A stretch of 64,000 nt of DNA from Paraglaciecola marina (GTDB lineage: Bacteria; Pseudomonadota; Gammaproteobacteria; Enterobacterales; Alteromonadaceae). Location: positions 215,078-279,077 of the forward strand of contig NZ_ML178720.1 in NCBI RefSeq assembly GCF_004360155.1, read 5' to 3'. Both the position numbers and the translations under genes were made by a program. Below are positions 1 through 64,000 of this stretch, piece after piece; positions within the stretch are counted from its first letter, which is position 1; every line of letters starts with the position of its first letter. Below the pieces are notes generated by a model, which was given only the letters and a program-made list of their open reading frames with translations, was not told where the DNA came from and searched no databases.

Positions 1-175
1 CTAAAAACGCTACTGTGGCGGCCATTATCCACACTAGATCCATTTTATTTTCATTCAACACTGCAACAGGGATAAAAAATAGCGGTAAGTAAACCAGCCA
101 TATATAAGGTGCATATCGCTCGTCTAATCCCTTAGGCAATAACCTAGCATCTATTTTTTGCAGCAGTTGTTTCAT
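1..175 (-). CDS. Sensor histidine kinase, N-terminal fragment (runs off the window)
   Basis: An open frame starts with ATG at 175 and stays open to position 1, giving the first 58 residues only. It begins MKQLLQKIDARLLPKG and continues into hydrophobic segments (YIWLVYLPLFFIPVAV, then LVWIMAATVAFL), as in the multi-helix N-terminus of DesK/NarX-type sensor kinases. No kinase motif is inside the window, so the assignment rests on the membrane N-terminus and on context: an ABC-2 permease/ATPase pair followed on the same strand by a DesK-like kinase and a NarL-type regulator is a common arrangement. It starts 58 bp after the permease stop and is probably co-transcribed with it. Confidence 0.55.
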   Translation of the reverse strand, partial: MKQLLQKIDARLLPKGLDERYAPYIWLVYLPLFFIPVAVLNENKMDLVWIMAATVAFL

Positions 176-233
176 CACATTTACTCTACTATTTATAAAA
201 TTGCCGTTTTCGTCACTTATCTAAGGTCTTCAA

Positions 234-1022
234 TTAATTCGCTTTTTTACGAGAAGCCAAAACAGCAAACACATAAAATATACCACTAAAGAGTGCTAAA
301 ATAAGCACATGCCCTGCAACCGAACCACCCGCATCTAATCCCACCACTTTTAAAGCCAGTTGCGATAAATGATAAGGCGGTAAAAACTCAGCAAAAGACT
401 GTAAAAACGAAGGCAGCATAGCAATAGGTATCCACAAGCCAGATAGAAACGACATAGGTAAGTACACCATATTAATCACCACAGGTGCGCTTTCAGCTTT
501 AAGGGATAAACCTAAAGTAAGGCCCAACAAGCAAAATGGTAAACCGCCTAGCACTAAAATTACAGACAACAAACTCACTTGAGACAGGGTTAAACTAATG
601 TCCGTAAGGCTTGCTGCTATGCCACCTAGACTTAATAGGATCAATACAGAAAACCCCATAGATACAAAAAGGCGACTGATAACTTGTGCCCCACCTGGCA
701 TAGGTGACGCCGATTTTATGTCTAACCAACCTTGTCCTCTTTCTATTGCTAAGCCCGCACCAAAAGAAAACAAAGCAGGTCCCATTACACCAAATACACC
801 ATAGGTACATAGCAAATACGTAGCGGCTTGAGGGTTATGACCATTCATCAAAACCCCAAAAAACACGTAGAACAAACCGGGGAATGTAATGGCTGGCAAA
901 GCAAAAGCTGGGTTACGGATAGACTTAAGCCATTCGAATTTAGTTTCTTGCCAATATACGTTTACGTTTTTGCTGAAAGTCATTGTTTGCTTATTGTCTG
1001 AATGTGATTGAATAGTGTCCAT
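234..1022 (-). CDS. ABC-2 type transporter permease
   Basis: About 262 residues with six predicted membrane segments and the layout of the ABC2_membrane family, including a conserved-looking stretch PMSFLSGLWIPIAMLP before the last helices. It would form the membrane pore partner of the ATPase encoded just upstream, exporting an unknown substrate (drug, lipid or peptide). The start is placed at the ATG at 1022 (MDTIQSHS), which has an AAGGAGA ribosome site 6-7 bases upstream. A longer in-frame ATG at 1076 would overlap the ATPase gene and has no better site. Gene order ATPase-permease-kinase suggests a sensor-controlled exporter. Confidence 0.85.
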   Translation of the reverse strand: MDTIQSHSDNKQTMTFSKNVNVYWQETKFEWLKSIRNPAFALPAITFPGLFYVFFGVLMNGHNPQAATYLLCTYGVFGVMGPALFSFGAGLAIERGQGWLDIKSASPMPGGAQVISRLFVSMGFSVLILLSLGGIAASLTDISLTLSQVSLLSVILVLGGLPFCLLGLTLGLSLKAESAPVVINMVYLPMSFLSGLWIPIAMLPSFLQSFAEFLPPYHLSQLALKVVGLDAGGSVAGHVLILALFSGIFYVFAVLASRKKAN

Positions 1023-1044
1023 TGGGTTTCTCCTTAAATATGAT

Positions 1045-1929
1045 TTATTGGCTAAGTTGTTTAAAGGCTTCTTCAAGTCCGGCGCGCTCTACCGTGACAT
1101 CCTCTAAATCAGAGTATTGAGCTAATATTTGTTGCAGGCATTGGCTAGTATTACTGGTTTGAACTTCAATGTACTTACCACTTTTAGAACAGTTCACTAC
1201 GCCTTCAAAACCCTCAAACACGGCGGCGTCTAAGTCTGAACAAAAACGGATAGAGGTATGATTAACACTGGCTTTTATTTCTTCGCTGCTGCCTCTTTTT
1301 ACGACCTTGCCATCTTTTAACAGTAAAATTTCGTCTGCCAAGGAGTCGGCTTCTTGCAAATAGTGGGTGGTGAGCACAATAGATGTACCTGCACGTTTAA
1401 GGTCGCGGATGGCCTGCCACATACTTTGTCTAGACTCCATATCCATACCCACACTTGGTTCATCTAAAAACAGTAATTTGGGGTTACCACAAATACTTAA
1501 TGCAAATAACAAACGCTGCTTTTCACCACCCGAGAGCTTTTTAGAGTATCTGTTTTGCATCTTTTCTAAGCCTGCATAGGCAAGTACTTTTTCGTAAGGC
1601 ATGGGGTTAGGGTAATAACTTTGAAAAAGACGAATATGCTCTTTAATTTTTAAAGTTTCAGGTAAGTTAGCCACTTGCAACATAGCGCCAATTAAGCGCT
1701 TAGCCTCAAGTGAGCCAGCCTTAGCATTGAACAGATTCACATCACCCGAATCATGACTAAGACGCCCCAATAGAATATTGATTAAGGTTGTTTTACCCGC
1801 TCCGTTTGCCCCTAAAATTGCGAGTACTTGACCTGCATGTATTTCAAGATCCAAATCCACCACTGCAGGTTTCCCTGAAAAAGATTTGTTTAACCCTTTA
1901 GCAAAGGCAATCATATTTTGTTGAGACAT
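1045..1929 (-). CDS. ABC transporter ATP-binding protein
   Basis: A 294-residue nucleotide-binding subunit. The Walker A motif GANGAGKTT lies near residue 40, the signature LSGGEKQ near 133, Walker B LLFLDEP just after, and the switch histidine in TTHYLQEA. The C-terminal 80 residues are the variable tail typical of CcmA/DrrA-type exporters. It powers the ABC-2 permease encoded 22 bp downstream. The promoter region upstream is shared with the divergent hydrolase/sigma-factor pair and carries repeated TGTCA elements. The transported substrate cannot be told from sequence. Confidence 0.9.
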   Translation of the reverse strand: MSQQNMIAFAKGLNKSFSGKPAVVDLDLEIHAGQVLAILGANGAGKTTLINILLGRLSHDSGDVNLFNAKAGSLEAKRLIGAMLQVANLPETLKIKEHIRLFQSYYPNPMPYEKVLAYAGLEKMQNRYSKKLSGGEKQRLLFALSICGNPKLLFLDEPSVGMDMESRQSMWQAIRDLKRAGTSIVLTTHYLQEADSLADEILLLKDGKVVKRGSSEEIKASVNHTSIRFCSDLDAAVFEGFEGVVNCSKSGKYIEVQTSNTSQCLQQILAQYSDLEDVTVERAGLEEAFKQLSQ

Positions 1930-2013
1930 GTGTGCACTCCGATTACTGTAATTAAGACGTTGTAAATCATGGGGACACTATGAATCACTTCTGCTCAGAC
2001 AATCAGAGGCAAG

Positions 2014-2089
2014 TGTCATCAATTTAATATGACAAATGTCATAAGTTGTCATACCTCAAAAACTTGTCACACTATTTCGACTTGTCGTG
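2014..2089. promoter_or_regulatory. Divergent promoter region with repeated TGTCA(T) elements
   Basis: Between the divergent ABC ATPase and hydrolase genes, the motif TGTCAT or a close variant occurs at 2014, 2037, 2047, 2065 (TGTCAC) and 2084 (TGTCGT). The copy at 2037 forms an inverted repeat with TATGACA at 2028 (arms of 7, 2-base centre, 2028-2043). Such repeats are typical binding sites for a dimeric regulator. A NarL/DesR-type partner of the truncated sensor kinase, or the sigma factor's own promoter logic, could be involved; the regulator is inferred. Confidence 0.4.
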
Positions 2090-2131
2090 CCTTAGAGATG
2101 TTGATTACATTCATTCTTAAAGGAACACCCA

Positions 2132-3064
2132 ATGTTTACATTTACCCATTCAAAGAAAACGCGATTCTTAACACGGTTTGTGACAGTGTTTATTGCCACT
2201 GTTGTCTTTCAAATAGCGGTAAACTATAAAGCTTTTGCTACCAAGCAAGCAGCGCCTCATAATCAATTTAGAGTTGAAGTTTCAGGCGCTGGGCGACCCA
2301 TTATTTTAATTCCAGGCTTAATGTCAGACAGCCGCGTGTGGGAACAATTAGCAGGTACGCTCTCTGCCAGTTATGAGTTACATATGATTAATGTGGCGGG
2401 TTTTGCCGCCACCCCAGCGGTTACTGAACCCTCTATTACAGAGCTTAAAGCCCAACTTTTAGCTTATATCCACCAGCGTAAACTCCATAAACCCATCATC
2501 ATTGGTCACAGCTTAGGTGGGTTTATGGCCTTATGGTTAGCATCAAGTGCTCCTAAAGAAATAGGCCCGGTGATTTCGGTAGACGGCCTACCTTTTATTG
2601 GCCCAATATTTACCCGCAGCAACGACACCACAGTGCAAAGCCTAGCGGCACAAGCCAAGCAAATTAAACAAATGTACTCGAATATGTCGCAGCAACAGCT
2701 TATCGAACAGTCTCGTTATAGCCTGCCAGTACAAGCCAGCACAGATGCAGCAAAAGCTAAGGTAATGGCTATGATAGAAACCTCTGACCCCACTACCGCA
2801 GGCCATGCGATTCACAGTTTAATGAGTCATGACTTACGCCAAGATATTGCCAAGATAAGCTCACCTGTTTTATTGTTAGGCGCATCAGGAGGGTTTGACT
2901 CTGACTCACAACAAACCATGGTAGATGCCTTGTACAAACAACAATTAAGTAGCTTGCCCCACGCTAAATTAGTAATGAATACTAAGGCTCGGCACTTTAT
3001 TATGTTTGATGACCCATCATGGTTTGAACACCAAGTGCTTAACTTTTTGGAGGCGCAGCTATGA
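2132..3064 (+). CDS. Alpha/beta-hydrolase, exported or membrane-anchored
   Basis: A 310-residue alpha/beta-hydrolase. Residues 11-36 form a signal peptide or anchor with a possible cleavage after AFA. The oxyanion-side motif LIPGLMSD follows at about 58-65, the nucleophile elbow GHSLGG has Ser127, and a late histidine sits in ARHFIMFDD near 293. The substrate is unknown; relatives include esterases and lactonases. The stop codon overlaps the start of the downstream sigma-factor gene (ATGA), so the two are translationally coupled, suggesting the hydrolase is part of the same signalling or stress response. The ATG at 2132 has an AAAGGAA ribosome site. Confidence 0.85.
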   Translation: MFTFTHSKKTRFLTRFVTVFIATVVFQIAVNYKAFATKQAAPHNQFRVEVSGAGRPIILIPGLMSDSRVWEQLAGTLSASYELHMINVAGFAATPAVTEPSITELKAQLLAYIHQRKLHKPIIIGHSLGGFMALWLASSAPKEIGPVISVDGLPFIGPIFTRSNDTTVQSLAAQAKQIKQMYSNMSQQQLIEQSRYSLPVQASTDAAKAKVMAMIETSDPTTAGHAIHSLMSHDLRQDIAKISSPVLLLGASGGFDSDSQQTMVDALYKQQLSSLPHAKLVMNTKARHFIMFDDPSWFEHQVLNFLEAQL

Positions 3065-4218
3065 ATACCTCCACTGCCCCAAGCGTAGATAACGAGCAAG
3101 CCCAATTATTTAATGATGTAAGCCTTGCCCAAGAGGGCGATCAACAAGCATTTGCCCGTTTAATTAAGCAAACTCAAAACCTAGTGTCTAGCATCGCGTT
3201 ATCTATAGTGAAAGATTTAGACAGTAGCGAAGACGTTACCCAACAAGTGTTTATTGGTGCTTGGCAAAACATTTCAGAACTAAAAAATGGTCACAGTTTT
3301 TTGCCCTGGTTAAGGCAAATGACCCGCTACAAAGCTCTTAATTTTCTTCGTGATAATAAGGTACGTCAAAAAATTGAAGGCGATGAAGCCGACCAGATTC
3401 TGGCTCAGTTTTGTGATCCTAAGCTAGCCATAGATGAGAGTATGCAGCGCCAACAATCTAACCTAATTTTACAAAGTTTTATTGAACAATTACCCGACGA
3501 AAGTCGTGAGATAGTCTTACTTTACTACCGCGAAGAACAATCTAGCCTGCAAGTGGCTAAACTTTTAGAGCTGAGTGAAGCCAATGTTCGTAAAAAATTG
3601 TCTCGTGTCAGGCAGTTACTTCAAAAGCAAATAATGGGCAAGTATGGGCGCTTATTATTGAGTACTGCTCCTACTGCTGGGTTAAGTGGCTTAATTTTAG
3701 GAGCCATTACAACCAGTAGCCCAGTGGCAGCAGCTACCATTAGCTCGGTAAGTGCTAGTTCTAAAACAAGTGTTGTACAAAAAATTGGGTTACTTATGGG
3801 CGGCTCCTTTATTGGCGCTTTTTTTGCTATTATTGCGATTCGTTTGAGTACTAAGCCGCTATTAAAAAAAGCCACAAGTGATGCGGCTAAACAGCAAATT
3901 TTAAGCTACAGACGCAGCATAACCATTTGGATTATCTTTAGCGCTATTTTACTTACCTTAGGCTATGAATTGACAACTGGTTGGTGGGGACCTGTCTCGG
4001 CATATTGTATTTTTGCAGTGGGTATCTTATTTCACACAAACAAAATGCAGACACTAATAGCACAACAAACGCTAGCGGATCCTAGTATCGATACCAAGGA
4101 AATATCCCATCAAAAGTTTCAAGCCTTATGTGGTTTTTGGGGTAAGTATTTGGGGTTATTACTAGGTTTCTCTGGGTTAATGTATGGCTTGGTATCTAGT
4201 GGCAGATTATCCTTTTAA
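3061..4218 (+). CDS. ECF-type sigma factor with C-terminal membrane domain
   Basis: 385 residues, about twice a normal ECF sigma factor. Residues 23-98 are region 2 (DSSEDVTQQVFIGAWQN, then FLPWLRQMTRYKALNFLR) and 140-190 are region 4 (LPDESREIVLLYYREEQS, then a helix-turn-helix at VAKLLELSEANVRKKLSRV). After residue 195 come about five hydrophobic segments (roughly 199-226, 241-262, 286-302, 308-325, 362-380). The protein would therefore hold a sigma factor at the membrane, perhaps carrying its own sensing or anti-sigma function in cis. It overlaps the upstream hydrolase gene by 4 bp; no separate anti-sigma gene is seen. Confidence 0.85.
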   Translation: MNTSTAPSVDNEQAQLFNDVSLAQEGDQQAFARLIKQTQNLVSSIALSIVKDLDSSEDVTQQVFIGAWQNISELKNGHSFLPWLRQMTRYKALNFLRDNKVRQKIEGDEADQILAQFCDPKLAIDESMQRQQSNLILQSFIEQLPDESREIVLLYYREEQSSLQVAKLLELSEANVRKKLSRVRQLLQKQIMGKYGRLLLSTAPTAGLSGLILGAITTSSPVAAATISSVSASSKTSVVQKIGLLMGGSFIGAFFAIIAIRLSTKPLLKKATSDAAKQQILSYRRSITIWIIFSAILLTLGYELTTGWWGPVSAYCIFAVGILFHTNKMQTLIAQQTLADPSIDTKEISHQKFQALCGFWGKYLGLLLGFSGLMYGLVSSGRLSF

Positions 4219-4283
4219 ATAAGAGTGTTTGCATATGCTAACCGCCACTGTAGTCTAGTCACAAAAAAATAAACGAGACAAAT

Positions 4284-4898
4284 ATGATTGAAACTTTCAC
4301 CGCTGCAGATAACAAGGCGCGCTGCAAATGGTGCGCAGCAACTCAGCAATACATGGATTACCACGACAATGAATGGGGTTACCCGGTTGTTGATGATCAA
4401 CGCCTATTTGAAAAAGTTTGCTTAGAGGGTTTTCAGTCTGGACTTAGCTGGTTAACGATTTTAAACAAGCGAGAAAACTTCAGGGCCGCATTCGCTAATT
4501 TTGACTTTAACCAAGTAGCTCAGTTCACCGAGCAAGATGCAGAGCGATTAGTATTAGATGCAGGCATTATTCGCCACCGAGGTAAAATAAACGCCACTAT
4601 CAATAATGCTAAAATAGCCCAACAGATGATAAAAGAATTTGGCTCTTTAGCCGCCTATTTTTGGCAATATGAACCTAAGCGTGATGAATCAATAGAGCCA
4701 GAGGTATTAGCGACCTGCGACGAGTCCATTGCTTTATCAAAGGATCTTAAAAAGCGTGGCTGGAAGTTTGTTGGCCCCACCACTATGTACGCCTTAATGC
4801 AGGCAATGGGCATGGTGAATGACCACGCCCTGAATTGTATAAGTCATGCTAAATCGAAAAAACTTCGTGAAGAATTTATAAGGCCTATAGCCCAATAG
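4284..4898 (+). CDS. tag: DNA-3-methyladenine glycosylase I
   Basis: A 204-residue Tag-family base-excision enzyme that removes 3-methyladenine from DNA. It shows the family's zinc-site residues (Cys in RCKWC near the start, His in DYHDNEWGYP, and the C-terminal His and Cys in NDHALNC) and the central helix-hairpin signature GFQSGLSWLTILNKRENF. Length agrees with the family (about 190). It stands alone on the plus strand, 65 bp after the sigma-factor gene, and converges on the SCO gene. Confidence 0.95.
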   Translation: MIETFTAADNKARCKWCAATQQYMDYHDNEWGYPVVDDQRLFEKVCLEGFQSGLSWLTILNKRENFRAAFANFDFNQVAQFTEQDAERLVLDAGIIRHRGKINATINNAKIAQQMIKEFGSLAAYFWQYEPKRDESIEPEVLATCDESIALSKDLKKRGWKFVGPTTMYALMQAMGMVNDHALNCISHAKSKKLREEFIRPIAQ

Positions 4899-4914
4899 TA
4901 GTAACAATATAATC

Positions 4915-5574
4915 TTACTGAGATAACAGAGTGTTTATATCCGAAATTAGGTAATTCATCGACGCACTATTCAAGCCATTATAAATGCCGCGAATATGAC
5001 GATTTTTATCAATCAATAAAATACTTTCGGTATGTAAAAAGTCGTTAGTATTTTGAATATTTCCTAAATCTTCACTGGCAAAATAGGCACTTTTAGCCAA
5101 AGAATAAATGCTCTCTTTCTCACCCGTCACTAAATACCAATGGCCACTTTTTATATCATGCTCATCGGCATAATCTTTTAGTAAGTCAATGGTGTCGGAG
5201 CTGGGGCGAATAGAGTGCTGCAATATTTTTACATTGCTCGTATCTAGATAAGTTTCTTGCACTTTAGCTAGCTTAGAGCGAATTTTAGGGCAAATACCCG
5301 GGCAAGTACTAAAGAAAAATCCCGCTACATACACTTTGTTTTTAAAGGTTTGTTCAGTAACTGTATTTCCATCTTGATCGGTAAAGCTAAACGCCGGGAT
5401 ACGATGAAAGTTTTCAAGTTCTGGGCTATCAGCTTCTAACCAGCGTGGCGAGAACTCTTGGCTATCATAGTAAGGCAGTGACTCTGCGGCATGCAAATTT
5501 ACAGCGCCTAACACCAAACCGCTAAAAATTATTATTTGCTTGAGATTGATAGTAACTAGGTGTGATAACTTCAT
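4915..5574 (-). CDS. SCO1/SenC-type copper chaperone / thioredoxin-fold protein
   Basis: About 219 residues from the chosen start MKLSHLVTIN, followed by a signal peptide or anchor (IIIFSGLVLGAVNLHA). The thioredoxin fold carries the SCO metal-binding CxxxC (FFFSTCPGICPKI) and the distant histidine in FLHTESILLID. SCO proteins deliver copper to cytochrome oxidase or act as periplasmic thiol reductases. An upstream in-frame ATG at 5802 is rejected: it would add about 76 residues without family similarity before the signal peptide and overlap the neighbouring gene almost 300 bp. The chosen start still overlaps that gene by 53 bp. Confidence 0.85.
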   Translation of the reverse strand: MKLSHLVTINLKQIIIFSGLVLGAVNLHAAESLPYYDSQEFSPRWLEADSPELENFHRIPAFSFTDQDGNTVTEQTFKNKVYVAGFFFSTCPGICPKIRSKLAKVQETYLDTSNVKILQHSIRPSSDTIDLLKDYADEHDIKSGHWYLVTGEKESIYSLAKSAYFASEDLGNIQNTNDFLHTESILLIDKNRHIRGIYNGLNSASMNYLISDINTLLSQ

Positions 5575-6190
5575 TTTCCAACCCAACACAGCTATTCGCT
5601 TTTTTAAGTCCATATGTACGCCCATTTCTATATTCAAAATTAGAAGACAGCTTGCCGTTTTCTCGCCAAGCTTGCTGCAAACCAACAGGTTTACCTTTTT
5701 TGTAATTAAATCGTTTGAACTTTGCGCCACTTTTATACCAGCGCCAAGCCTCACCTTCTGGCTTGCCTGAAATATAAAAAAACTCTGAACGTGGCTTACC
5801 ATTAACCCACCAGCTGCGAGTTAGGCCATCTCGCTTTCCAGCTTTATAGAATGACTCGTAACCCAATACACCATTATCAAACCATTTTTTAGCGTGCCCC
5901 TCTCGGCGACCTTTTATAAACTGGTCAGAACTGGCTATTTTGCGGTTTTGATAGTAACTGACCATCTCCCCCGTAAAAGGACGCTTTAAGTACATCCTCA
6001 GGCCTTGTTTGTTTAGACTAACCTCTGATTTGTCTACAATTAAAGCTCTATTAAACGAGCCCTCAGGACCCGTTAGTATTAAAACTAAAGCAACCAACAA
6101 CAAGAATACTGCAGTTACCCCATGGCGTTTATGAACCCGAATGTTAAATAAAACACCGCCAATAGAGTTTGACGTTCTAGTTAATGTCAC
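5522..6190 (-). CDS. Membrane-anchored MORN/YwqK-repeat protein
   Basis: 222 residues with one membrane helix (about 25-45, AVFLLLVALVLILTG) followed by five or six repeats of about 23 residues of the MORN_2/YwqK type (SYYQNRKIASSDQFIKG, KWFDNGVLGYESFYKAG, SWWVNGKPRSEFFYISG and so on). Proteins of this family are often called YwqK-type antitoxin, but a toxin partner is not evident here. The C-terminus YGLKKANSC is common in proteobacterial members. It overlaps the YHYH gene by 14 bp and the SCO gene by 53 bp, so the three are one operon and probably act together in the periplasm. Confidence 0.75.
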   Translation of the reverse strand: MTLTRTSNSIGGVLFNIRVHKRHGVTAVFLLLVALVLILTGPEGSFNRALIVDKSEVSLNKQGLRMYLKRPFTGEMVSYYQNRKIASSDQFIKGRREGHAKKWFDNGVLGYESFYKAGKRDGLTRSWWVNGKPRSEFFYISGKPEGEAWRWYKSGAKFKRFNYKKGKPVGLQQAWRENGKLSSNFEYRNGRTYGLKKANSCVGLENEVITPSYYQSQANNNF

Positions 6191-7025
6191 TCGGTGTGCC
6201 CTGGAAATTACCTGGAAAAATCAAATAGTAATCGCCATTTAAATATTGCTCATTAGAAATATGATAGTGATATTCGCCTTCTGTAGTCTCAGAATGTAGC
6301 GTTAGCCCCACATGGCCATTTGACTCATCTAGATCAGTTGGGTATTCACCTGTTTCGTAACTTCTGCGTCCATAAATAAAGAACCCATCTGCCATTATGC
6401 CCACTAGAGAATCATCATCATAAGAAATCGCTTGTGGCTCTAAATGATAATGGTAAGTCTGTGGTCCAGTGTGAGCACCATTGCGGTCAAACCCTTGAAT
6501 AACGCCAAGTGATACGTCGCCATTACCTTCTGAATCATTAAAGATGGGAGCGCCGCTTATGGCGATACCAATAGCACCCAATGGTGTAGCCGAAGAGGTG
6601 GCTGCTAATTCAGGGGCCACTGATACAGTTAAGTCAAAATCATTTATATAATCTTCGATATCTCCAGGGGATCTTTGTTGGTCAAACAATTCCGGGTCTT
6701 CAGCTTCAACGTACAAACCACTGGCATTGCCAGCGTCCCAATATGAAGAAGTATGGTCAGGTTTACCCGCAGATTCTAAAGAAACCGTGCAACCATCTTC
6801 AGACAAAATAACAGTGACATTTGGGGCGGCAACAAATTCAAGAAACGCACTTGAAAGCTCAGTTACAGGAGAGTCACATTCTGTTGTGGCGGTTCCGGTG
6901 CCGTCATCATCGTTAAATACAAGGTCTACTTCTTGGTTGTCTGCTGAACTTCCTCCGCAGCCGACCATTATCAGTAATAAAAAAATGTTACTGATTAAAA
7001 ATAAATAATGTTTAGAATTTGCCAT
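6177..7025 (-). CDS. YHYH-domain lipoprotein
   Basis: About 282 residues from ATG at 7025, which follows a GGGGAAG ribosome site. The first 23 residues are a lipoprotein signal with lipobox-like LIMVGC. The mature protein contains the family-naming motif twice (TYHYHLEP and EYHYHISNEQ) and ends in the usual NGDYYLIFPGNF region. YHYH proteins are secreted, of unknown function; the paired His motifs suggest metal binding, which fits the SCO copper chaperone two genes downstream. A longer frame from 7145 places charged and aromatic residues ahead of the lipoprotein signal and is rejected. Confidence 0.8.
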   Translation of the reverse strand: MANSKHYLFLISNIFLLLIMVGCGGSSADNQEVDLVFNDDDGTGTATTECDSPVTELSSAFLEFVAAPNVTVILSEDGCTVSLESAGKPDHTSSYWDAGNASGLYVEAEDPELFDQQRSPGDIEDYINDFDLTVSVAPELAATSSATPLGAIGIAISGAPIFNDSEGNGDVSLGVIQGFDRNGAHTGPQTYHYHLEPQAISYDDDSLVGIMADGFFIYGRRSYETGEYPTDLDESNGHVGLTLHSETTEGEYHYHISNEQYLNGDYYLIFPGNFQGTPSDIN

Positions 7026-7259
7026 TAATCTTCCCCGTTTTGAGAATGCTTTATTGCCACTATTAGTCAGCCAATATATCGGTAAATGAGGGAGTACATT
7101 GTGCAAATACTGAGGAATTAAATTTTTGAATGCATCTAGTAACATAAAAGGGGATTTAAACTAATTAGCTATCAGAAAATATTAGCCCAAACGAAAAAAC
7201 AACCAACTCTGCGATATAGCGCTAAGAGCTGGCTGTAGGTTGATAGTGATTTCTGTTTT

Positions 7260-8048
7260 TTAATGAACAAAAAACAACACGATTTCTACCGCAATTAAAA
7301 TAATAATAATCCACTCTAAAAACGAAGAGTGTTTATGGTTTTGTTCAGCCGCTAACATTTCGTGTAATTCGTTAATGGTCGATAACTTCATAGTGAGTAA
7401 CTCTACTCTGGGCGTGATATCTAAGTACTTACTCACATTAAGATATTTTTGCTCTTCTTCTGGGTACTCCCAAAAAAATTCCGGCGTATCAAGTAAGTTG
7501 AAATGTAGCAATATGTCACTTTTCGTACTAAATAAAGCGCCACGTAACATAGACAACTTATTTCGGCTTAAGGGGATTTTCCCGGTATTGGCTAAAGTAG
7601 TGGATAAATACGCATTATCTTTAATTGTGCGCTCAGCCAATGCTTCAAACCTGCGTAATTTAGCTGATTGTGCGACACCGTGGCTCACAGCTAAAAGAGT
7701 CATAGTTTTATGATCAGGCAAGTTAATACAATCATCAACTATGGATAAATTCGCTTGCTCTGATAATTTAAAATGAAAGTTGTCGCTATCTTTTTGTGGG
7801 CTAGCTTCAACTACATGCTCTTTAATTAACTCAGTTAACTGCACTATTTTACTATCGCTCACGCCCCAAAACAGAGTCACGCCGTAGTCAAACACAAAGA
7901 TCTGTCCTTTTGGGGTGCTAACGCTCAAGGCATCTCTGTAACGTTTTACAAAATAAGTTTTACCTATCTTTTTGATAAGTGAATCAAGACGAATGTTGTT
8001 GCCCAATAAAGAAACTTCAACCATGTCAGTGGCAAAATTAATCATCAT
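7260..8048 (-). CDS. RMD1/DUF155-family protein
   Basis: 262 residues similar to the RMD1/Sif2 (DUF155) family. The core contains FVFDYGVTLFWGV and the later part LLDTPEFFWEYPEEEQKYLNVSKYL, both family hallmarks. A single C-terminal hydrophobic helix (about 243-260) anchors it to a membrane. In yeast and mammals relatives act in mitochondria and meiotic division; the bacterial role is not established. It is transcribed alone and away from hdfR. Confidence 0.8.
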   Translation of the reverse strand: MMINFATDMVEVSLLGNNIRLDSLIKKIGKTYFVKRYRDALSVSTPKGQIFVFDYGVTLFWGVSDSKIVQLTELIKEHVVEASPQKDSDNFHFKLSEQANLSIVDDCINLPDHKTMTLLAVSHGVAQSAKLRRFEALAERTIKDNAYLSTTLANTGKIPLSRNKLSMLRGALFSTKSDILLHFNLLDTPEFFWEYPEEEQKYLNVSKYLDITPRVELLTMKLSTINELHEMLAAEQNHKHSSFLEWIIIILIAVEIVLFFVH

Positions 8049-8398
8049 TTACTGCTCCTTAAAACCAGCTGTAGATTTCACTAAAGCTGTACATAATTTG
8101 ATTTTCCGGTAGCTCGAAGGCTTAATAAAATCGTCGAGGGCTACGGGGATATATTGGTAATAAAAGCCCGCTTCCTGTTACAAAAACCTAATAACACGTT
8201 GAAATTTTGCGCATCCTACGTTTTTTAATGGATTTGTGAATACTTTGGCTGTCTAATTTTTTTTATCGTTTCGAGAAAATAAATTGCGTTTAAATGAATG
8301 GGTTATTAATGACCTTAAAAAACCAATATAAACTTTTTCACTTGTATCCTTGGGCCTTTCAAGGTATCAAACCATACCTATATTAAATCGTAGTAATT
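8049..8398. other. Intergenic region between divergent genes
   Basis: 350 bp AT-rich spacer between the RMD1-like gene and the hdfR-like regulator. I see no open frame with a ribosome site, no tRNA and no strong repeat. It must carry both promoters; the hdfR start at 8399 follows a weak ribosome site. Confidence 0.6.
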
Positions 8399-9220
8399 AT
8401 GGACATTCGATTTTTAGAAACCTTCTTAGAAGTGTCTGAAACTCGGCACTTTGGTAAAGCTGCAGAAAACTTATATTTAACTCAGTCAGCCGTGAGTGCT
8501 CGTATTAAACAGCTCGAAGAATATTTTAATTCTGCGCTGTTTGTACGGAATCGAAATAGCTTGCAGCTAACCTCAGCCGGTGAAAAGTTATTACCTTTTG
8601 CTCGTGAGTTAGCCGAAACCCTAAAACAAACACGACAAGCTATGAACGAAGAGAGTGTTCAATACTTAAGTATTGCCAGCACTTCTAACGCTTGGGAGCT
8701 GTACTTAAAAAACCGTCTAGAACAATTTAACGCTGAGCATCAAAACGTTTCAATTCGAGCGGAAATTTTTAACAACGAGCAACTCAGTCGTATGGTTCAC
8801 GAACATAGTGTGGATCTCGCCTTAACCACTTTGCCTTTTAAATCTGACGATGTAGAAACAATAGAATTATCTGAGTCCATGCTATCTGTATATACATCAA
8901 AAAAAGGCGTTACGTTAGATGCCAACATCAGCACTATCGCATTTGATTGGGGTAGAAAAGCCAATGATATTATTGATAAAGCCCATCCTGAATTTAGAAA
9001 AGCAGGGCTTAGAACAGGCTCACTTCAGGTTGCATTACAGTACCTGTCAGACAATGAATGCAAAATAGTATTACCTAATGATATCGCTGAGCCTTTGCTT
9101 CAAAACAAGCAGTTAACCAAATTCGCCCCATTACAAGGGGCGTCAGTGAAGTGTTATCTGGTTTATTTAAGAGAAACTAAAAATGCTTGGTTAAGTGAGT
9201 TTGTGAGCACCTTTAAGTAA
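8399..9220 (+). CDS. hdfR: LysR-family regulator, HdfR-like
   Basis: A 273-residue LysR regulator. The N-terminal winged helix (1-60) contains ETRHFGKAAENLYLTQSAVS and is strikingly like E. coli HdfR, a repressor of the flagellar master operon and activator of some other genes. The effector-binding domain (about 90-270) is shorter than average for LysR proteins, also as in HdfR. No flagellar gene is nearby, so its targets here are unknown. A strong stem-loop follows the stop codon. Confidence 0.8.
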   Translation: MDIRFLETFLEVSETRHFGKAAENLYLTQSAVSARIKQLEEYFNSALFVRNRNSLQLTSAGEKLLPFARELAETLKQTRQAMNEESVQYLSIASTSNAWELYLKNRLEQFNAEHQNVSIRAEIFNNEQLSRMVHEHSVDLALTTLPFKSDDVETIELSESMLSVYTSKKGVTLDANISTIAFDWGRKANDIIDKAHPEFRKAGLRTGSLQVALQYLSDNECKIVLPNDIAEPLLQNKQLTKFAPLQGASVKCYLVYLRETKNAWLSEFVSTFK

Positions 9221-9232
9221 AACTCAGTTAAA

Positions 9233-9260
9233 AAATAGGAGCTATGGCTAGCTCCTATTT
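9233..9260. terminator. Intrinsic terminator downstream of hdfR
   Basis: A perfect 12-bp stem (AAATAGGAGCTA with TAGCTCCTATTT) around a TGGC loop, 12 bp after the hdfR stop. It is A/T-flanked on both sides and could serve the convergent small gene as well. Confidence 0.75.
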
Positions 9261-9299
9261 CAATTACAACTTGAAGGGGGAATGTAAACTTGGCTCACA

Positions 9300-9524
9300 T
9301 CAATTTAATTCTGTGAGTAATTGATAATCTTCTGACTCTAGTTCTTCGTTAACACATTCTAAAATATAAGCTTTCAACTCGCTCTGTGCTATACCATTGT
9401 CTTCTGCTAGCTCAGTACAAAACTCTTTAAGCTCTGCAATCAGTTCAAGGTCAGGCTTGGGAAGCTCATCAGCTAATACTGTAGTGGTTAACAACAAGCT
9501 TAATACTAATAATGTTTTTTTCAT
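9300..9524 (-). CDS. Small secreted acidic protein of unknown function
   Basis: 74 residues starting MKKTLLVLSLLLTTTVLA, a clear signal peptide with cleavage after VLA. The mature part is acidic, with two cysteines (EFCTELAED and YILECVNEE), probably forming one disulfide. I chose the ATG at 9524 because the signal peptide begins there; the longer frame to 9647 has no sensible N-terminus. It is 19 bp downstream of another small gene. Function unknown. Confidence 0.65.
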   Translation of the reverse strand: MKKTLLVLSLLLTTTVLADELPKPDLELIAELKEFCTELAEDNGIAQSELKAYILECVNEELESEDYQLLTELN

Positions 9525-9543
9525 CGTATACCTGCTAATAAGG

Positions 9544-9717
9544 TTAGTGTAACTCAGAGAATTGTCGTCGCCTTTGGCTTGCCCTGCGCTGTGATGCTTT
9601 CTTACTTTTTTTAGTTGAAAAGTCATACTCATCGCTATATTCAGCATTAAAACGATGCTTTGCAGCGCCCTTAGTTGATTGCTCGTCTTGTTTTTTAAAT
9701 TGAAAATGTTTGTTCAT
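9544..9717 (-). CDS. Small basic hypothetical protein
   Basis: 57 residues starting MNKHFQFKKQDEQ and ending in a lysine/arginine-rich stretch (STKKSKKASQRRASQRRRQ). The composition suggests a nucleic-acid- or ribosome-associated protein. The start at 9717 has a partial ribosome site (GGA) about 10 bases upstream. It is short, so coding status is only likely; its position just ahead of the secreted small protein suggests one transcript. Confidence 0.5.
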   Translation of the reverse strand: MNKHFQFKKQDEQSTKGAAKHRFNAEYSDEYDFSTKKSKKASQRRASQRRRQFSELH

Positions 9718-9888
9718 AATCCAGTCCAAAAATAGTGGTTATCTAAGCATCACATGGGATGCAATCGCATTATTGGCAGAATTTTTAGAAATGAAAAATG
9801 AAATAAATTACTCTTGAGAAGCAAAAATATTGATTGAACTAGGTGGGCCAACACTGCAATAAAATTACTAACAAGCAGGTATATAAGA

Positions 9889-10686
9889 CTATTCTGAGGT
9901 GATGTGAATTAGGTAAATATCAAACCGGTTGGCTTTACCGGCCATTTCTATGTCTGGCTTTTTATCTGCTAAATAGGGTGCACCAGCTGGCCGTTTTACT
10001 ACCACTCTTTTTTTAGCGAGCGCCAATGCTGGAGCTAATAACAAATCGGCATCTTCATCTGGCCCTAATAATTGCTGAAATAGGCGCATTTCCTTTTTAA
10101 CTGCCGCGCTTTTTTTGCGATGTGGGAACATAGGGTCTAAATACACTACATCTGGATGAATGCCTTGCCAATTAGCTAATAACTCTGTGGCAACCCCATG
10201 GTGTAATTGCATTTTTTCAGGTAGCCAAGTACTCAATTCTGAGTCAGTAGCCGCTCGATTTAGGCCGTCTTGCAACAGTGCCGCGACTATTGGCGAGCGT
10301 TCAATCATATCTACCCTACATCCTAGACTAGCGAGCACAAAGGCATCGCGTCCAAGACCCGCGGTAGCATCTAGTACACACCAAGTTTTTTGTCCTTTTA
10401 ACCCTACAGCTTTAGCCACAGCTTCTCCTTTACCGCCACCATGTTTGCGTCTATGGGTGGCAGTATTAGAAGCAAAGTCTACAATCACGGCCCCAACTTT
10501 GGGTTCGTCAAGTTGCCTTAATTCTAGATGAGTGGACTGCTGAAAAAGTGCTAAACCTTGCTTTGCAGTTAACTTAAAATCTACTCCCCAAAATGTAGCG
10601 GTTTCTTTTGCTTGTGACACCAACTCTTGGTTGGCATCTTTAGGCACGGTAATAGGAATAGTATGTTCTGCGATTTGACTAAGCAT
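9889..10686 (-). CDS. rsmJ: 16S rRNA (guanine-1516-N2)-methyltransferase
   Basis: 265 residues matching RsmJ (YhiQ), which methylates G1516 of 16S rRNA. The SAM-binding motif [19 protein letters not shown] is near residue 105 and the catalytic [13 protein letters not shown] region near 180 is diagnostic. The start overlaps the recG stop by 8 bp, so it is translated from the recG message. Confidence 0.95.
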
Positions 10687-12754
10687 GACCGAAATGCTCT
10701 TTGTTGCCTAACCAGCGGTTAATAATAGCTTGGGCGTTAGAGGGGTATTGTTGCCACAAGTGATCCGCAATATTTTGGACCTGTGGAATAAGCTCAGCGT
10801 CTCGAATTAAGTCTGCAATTTTCAAATCAGCCAGACCTGTTTGTTTAGTCCCTAATAACTCCCCGGGGCCACGTATTTCTAAATCTTGCTGCGCGATATA
10901 AAAACCGTCGTTAGACTCTCTTAACACAGCCAAACGTTTATTAGCAGTTTTTGACAAAGGGCTCTGGTACATCAGTACGCAGTGACTTTCAACGGACCCC
11001 CGTCCTACCCTGCCACGCAATTGGTGCAATTGTGCAAGGCCCAAACGTTCTGGGTTTTCAATAATCATTAAGCTGGCATTGGGCACATCTACGCCCACTT
11101 CGATTACTGTAGTGGCCACCAGTAGGTCTAAGTCTCCTGCCTTGAATTCGTCCATAATCTTTTGTTTTTCATCAGACTTTAACCGCCCATGAACTAAGCC
11201 TACTTTGAGCTCAGGTAACGCAGTTCGTAATAAAATAGCGGTATCTTCAGCTGCTTGGCTTTGCAAGAATTCAGACTCATCTATTAGGGTACATACCCAG
11301 TAGGTTTGTCGCCCTTGCTCAACACTGACATCACGCACCCTATTAATCACTTCATCACGGCGAGAGTCTGGCAAGACCACGGTTTTCACAGGTGTACGCC
11401 CTGGTGGTAACTCATCAATGATCGAGGTATCTAAATCGGCATAGGCGGTCATAGCTAATGTTCTAGGAATAGGCGTAGCCGTCATAATCAACTGATGGGG
11501 AAATGCACCTTGAGACTCTCCTTTTTTACGCAGAGCTAAGCGCTGCCCTACACCAAACCTATGTTGCTCATCCACAATCACTAAAGCAAGTGACGCAAAC
11601 TGCACGGTATCTTGAAAAATAGCATGGGTGCCCACCAACATTTTTATTTCGTTGTTGGCAAGTTGCGAAAGTACTTTTTCTCTAGCTTTGCCTTTCAACT
11701 TACCGGCTAACCAACCTATTTCTATTCCTAGGGGTTCAAACCATTGTTTAAAATTACTGGCATGTTGCTCGGCTAATAATTCGGTGGGTGCCATTAGCCC
11801 CACTTGATATCCAGCAGCAATCGCAGATAAAGCCGCCAATGCTGCGACTAAGGTTTTACCAGAGCCTACATCACCCTGCACTAAGCGCATCATAGGTTGA
11901 TTTTGCTGCATGTCGTCTTGTATGTCTGTGGTAACTTTTAATTGTGCGTTCGTCGGTTTAAAGGGTAAGTTACTCAAAAATTGATTGAGTACATTTGCCG
12001 CAGGGTGAATGGGATAGCTTGCTTGTTGCCGACTTTGCTGGCGCACCTTTAATACACTCAAATGGTGAGCAAGCAGCTCTTCAACCACCAAGCGTTGTTG
12101 CCCAGGGTGTTTGCCTTCTTCTAATAAGCTTAAGGTGACATCTGGTGAAGGCCTGTGCACCAAGTGCAAGGCTTCTGTCAAGCTAACTTGCTGTTGATAT
12201 AGACCTTCAGGCAATAACTCAGCTAAGCCACCTTTATCCAATAGCTTTAAAGCTTGCTCAGTCAAATTTCGCAAGGTTAGTTGCTTAATACCTTCGGTGG
12301 CTGGGTATACAGGAGTCAGTGACTCTTGCATGGAGTCTGGCTTATCTAGATCAATAGACTTATATTCAGGGTGCATTATTTCTAAGCCAAATTTACCGGC
12401 TTTAACTTCACCAAAGCAGCGAATAGTTGAGCCTATTTGCAGGTTGTTCTTTTGTGCAGCTGAAAAATGAAAAAATCGTAAGGTAACTGTGCCTGTACCA
12501 TCACTGATTCGTACTACCAGCATGCGTTTGCGGCCAAACTGAATATCGCACGACATCACCTCACCTTGAATACTGGTATGCAAATGAGGTTGTAAATCAC
12601 TAATGGGATAAATGCGGGTGCGATCTTCGTACCTGTGAGGCAAGTGAAAAAGTAAATCTTGAACTGAAACGATCGACAGTTTCGTGAGTTTTTCAGCCGC
12701 TTTGCTGCCCACACCTTTTAACTCTGTGATTGGCTTTTTCGCTAGCCCTAACAT
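10679..12754 (-). CDS. recG: ATP-dependent DNA helicase RecG
   Basis: 691 residues, full length for RecG, which remodels stalled replication forks and branched DNA. An N-terminal OB-fold wedge domain (about 60-150) is followed by the helicase core: Walker [13 protein letters not shown] near 293, the DEQHRFG box near 395, TATPIPRTL near 425, and motif [11 protein letters not shown] near 580. The C-terminus has the RecG-specific TRG region. It is the first gene of a recG-rsmJ unit. Confidence 0.97.
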
Positions 12755-13023
12755 TGCCTGTCCATAAACCTTTGATTAAAAGTCATTATACTAATAATAC
12801 AAAACAACCAACAAACCTCATTCATCAATTAAGCAGTCAATCATCAAAGAAATGCCGCAAATTCGCAAGTAATACCCGCGCTAGTTAGCGACCTTACTAA
12901 AATCACAGCAAATAAAACTAGAAATTAAAGATTACTCTTTAACAAATACTTGCTAATCTAAAATTGCTTTGCCCATTGAGAGTAAGCGATTTTATGTACA
13001 GACAGCGACCAAATAGGGATTGA

Positions 13024-14046
13024 ATGAATAACGCTTTAGTACAAAACACCAAATATCGACGAGATATACTGCGTGCATTGGCCTTATTTACCTTCACGGG
13101 CGGCTTACTATTTTGTACTCTCAACTTCATTAGGGGCTTATATCTTTTAGCTGCTTTGGAACTCGCCTACAGCCTATTTTCTATTTTTTTATGGTTCATC
13201 ATTCCTAAAACCCCACACTTATCCCGTTGGATTTTATGGTACATAATCCCATTTTTCATAGTGATGATGTTTGCTCTATCTTTGCCCGCGACTTCTGATG
13301 CAATATTTGTATGGGTGTTAACGATTCCGCTCTTGGCTTATCTATTATTAGGTCGCAGATTAGGGTTTTGGGTGTCATTAATCTTTATATTTTTAGGCAT
13401 TATTGCGTACCATTTGAGATTTATAGACAGTAGTAATCCCTTCTCACTAAATGCAGCAATCTCAATAAACATAACCTTAAGTGCTTTGCTAGTAATGATC
13501 ATTGCACACGTTTATGAACTAAATAGAGACAAAAATGAAAATCGTCTTATCGAGTTGGCAGGTACTGATCAACTCACCGGCTTACCTAATCGCATGAAGC
13601 TAGATACTAGCTTTCAGCACATTTCTTCTTTAGCTAAACGGCATAAAATAGATTTCACTCTTATCTTAATTGACATTGATTTTTTTAAAAGCATCAATGA
13701 CCAATACGGTCATGATGTAGGTGATGAGGCATTATGTTACATAGCTAATTTTTTAAATAAAAATGTAAGAGAAAGTGATTTTTTAGCTCGCTTTGGCGGC
13801 GAAGAATTTGCATTATTTATGACAAGTACCGAGCCAAACCAAGCTAATCAACATATAGAAAATATAAGGAAAATGCTCTCCCAGTCACCTTTCTTAAATG
13901 GAGATATTGCAATAAACATCACCTTAAGTGCGGGCCTTGCCACCTATGGTAAAGACGGAAAAAATTTAGAATCTCTTTTGAAAAAAGCCGACGAACGTTT
14001 ATATCAAGCCAAGCATAATGGCCGCAACTGTATCGTTTTTGATTAA
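13024..14046 (+). CDS. Membrane-bound diguanylate cyclase (GGDEF)
   Basis: 340 residues. About six membrane helices occupy residues 17-165 without a recognised sensor domain. The GGDEF domain (about 177-340) has the substrate signature DIDFFKSINDQYGHDVGDE and an intact active site GGEEF at 258-262. An RxxD inhibitory site (Arg249-Asp252) lies exactly five residues before it, so the enzyme should make cyclic di-GMP and be product-inhibited. The last 4 bp overlap the end of the convergent trmH gene. Confidence 0.92.
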   Translation: MNNALVQNTKYRRDILRALALFTFTGGLLFCTLNFIRGLYLLAALELAYSLFSIFLWFIIPKTPHLSRWILWYIIPFFIVMMFALSLPATSDAIFVWVLTIPLLAYLLLGRRLGFWVSLIFIFLGIIAYHLRFIDSSNPFSLNAAISINITLSALLVMIIAHVYELNRDKNENRLIELAGTDQLTGLPNRMKLDTSFQHISSLAKRHKIDFTLILIDIDFFKSINDQYGHDVGDEALCYIANFLNKNVRESDFLARFGGEEFALFMTSTEPNQANQHIENIRKMLSQSPFLNGDIAINITLSAGLATYGKDGKNLESLLKKADERLYQAKHNGRNCIVFD

Positions 14047-14777
14047 TCAGAGTGTTGTAATTGTTGCCACCAGGTTTTATCTGCTTCTATGCCACCCTCA
14101 GTATTAATATAAGGGTAAGCTAATCCCTTACGGTCACAGATTTTTTTGAAGTTTGGAAAGCCACCAGCAAATAAGGTACGTTGGCAGGTTTCTTCATCCA
14201 GTAACGGTTTCTTATACATCCCTGCTAGCTGCCGTTGGCGCTGAGCCTCATATAAGATTAATGCAGCGGCAACAGATACATTTAACGACTGCACCATACC
14301 CACCATAGGAATAATAACTTCTTTGTCTGCCAGAGACTTAGCTTGGGCACTAACACCTAGTTTTTCTTGACCTAAAAGTATAGCCGTTGGCTTGGTGTAA
14401 TCAATCTCCCGAAAATCTACTGCAGCAGGACTAAGGTTAGTCACCAAGATTTGCATATTCTGCTGCTTTAAAACATCCACTGCGCTGTCGATACTTGGAT
14501 GAACTTGAGTTTCTACCCAATGTTCACTCCCCATAGCAGTAGCTTTTAACATAGTGCTTTCTTTTAATCCTGAAGCACTTTGTGGACTATCTGGATCTTG
14601 AGAACAAACAGCATGAACTTTATGTATACCCACTGCATCACAACTACGCACAATCGCTGAGGCATTATGTGGTTTATAGAGTTGTTCTAAACATACAGTC
14701 AGGCTTGGTTGCCTTAAAGCGAGAAGCTGCCTAATACGAGCATACCGCTCAGGGGACATACGAGAATGGGAAGTCAT
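14043..14777 (-). CDS. trmH: tRNA (guanosine-18-2'-O)-methyltransferase
   Basis: 244 residues of the SPOUT family, closely following E. coli TrmH. It shows KPHNASAIVRSCDAVGIHKVHAV, the SAM-knot region ILLGQEKLGVS and IPMVGMVQSLNVSVAAAL, and the C-terminal extension with RKGLAYPYINTEGGIE. It 2'-O-methylates G18 in the D-loop of tRNAs. A second possible start at 14759 (MSPERYARI) matches the family N-terminus better; neither has a strong ribosome site. It lies in the classic spoT-trmH-recG neighbourhood, here interrupted by ridA. Confidence 0.95.
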   Translation of the reverse strand: MTSHSRMSPERYARIRQLLALRQPSLTVCLEQLYKPHNASAIVRSCDAVGIHKVHAVCSQDPDSPQSASGLKESTMLKATAMGSEHWVETQVHPSIDSAVDVLKQQNMQILVTNLSPAAVDFREIDYTKPTAILLGQEKLGVSAQAKSLADKEVIIPMVGMVQSLNVSVAAALILYEAQRQRQLAGMYKKPLLDEETCQRTLFAGGFPNFKKICDRKGLAYPYINTEGGIEADKTWWQQLQHSD

Positions 14778-14877
14778 TTGGGATGATTACATTTTACTAT
14801 TTTAAAAGTCATATAAAGCAACACCTGTAAGATTAAAAGCTCACTCATAGGCGTTGCTTGTCAGGCATTGAAGTTGT

Positions 14878-15264
14878 TTATTCAGGTAATTCCATCACGC
14901 CGTCAATTTCTATTTGTACGGCTTTAGGTAATGCACTAATTTGTACAGCAGCTCTTGCAGGATATGGTTGATCAAAATATTGACTCATGATTTCGTTAAC
15001 CATGGCAAATTTTGAAAGATCGATTAAAAAGATATTCACTTTAGCTAGGTCATTTACCGTGCCACCCGCAGCTTGGCAAACAGCTTGAATATTCTTAAAT
15101 ACCTGATGGGCTTGCTCTTCGAAGTCTTCAGAAATAACTTCCATCGTTTCAGGAACTAGAGGAATTTGCCCTGATAAATATACTGTAGTACCGCTTTTTA
15201 CTGCCTGGCTATATGTGCCGATCGCTTGCGGCGCCTTGTCTGTATGAATAACTGACTTAGACAT
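14878..15264 (-). CDS. ridA: RidA-family reactive enamine/imine deaminase
   Basis: 128 residues, full length, with the family motifs [22 protein letters not shown] and the C-terminal [19 protein letters not shown], including the conserved Arg that binds substrate carboxylates. RidA hydrolyses 2-aminoacrylate and related imines produced by PLP enzymes. It follows spoT by 21 bp, a common arrangement in gammaproteobacteria. Confidence 0.95.
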
Positions 15265-15285
15265 AATGATTTACCTTTTTAAAGA

Positions 15286-17418
15286 TTAAGATTTGTGAAT
15301 ACTTTGTTTGTTAAGTTTGGCTTGGCTGTGTCTTGAAACTCGCTGAACCTCTGGCATAGTGCGTATTTTGCGCATCACATTGGCTAATTGCAGACGATTC
15401 TGAATCATTAACTCAATATCAATGTAATAAACGTTACTTTCTTTTTCTTCAGTTTGTAGGCTGACAATATTAGAGCCACAACGGGCAACTGTATTGGTTA
15501 ATGTTGCCAAAGTACCTTGATGGTTGACTAACTCTACGCGCAATGATGCATGGAACTCGCCTTTAACATCCTCATCCCATTTCATTATCAGAACGCGGTG
15601 AGGCTCTTCTTTACTGAGTTTACGAATATTACTGCAACCATTTTGATGGATCACCATGCCTCTGCCTGGGCTAAGTATGGCAACAATTTCATCATCAGGT
15701 ATTGGATGACAACAGCGAGAGAAAGAAACTAATAAGCCTTCAGTGCCTCGAATGGCAACATTGCCTTGCTTGTCGATGTTAGTGTTTTCTCCTAACAAAC
15801 GTCTAGCAACAATAGCGCTAAGCTCATTACCTAAGCCAATGTCTGCTAACAATTCATCAAAGTTACTGTGCTTGGTTTCCAATACCACTCGATTAATGTC
15901 ATCTTCAGACACATCATCTAATTTAACCCTACCTAAAGCATGTCTGAGTAGCCTATTTCCCATCACCACAGCTTCTTCAGCACGCTGGTTTTTAAGATAA
16001 TGACGAATGTGAGAGCGCGCTCTAGCGGTCACTACAAAGTTTAACCAGTTAGCATTTGGCTTCGCTCTAGGCGAGGTGATAACTTCAACGGTTTGGCCGT
16101 TCTCTAATGGTTTACTAAGTGAAAACGGTCGCCTTTCAACTTTTACACCTACACAGCTATTTCCCACGTCAGAATGCACTGCATAAGCAAAATCAACAGC
16201 AGTCGCACCTAGAGGTAACTCAATGATCCGACCGTCTGGAGAAAATACGTAGATTTCTTCAGGGAATAGGTCCGTTTTGACATTTTCAATAAATTCAAAA
16301 GACGAACTGGCACTCTGTTGCAATTCAATTAAAGACTGCATCCATTTACGAGCACGCACTTGAGCTGTTGTGCCATTATTTTCTTTTTCGTCTTTGTATA
16401 ACCAATGGGCGGCGACACCTTTGTCAGCCATATGGTCCATGTTTTCAGTACGGATTTGAATTTCCACAGGAATACCATGGGGCCCAATGAGTGAAGTGTG
16501 TAACGATTGATAACCATTTATTCTAGGAATGGCAATATAGTCTTTAAAACGACCCTCGATGGGTTTGTACAAACCGTGCATGGCGCCAAGGGCGCGGTAA
16601 CAATGGTCAACTGAATCAACCACTACTCGAAAGGCATATATGTCCATGACTTCATTGAACATCAATTCTTTGTTTTTCATCTTGCAATAGATAGAATACA
16701 GATGCTTCTCGCGGCCTAGCACAAGGGCATTAATTGCAAAATCTTTTAGGCGAGATTCCACTTCTTTACGAGTGTTTTCAATAATTTCTTTTCGATTGCC
16801 TCTAGCCTGTTTAACCGCTCCCATTAATGCTCTATGCCTTAAGGGGTACATGGCTTGAAAGCCTAAGTCTTCGAGTTCATTTTTAATATCATGGATACCC
16901 AATCTGTGGGCAATAGGAGCGTAAATATCGAGAGTTTCACGGGCAATGCGGCGACGCTTATCAGGGCGCAAAGAGCCTAGTGTTCGCATATTGTGGGTTC
17001 GATCAGCTAGCTTAATTAAGATAACACGAATATCTTGCACCATAGCCATCATCATTTTTCGGAAATTTTCGGCTTGGGCTTCGAGCTTATTGCTGAAGTG
17101 AATTTTATCTAACTTGCTGACCCCTTCAACCAACTCGCCTACAGTTTGTCCAAACTGCTCACTTAAATCTTCTTTACTATGATGGGTGTCTTCGATTACA
17201 TCGTGTAATAACGCAGCCATGAGAGTCTCATGGTCAAGACGCATATCCGCTAAAATACCAGCAACCGCAACCGGATGAGTGATGTAGGGATCACCACTAG
17301 AACGCATCTGGCCACTATGGGCATCTCTAGCCACAACAAACGCACGTTGAGTATCCGCAACCTTGTCGGGCGGCAAATAAGATTCGAGCTTTTGTTTAAG
17401 ACCCTCAAAGAGATACAC
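15286..17418 (-). CDS. spoT: Bifunctional (p)ppGpp synthase/hydrolase SpoT
   Basis: 710 residues, full length. The HD hydrolase domain (about 20-180) keeps LLHDVIEDT. The synthetase domain (about 230-345) has RINGYQSLHTSLIG and EIQIRTENMDHMA, then come TGS (390-450), a zinc-finger/helical region with SRCCHPIPDDEIV, and a C-terminal ACT domain. It degrades and makes the alarmone (p)ppGpp during starvation. A strong terminator separates it from rpoZ, so it likely has its own promoter within 17419-17525. Confidence 0.97.
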   Translation of the reverse strand: MYLFEGLKQKLESYLPPDKVADTQRAFVVARDAHSGQMRSSGDPYITHPVAVAGILADMRLDHETLMAALLHDVIEDTHHSKEDLSEQFGQTVGELVEGVSKLDKIHFSNKLEAQAENFRKMMMAMVQDIRVILIKLADRTHNMRTLGSLRPDKRRRIARETLDIYAPIAHRLGIHDIKNELEDLGFQAMYPLRHRALMGAVKQARGNRKEIIENTRKEVESRLKDFAINALVLGREKHLYSIYCKMKNKELMFNEVMDIYAFRVVVDSVDHCYRALGAMHGLYKPIEGRFKDYIAIPRINGYQSLHTSLIGPHGIPVEIQIRTENMDHMADKGVAAHWLYKDEKENNGTTAQVRARKWMQSLIELQQSASSSFEFIENVKTDLFPEEIYVFSPDGRIIELPLGATAVDFAYAVHSDVGNSCVGVKVERRPFSLSKPLENGQTVEVITSPRAKPNANWLNFVVTARARSHIRHYLKNQRAEEAVVMGNRLLRHALGRVKLDDVSEDDINRVVLETKHSNFDELLADIGLGNELSAIVARRLLGENTNIDKQGNVAIRGTEGLLVSFSRCCHPIPDDEIVAILSPGRGMVIHQNGCSNIRKLSKEEPHRVLIMKWDEDVKGEFHASLRVELVNHQGTLATLTNTVARCGSNIVSLQTEEKESNVYYIDIELMIQNRLQLANVMRKIRTMPEVQRVSRHSQAKLNKQSIHKS

Positions 17419-17525
17419 AGCTAATACTTTCTATTAATGGATGAATAATCTAAGAATACGGGTAATTTCGGGGGATGCCAACGGCAATAATTAAAATTAT
17501 CAGAAATGTCTGAAAAAGCCAAAAA

Positions 17526-17568
17526 TACTTACCTCAAGTTGTACGCGAAACATACAATGAGGTAAGTA
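17526..17568 (-). terminator. Intrinsic terminator between rpoZ and spoT
   Basis: A long hairpin with a perfect 11-bp outer stem (TACTTACCTCA with TGAGGTAAGTA) and a 5-bp inner stem (TTGTA/TACAA), followed on the minus strand by TTTTT. It lies 66 bp after the rpoZ stop and should uncouple rpoZ from spoT at least partly. Confidence 0.75.
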
Positions 17569-17633
17569 CCTAACAATAGCATTTTAAAATATGTCAGCCT
17601 TGCATTTTAAGGCAGGCAAACAATCAAAAAATT

Positions 17634-17906
17634 TTATTGCTCTGCAAGAATATTAGTTACTGAATCAAACTCTGCTTGGTCTTGTGCTTGTTGATCACGT
17701 AAAGTATCTGCTTCTAATGTATCAGCAGTCACTAAACCTTCTTCAATTTCACGCAAGGCAACAACTGTAGGCTTATCAGTGCCACGTGCTACCATAGGCT
17801 CTTTACCTTCAATAGCAATTTGGCGAGCACGACGAGCAGCCACTAATACTAAATCAAATCTGTTGCCAATTTTATCTACTGCGTCTTCAACTGTTACGCG
17901 GGCCAT
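17634..17906 (-). CDS. rpoZ: RNA polymerase omega subunit
   Basis: 90 residues, standard length, beginning [29 protein letters not shown], the conserved omega N-terminus. Omega promotes assembly of RNA polymerase and forms part of a ppGpp site in proteobacteria. It sits between gmk and spoT, as in many gammaproteobacteria, but hairpin terminators flank it on both sides. Confidence 0.97.
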
Positions 17907-17932
17907 GATGATCTCCGTCGATGGTAATATAT

Positions 17933-17967
17933 AAAAAAAGGTCGCGTAGTGTACTGGCTAACGCGAC
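17933..17967 (-). terminator. Intrinsic terminator downstream of gmk
   Basis: GTCGCGT at 17941-17947 pairs with ACGCGAC at 17961-17967. On the minus strand the stem is followed within one base by seven T residues (17939-17933). It lies 30 bp after the gmk stop. Confidence 0.8.
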
Positions 17968-17996
17968 AGTTTTAAAGCTATTTGATCGAGTATTGA

Positions 17997-18644
17997 CTAA
18001 TTATCCGTCAATAAATTATCAAATAAGCTCTGATAGCGAATAATTTGTTTCTCTTTTCGCAAGCGCCTAGTGGTCACTATGGCGTCTAGCTCATTTAAGG
18101 CTGCCTCAAAATCATCATTCACCACAATAAAATCAAACTCATGGTAATGGGATATTTCAGATACTGCTTTCGTCATACGCTCTGCAATCACTTCAGCAGA
18201 GTCTTGCCCTCTTTGTGTTAACCGTCTTTTTAATTCTTCTTTTGAGGGCGGAGCAACAAAGATAGTAGCGGTATCAGGAATTTGTGCTTTAACTTGCCTG
18301 GCGCCTTGCCAATCAATATCTAAAAACACATCAATGCCTTTGGCTAAGGTCTGTTCGATTACCACTCTAGAGGTACCGTAGTAGTTACCAAAAACTTCTG
18401 CCCACTCAAAAAACGAGTTTTCAGCAATTAAGGCTTCGAATTCGGCATGATCAACAAAATGATAATGCACACCATTAACCTCGCCAGGCCTAGGAGCTCG
18501 GGTGGTATGGGAAACAGACACTTGCATAGCATTGTTATGATCATCAGATTCTTGATGTTTTTCCAATAACGCCTTAATAAGGCTAGATTTTCCTGCACCT
18601 GACGGCGCAGCAAGAATAAATAAATTTCCGAGAGTTTGAGGCAT
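17997..18644 (-). CDS. gmk: Guanylate kinase
   Basis: 215 residues with the P-loop [15 protein letters not shown] at residues 12-26, the GMP-binding [11 protein letters not shown], and the [10 protein letters not shown] region. It phosphorylates GMP to GDP and feeds GTP and alarmone pools, consistent with its position beside rpoZ and spoT. Confidence 0.97.
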
Positions 18645-18752
18645 TTTTATCTTTTAGCTATTAATTGTTATGTAGCAGTTAGTTGGCAATGGTAGCATAG
18701 TCTACATCAAGGGCCGAGTGCCTAAGTTTAATTACTATTAACAGGTAGCAAC

Positions 18753-19073
18753 ATGAACGACAGCCAATATCATCAAATGACAGATGACTTACTTATCGAT
18801 ATTGAAGAAATGTTAGATGAATGCGAAGTAGATATTGATTATGAATCAGCAGGCAGCATTCTGACCATGACCTTTGTAAATGGTACAAAAATTATCATCA
18901 ACAAACAGCCACCATTACATCAATTGTGGATGGCCACTAAGTATAATGGTCATCATTTTAATTTTGAAAATGAGCAATGGATAGACGAGCGCACCGGTGT
19001 AGAGTTTTGGTCATTTTTAGATGAAGCCATATCTAAACAAGCTGAAACAACAGTCAATCTTAGAAAAACTTAA
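18753..19073 (+). CDS. cyaY: Frataxin-like iron-sulfur assembly protein CyaY
   Basis: 106 residues of the bacterial frataxin family. An acidic first helix (DDLLIDIEEMLDECEVDIDYE) that binds iron is followed by the beta sheet with TFVNGTKIIINKQPPLHQLWMAT and a W-containing FWSFLDEA. It modulates IscS-dependent Fe-S cluster assembly. It is followed after 11 bp by the esterase gene and transcribed divergently from gmk. Confidence 0.95.
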   Translation: MNDSQYHQMTDDLLIDIEEMLDECEVDIDYESAGSILTMTFVNGTKIIINKQPPLHQLWMATKYNGHHFNFENEQWIDERTGVEFWSFLDEAISKQAETTVNLRKT

Positions 19074-19084
19074 GAGCCTTAACT

Positions 19085-19756
19085 ATGAGTCAAGAATTGT
19101 TACCATACGTAGAAGTTAATCCAACTCAAGCACCTAAAGCAGTTGTAATTTGGTTACATGGTTTAGGGGATTCTGGAAACGGCTTTGCGCCAATTGTTCC
19201 AGAGTTAAAATTACCAGAAGATTTAGCTATTCGCTTTGTTTTCCCCCATGCACCAGTCCGCCCTATAACTATAAATGGCGGTATGGAAATGCGCGCTTGG
19301 TATGACATTGCAAGCATGGACTTTAACAACAGAGCAGACAGCGAGGGTGTGAAAGAATCAGCAGCCCAAGTTGAAGCCTTAATTGAAGCAGAAATCAGCA
19401 AAGGTATTCCCGCAAACAAAATTGTTTTGGCTGGTTTTTCTCAAGGTGGGGTTATTGCCCTGCACCTTGGTACGCGTTATGAAAAAACCTTAGCTGGCAT
19501 TATGTCTTTGTCGAGTTACATGAGCGAGCCAGAAAAACTTAGCGCCGAAGCCAGTAACGCTAACAAAATGACTCCTATATTAGTGGCCCATGGTAACCAA
19601 GATGAAGTGGTACCAATCATGATGGGTAATACTGCATTTAAAGTCTTAGAAAGTAATGGATACGCAGTGACCTGGAACGAATATGCCATGCCACATAGTG
19701 TGTGTAAGCAAGAGATAGATGATATCTCTGCATGGTTACAGCAAAAATTAAAGTAG
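19085..19756 (+). CDS. Carboxylesterase of the phospholipase/carboxylesterase family
   Basis: 223 residues, cytoplasmic alpha/beta-hydrolase of the EstB/YpfH/acyl-protein-thioesterase family. VIWLHGLGDSGNGF supplies the oxyanion hole, GFSQGG the nucleophile serine, and DEVVP and PHSVC the Asp and His of the triad. Full length for the family. It likely hydrolyses short-chain carboxyl esters; the natural substrate is unknown. Confidence 0.92.
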   Translation: MSQELLPYVEVNPTQAPKAVVIWLHGLGDSGNGFAPIVPELKLPEDLAIRFVFPHAPVRPITINGGMEMRAWYDIASMDFNNRADSEGVKESAAQVEALIEAEISKGIPANKIVLAGFSQGGVIALHLGTRYEKTLAGIMSLSSYMSEPEKLSAEASNANKMTPILVAHGNQDEVVPIMMGNTAFKVLESNGYAVTWNEYAMPHSVCKQEIDDISAWLQQKLK

Positions 19757-19829
19757 TAAGTATTTATTAACTTGGGTTGTTATTCATACTAGAGGTTCGA
19801 TTGAAGCCTTGGCAGGCAAACCAAATGGA

Positions 19830-22800
19830 TTAGGTGTTGTCTGCCTTTGATATTAACTGGCTAAATCGCGCAAGAGCTGACTTTATCTCAACTATGTTAA
19901 AGCTGTCAGTTGCCTCAATAAGCTGCTCAGAAAAGCCCTGCAAGACTTCAGATTGATAGGTTTTAGATAGTACCAGCAGTTCATTTGCAAACTCAGCAAT
20001 ATCACTCAAATTATTGCTTTGCTTGAGCTGCTCACATCTCCCTAAAAAGGTATTTTTAAGTACCATATCTAACTCTTCGCCAAATCCCAGCCTATCGTTT
20101 TTATCAGGCTCAGCTTTGACTATATGGTGTTTCAAGTGTTTTTGTAACTCAGCTAGTAGCTCTCGTTTTAAAATTGGCTTACGTAAATAACCAGTAAAGT
20201 TTTCTCTTCTTTGCCGCTCGTAATCATCCCGCATAACTGAAGCAGTTAATGCCACGATCGGCAGACTAGGTTGAGAAAGCTTTATAATATTTGCAGCTTC
20301 GTAACCGTCCATGACCGGCATACGAATATCCATAATAATTAAATCAAAGTGATGGGTTTGACTCATATCTACCGCTTCTTGACCATTAGAAGCTTCCATC
20401 CATGCAATGCCTAAGCTTTTAAAAATTTCGATGAGTAGCGCTCTATTATCTTCAATATCATCGACCACTAGCACTTTTGCATGCTCAAACACTACCTCGC
20501 CAGACATTAGGTTTTCAGGCAAAGCTACTGGGGTTTCATCTACAGCCATAATATCCACTGACTTTAAATAAACCGAAAAGCACGAACCTTGATTAGGTTG
20601 ACTGGTAACAGATATTTTACCATCCATCAGCTCCACTAAACGCTTACTAATGGTTAAACCAAGACCAGTCCCGCCGTATTCTCTTACACTTTGCCCCTCA
20701 TGCTGTTGAAAGCTCTCAAAGATATGCTCCAGCATAGCCTCTTCAATACCTATACCAGTATCTTCAACGTCAATGCGTAAATCTAACTTGCTATGTATGG
20801 CATTTTCGTTTTCTGCAACTACCCTCAAGGTCACGCTTCCTGATTCAGTAAACTTAACGGCGTTACCTACTAGATTAAACAACACTTGTCTTAACCGAGT
20901 TGAATCAAGTAATAAAGCTTGTGGGATCCTATCATCCACGTCCAACATAAAATCTAAGCCTTTGGCGCGCACACTCATGGTAAACACGTTACCAATTTCA
21001 TCGAAAACACTGTGTGGGTTACATACTTCTTTGGATATATTCAGCTTGCCCGCTTCAATTTTAGACAAGTCCAAAATATCGTTGATAAGCAATAACAATG
21101 AATTACCTGCAGATTTAATGGTAGTAACAAAAGACTTAAGCTTGGTTTCTTGAACTTGTTCGTGAAGTAGCTCAGTAAACCCTATAATGGCATTCATTGG
21201 GGTGCGAATTTCGTGGCTCATATTGGCTAAGAATTCTGACTTTGCTTTATTCGCCGACTCAGCATGGTTTTTTGCCTGTTGCAGCGCGCGCTCCATAGAC
21301 ACCCGCTCGTTCAAATTCACGATAATATGTAGCCAGGCATCTTCATTGTGAAACTGAATGGCAATAATCGACAACATGCCCTCTATCACTTGGCCATCAA
21401 GAGTGGTTATTTGTATTTGTTTGTCGAAGGTTTCTTTATTATCACCCTGATAAAAATGAGAGCCAGAAATAGTATCTAAATGCTCTTTTTGTAAACCTAG
21501 TGACTGAACAGCGTTGTCATTAGCCATCACGATTGAGTTTGTTGCGGCATCAACTACATACACAATGACAGGCATATTATCGATTACGACAGATAAATTG
21601 CGCTCACTTTGTTTCAAAGACAATTCTGTGGCTGCTCTGAGGTGCACTTCTTGTTTTAAACGACTGTTCCAAAAAAACACCAAAGATATAATCAGTAACG
21701 CCACCACCAACACCAAGAAAATTAACTGATAATCCGTTTTAACAAGCAGTTCTTTGTTGCCCCACTTATCTAATATTTGCTGTTTTTCAACGGTGCTCAT
21801 ACTAGCCAGCGCTTTATTGATTAAGGGCACGAGGGGAGCTAAGTCTGGCTGCACCACAAAACTAAGCTCTAAGTCGTATTTAGTTTTACCCACGACTTGT
21901 AAATTCGTAAAGCCATTTTCTGCGACCAAGTAATTAACCTGAGCTAAAGGCCCAATGAAAACGTCTGTTTTGCCAGCGTAAAGATCTTCTAACCCTGCTT
22001 TTGCAGTAGAAACTAATTCAAATTGCGTTCCGGGGTAACGGTCGATTAATGCTGCGGTACTTGCGTAGTCATCAATTAGACTAATACGCCTGTCTAAAAC
22101 ATTGCTGACGTTATCTATATATTGATACTCATTGCGCATTACGATGACAAATGGGCTTTGAATAAAACTATCTGTGAACAACAACTTTTGAAAAGGCTGA
22201 TAGGTACTTGCAGCACTGCCAATATTCACCTTATTCGACACCATCATGTCTAAACTTTGTTGCCAACTGTCAGTGCTAACATGGGTAAAATTGATATTGA
22301 GTGTTTTAGCTACAATATTAAAGTATTCAGGCAAAATACCTTGATGGTGACCCTCTTCATCAATCGACTCGAAGGGCATCCAACTAGGGTCGGAAACAAA
22401 CGTAAAATTGCTATGGGCCAGTAACCATGCTTGCTCTGATTTGCTCAGCGCTACCCTAGGTTTATTTTCCAAGTGCCGCTCTATCCCCCATTTATCGATA
22501 ATGCCGTCTAATTGCTCCCCTTTAATGTGAAGCAACGCCTGATTAAGAATATCAACTAGAGGCTGGTAGTCATCTCTTACTGCTATATGTAGTGGGCTAG
22601 ATTGAAAACTGGGAAGAGGTTTAAATGGGATAATATTCGTAATCCCATTTTGAGTGAGCAAATAACTCACAACAGCATGTGAATCAAACATCACGTCTGC
22701 TTGATTATTCAAAATACGTTCAACCGCTTGCTCTGGAGAGTTTACATAGACGAATAGCATTCCAGGGATTTGTTGTCGAATCTCTCGCTCCATGGCCGCA

Positions 22801-24020
22801 TCTCGCACTATGGCCAAGCGCAACCCCGTGAGTTGTTCAACACTGGAGACATTAACGTCATTGCGAATAAAGAAATAGTTCAACAACTCAAAATAAGGAA
22901 GGGAAAATAACAAATGGGATTGCCTTTCTTCAGTTTTAAAGGCCGCAACTAATATATCACTCTTTTTTTGCTCAACATCAGCCAAAGATTTTTCCCAAAC
23001 CTTGGTTGTATAGGTAAATTTCAACCCAGTTAGTCGGCTAATTTCGAGCAGTAAATCATGGCCTACACCATCGTAAGCGCCTTGTTCATTGGAAAATTCA
23101 AAGGGAGCCCAAGCATAATCACCTGCAACATGAATGACGGGATGGGCAGCAATCCAAGCCTGCAGCGGTGTTGATAAATTTAAGGAATTCTCTGCAGAAA
23201 ACACACTTTGCTGCTCGGCGACACGGCTAAACCATCGATTTTGAATGGCCCGGTGTTGTTGCGTAGAAATAGCAGCCAAGCCTTTTTGAATGATACTGGC
23301 AAGTTCGGGATGCGCTTTACTTGATGCAATATGTAGTGGATTTTTACCTAAGTGACGGGTAGACCTAAAAGGAATAATCGTATTTATACCTTCTAACTCA
23401 AGGATGTAATTAAGTGCTCCGTAAGTGTCAAACAGTAAATCAGCTCTATTTTCTAAAACCGCATCGATTGCAGCAACAACATTAGGCACATCAACAATAT
23501 CAACTTTTGGAAAGTGCTCTTGGATAATCTGTCTATGGGCAAAATCAACAGGAATAGCAATACGTTTGCCGTTGAGATCTTCGAGGGTGCTCACCTGTAA
23601 ATCTTTACGGATAAAAAAGTAGTCTAGGGCTTCAAAGTAAGGTTCAGAAAAAGATAAATAGGCTTCTCTGTCTGGGGTTTTATAGACTGCGCCCAATATT
23701 TGAATTTTGTTATTTTTTGCGCCCTCAAGATTAACTTGCCAATTGTTTATAACCACTTCATAGCTGAGACCTGTGTACTTGGAGATAAGCTGTAGATAAT
23801 CCCAAGCAATACCCTGATAGTTTCCCTGCTTATCAGCAAAATCAAAAGGCGCCCAATCGGGCCCTCCACCCACAATGACTTTTGGATGAGCATCAATCCA
23901 AGTTTGCTCGGCCTCAGTTAATGTAACTTTAGACTTGGTTTCTGCGGCATTATCGGCAAACACAGGTTGCAAGCCAATAAAAAGAAACCAAATCCCACAA
24001 AACCAGCGGCAAACTCTCAT
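19830..24020 (-). CDS. BvgS-like hybrid sensor kinase with three tandem solute-binding domains
   Basis: 1396 residues. A signal peptide (1-22) leads to three periplasmic SBP_bac_3 domains (about 33-270, 278-515, 525-760), each opening with a linker like [12 protein letters not shown] and a [16 protein letters not shown] motif. A membrane helix follows (about 772-792), then a PAS-like domain (815-930) and HisKA with the phospho-histidine in [12 protein letters not shown]. HATPase has DTGIGI and [13 protein letters not shown], and the receiver has [17 protein letters not shown]-terminal helical tail resembles an HPt domain but shows no HxxKG histidine. It lies 1 bp after the HD-GYP regulator gene, so the pair is co-expressed. 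The ligands are probably amino acids or small polar solutes. Confidence 0.92.
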
Positions 24021-24021
24021 A

Positions 24022-25077
24022 CTATTGATTCATTATCTCCAAAAACTCTGACAAGTTAGTAATGAGTATGTCCACTAGAGCAGGATCGAAATGCTTGCCG
24101 CTATTCTGTTTGATATATTCCACTGCATCATCTACTGTCCAAGCACTTTTATATTGCCGCTTATGGGTTAAGGCATCAAACACATCCGCCAGCGCCACTA
24201 TTCGCCCATAGATATGAATTTCATCCCCTTTTAAGCCCCTAGGGTAGCCGCTACCATCCCACTTTTCATGATGCTCATGGGCAATAATTGCCGCGGCTGT
24301 GGTTAAACGACGTTTTGAGTTTTTTAGCAATTCATAACCCTTTTCAGCATGGGTTTTCATGATCGCCATTTCGTCATCGGTCAACTTGCCTGGCTTGTGC
24401 AAAATATCTTCAGGAATGGCTATTTTGCCTATGTCGTGCATGGGAGAGGCTAAAAATATGCTTGTTACTTCTTCTTCAGATAAATAATCAACCTTTTGCG
24501 CTAGCAACTTACAAATATCGGCAACACGTTTGATGTGCTGTCCGGTTTCGTCCGAGGTTGACTCCATAACCTCCATTAAGATGTAAATCATTTCACACTG
24601 GTTATCTTCAATCTCTTTGGTGAGCCTGCTGGCTTGTAAATTCGCTTTTACCTCAACTTCATTGGAGTGGGTTTTTAAAGCTTGCCGCGATATTGCCAAT
24701 TCGATATGGGTTTTGACCCTGCATAATAGTTCGTTGGCGTGGAAAGGCTTAACGATATAATCCACCCCACCGACTTGAAAGCCTTTTGAGATAGCGTCTA
24801 CGTCTGCTTTTGCAGTTAGAAATATGACTGGAGTATCTTTTACATGATCGAGTTGCTTAATTTGCAGGCAGACATCATAACCATTTATTTTTGGCATCAT
24901 GATATCTAATAAAATAAGATCGAATGCGTTATTTGCAATAAGATCTAATGCTTCTTGTCCATCTGAAGCGAAAGAAAATGTATAGCTTTCTTCCTTAAGG
25001 ATATTCATCGCTACCTGAATATTTTCAGATACATCGTCTACAATAAGGATGTGTAAGTCTTTGCCGCTCTTCAACAT
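24022..25077 (-). CDS. Response regulator with HD-GYP cyclic di-GMP phosphodiesterase domain
   Basis: 351 residues, RpfG-like. The receiver domain (8-125) contains [17 protein letters not shown] with the phospho-acceptor Asp and the conserved VKPF. The HD-GYP domain (about 165-345) has [32 protein letters not shown] and [13 protein letters not shown], so catalytic metal ligands and the GYP motif look intact. It should hydrolyse cyclic di-GMP when phosphorylated. The hybrid kinase gene follows after a single base and is the likely phosphate donor. Confidence 0.93.
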
Positions 25078-25335
25078 GAATTCCCTGCTACTTCAATACA
25101 ACTTATGCACAATTTCCGAGCAGTTTACAACATTACCAAAAGATGTCGAACCTAAAAATAACTAATATGACCAGCGCGATAACGACTGCATTAAAAATCT
25201 TGGTATAAACAGTAACGGATAGGTTTATTACACTTATCTTAAAACTTCTAAGTGTGTGATAAAAAAGTGATGAAATCATTTTAATAAATCTCCGGTTTCA
25301 TTTAGCAATGATTGTTCAGTTAACTGGAGAACCCT

Positions 25336-25800
25336 ATGAACAAATTTTTAAAAACCATCAGTATATTAGTATTTACTATCTTTGCTTTGCCCGCTTTAGC
25401 TGCCGATAGTGCAGTAAAAACCGGAATTTTTAATAACACCGCCATAGAAGGTTACGATACCGTTGCTTACTTCACCAAAGGCAAGCCAGTAAAAGGCAGT
25501 GACAAATTTACATTCACATGGCGTGATGCTGACTGGCATTTTTCTAGCCAAGAAAACTTAGCGTTGTTTAAACAAGAGCCTGAGAAGTATGCTGCCCAGT
25601 ATGGCGGTTACTGTGCATGGGCCATGGCCTCAGGCAAAACCGCAAGTATAGACCCTGAAATTTGGTTTATAGAAGACGGCAAACTGTATTTGAATTACAA
25701 CAAGAAAGTCCAAGAAGACTGGTTTAGTAACCTAGAAGCAGACATTCTTTCAGCAGATCAAAAATACCCAGAAGTAACCGATGTTAATGAATATCAGTAA
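25336..25800 (+). CDS. Secreted YHS-domain protein
   Basis: 154 residues with an N-terminal signal peptide (cleavage after ALA near residue 22). The YHS-like core contains AIEGYDTVAYFTKGKPVKGSD, FTWRDADWHFSS and YGGYCAWAMASGKTA, a well-populated marine proteobacterial family. YHS domains are linked to metal (copper or haem) handling, but the function of this group is not established. ATG at 25336 has a clear GGAG ribosome site, and a strong terminator follows. Confidence 0.85.
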   Translation: MNKFLKTISILVFTIFALPALAADSAVKTGIFNNTAIEGYDTVAYFTKGKPVKGSDKFTFTWRDADWHFSSQENLALFKQEPEKYAAQYGGYCAWAMASGKTASIDPEIWFIEDGKLYLNYNKKVQEDWFSNLEADILSADQKYPEVTDVNEYQ

Positions 25801-25820
25801 TATCACTGAACCTTAATAGC

Positions 25821-25848
25821 AACCCAGCCTGTTATAACAGGCTGGGTT
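25821..25848 (+). terminator. Intrinsic terminator after the YHS gene
   Basis: AACCCAGCCTGTTA and its complement form a perfect 28-bp palindrome, GC-rich at the stem centre and followed by a TTTT run (the last stem bases plus two more T). It lies 20 bp after the stop. Confidence 0.88.
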
Positions 25849-25932
25849 TTCATACATTTTTAAAAACCCTAATTTGTTTTTAGCCAAGCCGCCATCAGCC
25901 TGATAAGATCCACGTAATAAGGTCAATCATAC

Positions 25933-25944
25933 GATCACGTGATC
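25933..25944. promoter_or_regulatory. 12-bp palindrome just upstream of hemC
   Basis: GATCACGTGATC is a perfect palindrome 20 bp before the hemC ATG, beyond the preceding terminator. It may be an operator overlapping the promoter or 5' leader of the hem operon; no regulator can be named and the short length allows chance. Confidence 0.3.
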
Positions 25945-25964
25945 ACTGTTATTTAGGAAGTGTT

Positions 25965-26894
25965 ATGGCAACCCGCATTATCCGTATCGCAACACGCAAA
26001 AGTGCCTTAGCGTTATGGCAAGCTGAATATGTAAAGGCCGCTTTATTAAAAGCTCACCGAAACGTTCAAGTTGAGTTAGTACCTATGAGTACTCAAGGCG
26101 ACAAAATCCTTGATACTCCTTTAGCTAAAATTGGTGGTAAAGGCTTATTTATCAAAGAGCTAGAAATTGCCATGAACGAAGGCAGAGCTGATATTGCCGT
26201 ACACTCAATGAAAGATGTGCCAGTTGATTTTCCTGAAGGTTTTGGATTACACGCGATTTGTGAGCGAGAAAACCCATTTGATGCCTTTGTATCTAACACC
26301 TTTAACGATTTGGCATCGCTACCTCAAAATGCCCTAGTGGGCACTTCTAGTTTACGTCGCCAATGCCAATTGCGAAAAATGCGCCCAGATCTGATAATCA
26401 AAGATTTGCGGGGTAACGTGAATACACGCTTAGCCAAACTAGATGCCGGTGAATACGACGCCATCATACTGGCGGCGGCAGGCTTGATTAGACTTGGCAT
26501 GTTAGAACGAATTCGCTATGAAATTCCGGCAAACGAATCTTTACCGGCAGTAGGCCAAGGGGCTGTAGGTATAGAGTGTCGCAATGATGATGCAGAGCTC
26601 ATTGAGCTTTTAGCGCCACTTAATCACCCAGAGACAGCAATCCGAGTTCGCTGCGAGCGCGCCATGAACGCTAAGCTAAATGGCGGCTGCCAAGTTCCAA
26701 TCGGTAGTTTTGCCACCCTAGAACAACAACAAATCACCTTAAGAGGTTTAGTTGGCTCAACAGATGGCACCACCCTACTTCACGCCACTGCTACTGGAAC
26801 ATATGAACAAGCAGAACAGGTTGGTGAGCAAGTCGCACAGCAATTACTTGACCAAGGGGCAGGTGAAATACTTGCAGCCTTACACGCAGACTAA
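25965..26894 (+). CDS. hemC: Porphobilinogen deaminase (hydroxymethylbilane synthase)
   Basis: 309 residues with [21 protein letters not shown] at the start, the substrate-binding [14 protein letters not shown], and the dipyrromethane-cofactor cysteine in [10 protein letters not shown]. It polymerises four porphobilinogens to hydroxymethylbilane. First gene of the hemC-hemD-hemX-hemY-phosphodiesterase operon; the AGGAAG ribosome site precedes the ATG. Confidence 0.97.
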
Positions 26895-26897
26895 GCT

Positions 26898-27653
26898 TTG
26901 AGCTTTTTATTACTAAGGCCGCAAGGTAAATGTGTTAAAAGCGCATTAGCACTTAACAATGCAAATATAGCAACCGTTGCCTGTGGTCTTATTGATACCC
27001 AACTCGACTCTCAGGCTATTGAGCTTTTACCCGCTAAAATCGCAGCCCTAAATAAAGCCCTTGCAGCACCTATTTATGTCATAGTCACCAGCACAGTAGC
27101 TGCAGAGCAATGCATTAAACTTAAAAACACTTGGCCTGAGAAAATAGTATTTTTTGCGGTAGGTAATAGCTCTGCCGATATATTACGAAAGGCCGCTTTT
27201 GATGTTATTACACCAATTGAAGCCCGCACTGAAGGGTTACTGGCTCTACCTCAGCTTAATCAAGTCTCAGACAAAAAAATTATTATCATGAAAGGCTATG
27301 GTGGCCGAGAATTACTAGTGGATACCTTAAAGAAACGAGGCGCACTGGTTGATGAGTGGGAAGTCTACGAACGGGTTAAAATAGCCAAGCCCGAGTCAAC
27401 ACAAGACTGGCAACAAGAACAAATTCGTTGCATTATTGCAACCAGTGGCGAGGTTATTCAAGCAGCCTTCGAACATTTTGAAAACACTTGGTTACAAACA
27501 AGAGACTGGATAGTGGTAAGCAAACGTACCGCAGAAATCGCAGAGAAAATGGGCGTTAACCATATTCATGTCAGCCGCGATGCCAGTGATAAGGCAATTA
27601 TTCAATGCGCACAGCTTTATTTGACTCGCGCAAGACATTCTACGGAGCTTTAG
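26898..27653 (+). CDS. hemD: Uroporphyrinogen-III synthase
   Basis: 251 residues beginning SFLLLRPQGKCVKSALAL, the HemD fold N-terminus, with the second-domain GYGGRELLVDTLKKRGALVDEWEVYER. It closes and rearranges hydroxymethylbilane to uroporphyrinogen III. The start is a TTG at 26898, 3 bp after the hemC stop, since no ATG in frame precedes the conserved N-terminus. Confidence 0.92.
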   Translation: MSFLLLRPQGKCVKSALALNNANIATVACGLIDTQLDSQAIELLPAKIAALNKALAAPIYVIVTSTVAAEQCIKLKNTWPEKIVFFAVGNSSADILRKAAFDVITPIEARTEGLLALPQLNQVSDKKIIIMKGYGGRELLVDTLKKRGALVDEWEVYERVKIAKPESTQDWQQEQIRCIIATSGEVIQAAFEHFENTWLQTRDWIVVSKRTAEIAEKMGVNHIHVSRDASDKAIIQCAQLYLTRARHSTEL

Positions 27654-28913
27654 ATGGCAGATAACAAAGATGATTTAAGTGCGGCAGACCAAAAAGCGTT
27701 AGCTGAACTCGAAAAACAACTAGCAAAAGATAAAGCCGCCCCCAGTTCAGCAGCAAAGTCTGCCACTAACACTAGAAGTAGTGACAAATCTACAACTCAA
27801 TCTAAGCCTAGCTTTAGTTCCAGAAAGTCATCCTCAAACACTAAAACAGCTGATTCTAGCCCCAAGGCTAAAACTGGGTTGTTATGGTTTGTTACTGTTA
27901 TTAATTTACTGATACTCGTCGCCATTATTGGCGCTGGTTACTGGGCATGGTTACAATGGCAAGGGCAGTCTGCACGACAAAGTGGGGCACTAGTTGAACA
28001 GCAAAACTTAATTGCCACACAACAACAAAAAGTCACCCGGACCTTAGCTGAAAACCAACAACTTATAGCTGAAATACAGCAACAAAACCAAGGGCTACAA
28101 GCAAGCGTTAGTAGCCTAGTAGAGCAGTTACAATTAACAGACTCACAAACACAAAGCAACCAAAAGCAGTTAACCGAAATCTCTGGTAGACGCCCCGCAG
28201 ATTGGTTATTAGCCGAAGCTGATTATTTAGTGCGTATGGCTGGCCGTAAATTATGGTTAGAACACGATGTAAAAACCGCCATTATGATGCTGCACTCTGC
28301 CGATAGTCGAATTCAAGATCTAGACGACCCAAGCTTATTACCGGTTCGCGAATATTTAGCTGCCGATATTCAAACCCTACAACAAATTAATCAAGTATCC
28401 ACCAGCTCCATTGCCTTGGCATTAGGTGCCATGTTAAAGCAAGTGGATAACTTACCTTTGGTCTTTTTTGAGCGTCCTAAAGAAGAAGTTGCTGAGCAAG
28501 AGGTCACTGACTCGGTAGATGACTGGCGCAGTAACTTTATGCGCAATTTTCATGAAGTGACCAAAGACTTCTTCAGCTTTAAAAAAGTGACTACAGACAT
28601 CAAACCTTTTATGTCAGAACAACAGCGCTGGCTACTTAAAGAGCAGTTAAGCTTTGCCCTAATGCAAGCGCAAATAGCTGTTTTACAAGAAAACCAAACC
28701 TTATATCAACAAGCGCTGCAACAAGGCTTTGCGTTACTAATTGAACACTTTGATACCGAGCAAGACATAGTTGTGCAGTTCACAGAGAGTTTGAGCAATT
28801 TACAGCAGACTGATTTTTCTCGTAATTACCCGTCACAGCTGGAGGCTGCACCTTTGCTGCAGGATGTCATTGAGAGTCGTTTAGATAGCCGCTTTGTGAA
28901 CGGAAGTAACTAA
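27654..28913 (+). CDS. hemX: HemX, membrane protein of the haem operon
   Basis: 419 residues. A serine/lysine-rich cytoplasmic segment (1-80) precedes one membrane helix (about 84-105, FVTVINLLILVAIIGAGYWAW), a coiled coil rich in Gln (110-175), and a periplasmic helical domain (DWLLAEADYLVRMAGRKLWLEHD). HemX is often labelled uroporphyrin-III C-methyltransferase, but it lacks methyltransferase motifs and its role is not established. The ATG directly abuts the hemD stop. Confidence 0.9.
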   Translation: MADNKDDLSAADQKALAELEKQLAKDKAAPSSAAKSATNTRSSDKSTTQSKPSFSSRKSSSNTKTADSSPKAKTGLLWFVTVINLLILVAIIGAGYWAWLQWQGQSARQSGALVEQQNLIATQQQKVTRTLAENQQLIAEIQQQNQGLQASVSSLVEQLQLTDSQTQSNQKQLTEISGRRPADWLLAEADYLVRMAGRKLWLEHDVKTAIMMLHSADSRIQDLDDPSLLPVREYLAADIQTLQQINQVSTSSIALALGAMLKQVDNLPLVFFERPKEEVAEQEVTDSVDDWRSNFMRNFHEVTKDFFSFKKVTTDIKPFMSEQQRWLLKEQLSFALMQAQIAVLQENQTLYQQALQQGFALLIEHFDTEQDIVVQFTESLSNLQQTDFSRNYPSQLEAAPLLQDVIESRLDSRFVNGSN

Positions 28914-28915
28914 TT

Positions 28916-30088
28916 ATGAATCAGTTAATTCGTATTTTTGTGGTGTTTTTTGTATTGCTAATCGCCCTAGTGATTGCAGCCATGTTTTTTGATGACAGAG
29001 GCTATGTACTAGTTGAATTTAGTGGCCGTATTATAGAGATGAACGTTATGTCTCTATGTATATCACTGATATTCATTTTTGTAGGACTAATGTTTATTAA
29101 CTTCCTTATCAAAATATCCTTGGCGGCAGCAAGTGGCTCGAAAAGCTGGTTAGGCAGTTGGGGGCAACGCAAAAAACAAAAAGCCTTTACCCAAGGATTA
29201 CTAGCACTGGCAGAAACTAACTATTTAACGGCAAGAGAGCAACTGAGCAAAATAGAAGATGTAGACTTTGACGGCCTTAACCTGTTAGCCGCCGCCGACG
29301 TTGAATTACAACTTGGGCAACCAGAAAAAGCCAAGGTATTCTGGAAAAAAGCTACGTCATACAATAAAGCCGCATTAGCCGCTAATTTATGTTTGATTCG
29401 AGACGCTTTAAATAAACAAGACCCAAGTACAGCATTGAGTATTATTGAAGACTTAGACGAGCAGCAACAAAGCCAAGTACCTGTGATTAAATTGTGGGCT
29501 CAAGCTTTAAGCCAAGCAGGTAAATGGCAACTACTTAAAGACAAACTGAAAGGCTGGAAAAAGCCACTTGGCGAAGACTACGAGCCCTTAATGCAACATG
29601 CGTCAAAGGGCAGCTTTGCAGAAATAGCCAGTAAAGAAGGTGCCGCTCAACTTAAACAAAGCTGGCAATCTTTACCCCGTGGAACCCGCAAAGATCCTGC
29701 ACAGCAGGCTTCCTATATTCAGCAATTAATAGATCAAGGGCTACATTCAGACGCTGAAAGTGCCTTAGTTGAATATCAAAAATCAGGGCCACACCCTTTG
29801 TTATTGCCATTGTTTAGGCAAATCAAACTGCCTAACCCAAGCTTAGCCATTAAAAAGCTAGAAGCTTGGCTGAAACAAGATCACGAAAACGTAGAACTAT
29901 TGTCGGTACTTGGCAATATTGCCCATAATTCTGGTGATGATGTCTTGGCAGAAAAAGCTTTAGCCAAAGCCATTAAACTTGATAGTAACCAAGCAGACTT
30001 AATACTTATGGCCAGCATTAAAGAAAACCAGCACGACGATGGCCAAGCCTTGCAGCTTTATAAACAAAGCATGCAGCACGCTAAATAG
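28916..30088 (+). CDS. hemY: HemY, TPR membrane protein of the haem operon
   Basis: 390 residues: two N-terminal membrane helices (about 4-25 and 41-66) and a C-terminal tetratricopeptide region (ALLALAETNYLTAREQLSK..., LLSVLGNIAHNSGDDVLAEKALAKAI). This is the proteobacterial HemY, unrelated to Bacillus protoporphyrinogen oxidase; its exact role is unknown. It starts 2 bp after hemX. Confidence 0.9.
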   Translation: MNQLIRIFVVFFVLLIALVIAAMFFDDRGYVLVEFSGRIIEMNVMSLCISLIFIFVGLMFINFLIKISLAAASGSKSWLGSWGQRKKQKAFTQGLLALAETNYLTAREQLSKIEDVDFDGLNLLAAADVELQLGQPEKAKVFWKKATSYNKAALAANLCLIRDALNKQDPSTALSIIEDLDEQQQSQVPVIKLWAQALSQAGKWQLLKDKLKGWKKPLGEDYEPLMQHASKGSFAEIASKEGAAQLKQSWQSLPRGTRKDPAQQASYIQQLIDQGLHSDAESALVEYQKSGPHPLLLPLFRQIKLPNPSLAIKKLEAWLKQDHENVELLSVLGNIAHNSGDDVLAEKALAKAIKLDSNQADLILMASIKENQHDDGQALQLYKQSMQHAK

Positions 30089-30090
30089 AG

Positions 30091-31107
30091 ATGACTCAAG
30101 GTACACAGATGTTAAAAGTATCAGGACTCATTATTGCTATGGTGCTGTTCTGGACAACACCAGCCATAGCAAAGCCTGCCAACCCCACTTTTGAGTTAAT
30201 CACTTTAGGCGATACGGGTGGCATACAAGACGGCAACTTAAGTGCCTTTTTACTGCGCGCTTTAACAGAAGAAAACTACATAGCCTTAGACTCAGGCACA
30301 CTCGTTAACGGTATCAATGTAGCCATAGAAAACCATGCATTTGCTGGTTTAAAGCGTAAACCAGACGCTAGCCTTTCAGCCGCAGGCAACATTTTACACC
30401 ACCACGTAAAAGGGTACTTACTTAGTCATGGCCACCTAGACCATGTGGCAGGTTTATTAATTGCATCACCAGACGATAGCTCTAAACCTATCTATGCCTT
30501 GCCCTCAGTCAACAACACCATGAGTGGCAACTATTTTAACTGGCAAGCATGGGCCAATTTCACCAACCGTGGAGTTATACCCCATTTAAACAAATATCCA
30601 GTTATTGATTTAACTGCCCAGCAAAAGGTTTCACTACAAGACACCCAACTCAAAGTCACGCCTTTTAGCTTGAGCCACCCTTTAGAATCCACCGCCTTTG
30701 TAATAGAAAAAGACCAAGACATGTTTGTTTACTTTGGTGACACCGGCCCAGACGAAGTGGAAAAAGAAGGCAAACTAGCAGCCATTTGGCAGTACCTAGC
30801 CAAACAAATGCAAACCAAAACCTTGAGGGGCATAGTCATCGAAGTATCCTTCGACAACCAAAGACCCGACAACCTCTTGTTTGGGCACCTCACCCCCAAA
30901 TATTTACATCAAGAACTCAATAAATTTTATGAATTGGTTAGTGATAAATCCCAATTTAACGATATGCAAATCATCATTAGCCATATCAAATACAGCCTAA
31001 AAAGTGACCTAGACCCTAAAATAAAGATTAAACAACAGCTAGAAGCCACCAACCCACTATGCTTTAACTTTGTTATCGCAAAACAAGGCCAACGAGTGGT
31101 TTTATAG
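30091..31107 (+). CDS. cpdP: Periplasmic class II 3',5'-cyclic-nucleotide phosphodiesterase
   Basis: 338 residues with a signal peptide (about 1-27) and a metallo-beta-lactamase fold. The class II cAMP phosphodiesterase signature is LLSHGHLDHVAGL; TLGDTGGIQDGNLSAFLL and FGDTGPDEVEKEG supply further metal-site residues, and GHLTP precedes IISHIK. It resembles yeast PDE1 and Vibrio CpdP. It starts 2 bp after hemY, so it is read with the haem genes although there is no known link between the two functions. Confidence 0.88.
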   Translation: MTQGTQMLKVSGLIIAMVLFWTTPAIAKPANPTFELITLGDTGGIQDGNLSAFLLRALTEENYIALDSGTLVNGINVAIENHAFAGLKRKPDASLSAAGNILHHHVKGYLLSHGHLDHVAGLLIASPDDSSKPIYALPSVNNTMSGNYFNWQAWANFTNRGVIPHLNKYPVIDLTAQQKVSLQDTQLKVTPFSLSHPLESTAFVIEKDQDMFVYFGDTGPDEVEKEGKLAAIWQYLAKQMQTKTLRGIVIEVSFDNQRPDNLLFGHLTPKYLHQELNKFYELVSDKSQFNDMQIIISHIKYSLKSDLDPKIKIKQQLEATNPLCFNFVIAKQGQRVVL

Positions 31108-31315
31108 TCAGTGAATAAGCTAAGTACTAATAAATTTAAATAACAGTGGAAAAGTCAGAGGTTTTCATTAGAATCAGCGCTCGCTTGACGTGAGAATGAT
31201 TTATCTACAGCAAAAATGTTTGATTAATCACACGCTCAATAACGATAGTCAACACCCAAGCTCAACCCTATGTTGAGTTAAACAATCAAACTGCAATGCA
31301 GCTAAAAAACTGATT

Positions 31316-31392
<77 letters not shown>

Positions 31393-31494
31393 TTTTTAAA
31401 AAGTCAGATAAAGACTCCTAACTATTAATTAACCTTAGCGATTCAAAGTTTCTTTTAGCTTAAGCACCCTAGCGAATTCAACTCATCTGTTCGA

Positions 31495-31565
31495 CAAAAT
31501 TGTCAGGAACAATTTTGAACGTCGCTTGCGACGGCCCGTAGGGCAAAATACATGGATGTATTTTG
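31495..31565. repeat. Cluster of four consecutive perfect hairpins
   Basis: Four inverted repeats follow one another almost without gaps. They are CAAAATTGT/ACAATTTTG (31495-31517), CGTCGC/GCGACG (31520-31533), GCCC/GGGC (31534-31544) and CAAAATACAT/ATGTATTTTG (31544-31565, 2-base loop). This is the look of a composite interspersed palindromic (REP/BIME-like) element. It sits between the tRNA and the duplicated tRNA end. Confidence 0.6.
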
Positions 31566-31575
31566 TAATCCTCTT

Positions 31576-31593
31576 GGGTGCGCCATTTTTAAA
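31576..31593 (+). repeat. Duplicated 3' end of tRNA-Arg (att-like direct repeat)
   Basis: GGGTGCGCCATTTTTAAA is an exact 18-bp copy of 31383-31400, which covers the last ten bases of the tRNA plus flanking DNA. The copies lie 193 bp apart. It is not a tRNA by itself. Such duplications mark past integration at tRNA 3' ends or deletion of a tandem tRNA copy. Confidence 0.65.
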
Positions 31594-31767
31594 GGGGTTT
31601 AAGCCAACTTTAAAAACAAAAACTTCCTAAAAGCAATTCTGTAGCACTTTGAACATTTAGTACTATGATATTTTGGTGGTTTAATCGAATGTAACTTGAG
31701 TTTTCGCAGAGTGAATAATTACCTAGATACTTAAATTAGTCTTTGAGGTATCAAGGAAAGTGAAGTC

Positions 31768-34302
31768 CTATATCTTAACAGAAACCTCTGTAGCAACCAT
31801 CGCTGCAATTTTAGTTTCAACTTCAGTATATATATCAACATCCACTTCAGGCACTGAAAGCGATATTATCAGGGAATATCTCGCTTTGGAGTCCCAACGT
31901 TCATGAGAGGTCCGAGTTTTCCACCAACCACTAGCTGGATAAATTGCTATTTGTCCACGTGCCGCAAGTTCAGCGGCACTGCCTCGCCATATATCTTTAT
32001 GTACAGATCCACGATGGCGAATTCCAGCTCCTAAAGTCCAATTTGAATCACTTGGTGAATCATCGGGTCTCCCCCCCTCAGTAGCAGCATTTATTCGTCT
32101 CTGAAATTCAATGTCAGATTCTTCGGGGCGCTTTACGTCAAAACGCAATTGATGGCTAGCATAGCTGTATTTATTTAGAATATTCCGACTAGATGGGTTG
32201 GGTTCTATAAAATAAGAAAGGGTTACAGTCATTTCTACACTTGCTTCACCAATAGCTTGTAAAGCGTCTTTAGGCCAAGGTAAATCATGCAGATGCATAT
32301 CTTTCGTTTTAACTGAACCTTCTTTATGGAATGGCTGAAGTTCATCTTGTATCACTAAAGACAATGAGTTATTAGCGCTTTTAATAGCCTTTTCTAGATT
32401 TGGGACACCAAATCCGACCATGCGAGTTAAGCTACTCATATCACTTTTTTTAATATTCTGGTCTGTTCGCTTTACAGCAACTAATTTATACATTTCATCC
32501 GTCCAATCTGCAGAATGAATGGTCAACCCTCGGATGGTCTCAGGCCAGAGATTAGGATACGCAACATTTACTTGTGCTGTAAATTTGGCTGCAAGTGCTG
32601 TGGCCGCGCTGGTAGCATTAATTGCTTGAAAATGTCGTGTTGAAAAATCATGATGAGTAGTCAGCAAGTCTAAATCGTGCATCCCTGCACATCCATATTG
32701 ATCTATACCAACATTACCACCTTCAAAAACCACTTCAGGTTTGATTGGAGCATTTTTGCTATCCCATACAAGGGAAGTGGTACTATACGGTGATAATCCC
32801 CCTGCTTTAGCCAACGGTTGGCAATCTGTAGATTCTGAAATAGTATCTTTGTTCGTATAAGCACCAACTGTAATAACATTCCATGCTTGAGCTGGATCAT
32901 GTATATCTTGTAATTGATTGTAATCTGGATAATTCATCAACTCAGTTAGACTGTCGGCAATATTGCCCGCACAAATTGTAAATAATCGAGGGGCCTCTCC
33001 TTCACCTAAATAATCAGCAGCTAACGAATCCAACGTGCTTGACCAAGATGATGATCGCCCTCTGTCAGTCCCAGTCTTTGCTGATAGCGACATCGAAAAT
33101 GTACGTATTCGGTTTGGGTTAGCATTTTCTGCTATCGCTACTGCATCAGATGTTACTTTCCCTAAAGGTTTATCTTTATTGCCCCCACTATGCCCTAGAA
33201 CTTTTACCGACTCCAATTTGTGGTTAACGTAAACTACATCTTTTGAATCAAAAATATCGGTTAAATCCCCCCACATAGCAAGACCAGCCATGCCTGTTCC
33301 ATGCCCATTATTATCTACCGGAACTCTGTCATCAGTTACTGTTAATTGCTCCTTTAGATCAGCAAAAGGAGAGAGCAAAGGATGCTCAACATTTACACCT
33401 GTGTCCAAAATACAGACATAAGGTTCGTTACCACTATTTGGCTGACTTAAACGCTGTACTAAATCTTGTGACCATTGCGCTTGCTCTTCACTCTCAGAAC
33501 TATCAAAAAAGTCAGCAGTAACTTTGGGGGCCCTAATCTCTGCTACTCTACTTAACAGTAACGTGTTATTCGCTAGTTGATTTTGAGTGGCTTCAACTTG
33601 AATGACCGTATGTTCAGGGAATCGAAGTTTATGTGGTGAAACAACAATTTCCAGTTGATTGGCGATTAACGTAAAATCAGAAAGAATCTCTTCATATTGG
33701 TTTGTCGTTTGCTTACTTCTTTTAGGCGTTGATAGCCAAACCTCCCACCAAACAGACTGATTTTTATCAGTAGGTAATAAGGATTCATCGTCAGACCAAA
33801 TCGCTGTGAACGCAGCTGAACGAATTGATTGTATTGAATCAATCAACTTTTGATTATCCCTCGGTTTCCCCTTTACAGTTTTATTTTGGTTTAAATATTC
33901 AGTGATTTTTTGTTCAAAAACATGCAATTTTCCATCAGGAATGAAGACTGTGGCGGTGGTTATAGTATGATCATTCTGAGTGATAGTTTTTATGTTATGC
34001 AATTCAATTTTTTGAGTCTCACTAGCGAGACTTCCAATAGCCATCTCAATATCAGGAAAACTTTCAAACTCTACTTGAATACCGATACCCATTTGTAAAG
34101 GGATCTCTTTCGCATCTTCCTTTAAAGTATTTAATTCAGTTGAAACAGATGCAAGGTCACCTCGTAATTTACTGCTATGTGTCTGGCGGTTTTGTTTTGG
34201 TATATTTTTTGGAGGGATACGCCTACTTGGAGTAGTAAAATTATGAGCTATTGAAATTGAATTAAGAAAAAAGTGTGGTTTATTAAATTCATTGTTCGCC
34301 AT
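31768..34302 (-). CDS. ietS: S8 subtilisin-like peptidase, IetS-type effector
   Basis: 844 residues without a signal peptide. After a roughly 290-residue N-terminal region comes a subtilase domain with catalytic Asp300 (ILDTGVN), His334 (NNGHGTGMAG), oxyanion Asn447 (ICAGN) and Ser565 in NATSAATALAA; a large C-terminal domain follows to 844. The paired AAA-ATPase gene is 12 bp upstream. This subtilase/AAA pairing matches IetAS, described as a plasmid-stabilising toxin-antitoxin of an Agrobacterium Ti plasmid and later as an anti-phage system. In it the protease is the toxic effector. The identification rests on architecture and pairing. Confidence 0.82.
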   Translation of the reverse strand: MANNEFNKPHFFLNSISIAHNFTTPSRRIPPKNIPKQNRQTHSSKLRGDLASVSTELNTLKEDAKEIPLQMGIGIQVEFESFPDIEMAIGSLASETQKIELHNIKTITQNDHTITTATVFIPDGKLHVFEQKITEYLNQNKTVKGKPRDNQKLIDSIQSIRSAAFTAIWSDDESLLPTDKNQSVWWEVWLSTPKRSKQTTNQYEEILSDFTLIANQLEIVVSPHKLRFPEHTVIQVEATQNQLANNTLLLSRVAEIRAPKVTADFFDSSESEEQAQWSQDLVQRLSQPNSGNEPYVCILDTGVNVEHPLLSPFADLKEQLTVTDDRVPVDNNGHGTGMAGLAMWGDLTDIFDSKDVVYVNHKLESVKVLGHSGGNKDKPLGKVTSDAVAIAENANPNRIRTFSMSLSAKTGTDRGRSSSWSSTLDSLAADYLGEGEAPRLFTICAGNIADSLTELMNYPDYNQLQDIHDPAQAWNVITVGAYTNKDTISESTDCQPLAKAGGLSPYSTTSLVWDSKNAPIKPEVVFEGGNVGIDQYGCAGMHDLDLLTTHHDFSTRHFQAINATSAATALAAKFTAQVNVAYPNLWPETIRGLTIHSADWTDEMYKLVAVKRTDQNIKKSDMSSLTRMVGFGVPNLEKAIKSANNSLSLVIQDELQPFHKEGSVKTKDMHLHDLPWPKDALQAIGEASVEMTVTLSYFIEPNPSSRNILNKYSYASHQLRFDVKRPEESDIEFQRRINAATEGGRPDDSPSDSNWTLGAGIRHRGSVHKDIWRGSAAELAARGQIAIYPASGWWKTRTSHERWDSKARYSLIISLSVPEVDVDIYTEVETKIAAMVATEVSVKI

Positions 34303-34314
34303 TAAGCTTCCTTA

Positions 34315-35295
34315 TTAAATGGTGAAATGTTGGCTAATACCTTTCCTGTCTTCAATTGCTTGTTGAAGCATAGAGATTGTGATCGACGGTAAATCATGGA
34401 TCAACATTTCTTTGGTTGCATCATTCGCAACTAAAGTAACCTCTGCATTACTAAGGCCATCAGATAATTGTGCTAATTTTTTCCATGAGAAATTTTTAGC
34501 GACGTAAGTACGTAAACGAGATTTGAATAAAGAGATAATTTCTTTTTCAGACGGTAATTCATAACGAATAACATCATCAAATCTTCTAAAAAGCGCGTGA
34601 TCAAGTGCTTCAATGTGGTTGGTAGCACACACAATGACACTATTTGACTCATCTTGCTCAATCATTTGTAGGAAGCTGTTAAGAATACGTCTAGCTTCGC
34701 CTACATCATTAGCTGAACCACGGTGCGAACCCAATGCATCAAACTCATCAAAAAAGTACACACCTCTGACTTCTCGAATTGCATCAAATATTTGGCGTAA
34801 TTTGGTAGATGACTCGCCTAAGTATTTTGTGATGACTGCATCAAGACGAACTTCAAATAGAGGAAACCCTAACTCTCCAGCAAGAACCGAAGCTGTATAA
34901 GTTTTGCCAGTACCGGGCTTTCCCGCTAGGAGTAGCTTTCTTCTAGGAGATAAGCCGTGATTCTTCAGAGTAGATAAGTGCTTTTGTTCTTTAACCAACC
35001 TTTCTAATCGGTCTTTTACATTTGAAGAAACTATCAAATCATTAAAACGTAATTTAGGATGACTTGTTGTTAATAGACCAGTTGAATCTTTAACGCCACT
35101 TGATATTGATATAGGTAGGTTATTAAGACTTCTTTTTTTAGCCTTGTCGATAAGCAGCTTTAGTTCTTGTGCAAGTTTACCATGACCATTTCTTGCTTCA
35201 TGAGCGGCAACCTGAAGCGCAATAGATAAAAATCTATCGTCATCCTTGTCAATATGCGATTGCATAAGTGCTTTAATTTGGGTTGAACTAGCCAT
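34315..35295 (-). CDS. ietA: AAA-ATPase, IetA-type antitoxin/regulator
   Basis: 326 residues. A helical N-terminus (1-85) precedes a single AAA module: Walker A AGKPGTGKT (Lys131), Walker B VYFFDEFDA (Asp183-Glu184), sensor-1 Asn226 in CATNH, and arginine fingers in FRRFDD near 237. The lid domain contains LSNAEVTLVANDATKE. In IetAS this ATPase restrains the protease until activated. The gene is first in the two-gene operon on the minus strand. Confidence 0.85.
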   Translation of the reverse strand: MASSTQIKALMQSHIDKDDDRFLSIALQVAAHEARNGHGKLAQELKLLIDKAKKRSLNNLPISISSGVKDSTGLLTTSHPKLRFNDLIVSSNVKDRLERLVKEQKHLSTLKNHGLSPRRKLLLAGKPGTGKTYTASVLAGELGFPLFEVRLDAVITKYLGESSTKLRQIFDAIREVRGVYFFDEFDALGSHRGSANDVGEARRILNSFLQMIEQDESNSVIVCATNHIEALDHALFRRFDDVIRYELPSEKEIISLFKSRLRTYVAKNFSWKKLAQLSDGLSNAEVTLVANDATKEMLIHDLPSITISMLQQAIEDRKGISQHFTI

Positions 35296-35651
35296 GAAAA
35301 AAGAGCTCGATTTACTTTTAATTACGTTATTAAGTATATATTAAACACTTTTTTACTACCATGAGTTTATAAAATCCGTATCTCTGTAGTTTTTCTTGAG
35401 AAGTACAGTTATTTACAGAACTCCAAGAGGCATAAAAGCCGTTCCGGCTTTTCCCAAGCTCCATGTATGAATTCGGGTGATAATTTCATTACCTTTGTAC
35501 TTTATGCCTTTGAGTTTAAAAGTGAATAAACCGTCAAGCCAACTAGTTTTAATCAAACCTGTTTCTCAGCCGCATCTAACTTACTCAACTTCTGGTTTTT
35601 GAAATAAAATTTGCACAACATAGCTGGAAACCTTTACTTCGGCGCTATTTA
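35296..35651. other. Intergenic region between ietA and hipA
   Basis: 356 bp containing the ietA promoter and the hipA 3' flank. A hairpin AAAAGCCG-TTC-CGGCTTTT at 35434-35452 could terminate the hipBA message on the minus strand, about 200 bases after hipA. AGGCATAAA (35428) and TTTATGCCT (35501) form a further inverted repeat. No gene seen. Confidence 0.5.
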
Positions 35652-36947
35652 TTACAATTTCTTAGCAGCTTGTTTTCTCAGCCCAGAAAAAATGTCCTCT
35701 GCTACGTAGGCTGGAAAGTTACTGGGAATTTTAGCTTCGACTTTGGCAATGGCCTTTTCAATATTATCTATAAAGTATTCATAGTGCGAAGCAGCTTTGT
35801 CTGTAGGGTATTTCACATACTTGGCAGTCGATACTAAATGACGGGGCTGAATATCGTTCCACTTCCAGTGTGTATTTTTACCTTTTAAAGACATGGCCAT
35901 TTTGATCTTTTGCGGCTGTAAGGCTTTTTTCGATGCACTTTTTGACATCATAGGGAACGCTGACAAGATGTCATACAGAGGGGTCATTCTATATGTGTTT
36001 TCAGGCTCTAAGAATACGCTAAAATTCTTCCCATGACCGTCAATAGCAGCGATTAACCAAAAGAATATCTGAGTTTTAAAAAACGTGTCTCTATCCTCCC
36101 TATTAGACGAAGCCGTTAACAAATTTAAACAGTCTGTTATTCCTGGACCACCATCTGACTGGTATTTTTGAGCAGATGAAATCCCCATTGCTTGACAAAA
36201 ATCTTCTTGGGGGAGACGCATCAGCCATGAACCGTCAGAAGCATATTTCCGATCAAAGCGTTCTACGCTTAAAACTTTTTGGTCGCCAAAATAAAGCACC
36301 TCTGAATTAGCCACATTAAATCCAAAAGCTCTCGCCAGCTCTAGGCAAATAAATTCGTTCTCACAGCTATCGGTTAAATCGATACCCACTTGCGGTAACT
36401 CGCCCATGGGTAATTTTAATATATGGCTTGTTGGTGTTGAGCCTATAGGTTTCGTCCATTGTTGATCGATTTTAAGTAAAGCGGTTTTCTCCTGAGCGCC
36501 AGCAATCGAAATCCGAAAGTCGTCATCGTCACTTTCCATCCCAAGTGCTGTGTGTTTGTAGCCTTGTAATAACTTCTCAACTTCTTGCTCTGACAACACC
36601 TTGTAGTTCAGTTGGTTTATAGGCTTTGGCTGCTCTGAGGATAATTGAATAGCCCCCACACAATCTTGGCCTATTGCCGCTAAAAGATCGAAGGCATGCC
36701 CCGAACCGATATTAAATCTAGCTTGTATTTTATTGCGAATGTTTGGATTATCAGGAAGCAAATTATCGAAGAAGTTGTACACTAGATCGCCCGCGTATTT
36801 TTGCTTTGTGATGGGTAACGACAAAGAAATGGGACGTGAGCCTGGGCGCTTCATCCACTGCTCGGTATAAGAAAAATGTAGCCCACCGTGCTTATCTTTT
36901 AACAGTGTACCTACTTTGACCCCGTTAAGGCTTACGAACAACTCCAT
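35652..36947 (-). CDS. hipA: HipA serine/threonine kinase toxin
   Basis: 431 residues from ATG at 36947, placed 1 bp after the hipB stop. It follows E. coli HipA closely: N-terminal subdomain MELFVSLNGVKVGTL, the phospho-serine loop RISIAGAQEKTALL (Ser147), catalytic Asp303 in AIDGHGKNFS, and the metal-binding YDILSA. HipA phosphorylates glutamyl-tRNA synthetase and causes persistence. A longer frame from 37019 overlaps hipB and is rejected. Confidence 0.92.
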   Translation of the reverse strand: MELFVSLNGVKVGTLLKDKHGGLHFSYTEQWMKRPGSRPISLSLPITKQKYAGDLVYNFFDNLLPDNPNIRNKIQARFNIGSGHAFDLLAAIGQDCVGAIQLSSEQPKPINQLNYKVLSEQEVEKLLQGYKHTALGMESDDDDFRISIAGAQEKTALLKIDQQWTKPIGSTPTSHILKLPMGELPQVGIDLTDSCENEFICLELARAFGFNVANSEVLYFGDQKVLSVERFDRKYASDGSWLMRLPQEDFCQAMGISSAQKYQSDGGPGITDCLNLLTASSNREDRDTFFKTQIFFWLIAAIDGHGKNFSVFLEPENTYRMTPLYDILSAFPMMSKSASKKALQPQKIKMAMSLKGKNTHWKWNDIQPRHLVSTAKYVKYPTDKAASHYEYFIDNIEKAIAKVEAKIPSNFPAYVAEDIFSGLRKQAAKKL

Positions 36948-36948
36948 A

Positions 36949-37209
36949 TTACCACTCCTGATCCCAGCCGCTTTCGGTCTTTTGATTGCTGTGATTTTCT
37001 TGCTTCGGCTTAAGCTCAATAGAGAGACCTAGTTCATGGGCAATTTTAAAGAGGGTATCAATACGGGCGTTACCCGCGGAGTTTTCTATAGCCGAGATGG
37101 TTTTTTGCTTTAAACCAACATGCTGTGCCACATCGGTCTGCGTTCGTTGCAGCTTATTTCGATGCAGCTTTATATAATCAGCCAGTTCTTTTGAGTTGTT
37201 AAGCTTCAT
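36949..37209 (-). CDS. hipB: HipB antitoxin, helix-turn-helix repressor
   Basis: 86 residues. A Cro/CI-type helix-turn-helix (RTQTDVAQHVGLKQKTISAIENS) is followed by a flexible tail ending in tryptophan (GWDQEW), as in E. coli HipB, whose terminal Trp contacts HipA and influences Lon degradation. It neutralises HipA and represses its own promoter, consistent with the palindromic sites immediately upstream. Confidence 0.92.
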   Translation of the reverse strand: MKLNNSKELADYIKLHRNKLQRTQTDVAQHVGLKQKTISAIENSAGNARIDTLFKIAHELGLSIELKPKQENHSNQKTESGWDQEW

Positions 37210-37236
37210 TATGCCTCTCCACTATTAATCCCTTGA

Positions 37237-37315
37237 GGGTATATCTATAGACCTACCCCCTAAGAGGTATATCAAGTTAAATATACCCTTAATGGTATAT
37301 ATGTCAAATTATACC
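37237..37315 (-). promoter_or_regulatory. hipBA promoter with phased operators
   Basis: On the minus strand TTGACA (37307-37302) and TATATT (37285-37280) are separated by 16 bp. A perfect palindrome ATATACC-N6-GGTATAT (37281-37300) lies across the spacer and -10 box. The half-site GGTATAT recurs in the same orientation at 37238, 37266 and 37294, exactly 28 bp apart, and inverted halves ATATACC/TTATACC occur at 37281 and 37309, again 28 bp apart. This is the pattern expected for cooperative HipB/HipBA autorepression. Confidence 0.7.
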
Positions 37316-37344
37316 TTTTAGGGGATTTGTACCTATAAAAGACA

Positions 37345-38484
37345 TCAAATGACATGAGGAAATTTGTCAGCTTTGTCTAACCAATAATTAAACCGTTTTT
37401 GTAGCGTTTTGGTATTCATACCCAATACGGTTTTCACTTGTTTAATTGTTAGCTGATCGCACATATTACTTTGCTCTAATGCTATAAGTTTGGCGAGTTT
37501 TAATCTAAGAGATTTGTTATCCATGAAAAAATAAATCAATGCCCAACTTGTAGCATAATATTTTGATTGATTGACAGAATTCCAATCAGCTCTTGTTGAA
37601 GGAAATAATTGTGGCAGTGGGATAGGTCTTTTACGTAACTTTCCATTGCTAAACCAGTCAGTGTTGAGTGCTATTTCTACACTACTTAAATTGGTTGTTA
37701 TCATTTCAAGGTATTCAGCAAGCCCTTCATTCAACCATTTATTTGTATTGCCTATTACACCACGGTTAATACCATGGGCGGATTCGTGAATAGCTGTTTT
37801 AAAAGCGCTTTGGAAAGATCCATAAAAGATTACGGCTTCATTGGTACCATTATCGTAAAAACCTGTTGTTGTTCTAGAGTTTGGCGCATGTTTAGCCCGA
37901 TAGCGTTCAAACTCTTTTTTTGAAGCAATAAACCTAAGATTTATCGACGCTTTTTTTAGGTTACTTCTATCTATGAGCTGCCCATAAATAGCAAACATTT
38001 TATGGATGGCACGAGAGAGCTTTTCTTTAAACTCAAACGGCACATCTGCCCCCACTATGTTTAACGAGAAGTAATCAAATACTTGCTCACCAGCTAACTC
38101 CAACTCTTCGACACTAAGGTTATCCGGTTTTTTATCACTAAAGTGTGTTACTCCTTGGGAGTCTTTCCATGTATATATATTTGATTGAGACTTAACTTTT
38201 AACTCACCTAAAGAATGATCTTTACAAACTCTTCGAGGACGAGACATCTCGTTTATTATTTCGACTTGAGGGGCTAAGTTCAAAGAAGGCTTATCTATCT
38301 TTGAATCGATACTTAATACCTCTTGGCTAATGAGTTGTGGTGACTCTTCAAAATAAGCAAGTGCTTTATTGACGAATGGGGGAAGCGCTACCTTTTCACT
38401 CTCAAGGTACTTAACAAATAAGCTACTAGCGCCAAATGCGCCAGCAACAATTAATACGATTTTAAGCCGCTTAAACCAGATCAA
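37345..38484 (-). CDS. Membrane-anchored DUF4124/HExxH putative metallopeptidase
   Basis: 379 residues. One N-terminal membrane helix (about 8-25); a DUF4124-like strand motif NIYTWKDSQGVTHFSDKKP near 104-122; then a C-terminal domain with the zinc signature AIHESAHGINRG followed by WLNEGLAEYLE. The two histidines plus the downstream Glu make a gluzincin-type (peptidase MA-like) site. The catalytic part faces the periplasm if the helix is a normal anchor. It starts 1 bp after the NYN-LOTUS gene, so the two are co-transcribed. Substrate unknown. Confidence 0.7.
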   Translation of the reverse strand: MIWFKRLKIVLIVAGAFGASSLFVKYLESEKVALPPFVNKALAYFEESPQLISQEVLSIDSKIDKPSLNLAPQVEIINEMSRPRRVCKDHSLGELKVKSQSNIYTWKDSQGVTHFSDKKPDNLSVEELELAGEQVFDYFSLNIVGADVPFEFKEKLSRAIHKMFAIYGQLIDRSNLKKASINLRFIASKKEFERYRAKHAPNSRTTTGFYDNGTNEAVIFYGSFQSAFKTAIHESAHGINRGVIGNTNKWLNEGLAEYLEMITTNLSSVEIALNTDWFSNGKLRKRPIPLPQLFPSTRADWNSVNQSKYYATSWALIYFFMDNKSLRLKLAKLIALEQSNMCDQLTIKQVKTVLGMNTKTLQKRFNYWLDKADKFPHVI

Positions 38485-38485
38485 T

Positions 38486-39193
38486 TCACTTAGCTCGCTT
38501 TCTATCTCTCACCCACAATTGCGAACTATGTGATTTTTTCATTTCAAATAAGTCGATAGCCGCAAACAAATCACTGAGCTTTTTAAAACCGTAATTACGC
38601 TGGTCGAAAGAAGCATGATTTGAAATATGAGAACCAATTGGACCCAATCTAGCCCAACCATCATCTTCTTCTACCGCCTCGATTGCTTGGCGTAGCAAGT
38701 TCATTAATCGGGAGTCACTTTTAATATTTTTAGGGGGTGGCTCGGGTGTATTAACTTGTACAGGTTCTTCGTCAAGAAATAAGAATCTAGAACAACTATT
38801 TACAAAAGCAGCGGGGGTTTTGCGCTCTCCAAAACCTATAACAAACTTACCATCAGCCAAGGCTCGGGTAACTAAAGGGGTAAAGTCACAATCAGAAGAT
38901 ACCAAACAAATAACATCTACTTCTTTGGTATAAAGCACGTCCATAACATCAATCACTAAAGCCATGTCTGTGGCATTTTTACCTTTAGTTAGGTCAAATT
39001 GCTGTATAGGTTGAATTGCAAATTCGTGTAAAATATCTTCCCAAGGCTTAATACAGGCATTTTTCCAATTGCCATAGGCTTTACGAATATTGACTACACC
39101 GTAACGAGCTAGCTCTGAGAGAATTTTGTCAATTTTTCGGGCAGGGGCATTATCTGCATCGATGAACAATGCAATTTTATCTTTGTCTTTCAT
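38486..39193 (-). CDS. NYN-domain nuclease-like protein with LOTUS/OST-HTH domain
   Basis: 235 residues. The NYN (LabA/DUF88) domain, residues 7-150, keeps acidic catalytic positions in ALFIDADNAPA, KNATDMALVIDVMDVL and LVSSDCDFTPLVTRA. It is a PIN-like RNase fold. The C-terminal region 165-230 (LLRQAIEAVEEDDGWARLGPIGSHI, FKKLSDLFAA) is an OST-HTH/LOTUS RNA-binding domain. Bacterial homologues of this architecture are uncharacterised; RNA cleavage or binding is inferred. Confidence 0.85.
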   Translation of the reverse strand: MKDKDKIALFIDADNAPARKIDKILSELARYGVVNIRKAYGNWKNACIKPWEDILHEFAIQPIQQFDLTKGKNATDMALVIDVMDVLYTKEVDVICLVSSDCDFTPLVTRALADGKFVIGFGERKTPAAFVNSCSRFLFLDEEPVQVNTPEPPPKNIKSDSRLMNLLRQAIEAVEEDDGWARLGPIGSHISNHASFDQRNYGFKKLSDLFAAIDLFEMKKSHSSQLWVRDRKRAK

Positions 39194-39334
39194 ATAAAAC
39201 TAAAGTCCTTTTAAACGAATAAGGAGTTTAGCTTAGCAACGCGAGTATTTTGTAGTTTTGAATAAATACATAGGTATTCCACTGACTTGTAGGCTTTCGA
39301 TTGAGAGCTTCTAGGACTGATAATATACGCCCTA

Positions 39335-39634
39335 TCACCTTCGCCTTTCTATTGCTGGTATATCAAAGTAATCATCTGGTGAGAGTGCTTTTAGTTTGGC
39401 TTGGGATTGTTTACGTTCAGTTCGCACTGCTAGGGTTTCGCCAAACACTTCTAGATGGGCTTTTTCCATTAACTCTGAACACTCTACACGGTCAAGAACC
39501 CCTAGCATTTCACCTGCTAATAAGACTCCTTCAACTCTATGCTTTTGCTTGGTATCTGGCTTGCCCTGCCTAGTTAAATTAAACACCTGCTTTAATTGCG
39601 ACTCGCAAAAAGCAACAAACTCTATTTTATCCAT
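39335..39634 (-). CDS. Hypothetical protein, about 99 residues
   Basis: The ATG at 39634 (MDKIEFVAFCESQ) has an AGGTGG ribosome site. The protein is mostly helical and charged, with a central EGVLLAGEMLGVLDRVECSELMEKAHLEVFG and a C-terminus YFDIPAIERRR. No signal peptide or membrane segment. I do not recognise a family. It is isolated between the NYN gene and a secreted protein. Confidence 0.6.
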   Translation of the reverse strand: MDKIEFVAFCESQLKQVFNLTRQGKPDTKQKHRVEGVLLAGEMLGVLDRVECSELMEKAHLEVFGETLAVRTERKQSQAKLKALSPDDYFDIPAIERRR

Positions 39635-39709
39635 TCTTTCCACCTAATCATCCTACTCAAAATAACGTTTATATTTGAACTACCTTAAAGCATACAGATA
39701 ACAACTCAA

Positions 39710-40210
39710 TCAAGGTTCCAATAAAGGCTTTAAGGTTTGAGTGCTTGCGTCCCATCTTGCATTAAAACGTTTGAGTTCGTGCTTTCTGAGCTTGGCACAT
39801 TTTACGAAAACGCTCATATCACTCCTGTTCTCCATGCATTTTGTGGGTTCAATAAAATATTGTTGCCATGCCGCTTTCTTTTTACCTTTAAAGTTAACAT
39901 AACTTGAAACCGTAACGCTTTTCATAGCTGTGCTTTTAGTTTTTGTTTTAAAGTCGGGTAAATTAGTTATGTTTATATTATTAGTGACTTTAGAGTTAGA
40001 TTTTTTAGATTGTGCAGGCTCTACTTGCCGTAAACAGACTAGATAATCTTCTTTTGCTTCGCGATGTTTGTTGCGGGCACGCTCTGTGACTTTATATTTA
40101 AGTTGGCTATTCCAATGGTCAACTTGTTGCTTTTCTTGCTTACATTTATCTTGGCTATGGGCAAGGCTGCTGAAAATAAAAATCACCATACAAAAACCTA
40201 ATAATTTCAT
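39710..40210 (-). CDS. Secreted hypothetical protein
   Basis: 166 residues with a signal peptide (1-19, ending LAHS). Two cysteine-containing segments (DKCKQEKQQVDHW, DYLVCLRQVE; then TKCMEN and VKCAKLRKHELKRF) flank a low-complexity middle rich in Ser, Lys, Thr and Asn. Four cysteines suggest two disulfides in the periplasm. Family unknown. It has its own short 5' region and stands alone. Confidence 0.6.
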   Translation of the reverse strand: MKLLGFCMVIFIFSSLAHSQDKCKQEKQQVDHWNSQLKYKVTERARNKHREAKEDYLVCLRQVEPAQSKKSNSKVTNNINITNLPDFKTKTKSTAMKSVTVSSYVNFKGKKKAAWQQYFIEPTKCMENRSDMSVFVKCAKLRKHELKRFNARWDASTQTLKPLLEP

Positions 40211-40439
40211 ATTGTCAACTCCATTTGGTGGTGCTTATTGTGTCAGCTCTTTAAGCAAAAGATTCAACCTAGGTTAGTTCATTGTTGCTTTTTACACCTT
40301 ACCAATATGCAGTATAGACGAGCTTTTTTTACCCTTGGATGCCATCGAATGTTATAAAATGAATAGTCAAAAAAAATCTAACCGATATTGCTGTAAAGTA
40401 GTCAGATAATTAAAATTTACTTAAGGCGGTAACCGTTTA

Positions 40440-41108
40440 TTACGCAACTGTAACTGGGTGAAATTGCTTTATGATCTTAATAGCGGCATTAGCAGCACCG
40501 AAGCCGTTATCAATATTTACCGTGAGTATACCCGGTGAGCATGAGGCTAAGGCGCTAGTTAATGCGGCTTGGCCACCAGCCGAAACCCCATAACCCACAG
40601 ATGTGGGTACGGCGATAACTGGCATATCTACCAATCCAGACAGCACACTGAATAACGCCCCTTCCATTCCAGCAAGGGCAATAACAATCTTATGTTGTTT
40701 GATATCGTCTAACTTCTCAATTAATCGCCATAGCCCGGCAACCCCTAGGTCTGCATAAATTGGTGCACAGTAACCATTAAACGCTAAAGTACGCTGAGCT
40801 TCTTTGGCAATAGCTAAGTCTGATGTGCCGGCAGAGACGATACATACATCTGACGACTCTTCTTTTGGCTTTACAAAGTTTAAAATGGCGGTGCGTGAGG
40901 CTTGATCGTAATCTAATTTTTCTTGAAAGGAGCTAGGCAACACTTGCCACTGCTCAGTGGTCATCCGAGTGAATAACACTGATGATTTCTGCATCATGTT
41001 GTATTCAATAATGGCAGCTAAATCTGCGTCGCTCTTACTATTACAAAAAACCGCTTCGGCAATGCCTGTTCTTGATTTTCTGTCTTTATCCCAAACGAAA
41101 CTATCCAT
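40440..41108 (-). CDS. larB: LarB, first enzyme of nickel-pincer cofactor synthesis
   Basis: About 222 residues from ATG at 41108, which has a GGAG ribosome site inside the larE 3' end (8-bp overlap). The C-terminal half is PurE-like (IVSAGTSDLAIAKEAQRTL, YADLGVAGLWRL, ALAGMEGALFSVLSGLVDMPVIAVPTS). LarB carboxylates the nicotinate ring of NaAD and releases AMP, giving pyridinium-3,5-biscarboxylate mononucleotide. A longer frame to 41174 overlaps larE by 74 bp and is less likely. Confidence 0.92.
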   Translation of the reverse strand: MDSFVWDKDRKSRTGIAEAVFCNSKSDADLAAIIEYNMMQKSSVLFTRMTTEQWQVLPSSFQEKLDYDQASRTAILNFVKPKEESSDVCIVSAGTSDLAIAKEAQRTLAFNGYCAPIYADLGVAGLWRLIEKLDDIKQHKIVIALAGMEGALFSVLSGLVDMPVIAVPTSVGYGVSAGGQAALTSALASCSPGILTVNIDNGFGAANAAIKIIKQFHPVTVA

Positions 41109-41898
41109 GGGTGACTCCATTAATAAAAGCCGAGCCTTTTTGATAGCTGCGAATACCTGAGAAAACCCTACCATCTTGGGCGCATAAAGTAGCTAGGCGA
41201 TCAGATAGCTGCTCGAGAACTTCGCTGTCTGGCATGGTGTCAATTTCTAGGTAAGTACCTTGCTGAGTGATGCGGCAACGAACGTTCTTCACCTCTGGTA
41301 AAGCTTGGCGGGTGGACTCTTCGACTTGATTAATAAAGCCTAAGTCGCCTGCATCAATTTTAATACCGGTTTCTACCCTACTGGCTAAACAGGGCTGGGC
41401 TGGCAGAGCGTGAATATCTGATAAGCCGTAAAACTTGGCAATAGCATAAATGTCTGACTTATTTATGTTTGTTGCAACATAAGGATGTTGTACGTTTTGC
41501 TCTTTTGCGGCTTCAAGGCCTGGTCTGTAATCATCTAAATCATCAAGGTTTGTCCCTGAAAAAACCATACCTTGGCTACATTCAGCGATTCTTGTGTACA
41601 GGTTGCTTTTGCAGTAATAGCAACGATTTACAGGGTTGTTAAGGTAGTTATCATCATCAAACTCTCCGGCGTTGATTACCTCTAAATCCCAACTGTAGAC
41701 CTGTGCGTAGTGCTTTACCCTTTGAAACGCAGCTTGGGGTACGGCGGGGGAAAACGCATGTACAGATTTGACCTTTGCCTTAGAAAAACGATTCGCAAGG
41801 TAGGCTAACAACATGCTATCTATTCCGCCACTTACGGCGATGGAAAAAGATTCAAATTGATCGAAATAGGTTGTGAGTTTGTCTACTTTTAGCTGCAT
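41101..41898 (-). CDS. larE: LarE, sulfur insertase of nickel-pincer cofactor synthesis
   Basis: 265 residues with the PP-loop SGGIDS at 23-28 and Cys93, Cys96 (RCYYCKSNL) and Cys170 (QPCLASR). LarE adenylates the biscarboxylate precursor and converts its carboxylates to thioacids. The three-cysteine pattern resembles the Fe-S cluster-dependent LarE described from Thermotoga rather than the Lactobacillus enzyme, which sacrifices a single cysteine. It lies between larC and larB with short spacing. Confidence 0.92.
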   Translation of the reverse strand: MQLKVDKLTTYFDQFESFSIAVSGGIDSMLLAYLANRFSKAKVKSVHAFSPAVPQAAFQRVKHYAQVYSWDLEVINAGEFDDDNYLNNPVNRCYYCKSNLYTRIAECSQGMVFSGTNLDDLDDYRPGLEAAKEQNVQHPYVATNINKSDIYAIAKFYGLSDIHALPAQPCLASRVETGIKIDAGDLGFINQVEESTRQALPEVKNVRCRITQQGTYLEIDTMPDSEVLEQLSDRLATLCAQDGRVFSGIRSYQKGSAFINGVTHG

Positions 41899-41917
41899 TA
41901 ATTTTACTACCTCTAAT

Positions 41918-43192
41918 CTAAGACAATTCTGTCTTGTATTTATGCATGCGCCGCTCGTGCAAACTAGCTAAAGAGATCAACTCATCATGTTCAATTTTTT
42001 TGGTATCGGTTTGATTAGGACGACTCACACGTTTAAATGACTGCCCTGCATCGCTCACTAGCTCACGCTTTAGCATAGCTCTGGTTTCAAAACGATAACG
42101 TAAACCTATGGTTGTGGTTTGAATAAAACAATAATCGATAACATCTTGATAATGCTTGCAATTTGCCATTATTCTTAGAGACTCCATGGCGCGATTTTTT
42201 TTGCCTCTCACTGTGTGTACCACTACATCAATTACCCCTTGATGCTTTCGAAGTAAATCGACAGATAGTCCTAGCTCTTCACCTGTCATATCGTCAACAT
42301 CAAACTCAATGACTACTAGTGTGTCTTGTTCTTTATTATCACTGTGACAATCGAATGCCAAGCCTCTTAAAATATTCGGCATACCCGGGAAGACTTTGCT
42401 ACCTAGCCCATAACCCGTTGCTTGCAGACTTCCTTGGGGTTTTACAGTTAAGACTTTTTTATCTGATAAATAACGCAAAATAGCAGCTCCAGTTGGCGTT
42501 ATTCGTTCCCCTTGAATAGCATCGTCAAAAAACTCAAAATCTATCAATATTTCTGCGGTTGCTGGGGCAGGCACAGGGATTAACCCATGTTGCGTATTCA
42601 CCAAACCGCCCCCTAATGGCAGTTTAGAAGTACTCCAAGTACAGGTTGCTAGGGCATCTAATATTACTGCACTAGCGACGACATCCATCAAGGAGTCCCA
42701 GTCTGCCAGTTCATGAAAGTGAACCTCGTCTAAGGATTTAGCATGTATTTTTGCCTCTGCTTTGGCAATGATAGTCAGTAAATCGATGGCTACTTGTATG
42801 ACTTCTTTACTTAACCCACTGTTTTTTAGTAATTCACATAAGTAAATATAAGTGGTGTGTTTATGTCCGTGAAAAGCATCTGACGCTTGGTGGTGGCTAT
42901 AGTGATGATCGTGATGATGCCCAGCATCATGGTCGTGAGAATGGGTATGCTCTTTAGCATCACTTGAAGCGCTAACTTGCTGCGCCTGCAGTCTAAAGCG
43001 TTTACCGCTAATGCCAGAATTTACTCCCTCAAACAGCTCAGCTTGCCCAGCTTCATCGGGCAATACAGAGGCTACCGACGCTAGCACTGGCGGTATTAAA
43101 TCATCAAACATATCTAACATGGCCGATATAAACATATCACCGGCAATGCCACCTACTATATCTAGATGAATATGTGCGTTTTCAGTCTTCAT
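41918..43192 (-). CDS. larC: LarC, nickel insertase of pincer cofactor synthesis
   Basis: 424 residues, beginning HIHLDIVGGIAGDMFISAMLD, with HFHELADWDSLMDVVASAVILDAL and the C-terminal TTIGLRYRFETRAMLKRE. LarC installs Ni in a CTP-dependent step, completing the NPN cofactor. Residues 82-112 form a histidine-rich loop (HTHSHDHDAGHHHDHHYSHH) suited to nickel storage. Unlike Lactobacillus, where larC1 and larC2 are joined by frameshifting, this is one uninterrupted gene. Confidence 0.93.
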   Translation of the reverse strand: MKTENAHIHLDIVGGIAGDMFISAMLDMFDDLIPPVLASVASVLPDEAGQAELFEGVNSGISGKRFRLQAQQVSASSDAKEHTHSHDHDAGHHHDHHYSHHQASDAFHGHKHTTYIYLCELLKNSGLSKEVIQVAIDLLTIIAKAEAKIHAKSLDEVHFHELADWDSLMDVVASAVILDALATCTWSTSKLPLGGGLVNTQHGLIPVPAPATAEILIDFEFFDDAIQGERITPTGAAILRYLSDKKVLTVKPQGSLQATGYGLGSKVFPGMPNILRGLAFDCHSDNKEQDTLVVIEFDVDDMTGEELGLSVDLLRKHQGVIDVVVHTVRGKKNRAMESLRIMANCKHYQDVIDYCFIQTTTIGLRYRFETRAMLKRELVSDAGQSFKRVSRPNQTDTKKIEHDELISLASLHERRMHKYKTELS

Positions 43193-43239
43193 AGGTATGA
43201 ATTAGCCTTTAATTAGCAAAATAAAATAGCAGTAACACA

Positions 43240-44526
43240 CTAGCTATTAAAGGTTTCTTCTGTTGCCCACAAACCTAAAGCAGGATTGCTAACATAGAAA
43301 ACTTCTTCGCCATCATCTAAGGTATTCCAGCCATTTTTGAGATTTTCGATTGGGTAACGCTTTACCATTTCATCATAATGACAGTATTGATAATTAACCG
43401 ACTCTACCTCTTGTTGCGTTAACCCATCACCTGGGCAATACGTCACTTTAAAACGGTTGTTGGTGGTACCGTGAATTAAATGGGCTGCAGCAGACAAGTT
43501 ACTGGCAAGTTCGGGATTTTGCTGCACGGCTTCTAGGGTTTCATCTGTGGTTTTGTAACCATAAGTTCTTATTAGCTTATCTATCGCTAAGTCTTCACCA
43601 AAACGATGTAAAGCTGGTGCTAATACGATTAACTCGCCGTCATCGGCCATGGCCATACGAGTACGGTAAATAGCCTTGTTACCTAACCAGGTGGTTTTAA
43701 ACTCCGCAGGCTCTAAAAATACGATAGCTTTTTTAATAGGTTTAGATAGCAGGTTTAAGTTTAGTTTTTGACTAAGCTCACAAGCGGCTTCATAGGTTTC
43801 ATTTTGGTTACCACAATACACACCTTGCAGCGCTAACTTGTCATCATTTTTACCCAATACAGTTAAAATAAACTCAATGGGTAAGTGCCGTAAAAATGTA
43901 TCAAAGCCTTCGTTTAAGGCTTTTCTTACTGGGGTAGAGGTGCGCCCCATAATTCGTTCCATACCATACACAGCACCCAAATAATGGGACTTATGGATAG
44001 TGTCTTGGCCACCTACACCCACTAAAATATTTTTAGTGTAGTTAGCCATTCCAATCACTTCATGGGGGACAATTTGCCCTACAGATATAATCAAATCCCA
44101 GGTACCGTCTAGTAATAATTTGTTTACCGCCACTTCCATGGTGCAATCTAACTTACCTTCAGACAATTCGCCTATACGCTCCTTTGAGATCTCCCCAAGC
44201 ACTTCTACGTCTGTGCGCCAAAAGTGGGGTAAAAATCTGTCTTTGGGAATATCTGCGCCAAACATGCTGTCAATTTCGCCGTTCGACATAGGTTCGTGAG
44301 TGCCAAGAGCCGGCAAAAAGAAAATCTCTGCTTGGTCTTTTAATTGTTCATAAAGGTAACTTGAGATAAATCCAGCTTTTGAATAAAAACGCGTAATATC
44401 TGGGGGTAAAATTAGAATTTTTTTAGCATCACTAGCTTTTTGAGCAATAAAATTATCAATAATCTGCCTTAAATCATCGTCAGAAATTGTTTGCTCTGTA
44501 TCAACATGGTGAATTGGGTAGCTCAT
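43240..44526 (-). CDS. LarA-superfamily nickel-pincer hydroxyacid racemase/epimerase
   Basis: 428 residues of the lactate-racemase superfamily. Comparison by spacing with Lactobacillus LarA gives Asp43/Arg46 (PPDITRF), His77 (LGTHEP), His155 (VPHEV), cofactor-binding Lys165 (YTKN, ten residues after His155 as His174/Lys184) and nickel ligand His181 (16 after the lysine, as His200). It therefore looks catalytically competent. Sequence is otherwise divergent, and its start overlaps the stop of the gluconokinase gene. I infer an aldonate C2-epimerase (gluconate/mannonate) rather than lactate racemase; members acting on gluconate are reported in this superfamily. Confidence 0.85.
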   Translation of the reverse strand: MSYPIHHVDTEQTISDDDLRQIIDNFIAQKASDAKKILILPPDITRFYSKAGFISSYLYEQLKDQAEIFFLPALGTHEPMSNGEIDSMFGADIPKDRFLPHFWRTDVEVLGEISKERIGELSEGKLDCTMEVAVNKLLLDGTWDLIISVGQIVPHEVIGMANYTKNILVGVGGQDTIHKSHYLGAVYGMERIMGRTSTPVRKALNEGFDTFLRHLPIEFILTVLGKNDDKLALQGVYCGNQNETYEAACELSQKLNLNLLSKPIKKAIVFLEPAEFKTTWLGNKAIYRTRMAMADDGELIVLAPALHRFGEDLAIDKLIRTYGYKTTDETLEAVQQNPELASNLSAAAHLIHGTTNNRFKVTYCPGDGLTQQEVESVNYQYCHYDEMVKRYPIENLKNGWNTLDDGEEVFYVSNPALGLWATEETFNS

Positions 44527-45008
44527 TTTTGTACTGCCTTTAAAATTTGCGAAATAATCTCATCAACTGTGTTTTTCAATAACACGGTAATAGCATCTTG
44601 TGGTGGCTCTAAGGTATTCAATTGACTATCTAATAAGGATTCAGGCATGAAGTGGTTATCTCTTCTTTTCATGCGAGCAGTTAAGGTAGCCTTATCACCT
44701 TTCAAATAAACAAAGCGCACTGTGTTTTCTGTAGTTGATGACAAAATATCACGGTAGCTTTGCTTTAACGCAGAACAAGCTAACACCGCGCCACCAGCAG
44801 ACTCCCAATCGACAATATTATTAGCAAGTAAGCTTAACCAGGGTTTACGATCATCATCTGTAAGAGGGGTGCCGCTCGCCATTTTGGCAACACTCTCTGG
44901 AAAGTGAAAATCATCAGCATCATAAAATGGTAAAGACAGTTGCTCAGCCAACTCTTTTCCTATGGTTGATTTTCCACAACCACTTACACCCATCACAATA
45001 TAAATCAT
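44523..45008 (-). CDS. gntK: Gluconokinase
   Basis: 161 residues, full length for the GntK/IdnK family. P-loop MGVSGCGKSTIG, DADDFHFPESVAKMASGTPLTDDDRKPWL and ACSALKQSYRD are all diagnostic. It phosphorylates D-gluconate to 6-phosphogluconate for the Entner-Doudoroff or pentose-phosphate pathway. The 4-bp overlap with the LarA-type gene ties the epimerase to gluconate. No gluconate permease is adjacent. Confidence 0.95.
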   Translation of the reverse strand: MIYIVMGVSGCGKSTIGKELAEQLSLPFYDADDFHFPESVAKMASGTPLTDDDRKPWLSLLANNIVDWESAGGAVLACSALKQSYRDILSSTTENTVRFVYLKGDKATLTARMKRRDNHFMPESLLDSQLNTLEPPQDAITVLLKNTVDEIISQILKAVQK

Positions 45009-45118
45009 AAAAAAACTCTATACACCTAAAATCAAATCGAAATATAACTAGCTAAAGGGATACCTAATAATACTCCGATTTATGTCTATTATCTCAAATC
45101 GTTAATACTCTCTTTTTC

Positions 45119-45150
45119 AAAAAAGAGACTCTAGGAGCCTTTCCCAGAGT
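45119..45150 (-). terminator. Possible terminator between the Gfo/Nramp operon and gntK-lar operon
   Basis: On the minus strand ACTCTGGG and CCTAGAGT pair with one mismatch (45150-45128), followed by CTCTTTTTTG. It lies about 118 bp after the oxidoreductase stop and 110 bp before gntK, suggesting that gntK-lar has its own promoter. Confidence 0.5.
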
Positions 45151-45267
45151 TTCACAGTAAAAGGAACATGTTACTCAGATATTAAAGTGCTAAATGCCAA
45201 AGAAATACTGCCAAGAACAGTTGCAGTATAACTACTCACTATTTGAAATTATGTAAAAACATATTAT

Positions 45268-46365
45268 TTATGAATTCTCGTCAGCAACTTTTTGTGCTTT
45301 TAAACTTAACTCAGCAGCTTTAAACACATGCTCTTGAGTCATTGCGTAATCAGTCCGATTCATAACATCCAAAATTAAATGGCCAAAGTACGGAAAGGTA
45401 CTCTCTCCTAAACAGTCGATTTCTATTTCTTCTATTTTATTAGTTAAGAATACCTTTGAGGCTGGGGCTAATCGCGCAACGTCGTTATATTTACGGCATT
45501 CAATATTGCCTTCTGTTCCCATAATAAACGTTCTACCATCCCCCCAGGTAGCTTGCCCATCAGGTGTAAACCAATCAACTCGAGAATAAAAAGAGGTACC
45601 ATTTTTGCCAATCAATGACATTTCTCCAAAGTCTTCTAATCCAACCTTATCTGGGTTATTTAAGTTTGCCACCCTAGCAAAGTTAACCCTAGCGTCTGTC
45701 TCTCCACTGTAAGTCAAAAACTGCTCAACTTGGTGGGACCCTATGTCAGTTAAAATTCCACCATAACTGTTTTTATCAAAAAACCAATCTGGTCGTGTTG
45801 GTTTGGCAAGCCGGTGAGGGGCCAAGTTGATAACCTGTAATACTTTTCCTATTTTACCTTGGCTTATTAACTCTCCAGCCATCCAAGCTGCTTCGTTATG
45901 CAATCTTTCTGCGTAGTAAACTGCATATATTTGGTTAGTCGACTGCACCACTTTCTTAACTTTTTCTAGTTGTTCTAAGGTGGTGAACGGAGATTTATCG
46001 GTAAAGTAATCTTTTCCAGAAGCCATGACTTGAATACCAATATCTGCCCGCAAATTAGGTATCGCGGCACTTACTACAATCTTGGTATCTGAATCATCGA
46101 TTATATTAGAGAAGCTTTCTACGACTGTGACTTGAGGGTACTTAGCGCAAAATACCTCTCGCTTAGCTAAGTCTGGTTCAAACACATATTTTAAGGTAGC
46201 ACCAGCTTGCAATAACCCATTGGTTTGCCCGTAAATATGTCCATGGTCTAAAAAAGCAACAGAAAATATACATTCATTGGGCTTGACCACCTGCTGAGCT
46301 TTACCCATAGGGGCATAGTTTGCACCATCTTTAATGTTTACTGAGGTGTTAGCTTGTCCTTTCAT
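45268..46365 (-). CDS. Gfo/Idh/MocA-family oxidoreductase (atypical N-terminus)
   Basis: 365 residues. The Gfo/Idh/MocA fold is visible in KDYFTDKSPFTTLEQLEKV (the equivalent of the usual EKP motif region), GILTDIGSHQVEQFL and GTEGNIECR. The usual GxGxxG nucleotide loop is replaced by VAFLDHGHIYGQ, so cofactor use may differ from classical members. It is third in the operon Gfo-transporter-Gfo, 3 bp after the transporter gene, and probably acts on a sugar or sugar acid. Confidence 0.8.
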   Translation of the reverse strand: MKGQANTSVNIKDGANYAPMGKAQQVVKPNECIFSVAFLDHGHIYGQTNGLLQAGATLKYVFEPDLAKREVFCAKYPQVTVVESFSNIIDDSDTKIVVSAAIPNLRADIGIQVMASGKDYFTDKSPFTTLEQLEKVKKVVQSTNQIYAVYYAERLHNEAAWMAGELISQGKIGKVLQVINLAPHRLAKPTRPDWFFDKNSYGGILTDIGSHQVEQFLTYSGETDARVNFARVANLNNPDKVGLEDFGEMSLIGKNGTSFYSRVDWFTPDGQATWGDGRTFIMGTEGNIECRKYNDVARLAPASKVFLTNKIEEIEIDCLGESTFPYFGHLILDVMNRTDYAMTQEHVFKAAELSLKAQKVADENS

Positions 46366-46368
46366 TAT

Positions 46369-47769
46369 TTACCCCATTTGAATATAAGCTGAGTACACTA
46401 CACTACTCAATACAGTTAAAATGCACAGTGCCATAGCAGCATTAAAGGCATATCGATTTATACCCGTTGGCATAGCTGTTCCCATATATTCTTTATTGTT
46501 ATGCAAAATAGCCCAGCCAATGTAAGCGATTGGCAGTAAAAAACCACATATCGCAGAGGTAGGCAGTACGACATACGCACCCATAGAAGCCCAAACAAAA
46601 ACGCCTAGTACAGCTGGAGTTGGAGCCAGTAATGCTAACTTGTATTTTAAGCTACCTTCACTCCACTTAAACATTGCAGCGGCTGCAGAGCCACAACACA
46701 ACATATGCATAACTAAAGATCCTACAGCCATACCTAAAATACCGAACGCAAAAATTAAGCGACTAGTGACTTCATCTAAACCAGCTGACATAAACATTTT
46801 TCCAGCCTGTGTGGGGCTCAACTTCCCCTGAATATCCATCTCAGAGCCAAAAAAAGCTCCTGCAGCAGCGATACTTATTAAGCTAGTCACAAGAATGTAA
46901 GGCAGCACTAACCCCATACCTATATCATAACGAGATAACTCAACATGACTAGGACCCCACCTTTTGTGTAATAAGGTAAAGCCATAAATAAAGGTCATAT
47001 TAATTCCCACTGCGCTACCTAGTGCAGCCATCATGGTGGTTACACCTTCTGTCGTGTTTGGCAAGGAACTCGGAATATAGCCAGCTAACACCGCTGCCCA
47101 TGCAATTTTCCCTTCGAGTGAAGCACTAATCACAACCCAAGCAAATGCGAGGATAATTAAGCCACTTAACCATTTAATACCTGTTTCAAATATCACTACG
47201 GCATTAACCTTAGAGTTAGCTTTGTTGCTTACTTGATTACCGTATTGCCAAGCGGTATAGGCGCAAAATGCCCATATTCCTATAGCCAAAACTAAAAGAT
47301 ATATATTTCGTGATAGGCTAGCGCTGTCTCCCATAGAAAATCCGGTAGATACCACTATTATCTCTTCTACCATTGCTGCGCTCAGAGGGTAATGGGCAAA
47401 TCCCCAAATGATGCTAGATAAAAATGCAGCTATTGCCCACGCCCAAGCCAATGGCGCATTAACATATCGCTTCATAGATTCAAAAGGAGAGCATTGGCTG
47501 TTTAAAGTTTGATGGGATAAAGCAAATAACATAATGCAACCAATTAACATGGATATAGGCTGCACCCACAAAAATTCATAACCAAACAAGGCACCTATTG
47601 TAAGCGATGTTACCGCACTTCCTCCGCCTAGGGTCATGGCCCCTTGTAACCAGCCAGGGCCACTTAATGCTAAGTATTTTGGCAGTCGCTTATACCAAGG
47701 CTGTAACGCTAAATTCTTTAAGTATACTATTTGGAGATTTATCTTTTCGTCATCGATTTCTGAGCTCAT
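46369..47769 (-). CDS. Nramp-fold transporter lacking the metal-binding motifs
   Basis: 466 residues, about 11-12 membrane helices. The first helix begins like Nramp (LSGPGWLQGAMTLGGGSA, 36-52) but the metal-binding DPGN is replaced by TLGGGS. The sixth-helix MPH motif is also absent (AVGINMTFIYGFTLLHKR, 253-270). The protein thus belongs to the Nramp superfamily but probably does not carry divalent metals in the usual way. It sits between two sugar-type oxidoreductase genes (4-bp overlap upstream, 3-bp gap downstream), which suggests an organic substrate. Confidence 0.75.
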   Translation of the reverse strand: MSSEIDDEKINLQIVYLKNLALQPWYKRLPKYLALSGPGWLQGAMTLGGGSAVTSLTIGALFGYEFLWVQPISMLIGCIMLFALSHQTLNSQCSPFESMKRYVNAPLAWAWAIAAFLSSIIWGFAHYPLSAAMVEEIIVVSTGFSMGDSASLSRNIYLLVLAIGIWAFCAYTAWQYGNQVSNKANSKVNAVVIFETGIKWLSGLIILAFAWVVISASLEGKIAWAAVLAGYIPSSLPNTTEGVTTMMAALGSAVGINMTFIYGFTLLHKRWGPSHVELSRYDIGMGLVLPYILVTSLISIAAAGAFFGSEMDIQGKLSPTQAGKMFMSAGLDEVTSRLIFAFGILGMAVGSLVMHMLCCGSAAAAMFKWSEGSLKYKLALLAPTPAVLGVFVWASMGAYVVLPTSAICGFLLPIAYIGWAILHNNKEYMGTAMPTGINRYAFNAAMALCILTVLSSVVYSAYIQMG

Positions 47770-48911
47770 CTGTATGACTTCTCCATATCTATGTTGGCTT
47801 TAATGTCAGATTTTTCACGTAACTTGGATTGCTTGATGTTTTCATTTAATGCAGCCTGATAACCAACCATATCAATAGGAAAAGTAACCTTTTCATCAGT
47901 CCATGATGACCACAATATTCCGTTTGCTATTGCTAATGAATCGAGACCTTGTTCAGCAGGAGCAATCAATGACTCTTTCCCCAAAATAGCGTTAACAAAG
48001 TTATTAATAAGTTCTCCGTGCTGATTAACTTCTTCGGTGGGAGTGATGTTAGTGGTTTCAGTAACTGGCTGACCAAACATATCAACAGTGTCTTTACTAA
48101 ATTGACTGGTTGCGGGGGTATTTTTAGTGAGAAACAAATGCTGTCCGTTGTAACTAAGCATGCCCTTATCACCCACTATATCTAGTTGGTTCACTCCCGG
48201 AGCTTCACCTGTTGAGCCAACGAAAATACCGGTAGCGCCATTCTTATACTGAAAAAACGCCGAAGCTTCATCCTCTACCTCAATATCATGATATTTCCCA
48301 AAACCACAAAAGCCTGTCACCGATTTTGGCATTCCACATAACCATTGGAAAATATCTATGTTGTGAATACATTGATTAACTAATAAACCGCCCCCTTCGC
48401 CTTTCCATGTAGCCCGCCAATCAGACACTTGAAAATACACTTCAGGCCTAAACCAATTTGTCATGGTCCACTGAGTGCGCTGCAATGCTCCTAATGCCCC
48501 ATCGTCAATGAGCTTTTTCATTTTGGTAAATATCGGATCAACCCTTTGATTTAGCATTAATCCGAATTGTTGTTTTTCACTAGCTGTATCAATGAGAGTC
48601 TGCCCATCCTTAACACTTAAGGCGATGGGTTTTTCCATAAGAACATGCAAGCCCTTCTCTAACGCATATAGGCCCATTTCAAGGTGATTCATTGTTGGAC
48701 TGGCAATCAAAACTCCATCACATAAACCAGAATCAATAAGAGCATGGTAATCTGTAAAATGTTTAGCACCAATTTCAGTGGCAATCTCATTTGGAGCCCT
48801 TGAGGACACAGCAGTTATTGTGCAATTGTTAACCACGTCACTTTGTATATGTTTAATATGCTGTTGGCCAATATTACCAAGGCCAATCACTCCTAATTTA
48901 ACATCACTCAT
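47766..48911 (-). CDS. Gfo/Idh/MocA-family oxidoreductase
   Basis: 381 residues with a classical N-terminal Rossmann loop (LGVIGLGNIGQQH, 6-18), the EKPIALS catalytic-lysine motif near 95, and a C-terminal domain with GGGLLVNQCIHNIDIFQWLCG. Such enzymes oxidise or reduce sugars and inositols with NAD(P). It is the first gene of the operon and diverges from the TonB receptor across an 18-bp operator-like palindrome. Substrate unknown. Confidence 0.88.
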   Translation of the reverse strand: MSDVKLGVIGLGNIGQQHIKHIQSDVVNNCTITAVSSRAPNEIATEIGAKHFTDYHALIDSGLCDGVLIASPTMNHLEMGLYALEKGLHVLMEKPIALSVKDGQTLIDTASEKQQFGLMLNQRVDPIFTKMKKLIDDGALGALQRTQWTMTNWFRPEVYFQVSDWRATWKGEGGGLLVNQCIHNIDIFQWLCGMPKSVTGFCGFGKYHDIEVEDEASAFFQYKNGATGIFVGSTGEAPGVNQLDIVGDKGMLSYNGQHLFLTKNTPATSQFSKDTVDMFGQPVTETTNITPTEEVNQHGELINNFVNAILGKESLIAPAEQGLDSLAIANGILWSSWTDEKVTFPIDMVGYQAALNENIKQSKLREKSDIKANIDMEKSYR

Positions 48912-49132
48912 AATAATAACTTCTTAATGGCTAGTTTTGAGGCTTAGTAAATCGGCACTGATTAATAAGTCCCAAATGAAGGCTACAGTTTTACTGATGG
49001 CATCTAAACAGTGTTACCCAAAAGCTAAACAATAAAGTTAAACCATCGCTTTGTAATATTGCCATTAGTATTTTAATTTTATTACTTGTAAAAGCGCCGC
49101 TATCTCTCACATGGTTAGATATCTAAACAACA

Positions 49133-49150
49133 ATTGACACCGGTGTCAAT
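49133..49150. promoter_or_regulatory. 18-bp palindromic operator between Gfo operon and TonB receptor gene
   Basis: ATTGACACCGGTGTCAAT is a perfect palindrome of LacI-family type with a central CG. Its TTGACA can act as a -35 box for the plus strand (17 bp to TAGCAT), so a bound repressor would block transcription. The same 16-bp core occurs upstream of uxaC. The surrounding 313-bp spacer (48912-49224) holds nothing else I recognise; no regulator gene is in the window. Confidence 0.75.
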
Positions 49151-49224
49151 CAACATTAGCATTATCGTAAAATAAATTCATTTAAAATGATGCTTAGTTG
49201 TTAAATGTTTGCTAGTAAACAGGC

Positions 49225-51234
49225 ATGTTCATTATCATAACGTCATTAAGCTATCCATTAGGAGTGCCAACATTGCTATTAATCCGACGCAGTATTAGTT
49301 TTTTGTTAATTTCAGACCACTCACATCGATATTTAAATGTTAACAAAGTAAAAACAAGGGGCATTATCTACCTACTGAGTTTCTGGCTATTGGCTAGTTC
49401 TGAAGTAGCATATTCCCAACAAGACGTTGAAGTATTTCAAATAACTGGCTCTCACTTTTCTAAAAAAGAACTATCTACACCAATTCCTGCTGTAAGCTTA
49501 ACCGCAAGTGAAATAGAGGCACTCAGTGCAATTAGCTTTGCAGATGTTTTAAAGGGACTACCGGGAGTGGATATTAATCAACAAGGGGGAGAAAGTGGGC
49601 TAACTTTTTTGTCCATTCGTGGAGGCGATCCAAATTTTGTCACTATCTTGATTGATGGTGTGAAAGTAAATGACCCGACCAATAGCCGTGGCGGCGCATT
49701 TGACTTAGGGACCATAGACCCCAATATGATTGAGAAAGTAGAGCTGTACTACGGTAGTTATTCTAGTGTTTTTGGATCAGATGCGTTAGCAGGCGTTATT
49801 AGCATTACGACAAAAACACCTAAAGATGGTGAACTAGGTAGTATCAGCCTTAGGTACGGAGAGGGTGGTACATTAGGTGCAAACATCAATTTAGGTGTAC
49901 CTATAAGCTCGTTTGCTAATGGTAATTTAAGTGCGTCATTTCAAAATGGAGACAATAGCACTTTCTCTGATTCATTTTCTCGTAAACAGGTAATCGGGTC
50001 CATTACCTCTAATGGCAACACAGATTCACAATGGGAGCTAGGAGGGTTCTTTGCTCAAGGAAAAGGTGAGTATTTTCCAGAAGATAGCGGCGGAGACAGA
50101 CTGGCAATTATCCGCACCCCAGAACGCAGAGATTACAGTCAAAGTAATCTAAGTGCGAAGTTCAAACATTCTGTCACTAATAAACTTGATTTAACCGTTA
50201 CAACTGCCTATTCAAAGCGTAAAGAGAGCATTATTAATCCAGGTATTAGTGATGGCGTGTTAGATGGTGTTCCGCCTATTGAAAGTCAAACTGATTATCA
50301 CAACATAGACAGTTTGGTTAAATTCACCTACCCGCTATCTGATTATATTCATAGTACTTTTGGAGTCGCCTACACTCACGAAGAAGGCGAAATGGACAGT
50401 ATTATTGATTTTGGAATTTTAATAGATGCCGACTATGGGTTGAACCGCAGCACTCGTTCAGGATTTGGTGAAATATCCATATCAAATCAAGCCTGGTATA
50501 ACTTACTAGCCGGTATTCGATATGACAACTCTGGAAACCTTAGCGTGTCTACGCATCGTATTATTGGAAATGTGGATTTAACTGACAGCCTTATTTTACA
50601 CGGTCAATTCAGTGAGGGATTTAAACTACCCAGTTTCTATGCACTTGGACACCCTTTAGTGGGAAATAAAGACCTAAAGCCTGAGCAAAGCCAAAATGTA
50701 GAGCTTGGAGCTCACGTATTAACATTGGATAAAAGGCTATCTACCCGCTTAAACTTTTATCAGAATAAATATTTAGATTTAGTAGACTTCGATCCAGTTA
50801 ATTTTACCAATGTAAATCGCTCGACTATAAAGGTTAAAGGAGTTGAACTGAGCAGCTCTTACACCCCTACTCAAAAATGGCAGTTGGATGCACAAGTAAG
50901 TTTTAATGACGTTAATACATATGATGACACTGTAATCTTGCGCAGAAGACCTGAATTCAAAGGCAGTATTAGAGTAACCCACCATTATAGTGAACCACTA
51001 AACTTCACTTTTAGGTATAGAGTTAATGATGATTACTTTGACAGCTCTGTTCCTACTGGTTTTGTAAAACTGAACGGACGTAATCAAGTAGACTTTTCAG
51101 CTCAGTGGGAAACCCAATCTGACACATCTTGGAAAATATACATCAATAATATTTTCGACAATGACAAAGAAGAGGTTATTGGGTTTCATAATATAGGGCG
51201 TGATATTAACGTAAGCCTAACAATAAAAGTGTAA
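49225..51234 (+). CDS. TonB-dependent outer-membrane receptor
   Basis: 669 residues. A plug domain (about 70-200) contains SFADVLKGLPGVDINQQGG, LSIRGGDPNFVTILIDGVKVND and IEKVELYYGSYSSVFGSDALAGVISI. A beta-barrel follows with the usual terminal aromatic-poor strand SLTIKV. The size and plug resemble BtuB/CirA-type receptors more than large SusC-type ones. The signal peptide is near residues 42-64 (GIIYLLSFWLLASSEVAYS), so the true start may be downstream of 49225 at a non-ATG codon. It likely imports the substrate of the neighbouring genes. Confidence 0.88.
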   Translation: MFIIITSLSYPLGVPTLLLIRRSISFLLISDHSHRYLNVNKVKTRGIIYLLSFWLLASSEVAYSQQDVEVFQITGSHFSKKELSTPIPAVSLTASEIEALSAISFADVLKGLPGVDINQQGGESGLTFLSIRGGDPNFVTILIDGVKVNDPTNSRGGAFDLGTIDPNMIEKVELYYGSYSSVFGSDALAGVISITTKTPKDGELGSISLRYGEGGTLGANINLGVPISSFANGNLSASFQNGDNSTFSDSFSRKQVIGSITSNGNTDSQWELGGFFAQGKGEYFPEDSGGDRLAIIRTPERRDYSQSNLSAKFKHSVTNKLDLTVTTAYSKRKESIINPGISDGVLDGVPPIESQTDYHNIDSLVKFTYPLSDYIHSTFGVAYTHEEGEMDSIIDFGILIDADYGLNRSTRSGFGEISISNQAWYNLLAGIRYDNSGNLSVSTHRIIGNVDLTDSLILHGQFSEGFKLPSFYALGHPLVGNKDLKPEQSQNVELGAHVLTLDKRLSTRLNFYQNKYLDLVDFDPVNFTNVNRSTIKVKGVELSSSYTPTQKWQLDAQVSFNDVNTYDDTVILRRRPEFKGSIRVTHHYSEPLNFTFRYRVNDDYFDSSVPTGFVKLNGRNQVDFSAQWETQSDTSWKIYINNIFDNDKEEVIGFHNIGRDINVSLTIKV

Positions 51235-51238
51235 AAAA

Positions 51239-51262
51239 AAGCGAACACATAGGTGTTCGCTT
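51239..51262. terminator. Bidirectional terminator between TonB receptor and cytochrome genes
   Basis: AAGCGAACAC and GTGTTCGCTT form a perfect 10-bp stem with a 4-base loop. The minus-strand copy is followed by eight T residues, the plus-strand copy by a T-rich stretch. It lies between two convergent genes. Confidence 0.85.
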
Positions 51263-51315
51263 ATTCTTAAAATACATATTTGGATGCTCATCAGAAAAGC
51301 ACCTACTGATATTGC

Positions 51316-53649
51316 CTATTGAAAGTCTTTCTCAGTAAAAGGCATCTGTCTTGATTGAGTGTTTTCTCGCATTTGTTTAACGAAACCAGCTTCTATAACA
51401 CTCGACTGATTACCCCAGTTATTACGAATATATGTCGCAACATCAGCTAACTGTTGATCATCTAAATTACGGGCCAAACCAGGCATTACCATAGGCAAAT
51501 TGTACTGCTTGCCACTAACAGTAATGGGCCCCATTAATCCATGTAATAGCACTTTAACCAGTCGCTCTGGAGATTTCTCTACCCATTCGCTGTTCACTAA
51601 TTGTGGTCCCATGCCATCTATACCCTCGCCGTTTTTTCCATGACACCCAAAGCACGCAGCGCTTGTTTCAAATAATTGTTTACCACGGTTATAACTTTGC
51701 TGAGCATTACCACTTAAGTTAAGTATATTGGTTTTTTCTACCTTTACTTCACCCACTGAATCTAGCATTGCGAGAAATTCACTACTGGCATGTCCATTAA
51801 TTAAACCTTTAAAAGTTTTTTCTTTGCCAGTTAGTCCACTGATCGCTGCTTCTCGGATCCAAGGCTCATGCTCGTAGGTTTCAATCACAGTCTTGAGTGC
51901 CAGTAAAGCATCCGGATGTTCTATTTCACCTGCCACTAGAGCAATATGTAAAGCAGTTTCATAATCCTTAGGGGCTAGGTTAAGCAATTGCTTTGCAATC
52001 TTTGAATGCTCCCTCGATGGGAGTCGAGTGCTCAATTCAATTGCAGCGGTCACTACTTTAGAATGGGGATCCTTAAGCGCAGCTAAGATGATATCGCCAG
52101 TTAAAGCTTGCAAACCCTCTAATGCCCACAAAGCATTAATGCGCCCTCTGTGATCATTGCTTTTTGTCGCTATTTTAATTAGCTCTTCAGTAAACCCATA
52201 CTGTTCATTTTGTACTATTAATTGTCTAGCGATATCTCTAAACCAACCATTAGAAGCATCAATATGTGCAATCCAGCTTGATGGCCCTTGATGCAACAAA
52301 GAAGGCTTTTTACTTAAAGCGTTATCTGCCCAACGTAGACGATAGATTCGCCCCATACTAGAATTGTGCTTATCGAGTTCACGGGCCTCAGATTGCTCCC
52401 TTAAGTAGGTTGTCAAAAATTCTTTATGTTGGATAACCCCATGATACATATCAACTATATATAACGAACCATCGGGTGCTGTATACAAGTTTACTGGTCT
52501 GAAGCGCTCATCAGTGGAGGCAACAATTTCTGATTTTGGATATATTTCCCTACCAGATAACTTGCCTTTTTCTTCGATAATATCTCGGACAGTGATTAGA
52601 TTCCCTGCGGGTTCTGGAGTAAAAGAAACACCATAAAACTGTTTGGGAAATTGCTCTCCCCTGTAAACAGTATTACCGCTAGCAGCTGTAAAATTCTTTA
52701 ACTTACCCTTGTTTTCTCCCTCGCTTACAAGTGTGCTGGGTAAATAGGCGCGATTAACACCGGGGTTAATTCTAGCGGGATAAACTCGAGTTGAACCTAT
52801 GTTATTAGCCTTTACAGAACGTTGAAAACCAGGGTTTTTCATCAATGACCCTGGCAATAAAAATTCTCCTTGCGCTGGTGAACTATTACCATTGTGAAAT
52901 AACCGTCCATAGTCATCCATACTCAAACCCCATTGACCACGTCTGTCAGTTACTGCACGCACCATTTTCCAATACTGATTTCGGTAGACCTCTTCTGCAT
53001 TGCTAGGAACTTCTGCAGTTAAAGGTAGTGTTTTATACTTCTTATCGCTTTTGGCGTTGTAATACCAGTTATCAAGAGAGTACATCATGGCATTAGGCTT
53101 ATGTTCGACACTTCCGCCTTGGGCATAGGTTTCATCTACAACTTCACGAATGCCTAAAGTGTCATTTTCAAGTACTTCGGCAAAATACAATTTATTGATA
53201 TCAGCATATAAAATGCCGCCCTTAACTAGCGAAATACTTCTAGGCAAAATTACATCACTTAAAAATACTGTGCGTTTGTCAATTTTTCCATCACCATCTG
53301 TGTCATCCAGAATCACGATATTGCCTTCAGGAACTTCTTCATTGTTCCCGTCTAGGTCTGGCATGAATGTAATCATCTCAGCTACCCAAATACGGCCATT
53401 ACCATCAAATGTAATAGCAACAGGGCTTTGTACTAAAGGTTCAGATGCCACGTTTTCAAGGACAAATCCTTTTTGCACTTGCATTGAAGCTAAAGCCTCT
53501 GCAACAGATAGAATTGGGGCAGGTGGGATAGCATCTTCGGCAATTGGAGGCGTCATGTCATGGCCCTCACGATCCCCCTTGTTGACAGATGTTTGTGCCA
53601 CTGCATTAGTTATAAATACAACACATATTAAGAAACTACGAATTAACAT
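51316..53649 (-). CDS. Periplasmic PVC-type dehydrogenase with c-type haem
   Basis: About 777 residues from ATG at 53649, with a GGAG ribosome site; residues 1-19 are a signal peptide (ending NAVA). The N-terminal half is a beta-propeller of the putative membrane-bound dehydrogenase type (VAITFDGNGRIWVAEM, NIVILDDTDGDGKID, LYIVDMYHGVIQHKEF). A HEAT-like helical region follows (about 460-640), then a C-terminal cytochrome c with AACFGCHGKNGEG and a likely Met ligand in MVMPGLARNL. It should oxidise a sugar or polyol in the periplasm and pass electrons to the respiratory chain. Confidence 0.82.
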   Translation of the reverse strand: MLIRSFLICVVFITNAVAQTSVNKGDREGHDMTPPIAEDAIPPAPILSVAEALASMQVQKGFVLENVASEPLVQSPVAITFDGNGRIWVAEMITFMPDLDGNNEEVPEGNIVILDDTDGDGKIDKRTVFLSDVILPRSISLVKGGILYADINKLYFAEVLENDTLGIREVVDETYAQGGSVEHKPNAMMYSLDNWYYNAKSDKKYKTLPLTAEVPSNAEEVYRNQYWKMVRAVTDRRGQWGLSMDDYGRLFHNGNSSPAQGEFLLPGSLMKNPGFQRSVKANNIGSTRVYPARINPGVNRAYLPSTLVSEGENKGKLKNFTAASGNTVYRGEQFPKQFYGVSFTPEPAGNLITVRDIIEEKGKLSGREIYPKSEIVASTDERFRPVNLYTAPDGSLYIVDMYHGVIQHKEFLTTYLREQSEARELDKHNSSMGRIYRLRWADNALSKKPSLLHQGPSSWIAHIDASNGWFRDIARQLIVQNEQYGFTEELIKIATKSNDHRGRINALWALEGLQALTGDIILAALKDPHSKVVTAAIELSTRLPSREHSKIAKQLLNLAPKDYETALHIALVAGEIEHPDALLALKTVIETYEHEPWIREAAISGLTGKEKTFKGLINGHASSEFLAMLDSVGEVKVEKTNILNLSGNAQQSYNRGKQLFETSAACFGCHGKNGEGIDGMGPQLVNSEWVEKSPERLVKVLLHGLMGPITVSGKQYNLPMVMPGLARNLDDQQLADVATYIRNNWGNQSSVIEAGFVKQMRENTQSRQMPFTEKDFQ

Positions 53650-53982
53650 ACATTTACTCCAACTCTCGGGACCTTGAATTTCTAAACCTGACAATATAGT
53701 TTTGCCAGCTTTTCTCAGCTTTTTACTACCATGCTTTTGAAACCCAATACGCCCTTTCGTGTTAGTTGTATCAATAACATGTGCAGTGAAAATTACACTT
53801 TTTTGGTAGTGATATTACGCCCCATTAGTAAGCTCAATATCACCAGGTTAAATGGCCATCAAATATCAATCGGCAAGATGACGTCACCCTAATACACTTT
53901 CTAAATGAAAGTGATAAACCATTTGATAATCTAATTTAATTGCTCTAACTCTAATACGAACTGAGCTCAAAAAAAGACTGAC

Positions 53983-55488
53983 TCAATCTGTAGTGGCATT
54001 AATATTTTCAAGTAACTCCTGCAACGCCGCTTTCATACCAAGCTTTTGAATTATGCCTAACCAATCACACAACTTTTCTTTAAATGCTGGATAACTCTGC
54101 AGACTTTCAGGAAAAATACTATGCACACTTAAATAGGCATCAATAAGCTCATCAAGGTTATTGGCATGTTGTTTGTAAATACTCGCAAGTTGCTCTGCCC
54201 GAGGATCTTGCACTTCAATTGCAACACCGTTTTCATTAACCCCCGTTGTGTACCTAAGCCACCCTGCGATTGCAAAACTCAAAGCATCGATTGCTTGGTT
54301 GTTTTTTAGCTTATATTCCACCGTATGCAACAAACGCTGTGGCACTTTTTGTGAGCCATCCATAGCAATTTGATACGTGCGGTGGTGTAACTCTGGATTA
54401 GAAAATCGTTGTAATAAGTCATCACAATATTTTTGTAAATCTAACCCTTCGGGAGCCACAATAGTGGGGGCAATTTCAACCTTCATTAGATGGGTTAAAA
54501 AGCGGGTTAATTCTGGATTTTCCTTGACTTGATGTACGAAGTCTAAGCCTGTTAGGTAACCTACATACGCTAAAGAAGAATGGGCACCATTTAATAAACG
54601 CAGTTTTGCATTTTCATAGGCATCTACATCCTTAACAATATTGACCCCAACTTTTTGCCACGCTGGGAGCTTACCTACAAAGTTATCTTCAATAACCCAC
54701 TGGCTGAAACGTTCTGTTTTTACCATGGCTAAATCATGGTACCCATATCGTTGGGAAAACATGTCAATATCATCAGCGGTTGTGGCAGGTACTATGCGAT
54801 CTATCATAGTATTTGGGAACTTAACTTGTGCCTTTATCCAATCAGTTAATGCAGGCTCTATGCTCCCAGCAAACTGTAATACTACTTTGGCGAGGGTTTT
54901 ACCATTACTCGGTAAATTATCACAACTTAAAACAGTGAAGGCAGGCAAAGCGTGGTCGCGCCTAAACTTAAGAGCTGACACAATAAAACCAATAGCAGTT
55001 TTAGGTGAGTCTAGATTAACTAAATCATGCTGAATATCTGGGTTTTGTAGGTCAAGATCTCCACTTACCACATCATGACAATAGCCTTTTTCAGTTACCG
55101 TTAACGACACAATTTGTGTAGTTTCTGCGGCCATTACATCTAATACCGCTTGTGGACTTTCTGGAGCAACCAGTACATCTTCAATAGCACTTACCAAGAA
55201 GCGGTTGCTGCCACTGGCATCGCTTTCGATAACATTATAAAAACAGTTTTGTGGTACGAGTTGATCACGAACAGTTGCACTACGCAGCGACACCCCAACA
55301 ATTGACCAAATATCCTCTGCAGCTTTAGCAGCCAATCCATTCACATTATTTGTATAAACAGCCTGATGGGCGCGGTGAAAAGCGCCAATTCCTAGGTGTA
55401 CAATTTTTGCTGAAGCTTTTGGAGTTCGCTGTGATTCATCGCTATGTGTATTCGCAACAATTGCATTGTTAAGTCGCTTAAATTGCAT
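53983..55488 (-). CDS. uxuB: D-mannonate oxidoreductase (fructuronate reductase)
   Basis: 501 residues of the polyol-dehydrogenase family, following E. coli UxuB over its whole length: VHLGIGAFHRAHQAVYTN, IVSLTVTEKGYCHD, MIDRIVPATT, QWVIEDNF and the catalytic-lysine region KLRLLNGAHSSLAYVGYL. It reduces D-fructuronate to D-mannonate with NADH. It follows uxaC by 29 bp. No mannonate dehydratase gene is next to it. A closely related mannitol or tagaturonate enzyme is a less likely alternative. Confidence 0.9.
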   Translation of the reverse strand: MQFKRLNNAIVANTHSDESQRTPKASAKIVHLGIGAFHRAHQAVYTNNVNGLAAKAAEDIWSIVGVSLRSATVRDQLVPQNCFYNVIESDASGSNRFLVSAIEDVLVAPESPQAVLDVMAAETTQIVSLTVTEKGYCHDVVSGDLDLQNPDIQHDLVNLDSPKTAIGFIVSALKFRRDHALPAFTVLSCDNLPSNGKTLAKVVLQFAGSIEPALTDWIKAQVKFPNTMIDRIVPATTADDIDMFSQRYGYHDLAMVKTERFSQWVIEDNFVGKLPAWQKVGVNIVKDVDAYENAKLRLLNGAHSSLAYVGYLTGLDFVHQVKENPELTRFLTHLMKVEIAPTIVAPEGLDLQKYCDDLLQRFSNPELHHRTYQIAMDGSQKVPQRLLHTVEYKLKNNQAIDALSFAIAGWLRYTTGVNENGVAIEVQDPRAEQLASIYKQHANNLDELIDAYLSVHSIFPESLQSYPAFKEKLCDWLGIIQKLGMKAALQELLENINATTD

Positions 55489-55517
55489 TCTTGATAACCA
55501 TATAATAAGAGTAAGAG

Positions 55518-56933
55518 TTAAAGCTTATAAGCTGATTTAGCCAAGTTGTAGGTTAAATCAACCGCAAGCTCTTCGGCCTCGTATTCATCGATTTGATGTT
55601 TTACAACGAGTTCAGCTAAGTATGCACAGTCCATTCTGCGAGCAAGATCATGGCGGGCAGGAATCGACAAAAATGCACGAGTATCATCATTAAAACCAAC
55701 GGTATTATAAAAACCTGCAACCTCGGTCGTCGCCTTTCTATAACGACTCATACCCTCTGGGCTGTCATGAAACCACCAAGGTGGTCCTAGCTTTAAACAA
55801 CGATAATGGCCAGCTAATGGGCCTAGCTCCCTACTGTATACTGTTTCATCCAAAGTAAATAAAATAATATTTAGTCGACTATCGTTGCCGTATTTATCCA
55901 GTAGAGGTTTTAAAGCATCCACATATTCGGTAGCTTTCGGCAAATCAGCTCCTTTATCTCGACCAAACTCTAAGAATAACTGTTGATTATGATTTCGATA
56001 ACATCCAGGATGAATCTGCATTACTAAACCATCTTCAATAGACATTTCTGCCATTTTAGTCAGCATATGCGCTCTGAATAATTCAGCGTCATCGGCTAGA
56101 ACAGGCCCATTAATCAACTTTTCAAACAGGGCTTTGGCTTTTGAGTCGCTTAAAACTGCTGTATTTGCCGTAGGATGTCCATGGTCTGTTGCAGTAGCTC
56201 CCATTTTTTTGAAATATGCCCGTCTCAGTTTTAATGCCTTAATATATTCGGGGTAATGCAAACAATCTAACCCAGTTACCTCACTTAACTTTTTAAGCTT
56301 TGGTAGAAAAGATTCGTGCTCCGCATCAATTACACTATCAGGCCTAAATGAGGTAATCACTCTGCCATCCCAGTCAGAGTCCAATATCTTTTGATGGTAT
56401 TTTAACGAATCAGTTGGGCATTCGGTGGTTGCCAGTACCTCGATATTATATTTATCGAACAAGGCTCGGGGTAAAAAAGCACTAGTTGCTAATTTATCGC
56501 TTATGGTGTTGTAATAAAAATCTGCCGTTTTTGCATTTAGCTTTACACTAATTCCGAAGGTATTTACAAATACGAAGTTCAGCCAATAGTACGAGGGCGT
56601 ACCTCTGAAAAGGTGAAAATGTTCGGCAAAAATTTTCCAGACTTGCTGAGGCTCAACGTGTGAAGCAAAGTTGCTGCAACCTTTAATACCAAGTGTATCT
56701 AGAGTAACTCCCTGACTATAAAGCATTCGATAAACGTAATGATCAGGTTGCACTAAAAGTTCACTAGGGTTTGAGAATGGTAGGTTTTCAGAAAACCATC
56801 TAGGATCTGTATGCCCATGGGGGCTCAAAATGGGCAAATTAGCAATTTGATCGTACAAGTTTCGCGCAATATTACGCTCTGCTAGATTAGCTGAAAAAAA
56901 AGTGTCTGGGTGCAGAACTAAAGGCCTTGTCAT
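55518..56933 (-). CDS. uxaC: Glucuronate/uronate isomerase
   Basis: 471 residues, standard for UxaC, an amidohydrolase-fold isomerase. SPHGHTDPRWF at about 37-47 carries the metal-binding HxH, and VMQIHPGCYRNHN, ARHDLARRMD and FNDDTRAFLSIPARHD are typical. It converts D-glucuronate to D-fructuronate (and galacturonate to tagaturonate). It is first in the uxaC-uxuB operon, and the shared operator-like palindrome lies 86 bp upstream of its start. Confidence 0.95.
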   Translation of the reverse strand: MTRPLVLHPDTFFSANLAERNIARNLYDQIANLPILSPHGHTDPRWFSENLPFSNPSELLVQPDHYVYRMLYSQGVTLDTLGIKGCSNFASHVEPQQVWKIFAEHFHLFRGTPSYYWLNFVFVNTFGISVKLNAKTADFYYNTISDKLATSAFLPRALFDKYNIEVLATTECPTDSLKYHQKILDSDWDGRVITSFRPDSVIDAEHESFLPKLKKLSEVTGLDCLHYPEYIKALKLRRAYFKKMGATATDHGHPTANTAVLSDSKAKALFEKLINGPVLADDAELFRAHMLTKMAEMSIEDGLVMQIHPGCYRNHNQQLFLEFGRDKGADLPKATEYVDALKPLLDKYGNDSRLNIILFTLDETVYSRELGPLAGHYRCLKLGPPWWFHDSPEGMSRYRKATTEVAGFYNTVGFNDDTRAFLSIPARHDLARRMDCAYLAELVVKHQIDEYEAEELAVDLTYNLAKSAYKL

Positions 56934-57018
56934 ATAGAAACTCTACTCCTATCTAGGTGCACCAAAATTAACTTAACTGATATAAAGAATGTAGGTGATT
57001 TTTAAAGCGTAACCGCTA

Positions 57019-57034
57019 TTGACACCGGTGTCAA
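57019..57034. promoter_or_regulatory. 16-bp palindromic operator upstream of uxaC
   Basis: TTGACACCGGTGTCAA, identical to the core of the palindrome at 49134-49149, in the spacer between cydC (end 57090) and uxaC (start 56933). Two exact copies of a 16-bp palindrome in one window imply a shared repressor for the uronate genes and the Gfo/TonB genes. Confidence 0.78.
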
Positions 57035-57089
57035 CCACATCAAAAGCAACTAACTTTATTTATTTCAGGTAACAATAAAGTTATAGATA

Positions 57090-58694
57090 TCAGTTAGCTT
57101 GTTCTTTGGTATCAAATACCACTCTAACTTCATCTACCTCAAGTGAACAACATTGCCTAATATCAAGTCCTTTGGGCAGTATATGGGTAGCTACTAGCAC
57201 TATTTTATTAGTAGACAATGTATTGATAATTTCGCTAATACGTTTGATATTGTCAGTATCTAAGGCTTCGAAGGGTTCATCTAAAAGTAATAAACTAGCT
57301 TGGCTCAACATAGCTCTGGCAAGGCCTAATCTTTTCTTCTCTCCCCCCGAAAGCAATCGGCTATTTTCTCCTAACCACTGGTCTAAATTATCAAGAGAAT
57401 ATAAACCTACCTCGTTTAAGACTTGTCGCATGTTAGCATCTGAAGCATTCAGGTTAGCGACCTGCAAGTTTGCTCTTACAGTATCAGACAATACATATGG
57501 AAATTGTTCTAGGTAAACAGCGTCAGACAATAAGCCATGCTGCTTAGATTGAGCGTGTGTCGTAAATTCAAGTTCACGAGAGCCTTGATGCTCAATCAAC
57601 CCTGCTAACGCCTTTAGAAAACGGCTTTTCCCAGCCCCAGAACTACCCACTAATACATTAACACCGCCTTTATTAAAGTGTGCATTGGTCTCATTCATAT
57701 TGGTGTCTATGGGTTTGAATTTAGCCACCTCAATTGCGTCTATGTGTTCTGAGATAACCGATAGGTCCTGCGTATTTGTGGAGGTATCTTGAATCGCTTT
57801 TTTAGCTTCGACATAACTAACAAGCTGCTTTTGGTTAGCCAAAGCCGGAGTTAACCAATCATTCAAAGACAGCAACAATATAGGGAGCACAATAAACTCA
57901 GCATGGCCAAGATACTCACCAGAGTAATGACTTAATATAGTAATAAGCAAACCCATACCAGATAATATAAGCAACAATGATGCATTCCTAACTTGCCTTT
58001 GTTGATATGCTTCAAGCTCGCGGAGTTTATTTAGCCTTGGCGCATTTTTATTGTAGCTATGCAGTAAATGCCAAATAGGCGCGGCTTCGATATGTTGCAA
58101 AATAGCAAATTGAGCCTGTTTTTTGGCTGCAACAATATTAGCGCTCACCTTGAGCATAGCGATCAATAAACCTAAATAGATAAACATAAAAATCCCTGTA
58201 AAGATGATTACCCTTGTTGTTAATGGTGGCAGTAAAACTATTGAAACAAGATTAAGCATAGCTAAAGAAAGAAGAATTCCTGCATTTTGTCCAACCCAAG
58301 CAATCCAAATACTCGCTACTTCTTCACTTTGATGATGTAGGGCATCTAAAGATTGCTCTCTAGAAATCGATACTTTGTTTTCTAAACCGGCGAAAATTTT
58401 CAATCGCAACGCCGCTAATTTGTTTAATAGATGGTTGTGACCCACCAGCATGCTGAAATAACCTGATGCGATACGTAAAATAGCCAACGCGCGGATCACC
58501 ACAGCCGGTAACATGTAATTAAAACCCATTCCTGCAATACTGCAGGCAGCGATAAACCAAGACGCCACAATCAAAATGGCAAGGCCCGCTGCAAAGTGCG
58601 TTAACATCAGCAATAAGGTTGCAACTAGCTTTAAGCCTTGAGGTTTTGCATTTACCTCAGCTTTTATGGTGTTGCTAGATGAAGCTTCTCTCAT
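57090..58694 (-). CDS. cydC: CydC subunit of the CydDC thiol/haem ABC exporter
   Basis: 534 residues: six-helix membrane domain (about 20-300), then the nucleotide-binding domain with Walker A VGSSGAGKSRF near 353, signature LSGGEKKRLGLARAM near 455, and Walker B LLLLDEPFEALD. CydDC exports glutathione and cysteine and is needed for cytochrome bd maturation. It overlaps cydD by 4 bp and is last in the cyd operon. Confidence 0.92.
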   Translation of the reverse strand: MREASSSNTIKAEVNAKPQGLKLVATLLLMLTHFAAGLAILIVASWFIAACSIAGMGFNYMLPAVVIRALAILRIASGYFSMLVGHNHLLNKLAALRLKIFAGLENKVSISREQSLDALHHQSEEVASIWIAWVGQNAGILLSLAMLNLVSIVLLPPLTTRVIIFTGIFMFIYLGLLIAMLKVSANIVAAKKQAQFAILQHIEAAPIWHLLHSYNKNAPRLNKLRELEAYQQRQVRNASLLLILSGMGLLITILSHYSGEYLGHAEFIVLPILLLSLNDWLTPALANQKQLVSYVEAKKAIQDTSTNTQDLSVISEHIDAIEVAKFKPIDTNMNETNAHFNKGGVNVLVGSSGAGKSRFLKALAGLIEHQGSRELEFTTHAQSKQHGLLSDAVYLEQFPYVLSDTVRANLQVANLNASDANMRQVLNEVGLYSLDNLDQWLGENSRLLSGGEKKRLGLARAMLSQASLLLLDEPFEALDTDNIKRISEIINTLSTNKIVLVATHILPKGLDIRQCCSLEVDEVRVVFDTKEQAN

Positions 58695-60301
58695 GGTGTT
58701 TCCTTAATTTCACCATGGCTAACCTTCCAGATGCGGTTAAACCAAGTATCAGGAAGCGTTTTATGAGATGCCCAAACCACTGTTTTGTGCTGTAATTTTT
58801 GATGGATGAGGTCGGCTATTTCTTGATGCTGTTCGATAGTCAAATGGGCGGTAGGCTCATCTAATAACACCACATCTTTAGGTTTTAGTAATACTCGCGC
58901 CAACGCTAAACGTTGAGCTTCACCACCCGATAAAGCGGGACAATCTCCCAACTCAGTTGCTAAGCCATTAGATAAATTGTTTAACCAATCAATAAGCCCT
59001 ACTTCTTGCAATGCGTTTACCATGTCGTGTTCGGTAACTGACAAGTCACCTAAATGTAAATTAAAGGCAACAGACTTATCTAACACTGCAGTTTGCTGGG
59101 ATAATAAGGCGAGATCAGCAGATAACTGGTGTGATGACGCTCTAAATCCCATTAGGGCTTCAAGTAATACTGTTTTACCTTGCCCAGAATTACCTTGTAA
59201 CGATACCCAGTCACCTGGCTCTAGCGTTAGCTTGTTTGCATGTAAGTTAGGCGTAGTAACATGAAAATTTAACCAAGCTAAGCCAGTAAAGGCTGCTTTG
59301 TTATTCAAGAGCTCGTACTCATCTAATAGTAAAGCAAACCTTTCTGCACTGGCCTCGGCTTTTGCTTTTTGATGATAAAAGCGCCCTAAAGCCCGTAACT
59401 CTGAGAATAACAAAGGTGCAGTCAACAACATAAATAGGCCCTGTTCTAAACTGATCTCAGGGCCAATGTTTATTTCACCTAGCATAGAAAAGCCAATAAA
59501 TACCGCGACTAAAGCCATGGCAATAGTGGCAAAAAAATCTAAAACAGTTGTAGATAAAAAGGCTATCGACACAACACTCATCGTTTTACGATTAACAATA
59601 TTACTCGCGTCATTGAGTCTTTTTAATTGATCTTGATGCTGTCCACTTGTGGTGATTAAAGTCAGTGCTTTTAGGCGGTCAGAAAACATGTCACCGAGGC
59701 GCTCTAGGGCAATAAAATGCTTTCTGTGTAACGCTGCTGCGCCTTTACCGACTAAAACCATAAAGACAGGAATCAAGGGCATAGTCACGCATAAGATGAT
59801 GGCAACCACATAGTTAATCGGAAAAATAACCAGTAAAGCCACCAAAGGCGCAATAGCTGAAAGCCACTTTTGCACACTATATTGAATTAGATAGTTGCCA
59901 ATATCGGAGATATTGTTGAGTAACAATTGCTGCCAATAGGTGGCTGAATGTTGACGGGTGATCGCAATGTGTTTGTTTTTGAAAACCCTATGGACACGGT
60001 TCTCTAACTCAGTCTCAATTTTGTATTTGCTATGGCTTTGCAAGTTATCTGCAAGCCATATCAAACTTATCCAAATCAATGCGGCACATGCCAAAGGCAC
60101 AAGCTGCTCTGGGAGGACATTCTGTTGCTCAACTATCACCCAATGAGTGGTTTTAGCAAAAAACCAAAATACAGAAATTTGCGCAACAAGCTGAAACAAA
60201 CGCACCAATAACACGCGAGCTTGGCCAGAGAGCATTTCTTTCGAAATACGCCGCAGCCATGTTTGTGCTTGCTGCTCGGGTGTTATTGATGCCTCTATCA
60301 T
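58691..60301 (-). CDS. cydD: CydD subunit of the CydDC ABC exporter
   Basis: 536 residues with an N-terminal ABC-exporter membrane domain and an ATPase domain: Walker A GNSGQGKTVLLEALMG, LSGGEAQRLALARVLL, VVLLDEPTAHL. It pairs with CydC. The gene overlaps both neighbours (cydX by 4 bp, cydC by 4 bp), showing one polycistronic message from cydA to cydC. Confidence 0.92.
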   Translation of the reverse strand: MIEASITPEQQAQTWLRRISKEMLSGQARVLLVRLFQLVAQISVFWFFAKTTHWVIVEQQNVLPEQLVPLACAALIWISLIWLADNLQSHSKYKIETELENRVHRVFKNKHIAITRQHSATYWQQLLLNNISDIGNYLIQYSVQKWLSAIAPLVALLVIFPINYVVAIILCVTMPLIPVFMVLVGKGAAALHRKHFIALERLGDMFSDRLKALTLITTSGQHQDQLKRLNDASNIVNRKTMSVVSIAFLSTTVLDFFATIAMALVAVFIGFSMLGEINIGPEISLEQGLFMLLTAPLLFSELRALGRFYHQKAKAEASAERFALLLDEYELLNNKAAFTGLAWLNFHVTTPNLHANKLTLEPGDWVSLQGNSGQGKTVLLEALMGFRASSHQLSADLALLSQQTAVLDKSVAFNLHLGDLSVTEHDMVNALQEVGLIDWLNNLSNGLATELGDCPALSGGEAQRLALARVLLKPKDVVLLDEPTAHLTIEQHQEIADLIHQKLQHKTVVWASHKTLPDTWFNRIWKVSHGEIKETP

Positions 60302-60429
60302 TTATCTTCGTCCCTTGGGCCTACATCGCCAAGGCGGTCCATATCTTCCGTAGCCTCTAACCACAAGGCGTTAATAATGCCAAACGAACACGCTAGTAAA
60401 ACGCCTAAAATCCAAGTGAAATACCACAT
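60298..60429 (-). CDS. cydX: CydX, small subunit of cytochrome bd oxidase
   Basis: 43 residues starting MWYFTWILGVLLACSFGIINALWLE, the characteristic CydX/YbgT helix, from an ATG at 60429 with a GGAG ribosome site. An acidic tail follows (EATEDMDRLGDVGPRDEDK). It stabilises the CydAB haem centres. A longer frame to 60501 runs back into cydB and is not the gene. Confidence 0.93.
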   Translation of the reverse strand: MWYFTWILGVLLACSFGIINALWLEATEDMDRLGDVGPRDEDK

Positions 60430-60440
60430 AAAGTGACTCC

Positions 60441-61577
60441 TTAATAAAGTACGTGAGACTTGTTCAAGTCTGCTTGTTTGATACGACCACGCATTACCCA
60501 AAAACCATAAGCACTATAACTAAGTACAATAGGTACAAAGATACAGGCAACAATAAACATAGTTTGTAAGGTAAGCTGAGATGAAGTGGCGTCCCATATG
60601 GTTAAACTTGCACTCGGCATAATGCTGCTAGGCATTAAAAACGGGAACATTGCAAAACCTGCAGTTAAAATAATGCCAGTTATAGCCAATGCACTGGCTA
60701 CAAATGCCCAACCGCTGCGACCCACATAAGAAGCCCATGCACAAGTAAGCGCAGCACCAATACCCAAAACCGGTGCTATTATCATCCAAGGGTAAGTGGT
60801 GTAATTGTTAAACCACGCACCACTAACAATTTCTACAGTTTTATTCAGAGGGTTACTTGTTGCATAACTATCTACAGCAGAGGTGATCACATAACCATCA
60901 ACTCCAATAGCTAGATATATGCCTGCTAAGGCAAACAAGCCCGCGGTGAAAATCGATAAATACACAGACACAGTTTGGGTACGTTTGTGCAAGTCACCAT
61001 CGGTTTTAAGTTGTAGCCAACTCGCGCCATGGTTAAGCAACATAGCCACTGACACTAAGCCGCTTAACAGAGCAAAGGGGGTCAATAGTCCAAAAAAGCT
61101 GCCGTTATAGGTAGACATTAAGGCGTCGTCATATTCAAAAGGCACACCTAGCAATAAATTGCCAAATGCCACTCCGAAGATTAACGATGGAATAAAGCCA
61201 CCAGCAAACAGGGCCCAATCCCATGCTAAACGCCATTGTTTGTGGGGTAACTTAGCGCGGTATTCAAAACCCAGTGGGCGCATCCATAATGCGATTAAGG
61301 TTAAAGCTAGGGCCACATAAAACCCTGAAAATGCCGTAGCATATATCATAGGCCAAGCTGCAAATATGGCTCCGCCAGCCGTGATAAACCACACTTGATT
61401 ACCATCCCAATGGGGACCAATAGTGTTGATCATCACTCGTCTGTCTTGGTCAGTTTTGCCAACTAACGTGAGCAAAGCCCCTACGCCTAAATCAAACCCA
61501 TCGGTTACTGCAAAACCAATCAGTAATACACCAACCAATACCCACCACACTACGCGAAGAAATTCGTAATCAATCAT
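60441..61577 (-). CDS. cydB: Cytochrome bd ubiquinol oxidase subunit II
   Basis: 378 residues, about eight membrane helices, with [25 protein letters not shown] near the start and [18 protein letters not shown], both conserved in CydB. It forms the oxidase with CydA. The start overlaps the cydA stop by 4 bp; cydX follows after 11 bp. Confidence 0.96.
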
Positions 61578-63160
61578 GATTGTGCTCCTTGAGGTTGAGA
61601 ATCCATAAGTGAAGCCTCTTCAAGTGCTTGTTCGGCTTCAGCAAAAGTTTGTGAGGGGCCTTTTTTGGCATATTTTTGCATTAGATAAAACGCAATCACA
61701 AACATCACAAAATAAAAGGCGGTATAGGCAACTAAGGTAAAGATTACATCTGCGACACTTAGGTTTGAGACTGAGGTGTGCACAGGTAAAATCTCGGCTA
61801 TCGACCAGGGTTGGCGACCATATTCCGCGACAAACCATCCAGCTTCACAAGCAATCCAAGGTAGTGGCAAACTCCAAAGCGAAGCTTTTAGCAACCAACG
61901 GGGTTTAGTTATTTGGTGTTTGGTTGAGTAGTAAAAAGCGAGAGCAAAAATAACTAACATTATAAAACCCGATGCCACCATGATCCTAAAGCTCCAAAAT
62001 AATGGCGCAACTGGCGGTATACTGTAATCAACGGCCCTAGTTAACGCTTCTTCACTGGGATTAGTGACATCATCGGTAAAGGGCTGCAATAACATGGCAT
62101 AGCCAAGGTCGTCTTTGTGTTGTTCGAATATAGAAAGCTCTACCTCTGAGGCTTCTCCGGCACGCACACTGTCTAGTAATGCATAAGCTCTTATACCCGA
62201 CAATATGCGTTCTCGGTTTATCTCTTTATGCTCTTTCAATCCCTTAACTTCCTCATCAAGTGAGCGAGTGGCAATAATTCCCATGGCGTATGGAATTTGC
62301 AGGGCATAATCAACCTCTTGTGTTTCGTCATTAGGTATACCAAATACCGTAAAGTCTGCAGGGGCTTCTTGGGTTTCATATTCTGCTTCAACTGCAGCAA
62401 GTTTTACTTGCTGTACATCACCCAACTCATAACCACTTTCATCACCTAAAATAATTACAGAGATAACTGACGCTAAACCAAAGCTTGCAGCTATAGCAAA
62501 AGAGCGCCTTGCAAAGGCTACGTCTCGGCCTTTAAGTAAGTAATAAGCAGATATTGCCAATACAAAAACAGCGGCAGTCACATAGCCAGCTGATACTGTA
62601 TGTACAAACTTAACTTGAGCGACGGGGTTAAACACCACTTCGCTAAAACTGGTCATCTCCATCCGCATTGATTCGAAGTTAAACTCTGATCCTACAGGGT
62701 GTTGCATCCAACCATTTGCAATCAAAATCCACAAAGCTGAAAAGTTTGACCCTATTGCCACTAACCAAGTCGCCGTAAGGTGTTTAACCTTAGACATCTT
62801 GTCCCAGCCAAAAAAGAACAAACCTACGAATGTCGATTCTAAGAAGAAGGCCATCAACCCCTCTATAGCTAAGGGCGCGCCAAATATGTCACCCACATAA
62901 TGGGAATAGTAAGACCAATTCATACCAAACTGGAATTCCATAGTTAAACCAGTGGCAACACCTATGGCAAAGTTAATACCAAACAACTTCCCCCAAAACT
63001 TGGTCATTTGTTTGTAGATTTCTTTACCTGTCAAAACATACACAGACTCCATAATCGCCAGCATAAATGTCATGCCTAAGGTCAATGGAACAAATATGAA
63101 ATGAAACATGGCAGTCATCGCAAATTGCAATCGAGAGAGCTCGACTAACGTTTCGTTCAT
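61574..63160 (-). CDS. cydA: Cytochrome bd ubiquinol oxidase subunit I
   Basis: 528 residues carrying the haem ligands: an N-terminal His in [13 protein letters not shown], a second His in [12 protein letters not shown], and a later Met near the [10 protein letters not shown] helix. The periplasmic Q-loop is of the long type (about 250-380) and GRQPW is present. It reduces oxygen to water at high affinity with quinol. An FNR-type box lies 134 bp upstream. Confidence 0.97.
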
Positions 63161-63293
63161 TCAGTTTCTCCTAAAATGTGCTTATTAAAAAATAACAAAT
63201 TGAAAGTATTCTGGACGAGACTTTGCATTAGGTATGCCAAATTCAAAATCAGCGTTAAGAACCTGATTTTAATAGGTATTTAGGTTGAAAAAA

Positions 63294-63307
63294 TTGATCT
63301 AGATCAA
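63294..63307. promoter_or_regulatory. FNR/EtrA-type binding site upstream of cydA
   Basis: TTGATCTAGATCAA is a perfect palindrome matching the FNR consensus TTGATnnnnATCAA. It lies upstream of cydA, the classical oxygen-responsive position. The CRP consensus fits less well because the outer G/C positions are missing. Confidence 0.85.
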
Positions 63308-63389
63308 CAAGTAAAAAATAACCACTGTCATATTTGACATTGGTTACTCATACTTTAGTTGCAGCAGTTATTCACCAAAGAATAACAAG

Positions 63390-64000
63390 TTATTTCGTAA
63401 TGGTTTTAGTCAGGGAGAAAGCTCCGCGAATATCATCTAGAGTAAAGCCCGTAGCGGCATCTTCGGGATATTGGGCAGTAATAATTTGCTGTAGTGTTTT
63501 ATCAACTGAGGTTCCGTGGCACGCCAAACAGATTTGATCGGTAGGGATTGCTTTCATATATCTAAAGGTATCTTGAGTTTGTATGCTTGCCTCAAGCGTG
63601 GTTGCTGATACCCCTTGTTTAAACAAAGAGTCAAAATGTTTTAAATTCTTAATTTCCCAACCTGAAGCTTGGTTATCTGTATTGCGCACTTTTAAACTAG
63701 TTCGTGATATCTGCCAGCCATCAGTTGAAAGTGTTGCGGCAATTTGTGAAGCTTGATCTTTGCAAATATTGACGCCATTTTCGAACCCTCCGGTTTGAAT
63801 GGCGCTTACGAGAGTTTGTTTTAAAGTGGTAGCAAATACTTTTACTTTTTCCTTTGCTTCATTCTCAAGCTGTTTATTAACAACAACTTCTTGTGACACA
63901 TTATCTTTATGGATTGCCAATTCGGATGACCTAACTTCCGAATAACTAGCTGTACTTAGTAATAACAAAGTCAAAGCTAATGATTTTATCTTTAAATGCG
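63390..64000 (-). CDS. DUF3365 c-type haem protein, 5' end outside the window
   Basis: The frame stays open to the window edge, reading HLKIKSLALTLLLLSTASYSE, a signal peptide whose first residues lie outside. About 200 residues are visible. The DUF3365 (Tll0287-like) domain contains NGVNICKDQASQIAATLS, TSLKVRNTDNQASGWE and a C-terminal haem site ICLACHG. These are periplasmic haem sensors or redox proteins. A TTG at 63974 is an internal codon, not the likely start. It lies upstream of cydA and reads towards it. Confidence 0.8.
   Translation of the reverse strand, partial: HLKIKSLALTLLLLSTASYSEVRSSELAIHKDNVSQEVVVNKQLENEAKEKVKVFATTLKQTLVSAIQTGGFENGVNICKDQASQIAATLSTDGWQISRTSLKVRNTDNQASGWEIKNLKHFDSLFKQGVSATTLEASIQTQDTFRYMKAIPTDQICLACHGTSVDKTLQQIITAQYPEDAATGFTLDDIRGAFSLTKTITK

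Follow-up and report, generated by a model that had tools for sequence, protein, structure and literature searches.

A stretch of 64,000 nucleotides from Paraglaciecola marina (contig NZ_ML178720.1; hereafter the window) probably encodes a branch of hexuronate catabolism in which mannonate is converted to gluconate by a LarA homologue of sequence group 18 (LarA18) and then to 6-phosphogluconate with the help of the gluconokinase GntK. This reading, already put forward in an original prediction made from the bare sequence, is supported because family assignment, residues, fold, gene neighbourhoods and operator motifs in relatives point to it. In the proposed scheme, i) UxaC and UxuB would make D-mannonate from hexuronates, ii) LarA18 would act as a 2-epimerase using the nickel-pincer nucleotide (NPN) and turn D-mannonate into D-gluconate, and iii) GntK would phosphorylate gluconate to 6-phosphogluconate, which could enter the Entner-Doudoroff or the pentose-phosphate route. 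The cofactor would be supplied by LarB, LarE and LarC of the same operon, and in this genome the branch may run beside, or in place of, the mannonate dehydratase step.

The gntK-lar operon and its putative epimerase

The operon and its upstream boundary comprise the following features:

40440..41174, minus strand: larB, NPN synthesis (NF033503, 256 bits, cut-off 175)
41101..41898, minus strand: larE, sulfur transferase for NPN (TIGR00268, 227 bits, cut-off 150)
41918..43192, minus strand: larC, nickel insertion for NPN (TIGR00299 and NF052512, both above cut-off)
43240..44526, minus strand: larA homologue, NPN group 18 putative hexonate epimerase, predicted D-mannonate/D-gluconate 2-epimerase (NF052594)
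44523..45008, minus strand: gntK, gluconokinase (TIGR01313, 173.8 bits, cut-off 113.75)
45126..45150, minus strand: predicted intrinsic terminator separating the gfo operon from gntK-lar (9-pair stem and T run)

The coordinates agree with the earlier claim of a LarA-superfamily gene about 9 kb from uxaC-uxuB (9.0 kb between gntK and uxuB) that overlaps gntK by 4 bp. The full cofactor set said to lie behind it is likewise in place, as larC, larE and larB follow larA directly and each exceeds its curated cut-off; the larB reading frame as listed overlaps larE, and its real start is probably further in. The terminator prediction consists of two overlapping sites against 0.2 expected and is a match to the consensus only.

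The LarA homologue matches the group 18 model NF052594 with 622 bits (cut-off 500), which is its top-scoring model; the hit list contains no group 19 or 20 model and hence gives no direct score against those groups. Its AlphaFold model (pLDDT 91.8) has the fold of the LarA superfamily, and a PDB comparison gives 19 matches at E<=0.001, each of them a LarA, a malate racemase, a LarA-like protein or 4NAR. The latter, GntE2 of Thermotoga maritima, is the top match both by sequence and by fold (TM 0.80), with 22% identity over the structural alignment. Using residue numbers from PMC7583248 and mapping by hand via alignments, we found that D72, R75, H108, H174, K184, H200 and K298 of LarA correspond to D43, R46, H77, H155, K165, H181 and K284 of the window protein. 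Among 81 group 18 proteins, D43 is conserved in 80 and the other six NPN or catalytic residues in all, while the GntE2-like specificity positions E156 and W280 are found in 81/81 and N343 in 78/81. Use of the nickel-pincer cofactor is thus predicted for the window LarA, with larB, larE and larC in the same operon, and a GntE-type activity on D-mannonate and D-gluconate is predicted from context and residues. We found no published assay of a group 18 LarA in the open-licence literature; substrate, direction and physiological weight of the step are what we infer from this evidence.

Relation to known systems

In kind, the route is already known: a mannonate-gluconate branch was proposed for T. 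maritima by Rodionova 2012 (as told in PMC6978723 and PMC7953866), and GntE activity was reported in 2020 (PMC7583248), so that the group 18 LarA of the window is the new addition. According to the latter paper, T. maritima GntE2 (LarAH20, PDB 4NAR) is a proven D-mannonate/D-gluconate 2-epimerase. It shares with the window protein the LarA fold, the catalytic residues, a gene position beside fructuronate-reductase and gntK genes and the outlet to 6-phosphogluconate, and UxaE co-occurs in LarA18 relatives. In contrast, GntE2 belongs to group 20, gammaproteobacterial LarA18 operons differ from the Thermotoga case in carrying lar cofactor genes, and T. maritima has uxuA (our search control; PMC3750489), whereas the window genome lacks it. 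NPN-dependent 2-epimerisation of the same pair is also described for Corynebacterium glutamicum GntE1 (LarAH19) and Phytophthora LarAH15 (PMC7583248, PMC11770544); GntE1, however, falls into another sequence group and has a reported KM of 120 mM for mannonate, and its authors doubt that this is the true substrate. In the galacturonate pathway of Lactobacillus suebicus, a uronate isomerase route likewise meets 6-phosphogluconate at the mannonate level, and UxuA, KdgK and KdgA were reported as not detected in the proteome; unlike our scheme, the kinase acts first there, the epimerase gene is unidentified and a phosphoketolase route stands at the end (PMC6978723). The canonical pathway via UxuA or ManD, KdgK and Eda shares the first steps, UxaC and UxuB, but dehydrates mannonate to KDG instead of epimerising it.

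Gene neighbourhoods and co-occurrence

The flanks of 80 LarA18 relatives were scored for neighbours with bit-score thresholds set by hand. The 19 gammaproteobacterial loci contain gntK in 19, uxuB in 9, uxaC in 8 and gnd in 5 cases, counts that are not independent because the gammaproteobacterial LarAs form one clade; in four of them gntK-larA has uxuB as its immediate upstream neighbour. Among the 61 other loci we found a PfkB kinase in 22, gnd in 19, a short-chain dehydrogenase (SDR) in 11, uxaC in 5, uxuB in 3 and gntK in 1. None of the scored genes was present in 30 of these 61, many of which are cut by contig ends, and in all 61 the surroundings of LarA18 showed no lar cofactor genes. A uronate gene together with gntK or gnd occurs in 11/19 gammaproteobacterial and 14/61 other loci; by chance, uxaC would be expected within 10 kb at a rate of roughly 0.009 per locus. 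All six of the 11 non-gammaproteobacterial SDRs that were scanned passed the D-mannonate oxidoreductase cut-off, and uxaE (tagaturonate epimerase) lies near LarA18 in 7/80 loci, each confirmed by Pfam. Three unrelated kinase types, GntK, PfkB and FGGY, occupy the same place by LarA18; the FGGY kinase of locus L087 has a gluconokinase as top match, below cut-off. The PfkB neighbours most resemble KDG kinases (NCBIfam scans of L062, L070, L091 and one of two L032 copies), an observation that stands against our main reading. Pectin genes (GH28, KduI/KduD) are found near LarA18 in some relatives.

For prevalence, an order-wide sample, in which, out of 247 genomes, that of the window alone had a LarA18 above cut-off, was replaced by a family sample of 295 genomes, 16 with and 279 without LarA18. 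All 16 LarA18 genomes carry uxaC, as opposed to 67/279 others (p=5e-10, uncorrected for relatedness). uxuA is missing from 13/16 LarA18 genomes and from 42 of the 67 uxaC-positive family genomes without LarA18 (Fisher p=0.24); we rejected uxuA absence alone as a sign of a LarA bypass, since it is that common without LarA18. Within the genus, uxuA is present in 1/5 LarA18 and 4/5 other uxaC-positive genomes, numbers too small to carry weight.

The uxaC-uxuB region and LacI-type operators

The first steps of the proposed pathway are encoded in the following region:

45268..46365, minus strand: Gfo/Idh/MocA oxidoreductase (PF22725, PF01408)
46369..47769, minus strand: NRAMP-like membrane protein, candidate transporter (NF037982, 21.8 bits, below cut-off 50)
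47766..48911, minus strand: Gfo/Idh/MocA oxidoreductase (PF01408, PF02894, PF22725)
49134..49149, no strand: LacI-type operator TTGACACCGGTGTCAA, perfect palindrome, in the gfo/tonB divergent promoter
49225..51234, plus strand: TonB-dependent receptor (PF00593, PF07715)
51316..53694, minus strand: PVC-type heme-binding protein, DUF7133 and cytochrome c (PF23500, PF00034; TIGR02604, 181.7 bits, cut-off 122.2)
53983..55488, minus strand: uxuB-like, predicted fructuronate reductase (fructuronate to mannonate), mannitol-dehydrogenase family (PF01232, PF08125)
55518..56933, minus strand: uxaC, glucuronate isomerase (NF002794, 554 bits, cut-off 387)
57019..57034, no strand: LacI-type operator TTGACACCGGTGTCAA, perfect palindrome, upstream of uxaC

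The top match of the UxuB-like protein is fructuronate reductase (NF011611), with 430 bits below the cut-off of 603, which three further UxuB-like proteins scanned in relatives also missed. Allowing up to three mismatches, the window has four operator sites, while 100 shuffled versions average 0.19. The two perfect copies tie the uxaC operon to gfo/tonB, as had been anticipated, and not to gntK-lar, whose promoter in the window has no site within four mismatches. Control of gntK-lar by this operator was rejected here on account of the promoter without a site and the predicted terminator before gntK. The distance of gntK-lar from uxaC-uxuB, its lack of an operator and its position behind the terminator count, within the window itself, against our main reading. 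A third perfect copy lies beyond the window (L114:15424); it is flanked by a LacI gene on one side and, on the other, by a TonB gene that precedes a second uxaC of the genome.

An exact search for the operator core in the relatives' loci collected up to then gave no hit; a related LacI motif was found by scans allowing mismatches. In all six loci where LacI adjoins gntK, this motif (core TGCYACCGGTGGC) is found in the interval separating the two genes; in the same six genomes it precedes uxaC in three and uxuB in a fourth. A LacI regulon joining gntK-lar to uxaC thus appears in three relatives and to uxuB in one, and not in the window genome. The 13 other gammaproteobacterial loci, in which no LacI was scored, lack the motif ahead of gntK. 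L122, a region around one of the two uxaC genes in the L029 genome, has no motif site either. In P. algarum, sites lie upstream of GH28-uxaC genes (L125) and none at gntK.

Possible dehydratase route and other alternative explanations

It had been proposed that uxaC and uxuB occur without uxuA or kdgK and that the LarA branch replaces the mannonate dehydratase/KDG kinase route. Across the whole genome (4.64 Mb, 100% complete) there is no match to UxuA (PF03786), and this part of the proposal stands together with uxaC and the uxuB-like gene. The absence of kdgK does not: PfkB matches are missing from the window, and three exist on contigs C1, C18 and C5. C18 holds a KdgK-like gene, which scores 297 bits and misses its cut-off of 400. 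It sits in a polysaccharide-lyase cluster with a chondroitinase-B-family lyase and TonB, MFS and gnd genes nearby; PF14592 covers alginate lyases of family PL6. Both edd and eda are present, as is a ManD-family gene with 671 bits against the NCBI ManD cut-off of 550. A dehydratase-free uronate pathway in this genome is therefore only partly supported by the gene content, UxuA being absent, yet a divergent ManD-family gene passing the ManD cut-off. A fifth enolase-superfamily match, L005, fell below the cut-off.

These ManD-family and KdgK-like genes speak against the main reading, as they offer a dehydratase route: ManD would dehydrate mannonate to KDG for KdgK and Eda, and LarA18 would be a minor side branch here. 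In relatives, ManD adjoins lar (L116), stands in the order uxaC-TRAP-ManD (L122), follows TRAP genes (L119, L123) or shares a contig piece with uxaC (about 6 kb apart in L119, 10 kb in L120); L121 has none of these arrangements. The protein of the window genome, however, belongs to a subgroup that has diverged from these six (about 55% identity), is altered around conserved motifs, and with 656 bits also clears the cut-off (430) of a wider model that represents the D-galactonate dehydratase family. Its locus has a LacI-ManD-Gfo-symporter arrangement without a window-type operator within three mismatches, and the KdgK-like gene has its place among polysaccharide lyases. Moreover, UxuA and ManD are both missing above cut-off from 28/50 LarA18 genomes (completeness not given), and 27 of these 28 encode UxaC. 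Catenovulum maritimum Q1 and C. agarivorans DS-2, for instance, show no uxuA and no manD above cut-off. We consider this explanation rather unlikely.

Still less probable is a reversed order, in which phosphorylation by GntK (or a PfkB or FGGY kinase) comes first and LarA18 then acts as epimerase on the resulting 6-phosphomannonate to give 6-phosphogluconate. Such activities were reported in L. suebicus extracts (PMC6978723), and the constant gntK neighbour in gammaproteobacteria and gnd in the flanks of 24/80 loci would fit; but the proven GntE relatives act on free D-mannonate (PMC7583248), E. coli GntK reportedly cannot use mannonate (as cited in PMC6978723), and the specificity positions of LarA18 resemble GntE2. 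We find it similarly hard to believe that LarA18 takes a different pair of hexonates as substrate (altronate, galactonate or gulonate/idonate) and that the gluconokinase link is incidental. Hexonate epimerisation by group 18 is merely hypothesised in the 2020 paper (PMC7583248), and the pectin genes of some relatives would suit such a substrate; against this, two unrelated mannonate-forming enzymes, UxuB and the SDR, as well as UxaE recur beside LarA18, and on its other side stand gluconokinase and 6-phosphogluconate dehydrogenase.

Epimerisation of mannonate to gluconate would give the hexonate-type LarA group 18, whose role the 2020 paper left as a mere hypothesis (PMC7583248), a specific and testable substrate and pathway. 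It would also mean that marine and gut bacteria draw on a nickel cofactor when they degrade pectin and glucuronate, with glucuronate or pectin sugars as mannonate source, and neighbourhood support for the Thermotoga-type route now comes from several bacterial phyla. If LarA18 is the only mannonate exit in genomes without UxuA and ManD, uronate use would be nickel-dependent there, and pentose phosphate and NADPH could be gained instead of KDG products. Only tentatively do we extend this to many bacteria of several phyla, in which UxuA and ManD would be gone, hexuronate catabolism obligately nickel-dependent, and all mannonate epimerised by LarA18 to gluconate and used via 6-phosphogluconate. 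Kinases of three unrelated families would then provide the gluconokinase step, among them a PfkB-type gluconokinase, so far undescribed, whose gene lies immediately upstream of that for LarA.

Finally, the NRAMP-like protein between the two gfo genes has no Pfam match at E<=0.001 and no PDB sequence match at E<=1; a relative of it adjoins a LarA/UxaC cluster (L031).

The LarA homologue and its surroundings

The original prediction joined UxaC, UxuB, LarA and GntK into a nickel-dependent bypass of mannonate dehydratase, running from mannonate via gluconate to 6-phosphogluconate. Its gene positions are borne out, as larB, larE, larC, larA and gntK form a single minus-strand run, 9.0 kb from the uxuB-like gene and uxaC. 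Two Gfo/Idh genes, an NRAMP-like membrane protein, a TonB receptor and a PVC-type heme protein lie in between.

43240-44526, minus strand: larA, group 18 (LarA18)
44523-45008, minus strand: gntK, overlapping larA by 4 bp
45268-48911: Gfo/Idh gene and NRAMP-like membrane protein, flanking the lar operon; the latter scores under the NRAMP cut-off and has no match in Pfam
51316-53694: PVC-type heme-binding DUF7133 and cytochrome c protein, adjoining uxuB, here in a gammaproteobacterium

The window LarA matches NF052594, named by NCBI 'nickel-dependent putative hexonate epimerase' (622 bits; cut-off 500). Its closest solved structure by sequence is Thermotoga maritima GntE2 (4NAR; 115 bits vs 34 for lactate racemase), which is also the best fold match of the LarA model (pLDDT 91.8; TM 0.80, E 9e-28; next match E 3e-17). 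Equivalents of the cofactor and catalytic residues are retained in 80-81 of 81 group-18 proteins, and the specificity positions carry E156, V157 and W280 in 81/81 and N343 in 78/81. Group 18 is hypothesised to epimerise a hexonate, and groups 19 and 20 contain members with observed activity (PMC7583248). D-mannonate/D-gluconate epimerisation is demonstrated for GntE1, GntE2 and LarAH15 (PMC7583248, PMC11770544). PMC6978723 credits Rodionova 2012 with proposing the succession mannonate, gluconate, 6-phosphogluconate for T. maritima. The route is therefore already known in kind, and the group-18 LarA is a new putative member. In the open-licence literature we found no paper combining nickel-pincer with glucuronate, or lactate racemase with mannonate dehydratase and glucuronate.

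Gene neighbourhoods were compared for the best 80 of 458 confirmed relatives (L-numbers denote loci), using HMMs built from these loci with hand-set thresholds. The 19 gammaproteobacterial loci belong to one clade and, judged by title, to 16 assemblies. In them gntK always adjoins larA, and the flanks contain uxuB (9), uxaC (8) and gnd (5); a uronate gene occurs together with gntK or gnd in 11. The 61 other loci carry a PfkB kinase (22), gnd (19), an SDR (11), uxaC (5), uxuB (3, two weak) or gntK (1), with both sides represented in 14 and no scored gene in 30. Within the fetched flanks, larB, larC and larE were scored in gammaproteobacterial loci only and in none of these 61. Six of the 11 SDRs were scanned, and all six passed the D-mannonate oxidoreductase cut-off; gammaproteobacterial SDR matches in L018, L026 and L028 were not counted as mannonate SDRs, two being judged KduD. 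Cluster c14, found in seven of the 80 loci (5 gammaproteobacterial, 1 Bacteroidales, 1 Ignavibacteria), is the tagaturonate epimerase UxaE in all seven.

Gene order in selected loci
L022: LacI, then gntK-larA-larC-larE-larB-c11-uxaE-gnd
L029: LacI, then gntK-larA-larE-uxaE-gnd
L070 (single run): uxaC, uxaE, eda-type gene, mannonate SDR, PfkB, larA, gnd, kduI

In L087 an FGGY kinase, with gluconokinase as top match below the cut-off (230 vs 649), lies between a mannonate SDR and larA-gnd. The uronate genes or mannonate SDRs and the kinases or gnd around LarA18 thus suggest that one side makes mannonate and the other phosphorylates and oxidises gluconate. Comparative support is good, and the window LarA is likely a mannonate 2-epimerase; as the sole route in P. 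marina, the bypass is only a candidate.

The main mechanistic rival is a kinase-first order, as reported in PMC6978723 for a variant whose epimerase is unidentified. Of the 22 non-gammaproteobacterial PfkB kinases, 16 lie within 100 bp upstream of larA; for the one tested, the closest solved structure is that of a KDG kinase. These neighbours resemble KDG kinases and could act on gluconate or on another substrate; a PfkB-type gluconokinase is possible. The 16 comprise L062:8881-9960, L070:8870-9949 and 14 further loci, often with gnd downstream.

A conserved gene of ~210 aa (c11) directly follows larB, behind the lar genes, in ten gammaproteobacterial loci (L013, L014, L017, L018, L021-L025, L027), with no NCBIfam match (L013, L014 scanned) and no Pfam match (L014 scanned). 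In a Lentisphaerales MAG, a homologous Gfo/NRAMP-like pair (L031:2034-4805) flanks a UxaC-SDR-GntK-PfkB-LarA18 cluster. The NRAMP-like protein may transport an organic compound and not a metal.

A possible dehydratase route

A mannonate dehydratase route could also run in the window genome (4.64 Mb, 75 contigs, 100% complete). UxuA (PF03786) has no match in the whole genome; the same search gave matches in 5 of 14 control genomes, Escherichia coli and T. maritima among them. One of three PfkB matches is KdgK-like below the cut-off (297 bits; cut-off 400), and its surroundings (chondroitinase-B-family lyase, TonB receptor, MFS, 6-phosphogluconate dehydrogenase) lead us to read the cluster as serving alginate use. 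A normal uxuA-kdgK set, which would have spoken against the bypass, is therefore absent as such, but ManD-family and KdgK-like genes, together with edd and eda, could serve a dehydratase route; gnd is present as well. Four of five PF13378 matches are above the cut-off, and one of these passes the ManD model (671; cut-off 550) as well as the broader D-galactonate dehydratase family model (656; cut-off 430).

In an alignment with eight ManDs of relatives, this protein and two of them (79% and 76% identical to it) make up a divergent subgroup; identity to the remaining six is ~55%. It is encoded in the arrangement LacI-ManD-Gfo-sodium symporter. Conserved motifs have altered surroundings in the subgroup, which may act on a substrate other than mannonate. 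The other six include uxaC-TRAP-ManD (L122), TRAP-ManD (L119, L123), a ManD adjoining lar (L116) and one with uxaC ~10 kb away (L120); at L121 no uxaC, TRAP or lar arrangement was seen. The ManD-Gfo-symporter order recurs in the divergent subgroup (L092:12491-17785, L117, L118; Gfo and symporter assigned from size and order only in the latter two); L092 and L118 also have a divergent LacI gene. In P. algarum (L012:7089-9432; L116) uxuB-gntK-larA has a 3-keto-disaccharide hydrolase-family gene in front of it, and larB and a ManD gene run convergently.

Among 295 genomes of the family (completeness at least 90%), LarA18 occurs in 16, UxaC in 83 and UxuA in 47. Each of the 16 genomes with LarA18 carries UxaC, compared with 67 of the 279 lacking LarA18 (Fisher p=5e-10, with no correction for relatedness). 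No UxuA occurs in 13/16 LarA18 genomes vs 42/67 uxaC genomes without LarA18 (p=0.24), so the test does not show replacement of UxuA. In 50 LarA18 genomes picked from the 80 loci (completeness not given, many MAGs), 48 have UxaC, 14 UxuA and 8 ManD above cut-off, the latter two never together; 28 have neither, 27 of them with UxaC.

Operators

Perfect copies of the palindrome TTGACACCGGTGTCAA lie at 49134 and 57019, and the window has four sites within 3 mismatches vs a mean of 0.19 in shuffles. The window-genome operator, related to yet different from the relatives' motif, is found at uxaC-uxuB and gfo/tonB, and outside the window between a LacI gene and a TonB gene adjoining a second uxaC (57% identity), which is accompanied by TRAP genes. 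The gntK-lar run in the window is without such an operator and lies after a predicted terminator.

In relatives, all six gammaproteobacterial loci with LacI beside gntK (L014, L017, L022, L024, L029, L038) carry a site with core TGCYACCGGTGGC in the stretch separating the two genes. Like sites precede uxaC by ~60 to 120 nt in L022 and in two further genomes, those of L014 (L119) and L017 (L120), and precede uxuB by 34 nt in L024. Across 377 kb, 24 sites fall within 3 mismatches of TTGCCACCGGTGGCAA, whereas 10 mononucleotide shuffles averaged 0.4. Three observations speak against this pattern: the 13 other gammaproteobacterial loci have no site ahead of gntK, the uxaC region of the L029 genome (L122) has no site of the motif, and P. 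algarum has sites upstream of GH28-uxaC genes (L125) and none at gntK.

The region of the second uxaC (L114:1776-16653), which begins 1.8 kb beyond the right end of the window, also holds a TRAP transporter, GH92, Gfo, a 3-keto-disaccharide hydrolase and an N-acylglucosamine 2-epimerase-family gene. Within the window, an AAA ATPase and subtilase gene pair adjoins a HipA-like gene (31768-37019); together they may be a small cluster of defence or mobile genes.
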